Shown here piece by piece: positions 1-64,000 of a stretch of 64,000 nucleotides of DNA. A program made the translations under genes and the position numbers. The stretch spans positions 15,187,387-15,251,386 of the forward strand of contig OU612069.1 in NCBI GenBank assembly GCA_914767715.1, given 5' to 3'. The notes beneath the pieces were generated by a model. It was not told the DNA's origin and did not search any database. It saw only the letters and a program-made list of their open reading frames with translations. Source of the stretch: Membranipora membranacea (lineage: Eukaryota; Bryozoa; Gymnolaemata; Cheilostomatida; Membraniporidae). Numbering within the stretch: position 1 is the stretch's first letter; each line of letters begins with the position of its first letter.

Positions 1-529
1 GAGATATTTGGATTTTTGTGGCTAAACCAGCTTTAATTGGTACAAAACATGCACTCCACTCCAGCCATAAAACTGAAAATAGGTTTTACACACTAGCTTC
101 CATTAAACTAGAGAGTATTTCCGAGGTTTCGATTCTGGCGTTTGATGATAGATTCAATAGTAGAGAAATTATGAGCATACACATTCTCTTTCGATGCTAA
201 ACAATCACCAAAAAGGTGATCCATTGTTGTACACAATGTGCTTTGCATGTAATACTGCATAGATTTTCATCACACTTTTGAATAACGTAACTTACTTCAT
301 CATTTTGCCCATTGCTGCCTATATATTTTCAATGTGTTTTAGTTAATGTACAATTAATCAAGTTAGAAACATGCGGCTTAAAAAACTTTGCGATATTAAA
401 CATTAGTCATACTACTGGCAACGCGTCAGTGAAGGAATTTTTGAAATGGTACAATTCCCGAGAAACTGGAAAGGCGATATATCACGTTAAAAACTCCCGA
501 TTTCTCCCATAAAATCTGCTGTGATTGGG
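1..529. other. No gene seen; AT-rich non-coding sequence
   Basis: No convincing exon. The short open frames here have neither splice signals nor recognisable motifs. The right part may belong to the decayed LINE described next. Confidence 0.4.
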
Positions 530-860
530 TATAGCTTTTGTTTAAACCTTTTGGCATGGTAATTGAAATTCAAATTTTTATCTAAAATTACTCCTCAATA
601 GTTTAATTGTCTGACTACTTGAATGATATGCCCTGAAAATTCAAGTTGGGAACATTAGTATTATTGGAGACTGTCATAACACATGTCTTTGATGCATTGA
701 GTAATAATGTATTACAATTGTACCAGTTAGAAGCTAAAGCTAGTGAATGTCATGAGACAGTCATCAGCGAACCGATAAAATTTTTCTAAAATTGCGGTAT
801 GATTGATAAAAGCAATAAAGAGTAATGGGCACATTGCACATTTTTTTCCCTAGAAGTTTT
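530..860 (-). pseudogene. Decayed LINE reverse transcriptase fragment
   Basis: Read on the minus strand, with frameshifts and stops, this stretch gives pieces typical of the LINE reverse transcriptase palm and thumb. An Asn-Thr-Leu-Leu-Leu-Asn-Ala-Ser-Lys-Thr segment follows what looks like a mutated Y-A-D-D region. No open frame survives. It is an old, non-functional copy. The call rests on weak pattern similarity only. Confidence 0.45.
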
Positions 861-1935
861 AATGAAGCCAATAAAACTAAACTAAATATCTCACAATGTG
901 TCTAAAAATTTAACTTCTTGCAATGAAGTCAGTTCTAAATTATATGAGTCATTGCAAAACCACAGTCACCTCTATCCAAAGGTAACCACAGCTATAACAA
1001 AAACTTCCAATAAGTTGGAATGATCGAAATTAATGACTGGTCAATTGCATAGTGTGTAAGAAGTTGTGGTGTAACCAGTGAAATATAATAATTTACAATA
1101 ATTAAATAATAGTAATAAAAACTAATGATAAGTACAGAACTGAAGACTGGATTACCCTACCTGGAGTAGATGTGTGAAGATACACACTGACAGCCCTATT
1201 GGGATCGGCAAACATCCTACAAAAGGTCCTATCGATCGTAGCATAGTGGACCTAGGTCGATTAGAATTCAGTATTCATAGATCAGCTTCTCTTCTCTGTA
1301 ATCAAAGATAAATCCATATACCCCAATTGACAAGCCCTTGGGGCTAACCAAACAAATGCCCTCCAACGCATGCGCGCTGTGCGACTGACACTCTTAACGT
1401 ATGTCACCAACATCCATCTCATTCTCGATAGCACGCTTTCTGCATCAAACAATTGAAGCTATTAAAATATAATCTATTTGAACCACAATTTCTAAATTGA
1501 AAGATTCACACCCGTTCTAAATAAGCCATCACAAAATTACAAAGAAGATCTTTCCAAACCCATGGAGTCAGTATATTTTGGAGGCATGTGTCATGTGAGA
1601 TTATAATAATAATAATTGCCATTCACATCATGGTTGCACTAGCCTGCCATGCACTTCTATTAGTTTGACTCAGGAGGCTCTACTGGTCGTGGAGCAAGCC
1701 GATTGAATAGTATAAATCTCTAGCACTTTCTGGACGATCAGATGTTTGACAAAGGTGAAAAAACCTATATATACATGAAATTACAACTAAACTACACATG
1801 AATAAAAATTTTGTTGAGATATTAATCATTGAAATAAGATGGGAAACACATCAAGACCATTTGTGCCTAAGACTTATTTCCACATTTGATGTTGAATGAT
1901 GAGATTTCCTGCTAAATTACTGAATTTGTATCATT
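861..1935. other. Intergenic; one short dispersed repeat
   Basis: No gene seen. A segment near 1210-1255 (containing CATCCTACAAAAGGTCCTA) recurs in reverse complement near 16,845-16,870 (AGGACCTTTTGTAGGATG), so a dispersed repeat is present. Nothing else is recognised. Confidence 0.4.
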
Positions 1936-3217
1936 TAATTCATGATCACAGGCACCACGGAGCAGCTCTTCACTTTAAAAATGATGGCCGAAAAAGCAGT
2001 AAGATCCACTAATTTCGAGAGCCACATCCTGGTTTTGGATATGTCCAGAGCCTTTGACACAGTAAATAGGAAAGTACTGCAACAAGACCTACGCAGCATA
2101 CTTGATCCGGGAGAACTGCACATGATAAAGACCCTTATAGCAGATGTCACGCTGATTGTAGATGTGGAAGGAAGACGAGGAGAACCGTTCACAACAAATG
2201 TTGGTTCACCACAAGGCGATTGCCTTAGTCCCACTCTTTTCACTCTCTACCTCGCAAAAGCCTTATGCTATGAAAAATCTATGTCAAATCAAGATGCAGC
2301 TCTCGGAGATCACAACTACTTCTCTACTGCACAAGGACCTGGACTACCATCTGCCCTAGATGATCACCGATACGCATCATACCGTGATTCCGGTGTTCTG
2401 ATAAGCCTCCAGTATGCAGACGATATATGCTGGGTGGCGGGAAACTGCGGCCATGCTATTGAGAACATAAAGTCTACAATTCCATCTAGACTCTTGGAGC
2501 GTGACCTTCACATAAACGTAGCAAAGACTGAAGAGTATGTCATCAACAGAGAGAAGAAAGAATGGGAAAAATGTAAATAACTGGGCTCCATCATATTAAC
2601 AGAAAATGACATAGCTAGACGTAACCAGCTGGCCACAGCAGCTTTTAACAGTCTGAGCAAGATACTCACCCACAAGAACATAAGTATGAACATCAAGATG
2701 AGACTATTCGATGCACTCATAGGCAGCATATTCCTCTACAACAGTGAACTGTGGTCCATCACCCAAGAGAGAAACAATGCCATCGAAGTGTGCCAAAGAA
2801 ATATACTGTGGAAGATACTCAAGATACGATGGCCTCAAAAGATCAGAAACGAGGACCTCTACGCAAGAACAAAACAGAATCCATGGTCGGATACAATCAG
2901 AACCAGAAGAATCCGATGGCTGGGACACCTCCTCAGGCTTCCTGAAGATGCACCTGCTAGACAAGCTCTAGATGTATCCCTCCACCACCTGGCTAAGCAT
3001 CCTAGAGGAGCAAAGAAAACATCCTGGGTAGATACGGTATAGAAAGACCTTAAAACATACACTAATATAACCTTTGATCAATGTTTAGATCTGGCTCAGG
3101 ACAGGAAAGTGTGGCGTACAATGGTGGCGAAGACAGTAGACGATAAAACCTGATACGAGATGTAGCCACGCTACGAACTTCGTCTACAAGTACAAGTAAG
3201 TAAGTAATTCATGATCA
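1936..3217 (+). mobile_element. 5'-truncated LINE insertion with 13-bp target duplication
   Basis: The insert (1949-3204) is flanked by perfect 13-bp direct repeats, TAATTCATGATCA, at 1936-1948 and 3205-3217. These are target-site duplications of target-primed reverse transcription. The 5' end begins in the middle of the reverse transcriptase, so this copy was truncated on insertion. The 3' end is a short AAGT tandem tail (about 3193-3204) instead of poly-A. The only ATG of the first open stretch (1942) lies in the duplicated host target and is not an element start codon. Confidence 0.85.
1949..3153 (+). pseudogene. LINE ORF2 reverse transcriptase, C-terminal part, two stops
   Basis: A single frame runs through the whole insert and encodes the catalytic core and C-terminus of a non-LTR reverse transcriptase. 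Visible motifs in order are SRAFDTVNR (palm), GSPQGDCLSPTLF, then the YADD catalytic box near 2415-2426, and at the C-terminus an RRIRWLGHLLRLPEDAP motif common in LINE ORF2 proteins. Two in-frame stops break it: TAA at 2578-2580, where a Tyr is usual before LGS, and TAG at 3040-3042. The frame then continues to a terminal TGA at 3151-3153. The endonuclease and the N-terminal half of the reverse transcriptase are absent. Family within the LINEs is not assigned. Confidence 0.88.
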
Positions 3218-3872
3218 GAATATTTTGTAAAATGTAGTATTAACAATTTGGTAATCAAGGTATTAGGCTACCAGTAGCAGATTATAATTGTACTTGTTGC
3301 ATTTGGGACATAGGATTATTGTGCCTCATACATTGATTGAATTGAAAGCTTGTTATAGAAGAGGCTTTGTTTAGACAAAGAGAGTATATCAAAGGCTAAG
3401 GTCTCTGGTGTATTGCGCAATCGTAAGCACACATCAGGCATACTTTCAAAAAACAGATATACATGTTACATTTTGCTTGCATGCAAATTACAATGATACA
3501 AAAATCAGCATATCTGGACAGCCCTATTCTGTATAACCAAAAGAAATTTGGAAGTAATCAGACTATTGGAAGTAGGTGTGCGATACATTACTTTGTTAGT
3601 AACGGCTGTTTTTGTTGATTTCTTTCTTTCTTTTCTTTGATTTTAGCTGCAAGCAAGAGCAGATAATTGCCGATTTTGATCTCACTGAGAACACGAATTT
3701 GGCATGATTATATGTTCTGTAAACTTAAAAATGACATGAGAGTTCGGTGGAAGTTTTAAAATATAGAGTTATTTCTTTTGACAGATTAAAAGTTATATGA
3801 TAGAATATTACAGAGAATTATATTGGTATAGCTGGGATGAGCTGGATGGTTATTTATATAGTGTGTCATTAG
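3218..3872. other. Duplicated non-coding segment (copy near 15.7-16.05 kb)
   Basis: No gene. From about 3600 to 3880 the sequence resembles 15,720-16,045 at roughly 75 percent by eye, sharing GGCATGATT, TTCTTTTG and GCCTTGTCACG anchors in the same order. It is an old dispersed or segmental duplication. Confidence 0.5.
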
Positions 3873-3877
3873 CCTTG

Positions 3878-4195
3878 TCACGGGGCTAATTTTTTGCTTT
3901 GGGGAACTCCAGTCAGGCCATGACACATTTTGGAGCATGTCATTAAGTACTCTTGTAGCTCTTTTTGAACTCTCTTTGTGAAAACAATCCGTGGCTGCTT
4001 GTATCCACCGTGGTCCTTATTTTTCCATCTCCTAGACAAAGTCATCTTGTCGACTATCGCCTCTGCTGCGGCCCGCCTCAGTGTGTAACCCTCTTTCATC
4101 AGTGACAAAGCTTCGGCCATTGAACCGGTCTCACCCCGCTTCGTTTTTCTCTTATACACTCGCACCATGATTCTAAAAATGCCATCAATTGACAT
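3878..4195 (-). pseudogene. Pogo/Tigger-like transposase N-terminal fragment (HTH)
   Basis: A 105-residue open frame encodes the DNA-binding N-terminus of a pogo-family transposase. It has a basic start (VYKRKTKRG), a psq-type helix-turn-helix (ALSLMKEGYTLRRAAAEA, then TLSRRWK), and the conserved downstream VFTKRVQKELQEYLMTCSKM and GLTG blocks that lead toward the DDE domain in intact relatives. The frame stops right after GLTG, so the whole catalytic domain is missing. The start lies 500 bp inside the element terminus at 4691, as expected for orientation. Non-functional alone, though such HTH fragments can be domesticated. Confidence 0.75.
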
Positions 4196-4693
4196 TTTGA
4201 AATACCTGTATGATATGCATACTGTTTAGCAAGCAAATCTACATTGTTTGCTGAACTTTATCCGTCAAACTCAAACATCAAATTGGCAATGGGGCAAGTT
4301 GAGACACTGTCTCAATGTGCCCCACTCATTTTGTCTCAACTTGCCCCAGCTCATCTTTGGAGACAAACAGAAAAATTTAAGACAAACTGTTAGGAATGGA
4401 AGAATGACATTTGGCATGCATTCACTTAACATATTGACTCATGTTTTGGTACCATAGTTGTCTAACCTGGAAGCTTTTGTTAGGTATAACATACATTACA
4501 TTGTAAAAACTTAATTTGGGTATGCAAAAACACAAAAGTTCACTTACCATTCAACATGTGCCTTTCAGCTGCAAAACAAATGTGTCTGCTAGTTGACCCA
4601 TAAAAGAGTTCTTTTGTGTGTGAGGTAGAAAGTTCTGCATGGAAAACCCTGGGAAATATTGCCCCACGTCTCAACTAGCCCCCCCTTCCCCTA
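3878..4693 (-). mobile_element. Truncated pogo/Tigger-type DNA transposon
   Basis: The right end (minus-strand 5' end) is a G-rich terminus at 4691 next to a TA at 4692-4693, reading GGGGAAGGGGGGGCTAGTTG on the minus strand. Subterminal copies of a GGGGCAAGTTGAGAC-like box occur near 4292-4350, in both orientations. The start of a transposase follows. The other terminus is not found, so the element is truncated. The terminus resembles that of the element at 41,817-42,798. TA targets and this terminal style fit the Tc1/mariner-pogo group. Confidence 0.65.
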
Positions 4694-5607
4694 AATGTTG
4701 ACATTGCAACATTTTAAACAGTCTTTGCCCAATGAGCTGCGGTACTTAAAATGTCTAGGACAACCAGAAGGGCATAGTTCAAGAAAATAGTGTATGATGT
4801 GATCTTCATCAGCAAAACAGCACATGATGGTGGGTTTAGTTCTTTGTTAAACATTAGTATCGAGGTCGCCTACACGTTATAAACTCTGCTTTGTAATCTC
4901 TTGTGCTTGGTATATATGATTGTGTGCAAAACAGGCAGCCTTAGATTTCCAGGGGATGCCGTGCCACCCTGCCACCCCTAGAAATACAGGCTTGTGTGGT
5001 ATAATTTTCTTGAAGGAGACAAGAAATACTGCTGAATGCGTGAGGCAGAATTTGATTTAAAAAAAGAGCTACATAGCTCATACCATATTACGTTATAAAA
5101 CCAAAATCTAATCAAACAGAAAGTTGAAGCTAATATATGAATTCATTGATCTTAAAGTAGAAAAAAAAAACAAATTAGATAGATGAAGTTCAGCTAGCTG
5201 TAGTATACATCACAGGTACACAGGTTTTTTTTATTATCATTTCGGCCTGCTGCAAAAACGCTGTATGTCTCCTGCTGATTTCTTTAGAAAACATTTAATG
5301 CTCCTGTAAACTTCCTCTATGGTCTTCGCTATTTGTTCCATTGTTTAATTTATTTATTAAGCAGGTATATTCAAATATGATGTATGTACGCAAATAACTT
5401 ATAATTCAAAGAAACATGAAATCAAATTGGTCAACAAAGAAACATATAGATGTGAGGAACAAAGCTAGTTTGCTAAATAAAATACTCATAAAAGATAAAT
5501 ATAAATTGCTCACCAGAAAGCAATTCGTGAGATTACAAAATCAAATTATGGGCAGCAACAAATATAAAGGCAATTTCCCAACTAGGGAATACCAGGCCAA
5601 TTGCTAA
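4694..5607. other. Left flank of duplicated unit A
   Basis: No exon seen. From about 4955 the sequence matches 9500-10,160: both contain CCTGCCACCCCTA, then a CATAGCTCATA stretch, then GGTATATTCAAATATGATGTA. This marks the left boundary of the tandem segmental duplication. It lies downstream of the 3' end of the membrane-protein gene. Confidence 0.6.
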
Positions 5608-8465
5608 TCATGGTGACACTGCAGTGGCGACCGTTGTAATCATGGAAGTAAAATTCATATTAACAGTAGTGTTGTCGTCGCCGATGTTCCAAGTAGCAAC
5701 TGCATTGGCAATAAGAAATGCTGCAGCAGTGCAGATAAACGTGAATATTACCCAAAATGTGATACAACAAGGAGCAAAGCTGTAGGAAGGCATCCCACAT
5801 TTTCTCCTCCTGTTTTCTGTGTCTCTTCTCAATCTCTGGCTTCGCACAGATGTTGTGTTGTCAACTACTGGTTTCGGGACAGGGGTAGGAGGAGGAGGGA
5901 TGGCCCGAGCTCCCCTCTGTGTTCCCGCAGAAGCTGTTGTTTTAAGAAAAAACAATCATTAGTTGGTGATTGACTGTTAATGGTTTCTTTTGGTACATGA
6001 TCTCAAACAAGGAAAGCGACACACCAAAGTTCGGACAAATCAATAAATTACTTTATCAATCAGTGGTGTTTGATGTCATAACTTTGATCACTCTTTCACA
6101 TGGTGCTAGGAACTGGAACATGGAAAATGGTTCATGAGTGGTCTTTTCACTTTATTATCTATTGTACAAGTCAGGTTCATTGCTTAGTTTTTTTTATATC
6201 ACTCAACAATTTCGACAATCTTTTCCAGCAGAAAAATCACATATTAGTTACAATTTTTAGATTGAAGTAAGTTGTCTTCTAGCTATGCAGAATTAACACA
6301 GCTTTCTCTAGTGCAAGTCCATCCTAAGAATCAGTAGTAGGCACTAGTTTTTTTATGGTAGAAAGGCAATTCCTCGTTCAAAATTTATAATTGACAGTTG
6401 ATTTATGTGTGAAATCTCTTAAACTATACTCATTCCTATTTCCATTCCACAATATTACTTGAAGCAAAATTCAAAAGGAGATCCAGTATTTTTCATTGTT
6501 GCAATATTGATAACCTTAGGCCTTATCAAAAGCCTGACAGCATAACAAGTGGTCAACATCGTGATATTACAGTTCTGAGAAAATAAATGTAGTGTATAAA
6601 GTGATTATGATCTGGTTTAAACTACCACTCTCTCAAAACATCAAATTCTAACAAGATTCTGCGTAGGAACCAACCACAAAGTAGCTTTAGCTTGTCTAGC
6701 AAAGCCCGCAGAGCCTGGGTGAAACATTAAAAAAAATGCAAAAGATGACTTTGATGTCATATACAATCAAGTGGTTGATGCCCACATCTGAATATAATTG
6801 ATCGTCTCTATACTGAATTTTGTAAATGGGAGATGTCTTGCACAAACATAGCAAAGTGTTGCGAATTTATCTTGTATTTCTGTGCTCTATACGTGGTTGA
6901 CTGACTTACTATTGAGAATTTTGGCACCCGCATGCGTGAGCCCATTGCCAGTATAAATGTTTTTTTTTATAGTTTGAGAGCATTGGATCAAAATGTATAA
7001 GAATGGAGGTTTAAGATAATAATTATGTAGACTTGCAATACAAAATAGGGTGTGTTAGGGGACATGAATTGAAACATGACAAATACCTAGATTGCTTTCG
7101 TTCGTATTTGTGCAATTCAATCATGTCCGACCACTTTAAGCAACGCTCCCTTCAAAGTTGTAACAAACTAGACGATCATTATCTATAGTTACCAGCAGCT
7201 GCCAAATTCTTTAAAGGGTTGAAATAAATCTTCCTCATCCAACTCAACTTGTAGAACATTATCTTTTGAACTCTTCTTCTTTGGCCTCCAATCAACACAT
7301 TTTGGCTGGCAATAAAGTTGACCTCATTGGCATTGATTTCCACAAATCTATTACCAGACCCTGTAATGCTCTCTGGTATGACAGATAAACATTTATCTGA
7401 AATGAGAAGAAGATATGAGACACTCAAATGTGCTTAACTCGGTCTGACAATATCTCAAGCGTTAGACAAAGGAGAAGCTATCATCGGGTGTGTCGGAGTC
7501 TGAATATTGTGTACCACATAACCTCTGAGATATGTGAATAATATCCTTCAATACATAAACTGCCTGAACAGAGTTGTTAGAGGGATGAACTGCCAATGAT
7601 TGGTTTGCAGTACCAACCTTATCTGTTACTTTCCTCTGATCCCTAGCATTGAAACTGTTAACTTTTAGTCAATTTGCAAATAGCATTAGGGTATAAAGAA
7701 TGAATTCCACAATATTAAAAAATTAGAGGTAGACACTATAACATCCCTTTACAAGGCACCATTCTGGCAAACCTCATCATCTCACCATTAAGCTCAACAG
7801 GGTTTAGCAAGACGCATAAAGCTATCAAAGCCTTCTCTTCATCGCTGCTCAGCCTCAAGTAGTTCTTGTAATCTGTGAGTCTCTTCAATCCAGTCTCTTT
7901 TGTCAAATCCAACACACTACATATACCTAGCGTGCAAATAATTATGAAAACTTAAATCAAGCAATTGAGAATATGTATATAAGAAAGCAGAAGTTATGCT
8001 GTGAACGCACGAGTTATGAGGCATAACCAAACTTCTTCCGAAATAATCAAATATTGCCAGGCTTGATTTTTATGACGACGCCCCTTAAAGGGCCCACACC
8101 CTTTTCAATAACTTCGGAAAACAGGTAGTATTACAACTTTTTTTGAGAAAAGATAAACCAATCAGTGTCATGCATCTTGATAACTTGTTAGTCCAATTTG
8201 ATTTCAGATCTTTTAAGGATGGAGAAATTCTAACATTAGACTGTTCAATTATGTACCTACAGTTTAGATAGTACATCAACTTTGCTCTGTCATCGTCAGG
8301 TACGGTCGCTGTCACTCCTGTTTTTTTTATGCCAAGTTGCAGCCTTTGCCCCACTATAGCCATTTGGTATATTATTCTTATGGTTTCTCCTCTTTTGAGA
8401 TCAACAATGCAATAGATAAGCCCATTCGATGCCGGCTTTTTTAATACAACAAGTAACAAATGCAT
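5608..8465 (-). CDS. Unrecognised single-pass membrane protein, four exons (unit A)
   Basis: The model joins 8257-8465, 7753-7916, 7193-7396 and 5608-5933 on the minus strand. All three introns are GT-AG and the phases fit (2, 1, 1), giving 300 residues. The ATG at 8465 follows an in-frame stop. Exons 1-3 encode a globular part containing the block NFIASQNVLIGGQRR followed by VQKIMFYKLSWMRK. Exon 4 encodes a Pro-rich segment (IPPPPTPVPKP), a basic stretch, one transmembrane helix at about residues 250-273 and a short tail with NTT and NFT sequons, which suggests an extracellular C-terminus. No signal peptide is visible, so a signal-anchor topology is possible. No family is recognised. Exon 3 of unit B is the same length (204 nt) with mainly conservative changes, which supports coding. 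An extra upstream exon cannot be excluded. Confidence 0.7.
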
Positions 8466-9500
8466 TCACATTACTCCTTTCTTTATTTTTAATCAAGCCC
8501 CTCCCCTAGGTTATAAATGTCTTACCTCATTGGCCCGTGTGATCATAAGCTAATGATAAGCTCCTCCTAGGTAGCTTGACTTAAGAGTTTTGTATGATAA
8601 GGAATTGTACATGTAAAATCACTCCCCCCATTGTAGACTACCAAATATAGAGGAACTTGCAAAATGCTATGTAAATTATTCATGATAATATTATGAAGAT
8701 TGTGGGTTCCAGTAGTTGTTACAGGAAGTCCGTGTTGAGATCAGATAATGCCAACATGATATCCCACGTCTAAGATTAAGCCTTACCAATAATTTCCAAA
8801 TCAAGCATTCCGGAGGCGGGGACTTCAACATGCTTTTTTTTTCATGTCACATGTAAAGTCAAGAAACTTGTTGATCTGAGACGAAAAGAATCAGAGGAGA
8901 TCAGTCAGCATCAGAGACTCTCAGCTACGCTGTATTTATTGATTGTTTCTAACATAAGTTTTCAATGATATCTATTTCTCAAAATTGTTTTTCATGTGTA
9001 CTTGTCGACCCGCCATTTCGTTTTCAGGTATTCTGATGTTGCCCGTGCTCTTGTGGGCTTTTATGTTACCAAGATCTGAAATCTGCTTTTGAGTCCATTT
9101 TCATGAGCAATTAATGAAATCATAATACACAAGAGATGAAGCTCAGTGTAGGGCAGTTTGTTGTGGTCTTCTTAGTTGTTTTTTGAAACCAAAATATTGT
9201 AAGTACTTTAGCAATATCCCCCCCAGGACATTTTGGAGGCTTAATTACAAGCCTATGGAGTGCTCATGCCATAGATCATAATGCAACGTCCTTAATTGTA
9301 TTTGATATCAATGTCATTTGAGTGCTTGATTCATTGAAGTGATGAAGTTACCTCGGTGACAAGCTAGTGTGCGAGGCATTGCAAGCGTCAAGGTCAAAGT
9401 CCTAGCCGCCAAAGCATTTGAGAGTGTGTAAATGTGAATGGAAATCCAAGCATATCCTATACCTTAGCGGAAAATGTGCAGACTATTTCTCAGTACCAAC
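8466..9500. other. Upstream part of duplicated unit A
   Basis: About 8461-9300 aligns closely with 14,395-15,230, and 9315-9560 aligns with 16,183-16,490. Part of it (9133-9300) is present a third time at 12,960-13,100. No exon could be defined. Candidate frames open in one copy are stopped in the other. It probably holds the 5' flank of the membrane-protein gene. Confidence 0.55.
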
Positions 9501-10159
9501 CTGCCACCCCTATAGCTACAGTCTGGAGAGGTACACATCTATTTTAGGAGACAATGAATTCTGATGTATGTATGATGCAGAATCTCTTTAGTTGATTGAT
9601 TTACATAGCTCATAACATATTACATTGTTGAATCAAAATCCAATCATACAGAAAATTGCATCTATGCGAACGAACAAAGCAGGTTGATATATTTATATAT
9701 ACTTTTATTGGCAACCAAAGTCATCTCATTCGAAATGTTTTGCACTCACTGCCAGAAAAAAATTTCAAAAGAAAAAAAGGAGAAACAGAAAGGAAATAAT
9801 ATCATCAATGATGTTGGTCAAGTCGATAAAATAGTATAGCTAGCTGATGTTTATAACTAAAATCAGTCATTGGTTTTTTATAGTTTTGGTCAGCTGCAAA
9901 AACGCTGAAAGTCTACTGCTGTCCTTTTAGGGAGTATGGAATGCTCCTGTAAACGTCTTCGCTATTGATTTATTGTTCAACTTATTTGTAAAACAGGTAT
10001 ATTCAAATATGATGTACGTATGAAATAACCTTTAATTTTTTTAGTTCATTCAAAGAAACACGAAATCAAATTGGTCAACAAAGACGCTATTTGAATAACT
10101 GATGCAAGAAAAAAAGCAAAGCCACTTGCGAAATAACAAATCCAAATTGCAGGCAATGT

Positions 10160-12640
10160 AGCTGCGGGAGCTGCGCTATCGCCGCGCTGTACGCTGTGCA
10201 CGCATTCCACCCCTTTGGCAATTTTAGGAGACCCCTAAATTAGTTAATTTACATATGAATGCATTACCACTTTTGTTACCATATTTGGGACATCACATGA
10301 CACACTAACTGATAGATGCTAATCATATTTTGTGACATTGTCAAATTGAATCTTTCATGATAAACATGGCAACAGTAAGCTATAGTTTATCACATTTCTA
10401 AACTAACTACATACAATCATGCTATTTACTCGTAACACAAGTGCATTAGATGACTAAAGGTATGTTCTATTATTCTTTTCATAGAGCCTGGAATTATCTG
10501 TTATATTATGCTTAAATCCTTGCGTATCCTGATGTACAGTAGCATATATAAATCATGATTATTGTCACAATGCTTAGCTGACTATTGAATCTCATCTTGT
10601 TGAGATTTATCCTTGATTGTCGTTTGTTAGTAATGCTTAATTGCCTTGATTAATCGATTAAGTCGCAATGCTTTTGTTTCAATACCTGAGGTTATTTCGA
10701 TATACGACACTATAATGTCTTTCCACATCAACACCTTTTCTCTGCCTTATTTGTAGTTTTACGGCAAATTTGGATTATAATAAATAACTTGTCCAACGTC
10801 AAAACCATCCACCTGCACTACGCGTGTAAATACAGTAAAACTTTACTCTTACAAGTGGATTATGATCGAGAAGCGTCATCAAGTAAAGATGATCACCCTC
10901 AACAAACACTAAGAACTTAGGCTATCCTGAATAATACGCGCATGATTATTCAATCTCAAAGCGTCGCTGTTCCAATAATGCAGAGACAATTAAGCTAACC
11001 CAAGCTACTCGCTTACTCAGACGTACTGCTACACGTCCTACTCCTAGCATCAAACTGTACTGGAGACCTAATACTAGTACAGTTCTCACTCAGCCTAGAC
11101 TTCTTACTCCCGTACCACTCTAGAACGTTAAAACCTAGAGTAAGTCATCCGCACATCGTCGAAGAATTGGTAGATGTCCAGTGCTCATGGTAGACGTCAG
11201 GTGCTCATGGTAGATGTTCAGTGCTCACGGTAGATGTCCAGTGCTCATGGTAGACGTCAGGTGCTCACGGTAGATGGCAGGTGCTCATGGTAGATGTCCA
11301 GTGCTCATGGTAGATGTCCAGTGCTCATGGTAGACGTCAGGTGCTCATGGTAGACGTCAGGTGCTCATGGTAGATGTCCAGTGCTCATGGTAGACGTCAG
11401 GTGCTCATGGTAGACGTCCAGTGCTAATGGTAGACGTCTAGTCCACATGGTCACACAACTCCTAATCAGCAGCGAAGCTCAACCTCTCTCGCTCTATATC
11501 AGCTAGCAGTATTACTCTCAGCTTCGTCTAGTCAAGCAGAATCTCTGATACAGCAGTCAGCCTAGTGTGGTGAGATCAACTCTCGTCAAATCTGAATCTT
11601 TAATCTGATCAATCAAGTGATTAAATATATATATATATATATATGTGAACCTTGCGTAAAAATACTGCAGTGATCGTTTCTATTGGTATCATATTCTGCT
11701 GTAAAAACGCAGTCTATTTTTGAATTATTGAATAACGACTCGAGTATAGCCTTTTTCATTATACAACATTGTGTAAAAGGGTGTACGCAATCATACCACA
11801 GCATTGAATCAAGTTTGCCAATTGGTGGGGTGCGTGTACAGCGTATTGCAGCGGCGTGTGCGTGACAATCAAAGTGAAACCTCCTCGTTAATCTCTCTTG
11901 GTAAACTGTCCATCTCAGCATAAAGATGGATCACATGCTACAAATGTTCCTCAGTAGTCTGTCAAACTGGGCCATTTCAGCTTTAAAAGATGAGTGCAGG
12001 CGTCATGGCATCGACTCCAGTGGTGAGAAATCTCTATTGCTACTACGACTTCAACAGTTTTATGAAAATAAATTCACTGCTCAACAGATGGCGCAGAGTC
12101 GGCAACTCCAATCTCCGGCAGCACCAGACAACAGGTACACGTCTACAGCTGCGGATCACACTTCTGGAACAGCTGATCTCTCTCACAATCAGAGCATGGA
12201 ATTATTACCAAACCATAGCAGACGAACTTCCCAGACACCAGTCAGATGAAATATATGCTCATCAGCGTCAGACGCAACTCAGCCCGGCAGCATCATCATT
12301 GAACCTTTCTATTGATACTTCATTGCCACCACAACCAGTCATTCAGATGGAATCGAGTGCGTCATCGACACCTAGCTCTCTGCCTCTAATCGGTGCTGAT
12401 CAACAGTTTTTCATCACTCAACGCAGACAACCAGTAACTTCACACTCAGGGCTACTCACAGCAGATCTACCGGCATATTCTACTCAGCAATATCCAGGTA
12501 CTCCCATAGCACCAGGTTGGTCATCTTCACATCAGTATGCATCAGTGTTGCCAACAACGTCACTTCATAGACCTGGGTCTCCAGCACCAGCTCACCCGAG
12601 CTTCAGCCATCAAGTGCCAGGTCATACACAGCCGACTGCA
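10160..12640. mobile_element. 2.5-kb insertion in unit B with SAP-like frame
   Basis: Comparison with unit A shows extra DNA between homology ending near 10,160 and homology resuming near 12,641. About 280 bp of the unit A equivalent, including most of exon 4, are missing at the junction. The extra DNA holds a GC-richer left edge, a 20-bp minisatellite and a SAP-like reading frame. No reverse transcriptase, integrase, terminal repeats or target duplication were found, so the element class is unknown. Confidence 0.5.
11169..11450. repeat. 20-bp minisatellite, 14 copies
   Basis: Fourteen direct 20-bp units run from 11,169, of the form GGTAGAYGTCMRGTGCTCAT. Two main variants alternate irregularly: one with GATGTCCA, the other with GACGTCAG. 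The last two units are decayed. There is no spacer and the units are contiguous, so this is not a CRISPR array. Confidence 0.95.
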
Positions 12641-12736
12641 AACAGATGTTGTGTCGTCACTTCTGTAACTTTTTGGTTTCAGGACTGTAATGGCATGGGT
12701 TTCGCTCCGTGGTTTCGCAGTAGCTGTTATTTTTAG
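11926..12736 (+). pseudogene. SAP-like domain protein, frameshifted and truncated
   Basis: The frame from ATG 11,926 encodes 107 residues. Near the start, LSNWAISALKDECRRHGI, then GEKSLLLLRLQQF, matches the two-helix pattern of SAP-type DNA-binding motifs (hydrophobic, Lys-rich, sGxKxxLxxRL). It stops at 12,249, but the neighbouring frame stays open to 12,736 with a Ser/Pro/Gln-rich composition (for example PPQPVIQMES and PAPAHPSF), so a frameshift near 12,200-12,249 is likely. From about 12,641 the frame runs into antisense sequence of the broken membrane-protein exon 4, so its natural C-terminus is gone. SAP-like N-termini followed by low-complexity regions occur in some transposon-encoded proteins. 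That link is inference. Confidence 0.5.
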
Positions 12737-14400
12737 GAGAAACAAAACAAATAGATCTTTGTAGTGCGGGCACTCATTAGTTAAGGAATGTGAATGGTTT
12801 GTAGTGGCACATCATAAATGGTCTCATACAAGTAAAGTGACAGACCAAGTCTACACATAGAACTAGTAGTAGGCTCTAAAATATAACAACATTTGTAACA
12901 TGCATAAACACTGTATCTATGGTTGACCAAGCATTGCATGAGAGCTTTATAAAATCATATGTACAAAAAATGAAGGTCAGTGTAGGGTAGTTTGTTATGA
13001 TTTCTTTTGAAACCAAAAACCTGTAAGTACACAAACTATATCAACCTCGATTACAAGCCAATGAAGTGCCCATGTTATAGATCATAATGGAGCTTCTGTG
13101 TTTGTAATGTCACTAAGCTGCTGCTATGGGGATGACAAGTATGATCCAAGGAGAGAGCAGTAGGCTGCTAACAGAGGGAGATTGGGAAATTGGTTTTCAT
13201 TTAGCAATTGCACCTTAGCCAATACAAACAGCTTCAAAACTTAAGTAAATATAATGCGAGAGCTTTAATCGTATAAAACAATTAAAGATTAACAAATCAG
13301 CCGAAAACAATGGCACAATCATTGTATACAATCATTGATACTTAATATCCAACGGATTATAGCAAAGTTTGTTTTCCCATGAATGAATATCACAACCTGT
13401 TTTGTATGAGAGTGATCATTGTTTGCAGTGTGGGATTGCTTAGATTTGATACCGCCTTGTATATACTCACAATGTACGTAATGGATTACTGAACTTTTTA
13501 CTAATCAACATCCTTTGTAGGAATTTGTCATCAGTGCAACACTTCATCTTTCATCAAAATTCACAGATCCCCAGATTTTACTGATGAATCGTTGACTCTC
13601 TGCCTTTTACAAGTACCTATGAATTTAATCTAGGAACCGTTCCGCCTATAGTATCAAATTGTTGATCATGATGCCAAGGTTTTAACTACGGATTTTTTGG
13701 AAATTGGAGATCTCTGGCGGAAATGATACTAAGTAAAGTAATGCAAAAATACCTTATACAAGGTTGACTGACTTGCTTTAGAAAAATGTGTCACTTGATC
13801 ATATGAAAAGTATTAGTTGATTTTTTTCAATTGTTCCAGAGCATTGGAATGTGAAAGAATGTTACACCTAATTTGCCAACTAAGAAATGTAGACTTGCGA
13901 CACAGAATAGGATGTGTTAAGGGAAACGAATTTTAAACATGGCACATACTTAGATACCCTTTCTTTGCACTTGGGCATTTCACCTTTGTCCGCTCACTTT
14001 GAGTTACTTTCCCTTTGAAGTTGTAAGTTGTAACTATACTACCGCTATCTATGCTTACCAGCTTCTACAAGCTTCTCTATAGGGTTGAGATAATACTTCC
14101 TCAACCAGCTCATCTTATAGAGCATTATCTCTTGAACTGTTCTTCTTTGACCTCCAATCACCACGTCTTGGCTGGCAATAAAATTGACCTCACTGGCATT
14201 GATTTCCACAAAATTATTACCAGACCCTGTAATGCTCTCTGGTATGACAGATATACATTTATCTGGAATGAGAAGAAATGATGTAACACTCAAGGGGGCT
14301 AAGCTCGGTCTGACAATATCTCAAGAACCCACTTGAGATCAACAATGTAAGAGATAAGCCGATTCGATGCCGGCTTTTTTAATACATTAAGTAACAAATG
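12641..14400 (-). pseudogene. Broken paralogue of the membrane-protein gene (unit B)
   Basis: Exon 3 survives intact at 14,059-14,262 (204 nt, both splice sites kept, VNFIASQDVVIGGQRR preserved). Exon 4 keeps its acceptor and about 80 nt (12,641-12,723), then ends at the insertion breakpoint, losing the transmembrane segment. Part of exon 1 remains at about 14,330-14,400, starting MHLLLNVLKKPASN, but a deletion fuses it to intron sequence and removes the rest of exon 1 and all of exon 2. The gene cannot make the unit A protein. The good state of exon 3 suggests the damage is fairly recent. Confidence 0.75.
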
Positions 14401-16490
14401 CATTCACATTACTCCTTTCTTTATTTTTAATCAAGCCCCTCCCTTAGGTTATAAATGTCTTACCTCATTGGCTCGTGTGATCCTAAGCTAATGATAAGCT
14501 CCACCTAGGTAGCTTGACTTTAGAGTTTTGTATGTTATGAATTTGTACATCTAAAATCACTCCCCCCAATGCAGACTACCAAATATAGAGGAACTTGCAA
14601 AATGATATGTACATTATTAATGATAATATGAAGATTGTGGGTTCCAGTAGTTGTTACAGGATGTCCGTGTTGAGATCAAATAATGCCAACATGATATCTC
14701 ACATCTAAGATTAAGCCTTACCAATAATTTTCAAATCAAGCATTACGGAGGGGGGGACTTCAACATGCTTTTTTTTCATGTCACATGTAAAGTCAAGAAT
14801 CTTGTGATCTGAGACGAAAAGAATTTGAGGAGATCAGTCAGCATCGGAGACTCTCAGCAAAGCTTTATTTATTGATTCTTTATATCATAAGTTTTCAATG
14901 ATATCTACTTCTCAAAATTGTTTTTCATGTGTACTTGTCGACCCGCGATTTCGTTTTCAGGTATTCTGATGTTGCCCATGCTCTTGTGGGCTTTTAAGTT
15001 ACCAAGATCTGAAACCTGCTTGTGAGTCCATTTTCATGTGCAATTAATGGAATCATAATACGCAAGAGATGAAGCTCAGTGTAGGGCAGTTTGTTGTGGT
15101 CTTCTTAGTTGTTTTTTTAAACTAAAGTCGCCCCAGGACATTTTGGAGGCTTAATTACAAGCCTATGGAGTGCTCATGCCATAGATCATAATGTAACTTC
15201 CTTAATTGTATTTGATATCAATGTCACTAAGCTGTGTAGTGGTGAGATTAGAAAATTGATCTTCATTCAGCAAATGTAACCTCAGTCAAAACATACCACT
15301 TCAAAACTTGAAGAAATAGAACGCAGAGCTATAAATTAATACAACGAGAAATGATTTACAATTCCAACCGAAAACAATGGCACATACATTGTATAAAATC
15401 GACGATATTTCATATCAAATGCAAAAAGCAAAGTTTTTTCCCGTTAATGAATATCACAACCTGTTTTGTAAGGGGAACGATCATTGTTTGCAGTTTGGAT
15501 TGCTTACATACGATACAGCTTTGTACATACTCACACGGCATGTAATCAATAAAATTATATTTGATAACGACTTATGATCAAAATTATTCCGTCGTTAAGG
15601 TATTGGGTATAACATATGCAAATAATATTATTATTGTAATGAAGTATTGCTGACTTCGTATTCCAATCCAAGTTAGGGGATATTTTATTATGACTCTGGT
15701 TCGGTTCGGACTTTAACCGACTTTAATGAATTATTTTTACTTTTCCTTGTTTTAGTTTCATACATGTTGTTGATAACATTGCAGTTGCTTTTCTTGTTGG
15801 AATGAAATTTTGATTAAAAATGATGAATCTTCAAATAACATTAGTTTGGCATGATTCTATGTTTTGAAAATTCACGTAATACTTAACAGTTTTGTGGAAG
15901 ATTTAAAAAAATGCATAGTGATTTCTTTTGTCAGATTAAGAATTATATGATTGAATATAACAGAGAAATATTTTGGTATATTTGAATTGGATGTACCCTC
16001 TGAATGGAAATTCATAAAGTGTATGTACCATAAGCCTTGTCACGCCGCTACTGTTTTGTTTCCCAGAAAACAAGAAAAAGTAGCTGCGTGACAGGACTTG
16101 TGTTCCATCATACTATAATGGTTACCCCTTCAATATAATTATGCTCTTTCCTTGCCATTTCTCTGAAATCACCTACCTGAAAGTCATTTGAGTGTTTGAT
16201 TCATTGAAGTGATGAAGTTATCTCAGAATGTAAGAGTGAAAAGCACCTGATAATGAGCTTAAGTACCTGGGTGACAAGCTAGTGTGCGGGGCGTTGCAAG
16301 CGTCTAGGTCAAAGTCCCAGCCGCCAAAGTATTTGAGAGTGTGTAAGTGTGAATGGAAATCCAAGCATATCTTATAACTTAACGGATAATTTGCGTAAGT
16401 TTTTGCAATAAGACTATTTCTCAGTACCAACCTGCCACCCCTATAGCTACAGTCTTGAGAGGTACACATTTATTTTAGGAGACAATGAAT
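14401..16490. other. Right part of duplicated unit B
   Basis: Mosaic of segments also found elsewhere in the window: 14,395-15,230 (like 8461-9300), 15,220-15,550 (like 13,120-13,480), 15,720-16,045 (like 3600-3880), 16,183-16,490 (like 9315-9560). An imperfect hairpin lies at 16,036-16,096. No supported gene. Confidence 0.55.
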
Positions 16491-17180
16491 TTGTGTATTA
16501 TTGGTTTTGAGGCTACACTATTTGCCCTAATCTCTGGGTGTTTGACTATTAGGGTGGCAGGGCAGCAGGACAGTAGGGTGGTCACTATCAATACTGTCAA
16601 TGTGTGCGATCTCTTCATAAATTATCCTAGCTTGCCCACCTTTTCCTTGTACAATGGTGCGCTGACTAGATGTGTTTCATCATTAATCTTATTTGAGCAT
16701 ATTCTCCTTGGCACCGAGAGGGGCATTGGATAGCAAATAAACTGTATATTATTATTTTTATGATTATCATTAATAGTAGTGGATTTTGTCACAGCAAATG
16801 TTAGTGGTTTACCTTTCATTGACCTAGTTCCACTAGGCTAGGATAGTTAGGACCTTTTGTAGGATGGGAGAAACCAACAAACCTAAATTGCTGAGCTATA
16901 ATCAAATCAATGTTTCTTAATAAGTAATGGCTACCTGCATTAAACTTATCTGCAACCAGCTTATAGCTAAATAGTCAATTTATATTCTGTGAAATCAGCA
17001 GCGCAATAGACTAAAAATTGATTTCAGAATGAAGATACTCTAAGTCAAAAATCAGGACTTTTCAGGATCTAATCTTTTCATCACACTAGAGCTGCTTGAC
17101 CAAGACAACCAACATATGCGCACATATTAAAATTGCAGCTGAACAATTAGGGTAACCACAGTTCACCAGCCTTTTGAAGG
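16491..17180. other. Intergenic, no gene seen
   Basis: No exon or known repeat apart from the short element near 16,845-16,870 that also occurs reversed near 1210-1255. Confidence 0.4.
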
Positions 17181-17400
17181 AGGTGGCTCAGTGGATTAGA
17201 GAGCCTGCCCTCTAATCTGTAGCCTTTGGAGGACTTGGGTTTGAATCCCGCTGCAGTCTATCGACTACTGGTCTCAATCAACGCCCCAGGTGTCCCCCGA
17301 CCTGCCTGCAAATTGAGAGCAACTTGACACCGAATATGGCAGGCTAGATAGACTTGCGATTTTATATTATCTAGGTAATAGCTATTGTTGCACACAAAAA
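17178..17400 (+). mobile_element. tRNA-derived SINE
   Basis: The head has an RNA polymerase III box A (TGGCTCAGTGG, 17,184-17,194) and box B (GGTTTGAATCC, 17,238-17,248) at tRNA-like spacing. The cloverleaf is imperfect and an unrelated body of about 140 bp follows, ending in an A-rich tail near 17,393-17,402. This is the structure of a SINE and not of a working tRNA gene. Confidence 0.75.
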
Positions 17401-17469
17401 AAACTTTCATGTCATGTTCCGTTTTATGCTATCAACCAAATTGAGATATTCTGATTCAATAGATCAATT

Positions 17470-17977
17470 GACAGTTTTCTGAGCTCTTATTTATGCCTCA
17501 ACTCGGAGTTGTCCTCTCTCCAGTTTTGTACTTTTAACCCACGCCGCATAGGAAAAACCTGCTGAAAGAGGGTTATCTTGAAAACCGCTTTTGTTAGGAT
17601 AAAAATGAAATTTGATTCAGAGTCTGAGCCATTGAAGACCCTGTAGGACAGGGTTTCCATATCATTGGAGGCTTGAATGTTGATATATCTTAATTTTAGT
17701 GACGAAACTCATGAAAAATTCTGCCAAATTGTCCGCAAAATAGGCAGAAAATGCTATAATTGACTATCCAAATACTAAAATTATTTTCCAAACTATTACC
17801 ATATGAGTATTCAATGCTGCAGATTCTGAATCAAAAATAATTTTTATCCTATTATAAGCGGTTATCAAGATAACCCTCTTTTCAGCACGTTTTTCCTATG
17901 CGGCCTTGGTTAAAAGTACCAAACTGGTTAGAGGAAAACTCCAAAAGGAGGCCTAAATCGGAGCTCAGAAAACTGTC
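17470..17977. mobile_element. Foldback MITE with ~160-bp inverted arms
   Basis: Left arm 17,470-17,630 and right arm 17,816-17,977 are inverted copies. Both begin GACAGTTTTCTGAGCTC and share internal blocks such as GCATAGGAAAAAC and GAGGGTTATCTTGA. The centre is about 185 bp. There is no open frame. A second, more decayed member lies at 33,326-33,762. No clean target duplication was found. Confidence 0.8.
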
Positions 17978-19870
17978 TATTGATGATGTACGCTATACAC
18001 TATAATACAATTTATAATTCAAGCTAAACGCCCTCAGCTTGCAGCAAGGATCAATCTCTTCATCATTCATAACCACTATGATACTAGACTATGCATACAA
18101 AAATTGAGAAGCATATCACATGAGAGAATGCTGTCAGGATCGGAGACAACTTACCGATTTCTGGTGAGTAAACTTTGGTGTGTTTCAATCACTTCACTGG
18201 CATTGAGATTAATCATTCGAGAATTGTAGAGAAATAGAAAATTGCCTAAACAAGGATAGAACATTTTTGATAAAGAAAAGATGGCAATTTATCGAAGCTG
18301 TATAATTGCGTTGGCTGGCAAACGAGTAACTGAAACAGTTTATCTTGAGATCTTTGTACTAATGTTGATTCACACCCTGCTTCTTGAGACAACATTATGT
18401 AACATTTTCAGTAATCCATGTCATGAACTCCAACTGTAATTGTTAGTATATAATTGTTATTGTTCGGGATGAAAGTAATGTCTTTGATCAGTCTTCATGG
18501 TTTGTCATTAAGAACCTTATTTTATTAATTATCTGTAGGGTTGGCATCGTTGTCAACCCATAAAATCATTTATCGAACCTAGTGCTCACATCGTTTTCAA
18601 ACCTTTGACAAAGTTTAAGGTTTCGAAATATTAGCGATATATAAGGTTGGAGAAAGATATCTAAGATGTGATATGGTCGGAAATGGCTTTGTGTCATCAT
18701 GGACACCTCCTCAATAATTTTGCATAAACTTCACTAAACTTTATGAGTCTATTTGTAAGATTCCCTTGTTTCTTTTCTATGATTTTTGTTAAATGGCATG
18801 GTCTTAGCGGTTTTTTGCTTGAAATATAGAAGGCATGAGCCTTGATTGATTATAAATTATGTAAGTAAAACAACTGATAACAAAGGGGTGGGGGTAAAGA
18901 GAGCCCCTGAAAATTCGCTTTTACTTATTCGATCTGTCTAAAATCATTGCTTGAAAAATCACATTATATTATCAAATTTAAAAAATCATACACATCATGA
19001 CGTGAATTAAAAAGCCACTTTGGGCTCTTCATATATTACTTTGAACCAAAAATTAGGATGAAATTTTCTTTAAGAATAAATATAACCTGTTTCGAAATTT
19101 CTAGCAAGCAAATTATCTCAGCCATCCACTTTGCTAAAGACAGCCTTTGCCTCCTCATTCTTTTGATAAAATGACACAGCGTCATCCAATCACATTCATG
19201 ATGTGCTGGTAACAATCAGTGGCAGGGCAGCTCTATAACAGTGTATAGAAAGCTGATATTTGTTGACCCCCGTGCCTCCACCTTAAGCTGATAGCTGATT
19301 TTACACACTCCTGGTATTATGTGATCCGTCATGCGCAAAGTGTGAATATTTTTATAGGTAAATAATTTTCTCGCGCACTGATCCATAATAATCGATGTAG
19401 TAAATACTGTAATTACCAATAGAATAGAAATTGATAAAGATATTGCAAAAATAACTTTGATCACACAATATTTTCAAATTACCTTTCTAACCGATTAGGC
19501 ATTATGAAAATTAACCAACACCATATCCATACCTTAATTTACAGTAATCTCTCTGAAGGATGCACTTAGTGGGACAACTGAGATTAAATGCCATGTTGGA
19601 AGTAAACTCGTTGGATCTTTAGCTACATAAATTATCATATTTTCCACATGATTCTCTTCTTGACACAATGCTTGCAGGTACCTTGATGTCTGATGTTTGT
19701 TTTATAAATTTTAATGAGCATTATTATTATTGACAAATTGAAGGTAAATACAACCACAACATTAGGCCTACTATTAATTCAGCTATTACTAGGTTCTCCA
19801 GCATTATTATTATCAGTTTGTTTCATACGCACATGAAAGAAGTTCTCAGAAAGTCAAGTAGGATTCAACA
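17978..19870. other. Intergenic, no gene seen
   Basis: AT-rich. A minus-strand open frame near 19,216-19,464 is hydrophobic at its start but lacks an ATG and supporting splice sites, so it is not called. Confidence 0.4.
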
Positions 19871-19875
19871 TTAAC

Positions 19876-20222
19876 TTACTCAAACACAACACTGCTAAGC
19901 TCTATGCGGGTGGGGTAAGCCTTGCTAAATCTATCAATCACTACATCAGTGTCGACATCCCTGTCGCAGTGGATGTGGATGAGTGCGAGCGCATCCAGCC
20001 GGGAGCTAGTCTGAGTTGACCTCGGGTAAGTGTTGAGACGCCTGAGACAGCTGAAGGAGCGCTCGCACTCACAGGTTGTGACAGGGAGTGTGGCACCGAT
20101 AAGCAGAAGAGTGTGGATGTTGGGGTATACATCTTTGTCACACAGTCTCAACATGTGTGTCAAACTAGTCCGCTCCTTAGACCCTACGCTCTACCTCTAC
20201 CTAAAAGACATCAATGTTTTCT
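19876..20222 (-). pseudogene. hAT transposase C-terminal dimerisation domain
   Basis: The minus-strand frame encodes a typical hAT C-terminal block: LPVTTCECERSFSCLRRLNT, then STQTSSRLDALALIHIH, the conserved dimerisation region of hAT transposases and of host proteins derived from them. The upstream catalytic part is missing or shifted: the frame is open only for about 100 residues and breaks near 20,222. It is a remnant. It is not adjacent to the other hAT piece at 24.3-25.2 kb and lies on the opposite strand. Confidence 0.85.
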
Positions 20223-21290
20223 AGCCAGTAAATCTTCAGCATGCTTACTGATGTTTGGGGAGTACCAAGCTTTCAATCACATTGTAGGTTTTAGCTTCGA
20301 TCTAGAAGTCATAGCAACAAGTGTAAACAACTGAAAAAAAGAGTAGTAACAATTTTGTTTTGCAATTCTCAGGGGGGGGGGGCTCTGCAGAGACCCAAGA
20401 GCCCCCCTAGTGACGCCCATGATGGTAAACATGGGAATTAGTGACAGTGTTATCAAAGACATTTTGCAATACTACCAGAAATTACAAATGTTTAGCCACT
20501 CATTATGTCAAGAAATTTCGATTTCCTATAAAAAATTTTAAAATAAAGATTATTTACAAACATTTGCCCTGTCAAAGCAAAACCTAACATCGGGCCAACT
20601 GCAACAGCAATTTCTCATTCATCATGGTCTTATCATGCAAATATCTTATCTTATCTTACAGAATTCACACTACTTGTCAAATCGCCTTTCCTGCAGTATC
20701 ATAAAAATATTTTGTGGTCACTTATACCTCACCTCACAGGATACATAGTCTGGTAAAGAGGTTTCTTGTGTTTAATCAAATAAGTGGAGTACATTCCATA
20801 ATATTCGCCTTCTGGAATCATATTATATAACCACTAGGTCTGGGCCATGCAGAGTGTGACCGGAGATCAGTCATACTTAATGATTTGCTGGTGACAAGCA
20901 ACACCCCTTCTCTCTATGCTGGTTTTGGGTTTCGAATGACAATACTTAGAAAATTTCTCGGGCGTTCATAAATGACATTCAACAAACCTACTGAATGTGT
21001 TTTTTTATCACACTTTAGGATTAAAGTAGTTTAAGCGCTTAAACTGTGGCGATATAGCAAAACATTATCAACCACTTTGGTGGGCAAAGTGTTTGATAAT
21101 GAAATGCTGGAATAAATTTAATCTCTTTTTTATATTTGGATATTCTGCAAGCTTGTTTTCAGCTTATATTACTGTTGATCTTTTAATTTATGGCCAATGA
21201 AGCGCAATTATTATAATATCACTATCATCATAGGGAAGGCACAACAAACATGCAAACTAGATAAATTTGATATCTTTTTAATAGCTGGAT
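20223..21290. other. Intergenic with homopolymer G tract
   Basis: A run of G lies near 20,372-20,382. No gene was identified. Confidence 0.4.
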
Positions 21291-21384
21291 ACCCCCCCCC
21301 CCTCCCCCCCCCCCCCCCCCCCCCCCGCAAGCTTGTTTTGATCTTATAATTGATGGCCAATCAAGGGCAATTGTTATAACCAAT
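21149..21384. repeat. Poly-C tract and local tandem duplication
   Basis: A nearly pure C tract of about 35 nt spans 21,292-21,326, broken by one T. A block beginning GCAAGCTTGTTTT occurs before it (from 21,149) and directly after it (from 21,327), with matching GGCCAATGAAG / GGCCAATCAAG downstream. This is a short tandem duplication with the C tract at the join. Confidence 0.75.
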
Positions 21385-22755
21385 GTTCACATTATTACAT
21401 TTAAGTGGTAAATATAGCAAAAACAATCACTGTTCATATTAAGATAATCTCTTAACAACGGTCAGAAACTAGATTTACTCACACCAGGCCATTATTGAAT
21501 AATATAACCAGTTTCAAAGGGCTCAAGCTCAGGCTCTAGAAGGGTGTCGAGTATTTCCAGATATCATTGCCTAGGCTACCTTCGACCTTCTGGTGTATGT
21601 TTGACAGCTGGTGGCTGTCCTAGGTGATCCAGGGCTAGGCTTACTGTAATACTGTTAGTAGATTTTAGTTTCAACCTGTAACAGGGGAGATAACATACTC
21701 TAGATGAGTCCAAACCCTTCTAGACACTGTGTTTTTGCACTTTCAAATTGGCTCAATGACTGAATAATGTGCTAGTGCGAGTAATTTTTTTATAATGTCT
21801 ATTGCTATGATAATACTTTGATATGAATAGTGGTTGTTTTTTGCTTTCCGTTACACCCAAAATATAATGTCTGAAATGTACGTAGCATGAGCTCGATTGA
21901 ATTTAGCTGAAAGGCGTGTTGTTCTGCACTCGTGTCGTTTGTTTAGGGCATCTAGATATTCCCCTCTATGGGTTGAGCCTCAAGACTACCTTACAACGCC
22001 TTGAGATGGCTTAACGACAGCCTAGGTCATCTTTCAGTTTTGATAAATGAATTTCAGCGATTTTTTATATTGCACTAACGGCCTGCCTTGACACACTTGC
22101 ATTATGATTGATGATGACAGATTTGATAATATCTATTGTAAATCCATGGATATATTTATATAAATATGTATACATGTGTGTGTATTTGCAGAAATTTGAG
22201 GCACTAAAAGGGGAGCTGATTGGTCATATTGTGAGACGCTATCAAAAGATGTCATAGAGAATCTAGATGATAGTTACGTAGCAAAGACGATCCATAAAAG
22301 ACAAAGTAGGTGAATCTAATCCTGCAGTAAATACTAACCTTTAACCTTTAACCTATCTTCAGCCTCTATGTAACCTTATTCTAATCTTCTCTGTCATGGA
22401 GTGATTGTTCAATTTGTAATAATTCATACCTGCCATACCTTTGCCAGGTTTGTTTGTTTAGAGGACTCAGCGAATGTATTTGCCCTGTATCTACAACTAG
22501 GTTCTATTCTATATATTTCATATTTATTCTGGTAGTATTAATAAGTCCAGGGAATTTTGTCATGAAAACAAAGATAATAAAAAAAATTAATTTCAAGAGA
22601 AAAATGCTAATTAAGTTATTTATGTGTTTGTTTGAACATACTAGGACACACAAAGGTATAGAAATACAGAGAATACAGGTAAATGAGGTTGTCGCCAATA
22701 AAAAATACTATTTCACTGAGAAATTGCAGTATCAGAATGCAAGTATTAAGAAGTA
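21385..22755. other. Intergenic, no gene seen
   Basis: No splice-supported exon. A short telomere-like run (AACCTTTAACCTTTAACC) occurs near 22,340, too short to call. Confidence 0.4.
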
Positions 22756-23313
22756 GAAAAATTGATACACTAAAAATGTGGCTTTTGATGGCAAACTTGA
22801 AATATTTGATATCATTGCATAGCTCAGGGGTCAGGGGCAATTCATTAACTAATTTGTGACCAAATTTCGCTACGGAGAACCTATATTGTCCTTAGAAAGC
22901 ATCAAACCCTCACTTTTACCATGCATTGTAACGCTTTTAAACTTGACAGGCACAAAGCTGGCGTAAATAATTTGGACCAATTCGTTTATCATTTTAAAAA
23001 AAATTAAAAGTTTTAAATAATGATATCGCTTGCTTATAAAATGAATATTGTACTCTTGCCTTGTCTCAAATTTTGGGCAATTTCGATTTAATGATTTTTG
23101 AGCATCGGTTCTTGATTCTAAGAATGTCTTTTTTAATTGATTCATAAGATCAATGAAGATGTGGTGCACACTATACAAGGCTCGTTTTATTAACCCTATA
23201 TACCAGACTGCAGCTAGGGATTCATTTAACGTGATATATCGCATTTTAAAACTTTTTAATATTGCATTCATGATCATGTCTAATTGGTTATTTTCACAGT
23301 TGAAACCTCCCAA
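22756..23313 (-). pseudogene. LINE ORF2 C-terminal remnant
   Basis: The minus strand reads WYIGLIKRALYSVHHIF, then YHYLKLLIFFKMINELVQI, then after a stop near 22,870 LVNELPLTPELC and KYFKFAIKSH. This follows the order of the post-catalytic region of LINE ORF2 proteins (L-Y-x-x-L-I-R-S-x-L-E-Y, then F-Y-K-I-I-N, then N-x-L-P and F-K-x-x-L-K). The first motif matches the LINE piece at 31.2-31.85 kb, so both may be one family. Truncated and broken. Confidence 0.5.
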
Positions 23314-24250
23314 ATTTTTGACGCAGCGACCTCTGGAAGTTCATTTTGGTGCAAAAAGTATCGTTTTTAAATTGAGCCCTCTGTGGCTTGTTTGTGAGGT
23401 ATTTGATTACTTTATACTTTTACCATATAGAGGAGGCATGGCACTAACATGAGGAGTGACATTTTAGTGGAACGTTATGAGTTTAGGCCTCCTGTCTTTG
23501 AGACTTGAAATTGATTTATGCGATAGTAATAGGGCCATTTCTGACCCCTCATTACATGCGCCCCGAATAATGCAGAAACTAAAACTTCCAATTTATTAAA
23601 CCATTTTGGTCTTGTACTGTCACTTCCACCAATAATCTTGCAAAAAATCAATCCACCGCCCCTATTCATATCAGCATATCAGAGTCAACAAGGCCCTGTC
23701 CAAAAAAAAGTAGGAATAGTTGAAAGAATCTTCACCAGTGCTTGTCAAGGCGATCTCTTGGCCAAATAATTGGAGATGCATTTTCATGAGGTTGTTTCTC
23801 GTACATGGACCAAAACCGCAATTCAAAATGCAAACGCTTAACTATGCTACTTACAGCTATAGTTGCCCCTCCTCGTATTTGGAGTCATAATGAAGGTCTC
23901 AGTCTAATTAAGAGCATCATCGTAACCTTTGGACACAGTTGAAAGCATTAGCTTTACTGATGTTGCCCCCTCTTTATCTTTATATGTTAAAGAATAAGGA
24001 GAAGACAACCTTAGTGGTTGAGAAAAGTTGAGAAAAATATCCTACCGTAATAAATATATACACAATTCGACACAAAAGGCCAATTATGTCAGTTTGACAA
24101 AAGCGTCAGCGATTTCTGTTTCCAGTACACTGACTATGACTATAAATGTTCTCGCCACCATGAGAGTTAATTCATGCTGCTTCTATCAGCATAGCTATTT
24201 TGCACACAGGAAACAAACATGGCCTCTCTGACCAGTTTATGAAGGAAAAT
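23314..24250. other. Intergenic, no gene seen
   Basis: No exon or repeat could be supported. Confidence 0.35.
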
Positions 24251-24254
24251 TGAT

Positions 24255-25177
24255 ATGCTTTGCTTCTGATGGCCATAAGTCATGACTGGTAGCAAGTCTG
24301 GGATGGCTACGAGACTTAAGGAGCTATATCCTCACCTGGTTTTGTGGCATTGTGTCAACCACACATAGGCTTGAGTTGGCGGTTGGAGATGCTGTTGTTG
24401 AGGTATCTGGCCTCAGGGTTTTTATGGACTCACTATACAGTTTTTATAGTCAGTCTCCAATGCTAACCTGGGAGTTAGAAGAGTCCTCTAAGGATGTGAC
24501 CTCTGAGTTAAAAAAAAAATTGGTCAAGTTCTCGCTACTCTGTGGAGCGCCTCCACACTCCTGGTTGTCAGTGCAGTGTGGCTTTCCCACCACGCTCTCT
24601 CCAACCACACAGGAGAAGATGGCTAGAAGAGCTAAGTGTAAAGGGCTTTATGACACACTGACATCCCAAAACTTCATCACCAACCTGGGCATTATACATG
24701 ATTCACTGGAAGAAGTTTCTAGGTTGTCTCTCAGTCTACAGTCTCAATGGCGGTGGCACATCGCCTCATCGACAAGTCAATCAAACCCTGGAATCATTAG
24801 TTTCCGAACCAGGCAAAAAACAGCTGGAAGTGGAGGTAGCTGTGGAGGCTAACGTTTTTAGAAATCAGGAAGTAAACAAAATGAATATACCAGCTATCAT
24901 TTTTCGCCAGTTCTCTAGGTCGCTGGCCAATTCAATCAAGGGGCGAATGATGACAATGGTGTCAATGAGGGGTGAGTTGGCCGCTCAAGCTGAGGTGAAT
25001 GAGACTCACTACGAAGTCTTAATAGAAGAGGTATCTATCCTTGACGCAACTACTTGGCCTCTAAACTATGCCAAAAATTCTCATTTGGTGTCGACCACAT
25101 CAGAAGTCTATGTGGACTACTCAGAGTGTCAGGCTGGTAAGGTGGGCTTTTGGTTTTACGCCGTTAGTAAATACTAA
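24255..25177 (+). pseudogene. hAT-type transposase, central domain, frameshifted
   Basis: The stretch encodes the region found in hAT transposases and their host derivatives (ZNF862-like proteins). An upstream part reads, across a frameshift, like a YPHLVLWHCVNH motif. Then come HRLELAVGDAVVEVSG and FMDSLYSFYSQSP, and later AKCKGLYDTLTSQNFITNLG with IIHDSLEEVSRLSLSLQ. A small insertion at 24,360-24,366 breaks the first junction. Near 24,770 the coding frame shifts again and continues as VNQTLESLV and FRQFSRSLANSIKGRM to a stop at 25,177. The zinc-finger N-terminus and the C-terminal dimerisation domain are absent. Inactive remnant. Confidence 0.8.
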
Positions 25178-26020
25178 TTTTCTCAGGTTCATAGCAGGGG
25201 TAATATCTCAAAATACAATGTAATAATAAGCGTTAAATTCTATGGTCAATTAATACTATTCAACTGTAGTTACTCAAGATAGTTTAACTTAGGGAATTCC
25301 CTCCTCAATATTACAAAGGAACTTCACGGGGAAACCCTATTGTAACTTCCTTATTATGACGTGGTTAGGAAAGTTTACAAGAATGCAACAAATTATGTAT
25401 GACCTGTCTATGTTTATGTCTACACACTATGTTAATAAACCAGATTAATATCTCAATTAGTCTATTATGTCAATAATCAAGTGCTTTGTTTAACAAAAGG
25501 CAACCCAAAAATAGACTTCGTTCTACCATTCACAGTTCTGAACAGAAAAGGCTACTTGATAGAACTAGGACTATCCTTACCCTGACTTGCGGGGGGGGGG
25601 GGGGGAAATGATACTTCAAAGAGTTAGCTTTACTATTACATAACATATAATTTGATAGTCTACTTATGATAACAAAATTAAATTTCAGCCTTATAAATAA
25701 TCACTTTCAATTACATCAAAGGATGACTTTAATTCAAGCTCTCCAATAGTTATGTTAACTTATTAAAGTATTTGACCCAAGCGAAGCAGTCTCACTAGCC
25801 AAAATAAACTGCTTTACGCCCCACTTTAGGTATGCCAATAAATACCCTGAAGTGCCACCTGCCCGGCTAGAAAATATTAGCCTCTTGCGAATTTTGAATT
25901 TATTGAAAACAAAATCAGATGACACTTTAACTTCATAAAATTTGAGATATAAATAAATCTTCAAGGTCTTAAAAATAATTGCCTTACGAAATAATACGGT
26001 ACTTGCTATATTCTAGTGAA
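25178..26020. other. Intergenic with G tract
   Basis: A G run lies near 25,591-25,604. No gene seen. Confidence 0.4.
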
Positions 26021-26257
26021 GTCTGTAATTCTTCTTTGTGAATGCTTATGTCACTATGTCTTCAAACTCGTAATCTTGAACTCTGTAATTCCTCTTTGTG
26101 TACGTCTCTGTCACCGTGGCTTCAACTCGTAATCCTGAACGCTGTAATTCCTCTTTGTGTACGTCTCTGTCACCGTGGCTTCAACTTGTAATCTTGAACT
26201 CTGTAATTCCTCCTTGTGTACGTCTCTGTCACCGTGTCTTCAACTCGTAATCTTGAA
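26021..26257. repeat. 59-bp tandem repeat, four copies
   Basis: Four units start near 26,021, 26,081, 26,140 and 26,199, each containing CTGTAATTCYTCYTTGTG and ending with CGTAATCTTGAA-like sequence. Units 2 to 4 are close to identical and the first is more diverged. Confidence 0.9.
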
Positions 26258-26278
26258 CTGTAATTCTTCTCACTAATC

Positions 26279-26435
26279 TCTTACCACCAATGTCTAAAAT
26301 TGATACTCTTGGTAAACCCTTGCTACCAAAGTCTAAAATGCTACTCCTCTGACAAACCCTTGCTGCCAAAGTCTAAAGTGCTACTACCTGACAAACCCTT
26401 GCTGCCAAAGTCTTAATTGCTACTCCAAACTTACT
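26279..26435. repeat. ~40-45-bp tandem repeat, about 3.5 copies
   Basis: Units contain AAACCCTTGCTGCCAAAGTC followed by a GCTACT block. It starts right after the 59-bp array. A TATA-like GCCTTATATAGGG lies just right of it near 26,449. The pair of arrays may be part of an unidentified mobile element or regulatory block. Confidence 0.75.
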
Positions 26436-26459
26436 ACGGTGGGCCCTGCCTTATATAGG

Positions 26460-28150
26460 GTGTTAAGATTGTTGAGTTGGCATGGTGCAATAATGTTGAG
26501 GTGGCGCATAAAAAATTCCGTTTGCTGATAAGTAGAACATTTGCTAGGGTCGATATTTTGCAATGATGCTGACTGTTTGCTGACTATATATGACTCATAA
26601 ACCCAAGATTAATTATAAAACATATGATAAATATTGGTGAGCACATGGCATTGCTACGTATGTCATTTATTTGATAATAAATAATTATTAAACATAAAAA
26701 TGATCTTACTCCTATTCTGAAGTTTCCAGTATGTATAAGTTACGTTAATCATAGAATTAATAATAATTCTACAGCCATCAGTTTTTCTAATGCTGCTTTC
26801 CATGACCAGATAAATAGTCACAACTAAAAACCAATAATAAATAAATAATCATAGCACAAGTTTCTACTGCTAATTGTGGTAATGTAAATAACTAGACACA
26901 ACAATTGTACATGAATAGTGTAATGGCTAATAAAATGGGTTGGGGGGGGGGGGGAGAATCGCATTGATTAAAAGGTCACTGTTGCAATAAACCTTGTTGA
27001 ACACTATTTTTTTTTGTCGAGGCAGTTGTGTCTCTAATAGTTGCTGCCTGAATAATACACATTACTAATCAATTATCTTCCTAATTATATCTTCGTGTCA
27101 TAATAATTAAACTGAAGCTAAATCAAACATCCTTCAATTATTATTAGCACGCCAAGGATTAGTGCTTGATATAATGAGTTAGTTATGCCTTAATGATCGG
27201 CTCCTTTGTGCTACACTTTGCATTGTACAGCAGATTATTTAAGATAGTACAATAAGTTACATTTTGCTAGCTCAGCAGACCAAGGCTAAATAAATAAAAC
27301 ATCTCTGAGTAAGCCATGGAATAACACAAGCATGCTTTCAGCGGTTGCACAGTTTGTAAACCCTTAATTTGCACTGTGCTGTCCATAAATACAGGGCCTA
27401 TAAGGTTGCTGCTTTCCTACACTAATAAATATCAGTATAATAACTATGGTATTTGTGAGGAGTTACAAAAATGCTCCTGACAAGAGTACTAGAAGAAGAT
27501 CAGGTGCTTGTGGATTTTAACCTTTTTGTGGCAAGAGGAGGAAGAAAGATAGAGGGGATGTAAGTTGGCTTGCAGGATGCCATCAACTGTATGCCTGTCA
27601 GCACAGCAGACTGTGAGGGTAATTTAGTGTGATGAACACTGTGGTAACAAAGAAAAAGAAACAGGCTAGCAATGACCAATATATCTGCACTAATATTTGT
27701 CAGCATTCTAGGCTCTGTGATTAGTGAACTTAAATCTGCACAGTATGTAAAAACCTAGCTTGACAGAGGACGCCATTCTGCCACTGATCTAAATTCTGAG
27801 AAGAGAGTGACCAAGGAAAAGTCCGGACCATATAGTCCTCTCCGAAAATAAAATTGTACCATACAATAATACACATCAATTTGATAATATTATAACTCTT
27901 TTGACTTACTGCAAATAAAACTATTACCTTATATATATTCCATTTTTATGACTTGTACCTAGAAAACAGAAATATCGATAAAATATGGTGTGGTATTGAA
28001 AGGACATGTAAGTAAAAAAATTAAATCAAGAACAATGACAGGTAAAATTACAAAGTACACAGGTACTAGTTAGCAGAAAATCATTACACAAGTTAATATA
28101 CAATAGCATGGAAAACAAAATGTTGGAAAATGCAGCAGTAGGCTAAAATG
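26460..28150. other. Intergenic, no gene seen
   Basis: A G run lies near 26,941-26,953. A minus-strand open frame at 27,500-27,706 is hydrophobic at its start but has no recognisable domain or paired splice sites. Confidence 0.4.
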
Positions 28151-28265
28151 AAATGATAACAACTGACTTATTGGATGAGTAGTTTGGGGCATGACTCCTG
28201 GTGAAATTTTTGAAAGAAGCCTAACATGATTATGTAATTCATTAAACTTCTGAGCACCTAAGTTA

Positions 28266-31240
28266 GTTATAGCCATAGACTTTATAACAAACCTAAACAG
28301 GACACCATATACAGCTGAAGTGAGGCACTTAATTGTGGGGCGATGTAACGTCAGCTTGTTCTGAACAGTTTAATACTTATTGTGAGCAAAAAAATATTGA
28401 AGAAAGAATAGTATCAAGTTGATTACAAGATGCTGGTGATTATAAAGCAATTTTCAAACTCAAAATCCGATCAAAATTGATCGAGTTATCAACAAAATAC
28501 CTGGATTATGGACAGTCATAGACTTAATATACTACCTAGACAGGCCAATAGCATTCAATACTGTCCCACTTAAATAGCACGACATGACGTAATTAGTTTG
28601 TGCTGTGAGTCATAGTTTACTATATACCATTCAATGAAATAATGTGAAAAATCAAGGGACGCTGGGCATGATATCAGCCCCTGTCTAGCCCCTTATTATT
28701 CAAACACAAAGAAAATTGGTGAGTGTATGTAAAAGACCTTTCCGCATGATATGCTATTCATAATTTGTCTCCAGAACCAAAACTTTTTATGAAAAGAGAC
28801 AATCATTAGCCAATAAACATGGAAATAAAATAAATACAGCCATTTACCCTCAGCACTTCCATCACTACTATAAAAATGTAAAGAATACCTATAACACAAG
28901 ATCACAAATATTTTGTTGGATGAGCCAGATCTAAGCACCAGCACCACTCCATCATCATTCTTTTCTTTAAAATTCTTCGTAGTTGTGACTAAACACACCC
29001 AGTCTGCTCAAATTGGATTGCTAATTTTATTGTCGCTTCACAAGAAAGAATAGATCTGTGTGGTTAAATGAGTATGCAAACTACAGTTAGCTGTTGTTCC
29101 GGAGTACGTATGATGAAGCTAGAGTATGTGACAATAACTTAAAATTATTATACTTTAGTTCTGCAGTCAAAATCTAATGGCATTTACCGTGGCCAAACTT
29201 AATTTTGCCGATGCCGGTAAGGTTCTTTGAGTTTATAAATGTGATATCGGCGTCAACATAGAATGTCAATTACACAGAAACAGCAGCGTGAAAAAAAAAG
29301 TTATTACTGAAAATGTGTAAAACTGTTTTTAACAAAATTGCGTCCGATGAAGACCATCCTCTTTTTTGTCGTGTTGTCGTCAGCTGTGCAAAGGTATCCT
29401 CTGCTCGTCTAAATACCATCTATCGCCCACCAAAGTGCAGGACACGAAAGCTTTTTCCATACTACATGTCAGCTCACAACAGAATTGAAAATGTTCATTT
29501 TCATGCACCAGTCCATTCTTATCGCCTGTTGATACAATGATTGTTATAATAAGCTGAACCTAACCAGAACACGTCATCATCTGAGAGAATGGAACTACAT
29601 GTAATGATGAATCTCCAGAGGAAAAAGGATGGAAGCAGTGACTCTAATAATTTCCAAAACTGGAAAATGAAATACCGTGGCCAAACTTATTTTTTGTATT
29701 TTTAAGGTTGTTTGAGTTATTAAGTTTATCAATGTGATATCAGCTTCAACAGTGAATGTCAATTCGAGTGATATTTGAAAAGCACAATTCCTGTAATGAT
29801 CATTATTATTATTCTTATTGTTACATTCTCATTATTCTTATTCAATAATTAATAATTGCCATAAAAATTATTTCAGTTTCGATCTAGGTGGAGCCCTGCA
29901 GACATCTCCATACTTCTCAAGATAGTGCAGCACACTCAACATTACTGTATAATTGACAATGTCTCCTTACAGAGGGATTTTTTAGTCATTGCCAAAGGGA
30001 TTGTTGCTGCTCATTAATTCAAAAACTTTTCTGGCTGTCTAAATAAAGGGTTCAGCAATGTTATTTTGTGGCTCAGACGGGGTTCCATACTATTAGCCTT
30101 TATTCATACTAAACCTCAGCTCATACCATCAAAAACTTATTGCAGGCTGCGGAGGTTTGTGCTTGTGAGCAGCTGTGATGCATATGAGCACGCAACTCTC
30201 GGCTGAGTCTAGCAAAAATGCTGGTGATCATTTGGCCAGCATTTGTTTTCCAGTCTTGGAAATTATTAGAGTCACTGCTTCCACCCTTTTACCTCTGTAG
30301 CTTCATCATTACATGTAGTTCCATTATTTCAGATGATAACGTGTTCTGTTGTAATAACTACCTTTTTTCACACTGCTATTTCTGTGAATAGGTCAAGGAA
30401 GCAATTGACATTCAATGTTGACGCCGATATGACATTGATAAACTCAAAGAACCTTACCGGCATCGGCAAAATTAAATTTGGCCACGGTAAAGGCCACTAG
30501 ATTTTGACTACAGTACTGAAGTTTAATAATTTTAAGTTATTTTCACATACTCTAGCTTCATACTCAATTTACAGCACAGATATATTCTTCCTTGTGAAGC
30601 GACAACAAAGTTTGCAATCAATTTTGAGCTGGTTGTGTTCAGTCCCAACTGGGAATAATTTTGAAGAAAAAAGCGATGATGGTGGTGGTGATTAGATCTG
30701 GCCCATCAAACAAAATATTTGTGATATTGTGTTATAGGTATTCTTTAAATTTTTATAGTGGTGATGGAAGTGCTGAGGGTAAATGGCTGTATTTATGCAA
30801 TGTTTATTGGCCAATGATTGTATCTTATCATAAAAAGTTCCGGTTCTGGGGACAAATTATTAATACCATCTCGTGCGGAAAGGTCTTTTACATACACTCA
30901 CCAATTTTCATTGAGTTTGAATAATAAGGGGGCTGATATCATGCCCAGTGTTCCTTGATTTTTCACATTATTTCATTGAATGGTATATTGTAAACTATGG
31001 CTCACAGCACAAACTAATTACATCATGCCGTGCTATTTAAGTGGGACACATTATGATCAGTGAAGCATTGTCCTGTCTAGGTAGTATATCAAGCCTACGT
31101 GGACAGTAAATCAATCATAGCATCATTGCTTCTACACCTTCTAATTTCGTTGCATCGCACAATTAAAGGCCTCAGTGTCTCAATGCTGATGCTCCATATA
31201 GTGTCCTGTCTAGGTTTATTTTTGAGTCTATGCTTATAGC
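28266..31240. mobile_element. Outer hAT-like MITE, itself interrupted
   Basis: Inverted termini lie at 28,274 and 31,232, each starting CATAGACT and sharing AAACCTARACAGGACAC. The flanks are GTTATAGC (28,266-28,273) and CTTATAGC (31,233-31,240), an 8-bp target duplication with one change. Without the inner element it is only about 360 bp. Its termini are related to those of the inner element. Confidence 0.75.
28509..31107. mobile_element. hAT-like foldback element, copy 1 (2.58 kb)
   Basis: The element body is 28,517-31,099, flanked by perfect 8-bp duplications TGGACAGT (28,509-28,516 and 31,100-31,107). The left end begins CATAGACTTAATATACTACC and the right end is its imperfect inverse. The inverted arms are long: left sequence to about 29,310, and again around 29,590-29,670, is matched in reverse on the right from 31,099 back to about 30,245. 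No transposase is present. A 75-residue frame at 29,313-29,540 (with IYRPPKCRTRKLFPYYM) resembles the extreme C-terminus of LINE proteins. The 8-bp duplication points to the hAT superfamily. The element is non-autonomous. Confidence 0.88.
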
Positions 31241-31894
31241 AAATATAAAAATTTTTCTTGGATAGTCTACACCAAGAAGTTTTAGTAAGCCGAGTTTTAC
31301 TTGTTAATTTTTCTGGTAGCAGATTGGTATCCATTATTGGAACAAAATTTTTTAACAATTTTATAAAATAAATATTTGAACTGCAGAGTTAAAACAGGGA
31401 TGTTGTAGGTCTTTCGAGTGTTATCTTTAGAACTGACATAGTCTATAATTTTTACACATCTTTTTCCCAATTTAAAAAAAAATTCTTCTTTTGACATAGT
31501 CGTTTGTTGAAAAAGTAGAGGAGAGCTGTATTCCAGATTTGACCGTATAAGACCAATGTACCAAAGTGTGGCTAATTTGGGTGTCAGGAATTTCCTGTTA
31601 CGCTGAAATTTTGTGACTATTGGATAAAGATTTGTTTAATTTTACTGGTAATATGATATTTAAATTTTGATTTGTTATCAAGAACCACAACCAAGTACTA
31701 AATTTTGTCTGATTGTTTAAAAGTGAGATTGTCAAATTTAAATTCCGGAGGTTTATTGTTTTGTTTAATGGAAAACTGACATAAATATATATATATTTAT
31801 ACAAATTAAAAGAAAAATACTCAGTAGAAATCGGTAACAAGTAAAGTTTTGTTTGTCATAAATCATCAAAAGAGAATTGGTCTGGGTTCATTTA

Positions 31895-33100
31895 GCTCTC
31901 TGAGGGATGCTCATCCTTCTGGATCTGGGTCATTTAGTGCTCTGAGGTATCCTCTTCCTTCTGGATCTGGGTCATTAAGCGTTCTGAGGGCTGCTCTTAC
32001 TGCTGGATCTGGGCCATTAACTGCTCTGAGGGCTGCTCTTACTGCTGGATCTTGGCCATTAACTGCTCTGAGGGCTACTCTTACCGCTGGATCTGGGCCA
32101 TTAACTGCTCTGAGGGCTGCTCTTACTGCTGGATCTGGGACATCAACTGCTCTGAGGGCTGCTCTTACTGCTGGATCTGGGTCATTAAGTGCTCTGAGGG
32201 CTGCTCTTACTGCTAGATCTGGGTCATTAAGTGCTCTGAGGGCTGCTCTTACTGCTAGATCTGGGTCATTGAGTGCTCTGAGGGCTGCTCTTTCTGATGG
32301 ATCTGGATCATTTTGTGCTCTGAGGTATCCTCTTCCTTCTGGATCTGGGTCATTAAGCGCTCTGAGGGCTGCTCTTACTGCTGGATCTGCGCCATTAACT
32401 GCTCTGAGGGCTGCTCTCACTGCTGGATCTGGGCCATTAACTGCTCTGAGGGCTGCTCTTACTGCTGGATCTGGGCCATTAACTGCTCTGAGGGCTGCTT
32501 TTACTGCTAGATCTGGATCATTAAGTGCTCTGAGGGCTGCTCTTACTGATGGATCTGGGCCATTAACTGCTCTGAGGGATGCTCTTACTGATGGATCTGG
32601 GCCATTAACTCCTCTGAGGGATGCTCTTACTGATGGATCTGGGCCATTAACTCCTCTGAGGGATGCTCTTACTGATGGATCTGGGCCATTAACTGCTCTG
32701 AGGGCTGCTCTTACTGCTGGATCTGCGCCATTAACTGTTCTGAGGGCTGCTCTTACTGATGGATCTGGGCCATCAACTGCTCTGAGGGCTGCTCTTACTG
32801 ATGGATCTGGGCCATTAAGTGCTCTGAGGGCTGCTCTTACTGCTTGATCTGGGCCATTAACTGCTCTGAGGGCTGCTCTTTCTGATGGATCTGGGCCATT
32901 AACTGCTCTGAGGGCTGCTCTTACTGATGGTCCTGGGCCATTAACTACTCTGAGGGCTGCTCTTACTGCTGGATCTGCGCCATTAACTGCTCTGAGGGAT
33001 GCTCTTACTGCTGGATCTGGGCCATTAACTGCTCTGAGGGATGCTCTTACTGCTGGATCTGGGTCATTAAGCGCTCTGAGGAGTCCTCGCTGAAAGTCCG
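31895..33100. repeat. 42-bp coding minisatellite, ~28 copies
   Basis: The period is 42 bp (14 codons), so both strands stay open for about 1 kb. Units differ by a few substitutions. The minus strand is preferred as coding because it joins in frame, through a splice acceptor at 33,126, to the Cys-core exon. The plus-strand frame has no such connection. Confidence 0.9.
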
Positions 33101-35823
33101 ATTGTCTTTTTCTCATTGTTCCTCTCTTTCAAAGAAAAATATTTATGTATAGGCATTGAGTATCTATGGTCTGCACTTCAGGTATAAAAACATTGAACAT
33201 TACTACACAAACATATGTCACAACATTTCTCAGTAATACATTGCATGTTACAATCAAAGCTTGGACGTGTACATATTGGGAAGCTCATTTATACGGCTTA
33301 TATTAGTTCAATCGAGTAAAATGTAGACAGTTTTCTGAGCTTGAAGCTTTGAGTGTGATTTTAAAGTGTTATTTTATCGATCAAGTGAATGAAGCATAGG
33401 AAAACGGAGCTGAAAGGAGCTTAACTTGGAACTGGCTCATCGCAAGTAACAAATCATTTTTGATTCAGAATTATTTTTGTATTTTGACAGCTCACCTATA
33501 TCAATATCTAACTCTTTTTGGCAAGATCACTGGAATTTTGTATGCATTTTGTGACTTAAATTAAGATTAATCAGCTTTCGAGCGCCTACTGATTTGAAAA
33601 AAAAAACATTTTAATTGACTGCAAAATCTCAGGTGATGTAATTACTGAATCTTAGATTTAAATATACAATAAGTAGTTTTCCTATGCTGCGCAGGTTAAT
33701 AAGTTTCAAATTCAGAGAGGACAACTCCAAGATAGGCTAAAATTTCAGCTCAGAAAACTTTCTTTTTACTGTTAATTACCATCAATTTATCAAATGCATG
33801 TGTTTTATAAATAGAGACAACAGATTGGATAAACATTATGAGTCAAAATCATCCAAGGGAAAGATGAGGGTACAAAAGTTGAGTCCCTCTCCTCATTACA
33901 ATAGACCCCCATACTAAAAGCGCATGACATTGGACAGCCTCGAAATCATCGAACTAAATTTGAGACTAAGAACTTGACTGTAGGTGGTTACTCTTACCGT
34001 GGCTTTATCACTGCCAGTGCTACAGTAGACAGTCATACAAACAACACATGATTCACTTGTATGGTCTGAGCATACCCCCTCACATTCCTCACATTCTGTA
34101 GCCCTTCCGCTCTCAAACACTGACTGTATCCTTTTGTTTATAAGGCCAGCTGCTCTAGATTCATCAGCGACATACTTGGCTGTGATTAAAAACAACACAT
34201 TTAATAAAATACTTATACCAATACTAACTTGGGCTGACATGAAAATTATCTTGAAAATAGAGTCTTATTACAGTCCTCGTTTCTTGTCCTTGGAACCCAG
34301 TTCAATGTTTGGATAAGTTTGACAGTAATTCATCTTCTCAGTCTAATAAAATGGTTGCATTTTTCTTGCTTTGATATGAAACATATGGTTAAAATTATTT
34401 ACTTGAACTACATTCACTCCGATTTGATTGTTGTATATATTGAGGCATTATTAACGAATTGTTTTCCATTTGAGCGAAGAAAGTCAATGAATCAGAGGCA
34501 AATTGACAAATTGACGTTAAACTACTGCTGCCACTCTGGCAGATTTGTGCTCATTACATTCAGTATAGCTTCAAGATTACTAATTGAGGCTTTAATATCA
34601 GAGTTATCACCTTGTGGGCAAATAATTTGCACAGACTACTCTTCAAATTCAAGGTATGAAATCAACACACTAGATGAATAAATATCATATTAGCCTACCT
34701 ATTATTTTTACTAGTATCTATGCCAGTGATAAACAGGCTATCAGAAATATTTTTAAAGATTGTGCTGAACTTGGTATTGAGTATCACAACATAGATTCAC
34801 ACTTTTAGAAAATAACTGAAACACTTGCCATCAAATACATAGAAGACGATGATCATTTCATTAATGAATTTTTGAGAATGGGGCAGAGACAGTTTTATTT
34901 TTGTTCATGTCTAATTTCATACCCTGATTTTGGCAATCAGTTTGTGCAAATTACTTGCACATTAGGTGACAATGCTGAGATTGCAGCCTCATAATATTAG
35001 TTTTGAGCTATACAGAATTCAATAAGCATACATTTGCCTGTATGGCAGCGGTGGTTTAAGGTGGTTGAATACATATTTTCTAATCTCTATAAATGTTTCC
35101 AGGTTATTTTCATATCAAAAAGGCATTTGTAAATGTTAGTCAACTTGTGAAGAGACAATCTTTCCAAAGGGATAGGTCCCTAAGTGCACAACTGCCCATT
35201 TTTATTAGACATAACATTAAAGTGTGGAACAAATTCATGATCTTTTTAGTTAGCGAATTTTGTTATCACTGAGATCAATACTTATGGTGCAGCTGGACTC
35301 TGGTCATCCTCTCTAAATTAAATTCAAAATTTTGTTTTTAATTTTTTCTCACATGCCTTCATAAATAAATTGAATCCTGCTTGTCACAGACATTCACATC
35401 AACAATGTTTGAAAATTTCTAATCCATGTTTTACAACCAAAGTTTTTCACACATGAACAAATTCAGCACCAGATCAAAAGTTATGTCTTGACATTTTTCT
35501 GATTGGATTAAACAGAAATCAGATACAACTTGAGCTGAAAGGAAAATTATTTTGAAAATAGAGTCCTATTACAGTCCTCTTTCTTGTCCTTGGAATCCTG
35601 TTCAATGTTTGGATAAGGTTGACAATAATTCATGTTATCAGTCTAATTTTAAACTTGTGACAGAGAGTAATAGGTGCCATTGGTAAGACGCTCCATCAAT
35701 TTAAGCAAATATCATCCGCCTGACAACAGCCAAACTCCTAATGTAAGCAAATCACTCACCAAGTCCACATGATATGCAAGGTATCAGCACACAGATAATG
35801 AGAAAAACTTTAACAAGCAGCAT
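31911..35823 (-). CDS. Cys-core secreted precursor C1 with 14-residue repeat tail
   Basis: Exons on the minus strand are 35,760-35,823, 33,998-34,179 and 31,911-33,125, all GT-AG with phases 1 and 0, giving 486 residues. Exon 1 is a clean signal peptide (MLLVKVFLIICVLIPCISCG) with A at -3 of the ATG. Exon 2 encodes a helix-like stretch (DESRAAGLINKRIQS) and the six-Cys core C-x2-C-x3-C-x7-C-x2-C-x4-C (CEECEGVC, then CVVCMTVYC). Exon 3 begins in frame with RGTMRKRQSDFQRG, containing a basic cluster, then about 28 repeats of 14 residues such as LRAVNGPDPSVRAA. The terminal TGA may itself be a mutation, since repeat-like sequence continues after it. It would be a secreted protein. Function unknown. 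The exon 2 to exon 3 link is inferred from phase, acceptor and paralogue layout. Confidence 0.65.
33326..33762. mobile_element. Foldback MITE, second copy (in C1 intron 2)
   Basis: The left end GACAGTTTTCTGAGCT and an inverted right end ending AGCTCAGAAAACTTTC match the termini of the element at 17,470-17,977. Internal blocks such as GAAGCATAGGAAAAC are also shared. It lies wholly in intron 2 of C1. Confidence 0.7.
34180..35759. other. C1 intron 1 with direct repeats
   Basis: A block of about 125 bp at 34,215-34,345 recurs at 35,525-35,650 (shared CAGTTCAATGTTTGGATAAG-like core), about 1.31 kb apart in direct orientation. A coding-looking stretch at 34,713-34,890 on the plus strand (SDKQAIRNIFKDCAELGIEY, then a stop, then IKYIEDDDHFINEFLRMG) is not recognised and may be a transposon remnant. 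Confidence 0.5.
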
Positions 35824-38590
35824 ATTTCTCCTGCTGTATCACAGCCAAGTAGTATGTCACGATGCAGCGCTTGAGGATTTATTTTAGTTTTTGTAGTTTT
35901 GCTGAATGAAGCTTGACCCTGAGCTTAAAGGCACATATACGTTGAAATTATGTTCTTGAAAATAAGATGCTTCATAGATTCAGTAACGATAATTATAGCA
36001 AACTCACTTTCATAGGATCATACATTAGTTTCATGATGATCGATCTGACATTCAAGGAGCATCATTCTAGCCAAACAGGAATTCAAGACCGTGTCTAGTG
36101 CATATGTTTCTTGACCCTGAAAAAATTACAAAATTATTACCTATTACACATGTGACAGCAACAATAAAGAGCTATACATTGGTCAAAATAACCAAAGCCG
36201 GTTCCAGACATAGCACTCATGCTCAAGATTTTAAACAGCAGTTTTGAGATAAGAATAGCACTTACAGTCACTCAGCACTCATCCTTATAAAGATGTTGAT
36301 CACTATTTGTCACCTAAACAAAACTCTTGAAAATGAATACAATTGCTATCAATAATGAGAGTAGGGGACTGTGTGGGAAGGCTATGTTTCAGTACTACTT
36401 GATATCAAACATCACTTAGCCAAAGGTGGTTGTTATAATGCACCACAAAGTCTGTCAAGCTCCTTAAAATGCTTCAAGTTTTCCAATGCCTGAACAAAGT
36501 CAGCTTCACTAAATCTCGACGCGATACAGAGAGAAATTGTGTAGGTAAAAAAGTTTCAGTGTTCATTTCCATGAGTAGGGTAGCAGGGACCAAATGGCCG
36601 TTTCAATTAGAGTCTGTTGGCCTAATGCTTTCATAATAATGTTATTCAATTCAAACCAGTTTATTCAAAGAAACTTTTTTTTTCATTTTTATTTACTGCA
36701 ATCATAATTTCCAGTAAAATTTCAAATGGTGACCCAAAAAAAAGATGATCTATTTTGATAATTTAGCAAGGAAAAGTCTGGGGAAGTGGGAATTTCTCTC
36801 AAGATATATGTCAGACATATCAGTGTATGCATATGTATTGCATTATTGTTACTCTGTGTGAATTAGGCCGGATATAAAAACATAAAATACATAAAAAAGC
36901 GAAACATTTCATCTAAGAATGCTTCACACTAATACACACTAGGAAGTAAAATCTTAAAAAGGCAGTTGGGTTATAGCATCTATGACTATGACTACGAACA
37001 ACAGCTGGCACTATCAAGGCAAGACAGAAAGCATCCACTACATACTTTGATGCCTGCCATTCCTGATAAAGACTATCTCCACCATTTGGCGTTATCGAGG
37101 CCAAAGCATTGTATGGCACTGCTTGAGAAAAGATTTTCTATAAATTTTAGTTAAACCCTGTCTTATATTTCCGTATCGCTACTTAAATGCTGTCTCCTGA
37201 CAAGAAAATATGTTTTGATGTCAAAAACTTCACCATGAAAAACATTTTCCCTCTTTATTGTGTGCAAAGGCCTTACTTATTAATGTAGCATATGGTCTTA
37301 TATGAACATGCTTAATCAGTGAATCAATTAGAAAAATAAAAGAATAAATAAATAACAAAATGAGTGCTGCATCATTTCAGGTTGATATCCAGGCATCTGG
37401 GTGCCCTTGAAGACCCTTGTGACTCTTCAACTCTTCTGATAATCAGTGTATTCAGTGAATGGCTGTCATCACTAAATTATATTGTTCATGGTTGTCCGTG
37501 AACACCGGAGTATGAACTACCTGATGTTTTTAAGGATTTATTGTTAGCTTCCTTCCTTTGTTCACAAATCGCATAGCACTTTCTCAATCTGCGAGTTTTA
37601 TATGTCAAATCAAATTGGATAATAGCTGTATATCACAGCTTGAGAACTTATCTAGCAGAACTATCATCGTGAGCTAACTGAAAAGGACCATCAAAGCCTT
37701 GCAATATAGACAGAAAACAAAACTTATGTTTTCTGGTATGATATGATGATAACTATGAGATCTTAATCAGAGGGTGTCACATAAGCCCCTTCCAGCCACA
37801 ACACTTTCCGCGAGATATTGATCTCCAGTTGTCGCAAGAACAAACCATTTAAATGGGAACAATTGAAATATCAACAAACTAAGGTAGGTTGTTATATAAC
37901 GCCAAAACGTCAAGTCCCATAAAATACATTATCTCCATTCCCCTAGTTTTCCGATGTATCTAACATCAACCTACAACAGCGGCTTCATCAAATCTCACAG
38001 GGTCATAGGGAAGTTATATTTGAGTGTAGCAGTGATCAGATGGCAGTGCATTTTTGTGGGATTTGTGTTTCAATTTGAATTTTATTCAAAATCTTTGAAT
38101 CTTGAGCAGAAGGCAAAGGTTTGTTCCCTTGTCTGTGTTGGTGATATGTATTATTAGGCCACATGGGAGGCAATCGCTTGTTTTCTGGTCATCTATCAAA
38201 CTTTCGGAGCAGTCTCAATCAGGGCAAAATAAAGAGAGTTCAGCCTTTTCAGCCCGCTTCTTAAGTTTAAGTGCTGTGTATAGTTGTCTGGATATCAAAT
38301 ATCCTTACACGATTATGTCCTTGATTTTCCTACAATTACCACTCAGTGATAAATTTCAAAGAAGAGTTTCCTAGTTTCCCACTCACCCCCTTAATCGCCA
38401 TCCCAAACACCATTGGGAGTTTGCTGTGGTGGTACGTAAAGTGCACCTATTTGTCAAAAGTTACACATGGCATAGAGGCTGGGTTTTTATTTCACAGCAG
38501 CTCCTTTACCCAATGGTTGAGGTCCTTCAAAATAATTGTGATTGGCGTCTTCAAATTGATGAAGTGTGGTTTTGTAAGTAGATAATTGCT
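35824..38590. other. Intergenic; one unassigned coding-like stretch
   Basis: 5' flank of C1. At 36,433-36,545 on the minus strand a short frame reads ASRFSEADFVQALENLKHF and ends at a TAA, with a coding-like composition but no recognised family. An open frame at 36,966-37,154 (plus) has two similar segments (QQLALSRQ, HHLALSRP). Neither has splice support. Confidence 0.35.
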
Positions 38591-38599
38591 TTACATAAG

Positions 38600-39990
38600 T
38601 TGGTAGAATATTCTTAGATCAGGTCATTGTAATTGTCAAGCATGTTTGATGTGTTTGGCCTTATCAGAATGAGATACAACACGCAGTGGAGCACATGCCA
38701 CTACACAGCTGACAGGTCATCTGCTAGTACAAGCCCTCAGTACAGTTTCACGCATGCACAGGCTAGGAGGCTTATTATTCAATGTTTAACAGTTGTTTTA
38801 CGCAGACCGGATGATTACACGCCTACTTCCTTAGCCAAACCTGCACAGCTAAATTTGCACATAAATCAGAACACTTGCAATACGCTAATACTCAATTTAG
38901 TGAAAAGTCTGATGTTAGATGCGGGTGTGCTCCTGATTTCAGGTATAAAGACATAATCCCTACACTATCTAACTTCGAGCCGTTTGCCTATCCTCAACTC
39001 TTCCTATCAGATAAATCCTTTGAAGAGGATATCGACATTTCAAAGATATTCTGCTGGTCAAACTATGTGAGTGTGATTATCCCAGTCTAAAAGCTATAGG
39101 ATTCTTACTCATTTCAGAGCAGCTCATACTTGATCCACTTTTATAAACATAGCAATGTTTAAAAACATGGGTAAGAGAAAAATAATTTTTAATTAATTTC
39201 AAGTTGACAAAGAAAATGACTCTCAGAGGCCAATATTTCTTGTTAACTGGCCAAAATCCACTCTCTGGTTGTATCCCTAGTTCATATGGTATAGATGATA
39301 CAACTCCGGTTATGTTCTTGTCTGCTTAAATTTTAGCCAATATTTTTGTAGTTGACATTATATAGGTGTTACTCTTATTTTGAAGCATATAATGAGCTGT
39401 TTTAAGGCCTCCTCTGGAACTTATTAGCTAAAAAATACACACCAGAGGATGAGGTGCTTTATACAAGATGATGTAATTACTGCACAAGAACAGCCCACAT
39501 AGTACCTCTGATTCCGCATTGAAAAGTGTTAGCACCAAAATTATTATTTCAGAATAATAATTATGGTGATGATCATGACTTCAGAGTCAATTAAGCAAGT
39601 TATTCTCAAGAACATAATTTTTACCTGAAAAGGACAAGAGTTCTTAAGGATATTCAAGCCCCAGTGCTCTGTGGAGTGAAGAGTTATATGACCAGACAAT
39701 AAAAACACGGGATCATTCCACATGCTACTAATGATTGATCGTTAAAAAGTGTTATTACCAAAGTTATCAATTCAGAATTAATCAAGCAAGTTTCTCAAGA
39801 ACATAAATGCGACATCCATGTTTACCCGACATGTTTAATGGAAAAGGATCAGAAGAATAAGGTCATTCAAATGTATGTGAGAAGTTAAGTATAGTATAGT
39901 TTATACAACCAGACTATAAAAGCTGAGAGACAATCGTTAGAGTTTTTCTTCTTTTCTCTTTACTGTTACCGTGAATTTCTGGTGAGTGAT
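38600..39990 (+). repeat. Duplicated segment upstream of C2 (copy upstream of C3)
   Basis: This region matches about 52,120-53,560 in the same orientation, with anchors such as TTGATGTGTTTGG, CTCAGAGGCCAAT and GCTGAGAGACAATC. The duplication carries the promoter and signal exon, so C2 and C3 are sister copies. Confidence 0.75.
39915..39922 (+). promoter_or_regulatory. TATA box of C2
   Basis: TATAAAAG inside the conserved block CCAGACTATAAAAGCTGAGA, which also occurs upstream of C3 and, as CATAAAAG, of C4. Conservation across paralogues supports a core promoter. Confidence 0.65.
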
Positions 39991-40580
39991 TTACGTACAT
40001 TAGGGATCTAGGGGTTGTTAGGCTGTCAACAATATAAGGCATTCATCCCAGTGAGCCAGTGACCACTATATTACCCTTAGTACAGTTGCTGATGACTGAT
40101 AGCGCCCCGAAACAATAGTAAATCAATTCTTGAGCTGGAGTCCACCTGAATTATGTTGTTTATGTTTCATGTTGTAAAAATGTGCTCTGTAGATTTACAA
40201 ATAAAAGATGCTTTCTAAAAAATTGTTGAAAAATAAAAAGTATAAGTATCTAAAAAAATGCCTCATTATAAAATTTGGTACAGAGTGTTCTGAAACAGAA
40301 CTTCCGGCAGCTCACTCGCTGTTTGGGGATGATTAATTAAAACTGGGGAGGAACAAATTTACTAGCAAATTTAAATATAAAGTGTGGTCAAGAAAAAAGT
40401 TAGTTATCGCTGTGCGGTAAAGGATTTTTGCTTGCGAGTAGATATTTGATCACAGTTCATTCAAAAACAAACAACAATACACATTGTTGACTTCATGGAA
40501 AAAATATTTTTGTTTCATCTCACAGCACAGCTAAAGAGAAATTATGCGCTGGCAAGGGATATCATTGATGAGATGGAGAG

Positions 40581-40738
40581 AGGATATGGTAGAGGACTGG
40601 AGAGAGGATATGGTAGAGGACTGGAGAGAGGATATGGTAGAGGACTGGAGAGAGGACTGGAGAGAGGACTGGAGAGAGGACTGGAGAGAGGACTGGAGAG
40701 AGGACTGGAGAGAGGACTGGAGAGAGGACTGGAGAGAG
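40581..40738 (+). repeat. 12/24-bp coding minisatellite (Arg-Gly-Leu-Glu)
   Basis: Three 24-bp units GGATATGGTAGAGGACTGG-AGAGA are followed by about seven 12-bp units GGACTGGAGAGA. The period keeps the frame. Smaller, more varied versions occur in C4 and C5. C1 and C3 have none. Confidence 0.95.
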
Positions 40739-40859
40739 AGATAGCTACAGGGTGTGAGGAGTGTGAGGAGGTATGCTCATGTGTTATTTGTATGACTGTC
40801 TACTGCAGCACTGATGAGGATGAAACTGCTGTAAGACTAACTAATGTTTAAAGTATTCA

Positions 40860-41780
40860 TAATTCATTTTCTTGTGAGACAGAATGCATCATGTGTGATT
40901 AGATGAGCTCAAGTGTATTAGGGTTCCTTTGTCACGGCCAATGGGGAAAGATACAATTGCCATAGTCTGCGGTCAATGTTATCTTGTAAAAGATCAATAA
41001 ATGTATACACAACTTGTGCAATTATGGTAAACAGTTTCCTAAGAAGAGCTTAAACGCATATGATGGTAATTTGTGCAAATAAACGCAGCCTATTAGCCTA
41101 CTGAGGAAATGTTGAGTCGTGAATTTGTGAAGTGTGTGAAAGTGATGAGTAACTCACTGCGGAAACTAAAAGTACCAATTGCCTGCACGTTGACATTAAA
41201 GGGCAACCAAGGTTTCGCAGCTATGCATTAATGGGTAGTATATAATGTGCTGGGCAGCATCAGCTTTGTGCATTACGCGATGCACAACTAAAAGTAGTTG
41301 CTGACTCTAAGCTGGGTAACACATCAGTTTAGGGGAGATTCCATGAAATTGCTGTAATGATGATAGAGCACAGGCCAAATAATAACAGGGACAGGAAACT
41401 GCTCTGTGGTATTATCTTTCAGCTGAGTTTAGTACCTGATGGAAGAAATGTTTCACAAGATTTCTGGCTAGATAAGCATCCAAATTATATTTTGTCTTTG
41501 TGCAATCTGCTATTAATCAATGAGAAGTTGTTTGAAACCTTGTTTGCCCTTTAAGGCTTACACTAACATGACGTGTATCTCTGAACTTTAGAGTCGATCA
41601 TCAGATTTCCTCTTGTGTACCGCCCCTTACTATGAATAAACATTGGGTCGTCACACCATATGCCTTCTTGTGTTACTCAAACTACATGAATTCATTCTTC
41701 CTCGATCCATCAGAGATACATGTAATATTACATCACCTGATTGGTAATTAGTGTGAACTACCACAACATTCATGTTCTTT
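40860..41780. other. C2 intron 2, no other feature
   Basis: No repeat or exon recognised within this intron. Confidence 0.4.
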
Positions 41781-41814
41781 GTTAGTTAGAAGAGAGCGGC
41801 CTTAAAAAGTCGGA

Positions 41815-42800
41815 TAGGGGGAGGCGGGGTACGTTGAGCAAGTTTTTACATATTTTATTGTAACATGCAGTTGAATTGTGCCAGATTAACAAAAATTGGC
41901 ACTGAAATTGGTCTTCATGTCTTCCATCAACATGAATGAGGTCAGAAACCTATTGCAGTTAGAAAAGGAAATATTGCTGTTTCAAAAAGAAACGTGAAGC
42001 GGCTCAACGTGCCCCAAGCACGGGGCACGTTGAGCCGGGTCCGAATTTTAAATGGTGCACGTTGAGCCACTGTGTTATGGTCATCTCTTTGCTGGTGATA
42101 ACTTTTTAATTCATTGCAACCATAAGAAATAAAGGAAAGGAACCAAATTCATTGCAAGAGCGCATTTTTTCACTCAAGTGAACTATAGAATATAATTCGC
42201 AACACAAATAAATCTCTTAAATTTTTGCGGTAGAGGAAAACTTGCACACGGCAAACTTGGTGATAAGTGAAGGGAAAAGTGAACTCAGAGTAATTGCTGA
42301 CTTCATTAAAGAAACATCAATTGTAATGTTTTTGTTTTTGTGTACATATATTCATATACACTTTCATCATATAATATTCATATACTTCGGAGCATGGCTC
42401 AACGTGCCCCAACGGGCATGGCTCAACGCGCCCCAACAGCCTGTTTTTCACTTTCAATTCAAGTTCAACAAAATCTCTCCATCAGAGATAAGTTTAGATT
42501 ATGTGATTTTGAGACTAAATATGATGTTATCACATAATAAAAGTTGCAACTTCTCAGTCACGCCTTGTTGGGAATAAATGACATTTCCGTCGATTGGCGC
42601 ATTATTTACTTTTGACGCTAAAAACGATGAAAAACTAAATAATTCTCTTCCCTTAGTAGCTATCTTTCTTTTTGTCTGCTTAAAAAGGGTGCCTTTGGTC
42701 ACATGACCTCTGATGGAGGGAAAAACTCAAAACATAAAATGGTATTTGAAATAAGTGTGGTGGATCAACATGCCCAATGGCTCAACGTGCCCCGCCTTTA
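41815..42800. mobile_element. Pogo-type MITE inserted in C2 last exon
   Basis: The body is 41,817-42,798 between TA dinucleotides. The left terminus has GGCGGGGTACGTTGAGC and the right terminus, inverted, has GGCGGGGCACGTTGAGC. A 15-bp box GGGGCACGTTGAGCC or its inverse recurs inside near 42,001, 42,022, 42,054, 42,396 and 42,420, likely transposase-binding sites. No transposase frame is present. The termini resemble those of the Tigger-like element ending at 4691. Confidence 0.85.
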
Positions 42801-42829
42801 CAGATGATGCAGAAGGCTGATTGATTGAT

Positions 42830-45540
42830 AACTTTGAACAGAAGGCTAGTCAAAAAAGAGACATTTCAGATAATACTAACTTTTATAGATTGTTACATGT
42901 ATTGATGAAGCATTTCTATAATCAAATGATGTAATTTCTGCTTTCAGAATTTTTGATAATCAATCTACCAATTAAAAGCTTACATCTATTACAATGAAGG
43001 CATGGAGATTGTATATTAGCTCTAGGTTCATCTCATTGGGAACTTTTAACCGGCTAATGAAGACCAATGAAACATCACAGCAGCTATAAGTTCATAAAAA
43101 TGCATGTGACCTACAGAAAACCAGTAATAGAATTTCATAAAAATATCTGTTGAAATATTTCAGCTCATGCTACGTCTCTGTGGAAAATTGATTTTTCACC
43201 GGTCAGAAAGCACATCTGGTGATGATGGATGCAAATAAAAAATGTGTATATATATATATTTATATCTGAGTGTTAGAGGGCGATTATTCATCAAACTGAG
43301 TTATGAGCACTTAAATTGTTTTCAGTAATTTTTTTCATGTTGTTATTTTCTTACATTTTATTATGCAGAAAAAGGAATAGTGTGAATATGTGGTGTTCAT
43401 GACAAAGCTGCCAAACAGACCGATTGACACTTTCTGCGATGGACACTTTCTGTGTCATAGTAGGTTCATACCTGTTGAACAAGCCTCAGCGAGCTCAAAC
43501 AGCTCACAGGTAGAGTGGCCTTCTTCCCTCTGTGGCTACTTCTTTTATCTAAGATGCAGGTTGGGTCAGCACCCTTCCCACAACATACGCAGCTAAAATA
43601 TTGACTAACAACATCCAGCTTCAAAATTATGAGTTATTATTGAGTACCCAAGTTATCACCTTGATCAATCAGGTATGTCATTAGTGGATATCATCATCAT
43701 CTTAATGAATAAATAAAACACATTTGTATGAAGCTGCCCCCTTTCTTCATCAGGAAGAGGTAACTCCATACAAAATAAACATGAGCAACAAAGTGTAAAA
43801 GAGAGGTGCCTGCTCTGCTCGGGTGTTTGCCATCAAGTAGGCCAAATATCTGACAGTGTGACAATATACTGTGTCAGGAAGTGCAAATGGTTGTGATTTA
43901 CATTTTCTTTTGATCATATGATGTGGAAACACGCAGGGGCCATTCTTATTTTGTCTGACTCAACAAGCCCTGTTACCACCAAAATCACAATGACTGCCTG
44001 CACCAGAATTGCACGAAGTCCACAAAGATCACTACCAAATGTTGACAATGTGTGGCAAATTTTGAATCACAGCAGCAGCATCATGAACATATTGTCCAAA
44101 AATTTCATATTTCATATTTCTGGAACAACTGGAGGCAAGAGAATATTGATAAGTAGTTTACTAATCGAATGGGGTGAAACTTATGGAGTTGTCTGGGAAC
44201 CAAAGAAACTGATTTCATATCGAACACAGATAATGGGGAAAATTATTATTATGCAATGAAATTTAATAAGGAAGTACGCAAATGCATGCAATCCCTCTCC
44301 TCCATTGAAGTTATTCATTATTCTCAGGTTCTCAGGAGTGTAAACATCAAGCTCCCTTGAACTTCAGCAACTTGTGTGATCCGACCTCTCTTTCCCAACC
44401 ATCCCATGACTTCAGTACATGTATCCTGGCAACGATTATTTGCGTCATATTAATGATAAGAGCATCAAGGACACATTTCACTGCTGAGTTTTAAACATTG
44501 TTGATGTGAGGGTGTCTTATCAATGCAAAGTTCACAAGAAAGCGAATTAGGAAAAGTGACACATCCTGTTCTACATGATTTCTGAATATTTTACCACTAA
44601 GCGCTATGTGTGCCAATCACCCGATAAGAGCACCAGGTTAACCTTTCACTTGTTTTTATTGAATGGTGTTGACATACGTATCTCCTATCAATGTTGCAAG
44701 GTCAGTAATACAGACAGAATGCCGTCTCATAGTCCATAATTCAAAATATGTAACCAGTTTGCGACTGTTTGCGTCACAAATCTGATAAGAGGGCAAAATT
44801 AACCATTCACTGCCTGTAATCAAATATAAATAGTTAATGTGACTGTGTCTTATCGGTTGAAGTATTTGATACATGGCACCAAACGCTGTGCTATTGTCAT
44901 AGCCTGCATGTGCGTGAGACTGTATCACACAGAAACCCAAAATCCAACTCGAATGCTAAGCTTGTTTCTCTACTGTAGCCTATTATGATTTGAAGTACAT
45001 TATATCCTTTGTTGTATGATGGAAAAAACCTTGTCACGCGGCCGCAAAAATGTAGGCTCATGTCTCCATGACATAGAACAGTAACGCAATTCAGGAATTA
45101 TTTGGCAAATAATTTGATGAGTTATAAGTCTCGTAAAGGTTTTAGATAACTTGAGGAAAATGAATACTGATCAGAAGTTTTATTAAATTGATATGATGAA
45201 AATCAAAACTAGAAGCCTCGCCTGCAATATTTGATTCATTGCCGAGGAGAAAAATCAAAGTTATGCAATAAGATAAAATATAACGTTGCAATTGAATGAA
45301 TGAAGAACCATGAAGGGGTTTAAGGAAGCAAGGACTGGGTGCACAGCACCCCCCCCCCCCTTTCTTCCACAGAAACCAAACTTTCAATCAATATAATCAG
45401 GATATATGATAATTCATCGTCTTTAATTTGAACCTAAACTTAAACTTAGTCATTATTGTCAGGGCTGTAATTAACATTAAATTAAATTTCTTGACACACT
45501 TTTAGCTTTAGGCAATGCATTCTGGGATTATATGTGACTT
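42830..45540. other. Intergenic with a degenerate triple repeat
   Basis: No gene is supported. An open frame at 43,918-44,259 has no recognisable domain. A dispersed repeat with a hairpin lies around 43,715-43,860. Three degenerate units of about 165 bp lie at 44,430-44,890. A C tract is near 45,350-45,360. Confidence 0.4.
44430..44890. repeat. Degenerate ~165-bp tandem repeat with paired GATA motifs
   Basis: Three units start near 44,450, 44,620 and 44,780. Each has GATAAGAG, then about 70 bp later the inverted TCTTATC or a decayed form, with a shared TTTCACT / CCATTCACT block between. Spacing is regular but sequence similarity is low. Confidence 0.45.
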
Positions 45541-45542
45541 TA

Positions 45543-48500
45543 CTAGACACAGGAATCAGTTTTCTCGTCATAGCTCTTATTATAAAGACACAAAGAAGTC
45601 AGCACCAGTTCAGCATAAGCGCCAGTCTTAAGCTTTGTCGGGTAAACCAGTCTAAAAGAATTGAAATACCAAAATTTGAAATGATTTCAGTCACACCTAA
45701 ATTCAGTATCACAATTAGACAGAATGTCAGGATCTAATTAGCAAACCTTTTTGTGAGGCAAACAGAACATTTTCAAATTAAATTCCATAAATTAGAATCA
45801 CTTACGGAGGCATCCTACTGATGACTACTATGCTCAGAGTTGGATATCTGCTTCGTTCAATGAGTCTGTCTGTCAGCTTCTTCATCAGCCATTCTGGTAC
45901 TTCTGTCACCGTACCATCAAATGTGACATCAGTTGACCAGGTTACTGTCAGAGTATCATTGTCACAGCTCAGCTTAGCCTGAGAACCAACCTTAGGACTG
46001 CAGTCTACAAAACATTCATTACACTTTAGAGATGGCATTGTATCTACATAACTTGAAAGAAGTTAAAAATTACTCTGTTTTTGAATTAATAGCATATTTA
46101 TCTAGTGGAGTTGGGTGGGACTACATGAAGAAACATATGGCAATTGGCACACTTACTTCTTAATTAACCAGAACAAACAAAATATTATCATCCAAGGGAT
46201 GGCACTTCCTTTGGTTTAGTTCAACTGCACTAAATGCACTTTGTGTACAGGCAATGATTTTGATTAGCCTCAAACCTAGCTCAATCTCGGAAAGATTTTA
46301 GCCTATGGTGCAGCTTTGCGGCAGTTTGTCTTGGAAACATGAAATGTTGTCGCTATAGCCTAAAACGTTAGTGAGGCACTATTTTTATGCCCCCCCCCCG
46401 TCTCAAATTATTTGTCTACAATCAAAGTGATCACTGAACTACAGGTTTGTATAAAGATGAATGAATTTTATTAAATCAACATTACTAGGGGAAAATCTGT
46501 TGAATGAAGCACTTACAGTGTTGACATATTTCCTTTATCTGGTTGACATTTCCATTAGCTACGCTTGTTAGAGTAGATAGAGCAACCTTATCAGTCAGTA
46601 CTGTACACTTAACATCATCATACCTAGCAACGATATCTACTTCTCTCACCAACAGGTAATCTACAATATTAATAACTCATGGTAATATTTTGTGGAGTGT
46701 GACTGTGAGTGTTATATGTGGTCTTTGAAGCTTCTATTTGATATCAGCGATCGTTCAAGTAAAATGGCACTACCTTAAATTATAAAAAATCACTACTCTG
46801 TAAATGAATCAAATCTGTAGTTTGTACCTTTAATTTCCACTTTAAGAGAGCAGTTTGTACTTTTCCCTCTTATACGGTAATTGTAGACCCCCATAGGTAG
46901 TTCTAGTGTATGAGTAGTGCCATCTAGTGTGAGGTCAAGGGCTGATAACCCAGTAGAGACTGAGACAACTCCTCTTATTACTTCTGCACACTCTTCTGGC
47001 TTAGATGTTGTACCTGATAAAACAGTCATAGTTGTGATTATAGTAAAGTTAAACACCAGTTGGAAATTATATGATAACTAGCGGATAGCTGTTCAGTCAA
47101 ATCAAGGAGTAATAGCGAAGAGGAATGATAGCTTAATAATATTTGTTGACTATGGTTTCTTCGCCTCGGATGAAACTGATGAAATTAAAATTGAGACCCA
47201 AGTGGGAGTCGAACCCGGACAGCCGGGATCTTCTTGCAGCGCACTTACTGATTGCAGCGCACTTACTGATTGCCTATCTGGACTAGTTGATTTTCTGTCG
47301 GTTTAATACAATACTTATACAACATCATTGACTATGACGTAGTATGACGTAGTATATTGCATCAGCAAATAGGAATAGTGAGTGCTGTTAAGCATATTTT
47401 TGACAATAACTTGTATTTTTTTCTCAGTCAAAATTCTGAGGATCTCTACTTCTTTACTCAATTGTGTGAGTATGAGAGCTTTAGGATGACTATATTCACA
47501 ATATTTTATTGAAAATTCATATCATACAGCTGTAAAATAATAATTCACATAATTTGCAAGCATGTGAGTGTACATCCTGACAAGATTTAGAAAAGTTTTT
47601 TCCAAAATGGTGGCCATTGTGGCCGAGGTTACCATCATATATTGACAATGCCATTATATCGTATATGAAGAAATTGGGAGTTATTTCTCCTCTCTCCTGT
47701 TACTCCTTGGTCAAGCGAGAATAATGAGGCAAAATCTCATGAAATATTTGGCTACTTGTAATAAAAGACTTATATCTGACTTAGAGCTGAGATTATATCA
47801 TTATATTGACAGATTATTCGAGCAGACAGAATATACCAGTTAGCAATCAAGTGGAATTCCAGTGCTTATGTATACCAAGGGTAATGTTCCTGGCAGTGGC
47901 GTATATTAGCAATCACGGACCACGGATATCTGTCAACCAAAATCTGTGATTACTGTATGCAAGCAAGGCTGAATAGCTCAGTGTGTAGAGCGTCTGCCTG
48001 GTAATAACTGTTTATTAAAATTTTGTGGGTTTGAATACCAACTCTGGCAGATTTTTTTTCAATTGGGTGCTTTATAACTGGAGCAATTTTACTTTTCCCA
48101 AGGGGGGTGTCTTATAAATGAGGAATTACTGTACATACAGAGTTTGACTTTTGACCTTGAGCTCAACGAGCCAATCAAAAGCCCGGTGTATTGACACACA
48201 CACACCCTCCCCGCCACGCCTACTGCGTGTGGATCCGGCTGCGCCCGATCATTATGCTCATCTCTAAAAAGTCAGTGAGAATATACGCCCCTGGTTCCTG
48301 GATGACCGGGCCTAGGTTTAAAGTACTACAAGGTATGACACATTGTATGGATGACACACAAAGGGTTAAAAACCTTAGACTATTTTATAATGATATTAAC
48401 CGTTTTATACTCACCATTATTTATGACTGTTATGGTTGTTGTACAGTTGTCTCTATAAATCACATGACTACCAACTGAAAATCCAATCTGTTGGTCACAA

Positions 48501-51500
48501 GTATTATCCACCAATGCTCTGTCCTCATCGGATGTTACAAAGAAAGTCATGTTTCTGTCCCGACAAGGCGCTCTGGTGGTAGGTGTTGATGCCATTCTTG
48601 TTGATGTGGGCGTTGTTTGGGTGGTAGTTCTGGCTAAAAGTGGAGAAAAATGTTTGTCGTCTACACCACAATATATTGATGAAATTTAATGTGTCAGGTA
48701 GGAAAGACACATTCAGGCAAGTGCAGGATGGGTGATGAAGTACTAATAATATCTGGTTGAAATCAACTTAGGCAAGTTTGGGATTGAATCCTAGTTACAT
48801 GTTAAACAAATATGATAATGGAGACCATAACAAAGTGGATCCGTGACCTAGCTCTGTACATCAAGAATGACTGTGACATTATTGCAGGGTACATAAAACT
48901 AGTGCTAAATTATTTGCTTTTATACTGACCTTTATTTATTACCATAACATTTATTGAACAGTTGCCTTTGTAAATCACATGGCTACCAACGGCAAGTCTA
49001 GTCTTTATATCAGGTGTTATCTCCACTATTGCTCTTTCATCATCAGAAGTCACATGCAGTGTCATGTTTTTGTCCTGACAACGTGCTCTGGTGCTGGTTG
49101 TTGGTGAGGTAGTTGTTGGTGTGGTTGGTCTTGGTGTGGTTGGAGTTGTCAGTGTGGATGTAGTTGTTGTTGTGGTAGTTGTTGGTTTGGTTGTAGTCGT
49201 TCGTTTGGTTGTTGTTGGTGTGGCTGTTGTTGTCGGTGTGGTTGTAGTTGTCGGTTTGGTTGTAGTTGTCGGTTTGGTAGTTGTTGGTTTGGTAGTTGTT
49301 GGTTTGGTTGTAGTTGTTGGTGTGGTTGTAGATGTTGGTGTGTGCAGTTGTTGGTGTGGTTGTACTTGTTGGTGTGGTTTTAGTTGTTGACCTGGTACTC
49401 AATTTGGGATCTACAGAGTTAAACAGTAAATTTGTTGAAGAGAATTGAAACCCTAGGTAAAAGAATTGTGTAGTCATGCTAAGGAAATAATATGCCTCAT
49501 CCACTAAAGGACGCAACGTAAGTGGCAACAATGTCGGTCATATCAGGTATCAAGGGCGCCCAGTCATGTTCTTCTTTATAGTTTGATTATTTTGAGTTAC
49601 GTTGGAGTTATTTCTTTATGTGAGCGAAGCCATGCAACATTTAACAAGAATCAAACTGACATTTTATCTATCATGCGGTATATCATTCAAACATAGTCGG
49701 ACAAATAGTAATAAACAGTAATGCCACTAAGTTCAATATGGGGAAAACAAGAAAAAGACAGCATTTATGATACTGTATACTCACATTTAAACTGCTGGAT
49801 TCTTCTGCGTTGTCCGACGTACAGAGAGTGATTAGTGAGAAGCAGAGAGGTGGGTTCGTACAGACAGCCTGAGCAGAGATCCAGTGTGGTTACTCTATCT
49901 GCGTTGATGTCTACTAGTTGGATCCTATTGTTGTCCCACTCAGCAACAAGTAGTGCCTGGTTACCTATGAATACAAGGCCATGTAGCCCTTTGAAAGGAG
50001 AGTTTATGAGAGAGCTGTCTGTGTAGCCGTTATACCTTGAGCCTGAGATCAGTGTGATTCTCTTATCTTTGTGTGTGATACTGTAGAGAGCCCGATTTGC
50101 ATTTATTACATACAGGTCCCTGTTGTCATCTTGTGTCAGCTGATAGATAGACGAGAGAATGTCAGACTTAACAAAAGTACCGACAGCCTCATTGTGAATA
50201 TCCACTGTCCTCACAGCATTGTTATTCCGGTCAGTGACAAGAAGCCTGTCATCATACTTGTCTCTTATTACATACTGGGGACGGTTGAACTGACCGGGTT
50301 GACCTTCTGAGTCTCCTGCTGTCCCACACTGTCCTGAGAACACTGAGGTGAGACCTGTGTGACGGGCAATCACTCTCAGACAGTGATTCTCAGTGTCAGC
50401 TACAACTACATGATTAACTGCGATCTGTGTGAATCCATAGATAACACTGAACAGAGCCTCAGATCCGTACCTCTCTCTGTATCCACTCTCTGTAGTACGC
50501 CCAGCTATGAGGGTAGATGACGTACCATCGCTGGTCTTCAGTGAAGACTGGGCCGTGTAGATTATGTGATCTGGTCTGAAGAGATCGATCTCCATGTGCC
50601 AAACATACCAAGTGCTGGTGGTGACGTTTATAGCTGTAGATCTCTCCAACCTGTAAGATTGATATTATTAATTAAAAGGATTATTCTGTTTAATTTCATC
50701 TCATTATTCGAGTAATTAGTTGACAAGAAAGTTACAGATTTGGGAAGAAAATGTTTTTAAATTCTAATTCAAAAGAAAGGAGTTTCTGCATGTGCTAATT
50801 TTAAAAACACTTTTTTAAATTTATGAATTGCAAAATTTCTGTATTTGATGATTTAGTTGCTGTGTATTAATAAACTGGTGAATAAAATATCACAGAAAAA
50901 GCTTTTTTTCACACATTGATCACCAATGAAGAAATGAAACTATTTCCAAACAATCGAAATTGAATACACGCACGCATCAATTATACAAAAAAAGTTTCCA
51001 ACTCAATGAATCATAAGAAAACCAACAGCTCAAACCAACAGTAATAAAGTATTACAACTCACAAGCAGTTCCTTTTTGAACCAATACTATCATATGACTA
51101 GTTCACCCAGCGTGGCCTATCCTGAATCTGATATTTCTAAATGAGGGTTTTCTAGCGTGGAATTTTTCAATATTTTTAAACTACTATTCTTTATCACAGC
51201 ATTCTGGATACGTGTATTGTATAGACCTGTCACTGGCGGAAAATAACTCACCAATCAACTAGAGACTGTGTATCCTGATCCATACACCATACAGTATTCA
51301 GAGTCAGACACCATAACACCTGTCAAAATACTATCCTTGAATCAATTTGTTAGAAGAGAAGTTACCAAGGTGCTTTAGGTTCGGTAGAGAGGAGAATTCC
51401 TATAGAAAGGGGAAACTGATCCACCATTGACACCCATCGAATTAGATTTGTGTCAGGGTTAAAGCAAATTATACTGAAAATCTCAATTACTATAATAATA

Positions 51501-51578
51501 ACCTTTCAATACTTACACTTTTAATGGAATATCAATCCTCTTTGTACTTACAAGTAAAAGTGCAAGTCTCAGCTCCAT
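45543..51578 (-). CDS. Secreted NHL-repeat protein with Thr/Pro linker, nine exons
   Basis: Exons (minus): 51,552-51,578; 51,252-51,319; 49,785-50,650; 48,930-49,410; 48,415-48,633; 46,828-47,013; 46,517-46,660; 45,806-46,043; 45,543-45,651. All introns are GT-AG and every junction keeps phase. Exons 1-2 give a signal peptide (MELRLALLLVLWCLTLNTVW) with a strong ATG context. Exon 3 is an NHL beta-propeller: repeated hydrophobic-D-x-x-N-x-x-I/L-R/Q patterns such as VVADTENHCLRVI, LLVTDRNNNAVRTVD and LLVAEWDNNRIQLVD. Exon 4 has a long Thr/Pro linker, then module 1 (CQDKNMTLHVTSDDERAIV to NCSINVMVIN). Exon 5 repeats the module (CRDRNMTFFVTSDEDRALV). Exons 6-9 encode Cys-containing extracellular-type sequence. 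No transmembrane helix is seen, so secretion is inferred. One extra base in the linker breaks the frame, so this allele or assembly would stop at 49,043. Without it the product is about 778 residues. The last exon is the least certain. Confidence 0.75.
47195..47290 (-). mobile_element. tRNA-like SINE remnant in NHL-gene intron
   Basis: The minus strand has a box B (GGGTTCGACTCCC, plus-strand 47,206-47,218) and a weak box A. An internal 20-bp tandem duplication, GCAGCGCACTTACTGATTGC, lies near 47,236-47,275. The fold is not that of a working tRNA. Confidence 0.5.
47966..48120 (+). mobile_element. tRNA-like SINE remnant in NHL-gene intron
   Basis: Box A (TAGCTCAGTGTG, 47,974-47,985) and box B (GGTTTGAATACC, 48,028-48,039) are present, with an anticodon arm disrupted by an AT-rich insertion and a T-rich segment after. 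It lies in the intron between exons 5 and 6 of the NHL gene, antisense to it. Confidence 0.55.
49095..49395 (-). repeat. Thr/Pro-coding repeat array with frame lesion
   Basis: Imperfect short units, ACC-ACA-CCA-ACA-ACT-like on the minus strand, encode TTTPTTTTKPTTT-type linker. Near 49,338-49,346 the plus strand reads GTGTGTGCAGTTG where neighbouring units read GTGTGGTAGTTG, one base longer. The exon is 481 nt where phase requires a multiple of three. Confidence 0.8.
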
Positions 51579-51929
51579 GATTCTTAACAGGCCAAATATA
51601 TCGATGGTACTATAGTAGTATTTGCTCTACACCTCGACTCTGATCACAGTACAGAGGGCAAATAAAGCTTCAGCAACCAAAAACTCACAGCATACAAAAT
51701 TGGCTTTATATAACCTGGTATCTTTTATGTGCGTCAAACTTGAGATAAGAGAGCCGAGTAAACATTTCTCCCGCACGTTACTGATTACTGTTGACATAAG
51801 AATATCTTATAAATAGGAAGGTATGTGATTCAGGTGAGTTGTAAATAAGACATTGATACACATGAAATAAAGTCGTTCTTGAGTTTTCATAGCTTGATTT
51901 CTTTATATGGTATCTGTTATATTCGATCC

Positions 51930-52045
51930 ACTTGGGGCCGAATATCCAAGCAGGACAGACACCTCTCTTTTACACATAATTGCTCATGTTTATTTGTATA
52001 AAGTTGCCTCCTTCCTGTTGAGGAAGGAGACAACTCTATATATAT
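51930..52045. repeat. Dispersed hairpin repeat (inverse copy at 43.7 kb)
   Basis: Contains a perfect 9-bp stem, CTCCTTCCT-GTTG-AGGAAGGAG, with flanking complementary AGTTG/CAACT. The sequence ATTGCTCATGTTTATTTGTA with neighbours occurs in reverse complement near 43,775-43,795, next to a decayed version of the same hairpin (43,740-43,760). Confidence 0.6.
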
Positions 52046-52092
52046 ATATATATATACTTGATATATATATATATATATATATATATCAAGTG
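52036..52092. repeat. TA microsatellite forming a palindrome
   Basis: Two (TA)n tracts are separated by CTTGA, and the right flank ATCAAG makes the whole block nearly self-complementary. Confidence 0.9.
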
Positions 52093-52119
52093 AGAGATTA
52101 CACAGAGAGACACCAAGTA

Positions 52120-53480
52120 TTCTAGAACATTCTTAGATCAGAATATTGTAATGTACTGTAAATAGCACTCATTGTTGATGTGTTTGGGCGTATTAGAATG
52201 AGATCAAACATACAATAGTACACATACCACTGCAGGACTCATGTTGTAATCTGCTAATACAAGTCCTCAGGACATTCTCACATTATTGGTAATGTTACAT
52301 TAACAGTATGTATTTTTTGTAGGAACATGCACAGCCTAGGAGGCAGCTAATTATTCAATTTTTCACAGTTTTTTATCGCTGTCCAAACGACTGTATGTTT
52401 ACTTTCTTAGTCAAAACCTGCACAAGTTAGTTTACACTCAAATCAGAAAACTCACAATTCGCAAGTTACCCATCCCTACTGTCATAATTATGTCAATACT
52501 CAAATTTGCACCATAGATCAATTCAATGACATGTCAGACATCTGGATTCAACCCTTTAGATGTTGATGTGCATCTAATTTGAGTACATTATCCCTTCTCT
52601 GCCTACCACCCGGTCAGAAGGTTGCTTATTTCCATCAGATATTTCCTTCGAAACGGTTCATACCTAGATGCCATACACATTCACAAAAAAATGTTTTAAA
52701 CAATGTTTATGGGTATGGAAAAGAGGAAAATAAATTTTGGCTTCGGTTCGACAAAGAAAGTGGATTCTCAGAGGCCAATGTTTCTTGTTAACTTTCTCTG
52801 GCCAAAGTCCACCCTCTGGTTGCGTCTTGAGCACAATCGGTATAGATGACACAACTCCAATTATGTACTTGTCTTCTTAGGTCTTGGCCAATATTGTTGT
52901 AGTTAACAATGGGAATGTGCGATTCTAGTTTTCAAGTGTTTAATGAGCTGTTTTAAGGCCTCCTCTTGAAATTATCAGCTAAAAAATATGCTTTATGCAA
53001 AGCGGTAACAATTCAAAAAAATTCCACACCCTACTAAAGATAGATCATTGAAAAGTTTTATTACTAAAATTATCGATTCAGAATTAATCAGGCAAACTTT
53101 TTCAAGAGCATAAATTTGACACCCACGTTTACCTGACATGTATTGAAGTATAGTATAGTTGATACAACCAGACTATAAAAGCTGAGAGACAATCTGCAAT
53201 AATAGTGATAACGAATGAATCAAAGAATGTATGAATGAACCTTTATTGTCGCAATGCTGCATGTGAAATAAAATGGTGAAGATAATTATGATTTCAGGAT
53301 CATTCAAGCAAGTTGTTTTCAAGAGAATAATTTTACCTGACTAGGACCATACTTATAAGGTACAAGGTCATTTAAAGGTCATTCAAGCATCAGTTACCAG
53401 ACTGATACAACCAGATCATAATATAACATCTAAGGCACAATATATAACCCACCATCTGGATGTATCTACTGAGCCGGTGA
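52120..53480 (+). repeat. Duplicated segment upstream of C3
   Basis: It is the counterpart of 38,600-39,940. The promoter-proximal part is itself present in two related versions, and their order is reversed relative to C2, which points to unequal exchange or conversion. Confidence 0.65.
53174..53181 (+). promoter_or_regulatory. TATA-type element upstream of C3
   Basis: TATAAAAG in the same CCAGACTATAAAAGCTGAGA block as C2. Here about 315 bp of extra sequence separate it from the ATG. A decayed second version (CCAGATCATAATATAAC) near 53,410-53,428 lies closer to the ATG, so the functional core promoter is uncertain. Confidence 0.5.
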
Positions 53481-53495
53481 CACAAGACGGAGAAA

Positions 53496-55950
53496 ATGCT
53501 GATGGTTAAAGTTTTTCTTGTTTTCTTTGTACTGTTACTGTGAATAGCAGGTGGGTAAATTACATACATCGGGAAACTAGCGGTTGTCAGTCTAGGAATT
53601 GTTGTATATCGTGATAAACAGTAAAAATTTCAATTGTGTATTGTCTTGTATGCTCAGCTATCAATATCTCAATTGATTTTGGAAAGGGTGAGAATTCTAT
53701 ATGGATTCATCCCGCTAGTTAGTTTCCACTATGTCAATGATTCCACTCTGCACAGATGATTCCCAGAGACAATTGCGAATTTCCAGTTGTCAGAACCAAG
53801 GTCAAAAATTAATTATGGCTGAATGTCCGTGAAAACCTTTACTTGTTGCCAAAAATTTAATTAAAAGTTATACAACATTGTTACATTTAATTATACGATC
53901 GTTGATTTGTTTTGATATCTTCTTATGTTAACCTGGTTGTATAATGTCTCGGAGTTATTTAATATGATAAGCCTTCAGATACACCAACAAAAAAATAAAT
54001 GAAATTTACAAGATACAAGATACAGCTACAAAATTAACCTACCAAAAATAATTAAATGTGTTTCAAAATGATGGTTGAATGTGTTTTTTTACACGACAGC
54101 AAGGGATATCCTTGATGAATCCAAAAGTGCTGCTGGCTTTATAGGCAAAATGATACAGCCAGTGTTGATGATAGAAATAGATACAAGATGTGAGAAGTAT
54201 GAGGGGGTATGCTCTGATCAGACAAGTACCAATCAATGTGCTGTGTGTACTATTGTTTACTGCAGCACTGATGAGGATGAAATTGTAGTAAGAGTTACCA
54301 ATGTCCATGTTGTTGATAATGAAATCAGATTTACAGATTTACAGATTTATTTATAATCCACTGTTAGAATACCCTGAGGTATTAAATAAAACAGTTAGCG
54401 AGCTCAAATCCATGATGGGACACTATCCCTTAAGCGTCCTTTTGTCTTTAGATGAGGTTGAAGGTATTATGAATCCATCTGAAGTGGAAAAATTGTATTG
54501 GTAAATATGTAGCTAGATCAGCTGTTGCAATGCAAGTTGTCTCTCCAAAACTCATGAGATATTTATATAATTCTCGCAATGATTGTGAACAGTTTCCCCA
54601 GATAAGCTAAAGAGAGAGATTGTTTTATTGCTTGTCATCAATACTGAAGCAAAATTATAGTGACTGTAAGAAGGCGTTATCATTTAGGAGTCTGATACTA
54701 AAAGGTATGAAACTGTTTAAAAAACAAGTTGAGCGGCACTTAGCTGATAAAAATGTTCTCCTACCTGGAACATAATGTTTGTTAAAAATATGGTCTTCGT
54801 CATTAATAAAATTTACTGCAGTACTAAGAGTTCGGTCTGAGATCAGATTAGGAATGTCACAGCTGTATGAGGTAGAAAAAGGAGATAATAATCGAGATCT
54901 CTACTTTGCCGTGCAAGAGTTAAACCAAACTTCTGAATTATATAATAAAATCGGTAATATAAGGGATTGCACAAAATACTCACATTGAGTATTGGACGAA
55001 TAAAAAGATTTGAACTTAGACAATGCATAAAACCTGCTTTTCTATCTGCGAAAAATGTGGTCGGCATTATCAGTCCATTTTAAATCATCATTGAAAATAG
55101 TACCCAGATACTTAAAACATTGAACTTTCTCTACTGGGTTGTCATCAATAAAAACATTAGAAGTGACTTCCTGGGATCTACTGAAGTCAAAGGTCATCTC
55201 CTTGGTCTTGGCGGTATTCAGTATAAGACAGTTAGCTTTGCACCATTCGGAAAAATCATTTACGGCTTTAAAATAAAATTCATCACTACTGCTATGATCC
55301 AAAAGACCCAAAATAACCATGTCATCAGCATACTTATATATCCTTATGTTAGGGTGATCAGATTGAACCGTGTCAGTGTAGATGGAAAATAAAAATGGAG
55401 ATAAAACTCACACCTGTGGGCAGCCAGTACTACTAGGTAAAATATCAGATTTATGACTGGAGATTCTAAATATAAAGCAGACATTCATGTAATACATGCA
55501 TACAAATGCGGCATATTACTAGGGAAATGTCCAGACATGACATAGAAAGTGTTCACTCACTCACAGCTTAAAATGAAATGTACAATAACCTCCCCGCAAA
55601 CATCGGGATTTTTACTATTCTCTGAGTGTTAGCGCCAATCAAGTATGAGTAACTCATGTTTTTCGCTGCTAGTTTATGCTGGATCGCCACACCTAATTCC
55701 TTCTGATGGTACTAATTGAATTGAATTAATCCATAACATTATGTTACGTAATGTTATGTTATGTTACGTTATGTCCATGTAACATTAGATCACATGATTA
55801 ATGTATAACGCTTAAACTTTCATCTTCTTTGTTATTTAGGAGAGAGCAGCCTTAAAAAGAGTATTCTACACAGGTTATGGATATGGTGTGCCGGGCGATC
55901 GAGGCAGACAAAATGCAGGGCTAGGAAAAAGAGGCTTTTACATTGGCTAG
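53496..55950 (+). pseudogene. Cys-core precursor C3 with Tyr/Gly peptide, TGA in signal
   Basis: Exons are 53,496-53,550, 54,100-54,287 and 55,840-55,950, GT-AG, phases 1 and 0, 118 codons in total. Exon 1 starts MLMVKVFLVFFVLLL and then has an in-frame TGA (53,541-53,543), where C1 and C4 encode Cys, followed by a normal donor. Exon 2 has no RGLE repeat. It reads ARDILDESKSAAGFIGKM and a core in which the second Cys is Tyr and the third spacing is eight (CEKYEGVC, CAVCTIVYC). Exon 3 encodes ERAALKR, a YTGYGYG stretch, then NAGLGKR and GFYIG. GKR is the usual cleavage-plus-amidation signal of animal peptide precursors. Intron 2 contains a LINE fragment. The TGA makes a normal product unlikely. 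All other features are intact. Confidence 0.65.
54650..55445 (-). pseudogene. LINE reverse transcriptase fragment in C3 intron 2
   Basis: Minus strand, with one degenerate G-C-P-Q motif and stops: VLSPFLFSIYTDTV, then KYADDMVILG (catalytic box), then FSEWCKANCLILNTAKTKEM, KVQCFKYLGTIFNDDLKW, SRFYALSKF, and at the end FLNSFIPFSIRLLNDN. This order covers reverse transcriptase motifs 4 to 7 and the extreme C-terminus. It is 5'-truncated and inactive. The family is not the same as that of the LINE at 1949-3204. Confidence 0.85.
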
Positions 55951-57421
55951 TCGGAAAAAGGGAGGAGTAGAGAATATAAAACCCCTTATTGAAAAACTTA
56001 TGATGTAATAAGAATTTCATAGCTTCTCATGTAACTGTTCTGTGTTCAATTATAGCTTACTGTTTTTGTAACGATGAATAGTCAGTAAAGAAATTATTTA
56101 TTATCAGTTTTTAGATTTAATGACAATACATTATATATAACAAATTTACATGTTACTTCATGAACTTTTTAGGTTTTCTTTCATTCTATCAATTTTTAAG
56201 TGGCCAATGGCTCTGTGCTCTGCGTCCTAAGTGAGCCTACCCATGCATTGCCATGCCATAGATACAGATATAACAAGATATCTGGACAGGATTAGGTGCA
56301 AACCAGATTTCTGTCCGGATAGCTATTAATGTAGCATACAACCCTGGCACCACTAGACATACATCCACTTGCAATTTGCCTTCACAGATAGGCAACATAC
56401 TCAAAAATACAACTCATATGAGCTCTGGTTCTGCACCACAGGGCACTCAGCAACCTCAAAGACCCAATGGCTGCAAAAAAATAAATTATATTGGGAAGCT
56501 ATGTTTTGTTTTAATCTCATAGAAAAGCGTAATTCCTTTTTATCGGACGCAACAGTATTGTTCTTGCAGATGATTTTTCAATTGACATGACTGTTCACAT
56601 ATTGAGATTAAAACAAACAAAAGATAATTGCTTCAATTCTAGAATCAAATAGTTTAACATCAACTTTTTCGAGCAATGTATTTATTTCGAGAGTATTTAC
56701 ACTTGGCCAGTCATATTGGGTATGCCTGTTACTGAAGCAAAATGGTGGAAGAGAGTTTGCAATTAAAATAATTAAAAAAATAAAACATGCAAATTTAGAA
56801 GGAGTACATCATTGTGCATCAAATATTGAAATATAAGTTTTGTGGTTGTCTGCTACTTTAAAGCATCTCTCCAAGGCCACTAATCTTTGTAACCAATTAT
56901 TGAGGGAAGTAACAGTGGGTTGTGTCCAATTTGTTTTTCTTTCTCTATGTTTTTGCATATTTTATTGCTGAACCACTTAAGCATCACATCTTTGTCATGG
57001 TTATCTTGATCATCTAGTTTGTAAGTTGTATTCGAGTTAACATATTTTATTTTCGCTTAATTTAGTTCTCAAACTGTCAGTTTCTGATTTCTTGTGAATA
57101 GATTTTGATATGTTATTCCACCAAATATTTTTGTTGGTCACTTATAAATTGATGGTATGAAAGAAGAGGTATGCTTAAAACTTCCTGAAGTAACATGTAT
57201 TAAATGTAAGTTATTAATGTAGTTTTATTAAATTCAATCTTGAAGGTAAAAATTACATTATTTCAATAACATAATACTGTCAATTGATACAATACCAGTA
57301 AGCTATAATCAAATACAGAACATCAAAAGCTAAAAATAAAATATTAGTATACATATATATTCAATTCTTAGTAACTCATTGGCTCACATTAGCTACACAT
57401 CTCTTCATTGATGACTCATCT
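55951..57421. other. Intergenic; start of the C4/C5 duplicated unit
   Basis: From about 56,200 onward the sequence matches 62,310 onward. No gene is recognised between C3 and the last exon of C4. Confidence 0.45.
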
Positions 57422-58752
57422 TTAGTATCCGCCATACCAAACACGCCTTTTTAAGGAGGGCACATAACCTCTTGTTAAAGCGACTCTCTTCTAAACAACA
57501 GATCGAATGAATGAATGAATGAATGAAAGGTACTTCACCCTATTCAAGTGATATATACTATTGCATGTATATTGCTGATCCAAAGAGCATAAATTAAAAT
57601 TTGTAGCTAAAGTGCCATCACAAGGAATAAGCTGTGGCATAAATTATGGGCGGGTACTCATTCTAAATTGGCTCTAACAATCACAGAAACATATCATAAT
57701 AGTGAAAATCCTGATGTCATTATGGAGGTAATTGGTACTTTTAGTCTGAATTATGAATGAGTAAACATTTTAAGACCCTTTACGATTCATTTCCCAACAC
57801 TTACTTATAAGCTGCATTCATTTGCAGTGCATGTGCTTCAGTGCATCTAGGAAAACTGTCTATACATTCCTTGCAAGAATTTTATAATTATCTCATTTGA
57901 TTTTAAATAAGACTAAATTAAAATAAGATAATTAAAATCAAGATAAATTTGTCCTCTTGCAACAGCTGCATTTTCCCACATGTTAAAAAAAGAATTTAAA
58001 TATATATATGATGACACATAGAGAATAATGTCTCACCACAAAGTAAGTTATAAACATTATCAACAACAGTTACTCTTACCGCAGTTTCCTCCTCCTCATC
58101 AGCACTGCAGTACAAAGTCATACAAACAGCACATGAGGTACTTGTTTGATCAGAGCATACCCCATGAAACTCCTCACAACATGAAGCCATCTCTCTCCAG
58201 TCCTCTGTCGAGTCCTCTCTCCAGTCCTCTACCATACCACAATGCTGTCACATAAAACGTAAAAAGAAAATATTTGTTCTTCTTTAAACTCAACCAACTC
58301 AAGTTTTATTCATTCTTGTATAGACTTTGAATGACTATCTACTCTGAATGATTTGAATTGATATTTTGGCAACAAAAAAGGTGTTCAGATAATTATTTAG
58401 TTGCATCCAGCCTGCTTGATGCAATGCCACATATCATTTTCAAGATGCTCTGGGATAATTTGACAATGAAAATTACTGTTTTATAAACTCAAGAAAGTTT
58501 TTTTTTCGTTTTAGTGCCTTTCTCAGTGCATAACTATAACTATATACATATATATGTATATGTATATTTTTTATTTATTTGCATTTGCCATCATCCGAAG
58601 ATGTTTTCCCTGAAGTGCAAAACAAAAATAAGAAACGGCCAATACAAAGACAAGGGAATAAATTTTCTAATTCTAACTGATTGAGTCTGCTAGAAAACAG
58701 TAACCCTTCCTCTTTATGCTTTTTTGCGTAAATCACTCACCTGATGTACATG

Positions 58753-61700
58753 GTAACATTCATAGACTTAATATACTACCTAGAGAGGCCAATTGCATTC
58801 AATATTGTCCGACTTAAATAGCACGACATGACGCAATTAGTTTGTGCTGTGAGCCATAGTTTACTATATTATACCATTCAGTGGAATAATGTGAAAAATC
58901 AAGGGATGCTGGGCACGATATCAGCCCCTGTTCAGCCCCTTATTATTCAAACACAAAGAAAATTGGTGAGTGTATGTAAAAGACCTTTCCGCACGAGCTG
59001 GTATTCATAATTTGTCTAACCAGAACTTTTTATGATAAGAAGAAATCATAAGCCAATAAACATTGAATACAGCCATTTCCCTCAGCACTTCCATCACTAC
59101 TATAAAAATGTAAAGAATACCTATAACACAAGATCACAAATATGTTGTTGGATGAGCCAGATCTAAGCACCAGCACCACCACAATCTTCATTTTTTTCCT
59201 TTAAACTCTTCGTAGTTGTGACTAAACACGACCAGTTTGCACAAATTGGTTTACTTATTTTAATGTCGCTTCGCAAGGAAGAATGGATCTGTGCTGTTAA
59301 ATGAGTATGCAAACTACTGAGAGCTGTTGTTCCTGAGTACGTATGTTGAAGCTAGAGTATGTAACAACGACTTAAAATTATCATACTTCAGTACTGTAGT
59401 CAAAATCTAATAACCTTTACCGTGGCCAAACTTAATTTTGCCTTTGCCAGTAAGGTTCTTTGAGTTTATAAATGTGATATCGGCGTCAACAGTGAATGTC
59501 TATTGCCTCCCCGACCGTTACACAGAAACAGCAGCATGAAAAAAAAAGTTATTACTGAGATGTCTAAAACACTTTTTAACAAAATTGTGTCCGACGAAGA
59601 CCATCCTCTTTTTAGTTGTGTTGTTTTCAGCTGTGCAAAGGTATCCTCTCGTCTAAATACCATCTATCGCCCACCAAAGTGCAGGACACGAAAGCTTTTT
59701 CCATACTACATGTCAGCTCACAACAGAATTTGAAATGTTCATTTTCATTTTCAATCTTTTCACCTGATGATACAATGATTGTTATAATAAGCCAAACCTA
59801 ACCAGAACATGTCATGATCTGTGAAAATGGAACTACATGTAATGATGAAACTCCAGAGGAAAAAGGATGGAAGCAGTGACTCCAATAATTTCCAAAACTG
59901 GAAAATGAAATACCGTGGCTAAACTTATTTTTGCCGGTGCCGGTAAGGTTCTTTGAGTTTTTGAGTTTATCAATATGATATCGGCGTCAACAGCGAATGT
60001 CAATTCGAGTGATATTTGAAAAGTACAATTCCTGTAATGATCATTATTATTATTCTTATTGTTACATTTCCATTATTCTTATTCAATAGTTAATAATTCC
60101 CATACAAAATATTTCAGCTTCGATCTAGGTGGAGCCCTGCAGATATCTCCATACTTCTCAAGATAGTGCAGCGCACTCAACAGTCATTTCTGTATAATTG
60201 ACAATGTCTCCTTACAGAGGGATTTTTTATTCATTGCTAAAGGGATTGTTGCTGCTCATTAATTCAAAAGCTTCTCAGGCTGTCTAAATAAAGGGTTCAG
60301 AAACGTTATTTTGTGGCTCAGACTGGGTTCTATACTAATAGCCTTCATTCATACTAAGCCTCAGCTCATACCATCAAAAATTTATTGCAAGCTGCGGAGG
60401 TTTGTGCCTGTGAGCAGCTGTGATGCATATGAGCACACAACTCTCGGCTGAGTCAAACAAGAATGCTTGTGATCATTGGGCAAGCAATTGTTTTCCAGTC
60501 TTGGAAATTATTAGAATCACTGCTTCCATCCTTTTTCCTCTGTAGTTTCATTATTACAGTAGTTCCATTTTTCTGTAATAACTACTTTTTTTCACACTGC
60601 TGCTTCTGTGAATAGGTCAAGGAAGCAATTGACATTCAATGTTGACGCCGATATCATATTGATAAACTCAAAGAACCTTACCGACATCGGCAAAATTAAG
60701 TTTGGCCACGGTAAAGGCCATTAGATTTTGACTACAGTACTGAATTATAATAATTTAAAGTTATTTTCACATACTCTAGTGTCATCATACGTACTCAGGA
60801 GCAACAGCTATCTGTAGTTTACATACTCAATTTACAGCACAGATCTATTCTTCCTTGTGGAGCCACAATCAAATTTGCAATCAAATTTGAGCTGACTGGT
60901 TGTGTTTAGTCACAACTAGGAATAATTTTGAAGAAAAAATCAATGATGGTGGTGGTGATTAGATCTGGCCCATCCAACAAAATATTTGCGATATTGTGCT
61001 ATAGGTATTCTTTACATTTTTATAGTGGTGATGGAAGTGGTGAGGGTAAATGGTTGTATTTATTTCAATGTTTATTGGCCAATGATTGTATCTTATCATA
61101 AAAAGTTCCGGTTCTGGGGACAAATTATGAATACCATCTTGTGCGGAAAGGTCTTTTACATACACTCACCAATTTTCTATGTGTTTGAATAATAAGGGGC
61201 TGGACAGGGGCTGATATCATGCCCAGCGTCCCTTGATTTTTCACATTGTTTCACTGAATGGTATTTATAGTAAACTATGGCTCACAGCACAAACTATACT
61301 CCATCAAGGGTTAACCAGGGGAAGGCAATTTCTAATTTATTCATGATCTGTACTACTCACCCTTGTAACATTTATTATTTGTCAATCTTGAATAATCTCG
61401 GCATTGAATAAGAGTGATGACAATGATTGATGATCAAAATTAACTAAGCAATGCCAAGATTAAAATTATTTTCCTATGTAGTTGAGAATTTCTGCATTTC
61501 TGAATATCTCCATTGTTGATCATAGTCCCAAAAAAAAGGTTGCAGGTAAAAAGCCAAATGAATTATTTTAGCAAATTGAGAGCAGATAACTCCAAATTTA
61601 TACAGCCCATTGTTTTTTATATGAGTGTGAATCCGTATGAAAAGTATATAAAAGTGGTTCAATAATGTGAGTGGCACTTAGGTGAGTTGGGGGAGTCTAT

Positions 61701-61893
61701 TTTACACACCCATGCAGAAAACTCCATTCAGTCAAATGAATTTAAGCTTTATATATACCACTTTTCCATCCCCCTATCAATCCTTGACCCAGTATAGTTA
61801 CGTCATGTTGTGCTATTTAAGTGGGACTTATTATGATCGGTGAAGCATAGGCATTGTTCTGTCTAGAAAGTATATTAAGTCTATGGTAACATT
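58753..61893. mobile_element. hAT-like foldback element, copy 2, inside C4 signal exon
   Basis: The body is 58,761-61,885 with perfect 8-bp duplications GTAACATT at 58,753-58,760 and 61,886-61,893. The ends begin CATAGACTTAATATACT in inverted orientation. The internal sequence matches copy 1 (28,517-31,099) throughout. It is longer only because a 494-bp MITE sits in its right arm. A frame at 59,503-59,733 corresponds to the small frame in copy 1. No transposase. Confidence 0.9.
61297..61794. mobile_element. 494-bp MITE nested in hAT-like copy 2
   Basis: This segment (61,299-61,792) is absent from the matching position of copy 1. It is bordered by TA on each side, and its ends are imperfect inverted repeats around TCAAGGGTTAACCAGGGG and TCAAGGATTGATAGGGG. 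TA borders fit a Tc1/mariner-type MITE. Confidence 0.7.
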
Positions 61894-61992
61894 ACACATA
61901 AAACAAGACTGACTCTAACGATCAGCATTTTCTTCTTGTTGTGTTACAGGCTGAGTAGTTATATCCAAATGGTGTAAGAGATTGTCTCTCAG

Positions 61993-62000
61993 CTTTTATG
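61993..62000 (-). promoter_or_regulatory. TATA-like box of C4
   Basis: CATAAAAG on the minus strand in the conserved block AAAAGCTGAGAGACAATC, 65-70 bp upstream of the C4 ATG. It corresponds to TATAAAAG in C2 and C3. Confidence 0.55.
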
Positions 62001-62049
62001 GTCTTGTTGTATAAACTATACTATACTATACTACTGAATGACCTTATCA

Positions 62050-63102
62050 GGTTAGCGCAGGTGTCAAATTTAAGTCCTTGAGAAAACTTGCTTAATTAAA
62101 TCTGAAAAGATATTTCAATAATAACACATTTCGATGATCAGTCACTAGTACTGTGAGGAATGTTCTTTTATAGTTTTGTTATTAAGCAAGGGATACAAGT
62201 ATTGTACCGTTAACATTCAAGTTTTAAACACAGGGTTACTTTCCTTCCAATTCATCAAAGACAGCACTTTCAATCTCTGTGCGGTAATCTAAGTTGTCTT
62301 CTGCTGCAAAATACTATGCTCTGTGCCCAGTGAGCCAACCCAATGAAGCAAAAATCACATAATTTTGTCAAATTAACTATACAGTAATAGATAGAGAAAT
62401 AACAAGATGTCAGGACAGAAATAGCTGTGAACTATATGTCCGGTTAGCTTGTTATTACTGCATCTCTCCAGGGCCACTGATCATTGTTACCAAATATTGA
62501 GAGAAATATCAGTGGCTGATCAACACAACCTTGTGTTTTGTTTTACTTTGTCTACACATTTGCATACATTATTACGAAACCATTTTAACCATGCATCAAA
62601 GCGATCACATCTCTGTCATAGTTATTTTGATCATCTTGTTTGTAAGTTGTATTTAGGTTAACTTATTCTTCTTTTGCTTTATTTATTTCTCAAACTGTGA
62701 GTCCCTGTTTTCTTGTGAATAGATTCTGATTTAATGTTCCATCAAATATTTTTGTTGGTCACTTATAAATTGATGGTATGCAAGAAGAGCTATTCTTAAA
62801 ACTTTGTGAAGTAACATGTAATAGAAGTAAGCTATTAATATGTAGTTTTATTACAATTCAATCTAGAAGTGAAAAGTTATACTATTTGAATTTCATAAAA
62901 CTGTTAATTGTTACAATATCAGTAAGCTTTAATCAAAAACAGAACTTTAAGCAGCTTAAGATAAAATATAAGTATATACATTCAATTCTTAGTAACTCAT
63001 TGGCTTCTCAATAAGTGCTCTCACATTTGCTACACCTCTCCTCATTGACGAGTCGAAGTTGTTGCCTCATGTTCCGAGCCCTCAATCACCCATCCATCTT
63101 TA
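62050..63102. other. Intergenic part of the C4/C5 duplication
   Basis: The segment from 62,440 matches 56,870 onward. No additional exon supported. Confidence 0.45.
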
Positions 63103-63915
63103 TCATCTCTTATATCCCTTATATCTCTTATAGCCATAATAGGCATTATAGCCATATCGCTTTTTTAAAGAAGCCGCTCTCTTCTAAATAACAGAACAAA
63201 TGAATGTGAAGCTGCTTCACACAAATCAAGATATATACTATTGCATGTATATTAGGCAATTAATTAATTCATTCATTCAATTAATGTAGCTTGAGTACCA
63301 TCATACTGGATGAGGCTACATAAATTATGGGCAGGTATAATTGGGTAACTCATACTAAATTGGCTCTAACAATGACAGATTACAGATATTCATGTCCCAT
63401 CCTTAATAGTAGACTGCACCCATTTGCAGGTACAACATGGATGTGTGCTTCAGCATATCTAGGGAAACTGTTTACAATTTTTGTTTTCTCGTTAATGATT
63501 TTTAAGAAGATAACTTTGTCCCCTTGCAACAGATCCATTTTACCACATCAGTTGTGAAAAAAAGAATTTAAATAGCCTCAATTTTATATAATTACAAATG
63601 AGGAATAATGTCTCACCACAAGGAAAATATAAATACTTCAAATATTAGTTACTCTTACCGCAGGTTCATCCTCATCAGCGCTGCAGTAGACACTCGTACA
63701 AACAGCACATGAGTTGCTTGTTTGATCAGAGCATGGCCCAACACACTCCTCACACCCTGTAGCCATCTCTCCCTCCAGTCCTCTCTCAAATCCTCTGTCA
63801 ATTCCTCTCTTCAGTCCCAGTCCTCTGCCCAGTCCTCTCTCTAGTCCTCTACCATATCCTCTCTCCATCTCATCAATGATATCCCTTGCCAGCGCATGAT
63901 TTCCTTTTAGCTGTG
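63103..63915 (-). CDS. Cys-core precursor C5 (signal exon beyond window)
   Basis: Exons 63,659-63,915 and 63,103-63,183 (minus), GT-AG, phase 0 between them. The first begins in phase 1 after an acceptor at 63,916-63,917, so a signal exon to the right of the window is expected by comparison with C1-C4. Exon 2 encodes ALARDIIDEMERG, a diverged RGLE region (RGYGRGLERGLGRG), and a complete core CEECVGPC, then CAVCTSVYC, with exactly the C1 spacing. Exon 3 encodes KRAASLKKR, YGYNAYYGY, KR, YKGY, KR and stop, so short Tyr/Gly peptides are bounded by basic pairs. No lesions are seen in the part present. By analogy it would be a secreted precursor that is cut at basic pairs. This is inference. Confidence 0.7.
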
Positions 63916-64000
63916 CTGTGAGATGAAACACACAAAGAAAGTCTTTAGTTCCATGAAGTCAAAAAAGGTTTATGTACGTAGATAACACAACAAAATCAAC

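Follow-up and report, generated by a model that had tools for sequence, protein, structure and literature searches.

A clustered family of putative secreted precursors with an acidic six-cysteine core and basic last exons that differ between subfamilies

Background

Vertebrate cathelicidins join a constant, Cys-containing pro-domain to a highly variable antimicrobial peptide encoded on the last exon, and their genes have four exons. The genes described here likewise place a variable peptide on the last exon, with the variation lying between subfamilies and little within them, but they give no cathelin match in Pfam, have three exons and encode a far smaller pro-domain. Nicomicin precursors consist of a signal peptide, an acidic BRICHOS proregion, a dibasic site and a cationic C-terminal peptide (PMC6265681), and the same source names the cathelin-like domain as the vertebrate counterpart. 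As that paper describes them, the polychaete BRICHOS antimicrobial precursors (nicomicin, arenicin and capitellacin) resemble our family in having an acidic proregion with conserved Cys and a C-terminal cationic peptide which differs between members (PMC6265681). An acidic proregion, a basic site and a cationic C-terminus are predicted here too, but there is no BRICHOS match in Pfam, the six-Cys core is about 30 amino acids long and the putative product has an exon of its own.

Other systems share parts of this design. Mussel myticalins are described as a multigene family with a variable, Tyr-containing cationic product, an acidic pro part, a Lys-Arg site and pseudogenes, as here, but their product is mid-placed with the acidic part C-terminal and the second intron behind the product, whereas here the basic tail is C-terminal (PMC5577615). 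In Hydra arminins an acidic N-terminal part is conserved and a basic C-terminal part poorly conserved, similar to our family, but the account cited mentions no six-Cys core like the one found here (PMC4820302). Conotoxin genes are reported to have mainly three exons, with the mature peptide on the most divergent of them and transposons nearby, although the division into three exons may differ from that into three domains (PMC10561478); the Cys framework of conotoxin superfamilies is in the variable mature peptide, whereas here it is in the constant exon.

Results and discussion

A cluster of twelve copies, three of them intact

Five core-bearing loci were found by tblastn in the window (the whole 64-kb stretch of DNA that was analysed), with between-copy matches at E of about 2e-11 to 1e-16, and so all five loci which an earlier note on this DNA had listed as sharing a core are real (Table 1). 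Its description of a five-copy family holds for the window but not for the genome (339 Mb), in which the family has 12 copies, all in one cluster within 117 kb of one chromosome and related via segmental duplications, with stretches 73-98% identical. Eight of the 12 copies have a TATA-containing 49-bp block, nearly complete, upstream of them. Three copies are intact (Ca, Ce and C9) and nine are broken as assembled, including three of the five in the window. Stop-free whole precursors of 486 and 130 amino acids can be read from Ca and Ce respectively, and all three exons of C9 are open, each found separately and not joined. The same three-exon plan, claimed earlier for all five loci, is thus seen whole in Ca and Ce but not in Cb (signal exon without an ATG and with a TGA in frame), Cc (signal exon interrupted by an in-frame TGA) or Cd (signal exon split by a transposon, exon 2 frameshifted). 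The last exon of Cb and the signal exon of Ce, the latter beyond the window, are newly located. The window also contains an ORF with NHL repeats and a Thr-rich one that is mucin-like, and scans of it with Rfam (at the gathering threshold) and for tRNAs found nothing.

Table 1. Positions in the window of the exons and associated elements of the five copies
Feature	Position	Strand	Remark
Ca exon 1, signal peptide MLLVKVFLIICVLIPCISCGL, donor GTGAGT, phase 1	35760..35823	-	
Ca exon 2, 61 codons, six-Cys core CEECEGVCSDHTSESCVVCMTVYC, donor GTAAGA, phase 0	33998..34179	-	
Ca exon 3, RGTMRKR + about 28 tandem 14-aa units (AVNGPDPAVRAALR), 404 aa, stop TGA	31911..33125	-	
Cb promoter-like block with TATAAAAGCTGAGAGACAATC	39887..39935	+	
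Cb signal-exon remnant, no ATG, in-frame TGA	39939..39981	+	
Cb exon 2, 102 codons, RGYGRGLE/RGLE repeats + core with six-residue deletion	40526..40830	+	
Cb exon 3, KRAALKSRIGGGGVR*	41790..41837	+	
Cc promoter-like block, 98% identical to Cb block	53146..53194	+	
Cc signal exon, in-frame TGA	53496..53550	+	
Cc exon 2, 63 codons, Cys2 to Tyr	54100..54287	+	
Cc exon 3, ERAALKR VFYTGYGYGVPGDRGRQNAGLGKR GFYIG*	55840..55950	+	
Cd promoter-like block	61979..62027	-	
Cd signal exon 5' half, cut by element	61888..61928	-	limits by eye
Inserted element (about 3.1 kb) with long inverted repeats, nested, interrupting Cd signal exon; AATGTTACC on both flanks	58766..61885	.	
Cd signal exon 3' half, donor GTGAGT	58741..58765	-	limits by eye
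Cd exon 2, core out of frame with repeats, Cys2 to Phe	58080..58244	-	
Cd exon 3, KRVALTRGYVPSLKRRVWYGGY*	57422..57490	-	
Ce exon 2, 86 codons, RG-rich repeats + six-Cys core	63659..63915	-	
Ce exon 3, KRAASLKKR YGYNAYYGYKR YKGYKR*	63103..63183	-	
Ce signal exon, beyond window	C5:15251751-15251805 (genome coordinates)		

Exon plan and junctions

The gene plan is a signal exon ending in phase 1, an acidic six-Cys core exon ending in phase 0, and a last exon which opens with K/E-R-x-A-x-L-K-R and then diverges abruptly. Read by eye, the signal exons of Ca, Ce and C9 look hydrophobic. Exon 2 also carries an Arg/Gly repeat stretch of variable length, missing from Ca and Cc. The donor GTAAGA follows the core in all five window copies, and the acceptor TTAG|[AG]AGAGAG is present in four of them, Ca being the exception. 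The phases proposed earlier (1, 0) agree with exon 1 of Ca and Ce and with exon 2 in four of the five copies, but Cd is off by one. Similarly, the proposed spacing C-x2-C-x3-C-x7-C-x2-C-x4-C is exact in two of the five (Ca and Ce) but not in Cb, where six residues are missing from the long loop, Cc, where Cys2 is replaced by Tyr and the long loop is one residue longer, or Cd, where Cys2 is replaced by Phe; and a last exon starting K/E-R-x-A is found in four of the five, but in Ca it starts RGTM.

Ungapped identity among Cb, Cc, Cd and Ce drops sharply around the basic site, from 0.77 over the acceptor and spacer to 0.26, a drop which is deepened by indels, the gapped identity of the Cd and Ce tails being 0.52-0.56. 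A motif of acceptor, [KER]R.[AGVT] and dibasic pair occurs three times in all over the two strands of the whole window, each time downstream of a same-strand core, although the pattern was drawn up after viewing those copies and misses Ca and Cb.

Acidic cores and basic tails

The cores are acidic (net charge -5 to -9) and the tails basic, at +5 in Cc, +6 in Cd, +10 in Ce and +16 over the 404 amino acids of Ca, with Cb left out of the count. Basic residues stand near the tail start in all five window copies (ALKR, LTR and SLKRR, SLKKR and MRKR, and KSR in Cb, whose spacer site K-S-R has no dibasic pair). Among overlapping stop-free stretches of equal length, the tails included, Y+G and K+R content both equalled or exceeded those of the tail exon in 0.17% for Cc, 0.1% for Cd and 0.004% for Ce, and this Tyr/Gly/Lys/Arg content is maintained in tails past the point at which they can be aligned. 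None of the nine short tails listed has a Cys residue; the cysteines are in exon 2. There are about five tail types, with tails alike within a type; that of Ca lacks the Tyr/Gly richness, contains few dibasic sites and is without provable homology to the others.

Tails compared with cores and non-coding sequence

Between Cd and Ce, identity is 0.56 in the tail exon compared with 0.76 in the whole intron, 0.83 in the 3' flank and 0.85 in the core. The tail is less alike than the whole intron (p 0.001) and than the 3' flank (p 7e-7 to 2e-6; for C8/C9, p 2e-6), these two pairs being one split seen twice, but against the nearest 400 nt of intron the difference was not significant for either (p 0.28 and 0.06 respectively). 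Within a tail type the excess of tail change is weak at most: Cd/C8 gave p 0.11, the Ce and C9 tails are identical, and C9/C11 gave p 0.1 against all non-coding sequence and p 0.03 against the intron. The last exon of Cc has an identity of 0.56 with that of Cd (intron 0.49, flank 0.63) and 0.48 with that of Ce (0.54 and 0.59), showing no excess except for Cc-Cd against the flank (p 0.049), in alignments which are poor and have the core misaligned. Among Cc, C7 and C12 the tails appear more conserved than the flanks, but the flank identities are unusable because the compared regions extend beyond the duplicated segments.

Separate dN/dS estimates for core and tail had been suggested earlier. 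Here pN/pS was computed, with a pooled core value of 0.64 and 0.35-0.41 for Ca against the other four. Tail values were 0.83 for Cc-C7, 1.97 for Cc-C12, 1.02 for C7-C12 and 0.67 for Cd-C8, those of C12 being inflated because the last part of that tail is probably in a different frame from the rest, and exon-3 values were 0.28-0.86 in the remaining four pairs. Positive selection on the tails is not shown by these ratios, and the Ce-C9 tails are identical. For the core, Ca-Ce differs weakly from neutral (p 0.05), pairs among Cb to Ce range over 0.43-0.94 plus one value of 5.9 resting on half a synonymous change, and exon 2 of Ce and C9 differs by 4 nonsynonymous changes and 1 synonymous; given these pair ratios and counts, the case for core constraint rests on Ca. 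With nine of 12 copies broken, no significant difference from the nearest intron and at most a weak excess within types, the word "hypervariable", used earlier for the last exons, is apt between subfamilies but not within tail types, and diversifying selection is unsupported.

A candidate carrier core with a basic product

We favour, at somewhat less than even confidence, a cluster of secreted precursors in which the Cys core, being acidic, would serve both to carry and to neutralise a basic tail that is cut off at basic sites, much as in BRICHOS or cathelicidin antimicrobial precursors but with an unrelated core. Exon 1 would supply the signal peptide, exon 2 the carrier (the Arg/Gly repeat stretch and then the acidic core), and exon 3 the product, preceded by a short spacer of constant sequence that ends at a basic and usually dibasic site; the product would differ by subfamily as Tyr/Gly-rich basic peptides in most short forms and a 14-residue-repeat polypeptide in Ca. 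The core probably holds the basic tail neutral and assists in folding or in export, the tail may be freed by a kexin/furin-type prohormone convertase, and the likeliest use is in host defence, as antimicrobial-like peptides. The sequence itself shows the family, its clustering, the open frames of Ca and Ce, the opposition of charge and the aligned basic site, whereas splicing, secretion, cleavage and function are inferred. The constant carrier with a varying tail that the earlier note had proposed thus keeps the charge contrast and the lesser likeness of the Cd/Ce tails in its favour, with the nine broken copies and the nearest-intron results against it.

Signalling peptides released at KR and GKR from neuropeptide or peptide-hormone precursors, with the Cys core as a spacer or second peptide, would fit the tails of Cc and C7, which have GKR (an amidation and cleavage signal) and short KR-flanked peptides, and those of Ce and C9, which read KR-YGYNAYYGY-KR-YKGY-KR. 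We consider this unlikely, if still credible, as both GKR forms sit in broken copies, the net charge is high and strong tail differences among neighbouring paralogues are more in keeping with defence than with ligands of receptors. Secreted proteins with a structural or adhesive role in matrix, mucus or cuticle, Tyr/Gly-rich or repeat-rich, left uncut and cross-linked via Cys and Tyr, are likewise unlikely: the Tyr/Gly-rich tails, the tandem repeats in Cb exon 2 and Ca exon 3 and the mucin-like and NHL-repeat ORFs of the window would suit them, but the short form Ce has just 130 amino acids with a basic site at the aligned position, and core and tail are oppositely charged.

If the cluster were mostly decayed, the tails would differ through drift and indels in copies that are dead or under little constraint. 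This would agree with the proportion of broken copies, with the weak excess at most of tail change in recent pairs and with the Cd/Ce and C8/C9 comparisons, in which conservation of the nearest intron does not significantly exceed that of the tail. The Cd/Ce tails are, however, less alike than whole intron and 3' flank (p 0.001 and 2e-6), the exons are open in Ca, Ce and C9, and composition is retained in tails that no longer align; we consider a mostly decayed cluster distinctly improbable. Venom or secretion-gland peptides of conotoxin type, with a constant signal and pro part and a variable mature exon, share with this locus the features reported of conotoxin genes, mainly three exons, a most divergent mature exon and nearby transposons (PMC10561478), but with the Cys framework in the constant exon and absent from the variable product we regard them as very improbable.

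Returning to the acidic carrier and basic tail, a bolder form, which is possible but on balance doubtful, is that a protostome-like invertebrate has evolved its own counterpart of cathelicidins independently, with a new six-Cys acidic carrier and interchangeable tail products from a separate exon. In this form Ca would have replaced the short Tyr/Gly-rich peptide with a secreted tail of 404 residues built of 14-residue repeats, and the cluster would spread as one block in which three tail types travel together. Were this so, the design of cathelicidin and BRICHOS antimicrobial precursors, a constant carrier with a variable last exon, would have arisen anew on a Cys core unrelated to theirs, the series of segmental duplications, which differ in age and include both intact and broken ones, would show the making and loss of tail types, and the short tail peptides would be open to direct synthesis and testing.

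Relatives of the core and the repeat tail of Ca

The earlier note recognised no known family in the core, in line with the searches made here. Profile searches of 5.8 billion proteins returned a sole match, P0001, a 94-aa ORF 98% identical to Ca exon 2; the first profile was dominated by repeat words and scored only the 7993 candidates sharing most words, and the second, with repeats removed, had 1376 candidates. Viral and prokaryote contigs held 30 and 36 pattern-matching stretches respectively, none confirmed, the best PDB match had E 0.38, and the literature searched gave no match to the family sequence motifs. Scanned against Pfam-A with hmmscan, the Ce precursor and the N-terminal 102 amino acids of Ca matched no family up to E 10 (the filters of the tool drop most matches above about 0.1), and NCBIfam gave nothing for Ca; three weak NCBIfam matches in the part of Ce with the repeats, the best to flagellar FliH (E 0.004), were judged to be repeat noise. 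AlphaFold gave no reliable fold for the core (mean pLDDT 48). Mitochondrial COX1 scored 814.9 bits with genetic code 5, 809.9 with code 13, 789.5 with code 4 and 786.5 with code 9, and sponges, cnidarians and ctenophores, suggested earlier as the place to search for relatives, are disfavoured as hosts by the mitochondrial code.

The Ca tail matched Pfam HEAT (E 1.4e-6) and PapZ_C, the RapZ C-terminal domain (E 1.7e-12), with no single stretch passing; AlphaFold predicted helices (mean pLDDT 58, pTM 0.15), Foldseek found no match in the PDB, and the matches were not accepted as evidence of a HEAT protein. The in-frame pN/pS of its units is 2.34 (27 units examined), which is not read as selection because one antisense frame gives 2.69, and the stretch is open for 339 amino acids on the opposite strand too, so that openness by itself is no proof. 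Elsewhere in the genome the Ca tail has four weak matches, on genome sequences C3, C6, C7 and C11 (E 1e-5 to 4e-4; 23-30% identity).

A cluster of genes for putative secreted precursors

The copies of this gene form a small but real family of putatively secreted precursors, in which a constant acidic exon carrying the cysteines is followed by a subfamily-specific last exon. The five core-bearing loci of the earlier note (Ca to Ce) were confirmed by tblastn between different copies (E about 2e-11 to 1e-16), and when the genome holding the window (339,339,785 bases, 18 contigs) was searched with a limit of E 1e-3, the core hit 12 places, every one of them inside C5:15,221,360-15,338,401 (C5 before a coordinate being the chromosome contig). 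A second query at E up to 1 found the identical 12 places and the first part of exon 2 for four copies (four rows). The seven copies beyond the window, C6 to C12, were read from DNA taken as 10-kb stretches. From sequence comparison, segmental duplication is what built the cluster; the order Cc-Cd-Ce (plus, minus, minus) is repeated as C7-C8-C9, and partly as C10-C11, giving two complete units with three tail types apiece.

Gene copies and other features (window positions; state as assembled, sequencing error being possible)
Feature	Position	Strand	Spacer	State	Paralogue identity
Ca	31.9-35.8 kb	minus	RGTMRKR	all exons open
Cb	39.9-41.8 kb	plus	KRAALKSR	broken: no ATG, TGA	C6 88-89%
Cc	53.1-56.0 kb	plus	ERAALKR	broken: TGA	C7 93%; C10 93% in 5' part, 76% around last exon
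Cd	57.4-62.0 kb	minus	KRVALTR...SLKRR	broken: exon 1 holds the element, exon 2 off frame	C8 96%
Ce	63.1 kb and past window edge	minus	KRAASLKKR	all exons open	C9 98%; C11 84-89%
C6	beyond window			broken: exon 1 off frame, last exon missing from expected place
C7	beyond window			broken: exon 2 frame
C8	beyond window			broken: exon 1 holds Cd's element; remaining two exons open
C9	beyond window			all exons open
C10	beyond window			broken: exon 1, exon 2 stops, acceptor
C11	beyond window			broken: exon 2 stop and frame
C12	beyond window			broken: TAA in core
Element in Cd	58766-61885
Related element	28512-31097
42-bp minisatellite	31911-33125
Mucin-like ORF	48910-50664	minus
Reverse-transcriptase ORF	1939-3042 (RVT_1 1939-2577)
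Reverse-transcriptase ORF	55042-55407

Splice marks were located singly, copy by copy, and compared with the proposed three-exon plan with phases 1 and 0. The first exon, of 64 nt in Ca and 55 nt in Ce, stops in phase 1; exon 2, counted together with the split codon, has a length divisible by three in Ca, Cb, Cc and Ce, Cd being the exception; and exon 3 joins in phase 0. The last exon of Cb, for which the earlier note had no sequence, was located via collinear flank similarity and reads KRAALKSRIGGGGVR*.

The large broken fraction recalls multigene defence peptide families such as the myticalins, for which PMC5577615 gives four potentially functional genes and three pseudogenes in one mussel genome. 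Cys2 is replaced in two copies, Cc and Cd, each broken. The element inside the Cd signal exon (~3.1 kb, long nested inverted repeats, AATGTTACC on both flanks) also sits in C8, and its insertion is thus older than the Cd/C8 duplication; at C5:15215898-15218483 there is a further copy, related at about 88%.

Divergence of the last exon

The last exons are, as had been claimed, alike only at their first residues, since ungapped identity among Cb, Cc, Cd and Ce drops from 0.77 across the acceptor context and first codons to 0.26, a drop that indels deepen. Tail proteins of these copies aligned no better than shuffles in 6/6 pairs (233 to 975 of 1000 shuffles reached the score). Between Cd and Ce, identity is 0.56 in the last exon, 0.76 in the whole intron, 0.83 in the 3' flank and 0.85 in the core (Fisher p 0.001 vs intron, 2e-6 vs flank), while a second alignment with only 400 nt of intron showed a weaker contrast (tail 0.52, intron 0.61, flank 0.85; p 0.28 and 7e-7). 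C8/C9 gave 0.56, 0.69 and 0.85 (p 0.06 and 2e-6), and their split is the Cd/Ce split, one ancestral event.

Differences between subfamilies are therefore sharp, but the claim of hypervariability finds little excess within a tail type: the Cd/C8 tail stands at 0.926 vs 0.96-0.97 (p 0.11) and the Ce/C9 tails are identical. For C9/C11, also of one type, identities are 0.684 (tail), 0.82 (intron) and 0.76 (flank), with p 0.1 vs intron and flank together and 0.03 vs intron. Tail pN/pS in recent pairs was 0.67-1.97; the top values come from comparisons with C12, in which the end of the tail is probably out of frame. These tail comparisons, of identity against intron and flank and of pN/pS in recent pairs, do not establish diversifying selection.

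The core appears to be under constraint, mainly on the strength of the deeply split copy Ca (p 0.05), whose core dN/dS against the other four window copies is 0.35-0.41. Pairs among Cb, Cc, Cd and Ce give higher values (0.43-0.94, plus one of 5.9 that has half a synonymous change behind it), and in exon 2 four nonsynonymous changes and a single synonymous one separate Ce from C9.

Proposed carrier and product, and relatives

Core charges are -5 to -9, and those of the last exons are +5 (Cc), +6 (Cd), +10 (Ce) and +16 across 404 aa (Ca); Tyr/Gly and basic residues are abundant in the last exons of Cc, Cd and Ce. A basic site of the kexin/furin-type convertase kind (types as in PMC6265681) precedes each tail, Cb having K-S-R and not a dibasic pair, and such a convertase would cut ahead of the tail. 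The suggested constant carrier with a varying product agrees with the acidic cysteine exon and the basic tails, but the tail varies by subfamily and little within a tail type. An antimicrobial-like carrier and product is our best reading, held tentatively and just short of probable.

In presumed working the closest systems are BRICHOS antimicrobial precursors and cathelicidins. Neither BRICHOS, cathelin nor any other Pfam family matched up to E 10, so membership fails, in line with the earlier note, which recognised no known family with this core. Relatives were absent within the protein collection (profile searches), viral and prokaryote contigs, PDB, NCBIfam and motifs in the literature; the family is orphan-looking within these collections, whose coverage of animal genes may be incomplete.

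Sponge, cnidarian and ctenophore proteomes had been proposed as the place for relatives. These groups use mitochondrial code 4, echinoderms code 9 and ascidians code 13. COX1 fitted code 5 best (814.9 bits; code 13 809.9, code 4 789.5, code 9 786.5), which argues against codes 4 and 9, and thus against those groups as host, and less strongly (5 bits) against code 13. The mitochondrial contig (C18; 14,741 bp) carries genes in both orientations, its ORFs having been named by eye.

Promoter-like block and neighbouring features

A 49-bp TATA-containing block is near full length at eight places (47-49/49 bases, 90-100% identity; including C5:15227273), by position upstream of Cb, Cc, Cd, C6, C7 (3.4 kb away), C8, C10 and C12, and seven shorter matches include some before Ce and C11. 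The other seven full-length blocks are 90-98% identical to the Cb copy, though the exons of the downstream paralogues are less alike.

Both strands of the minisatellite (about 28 units) are open, and consensus mismatches in the 27 units examined (32, 31 and 10 at codon positions 1, 2 and 3) avoid third positions. The mucin-like ORF is Thr-rich and adjoins a 299-aa NHL-repeat ORF, for which a database search gave 69 relatives (E up to 1e-3). The first reverse-transcriptase ORF matches Pfam RVT_1; the second was assigned by eye only.
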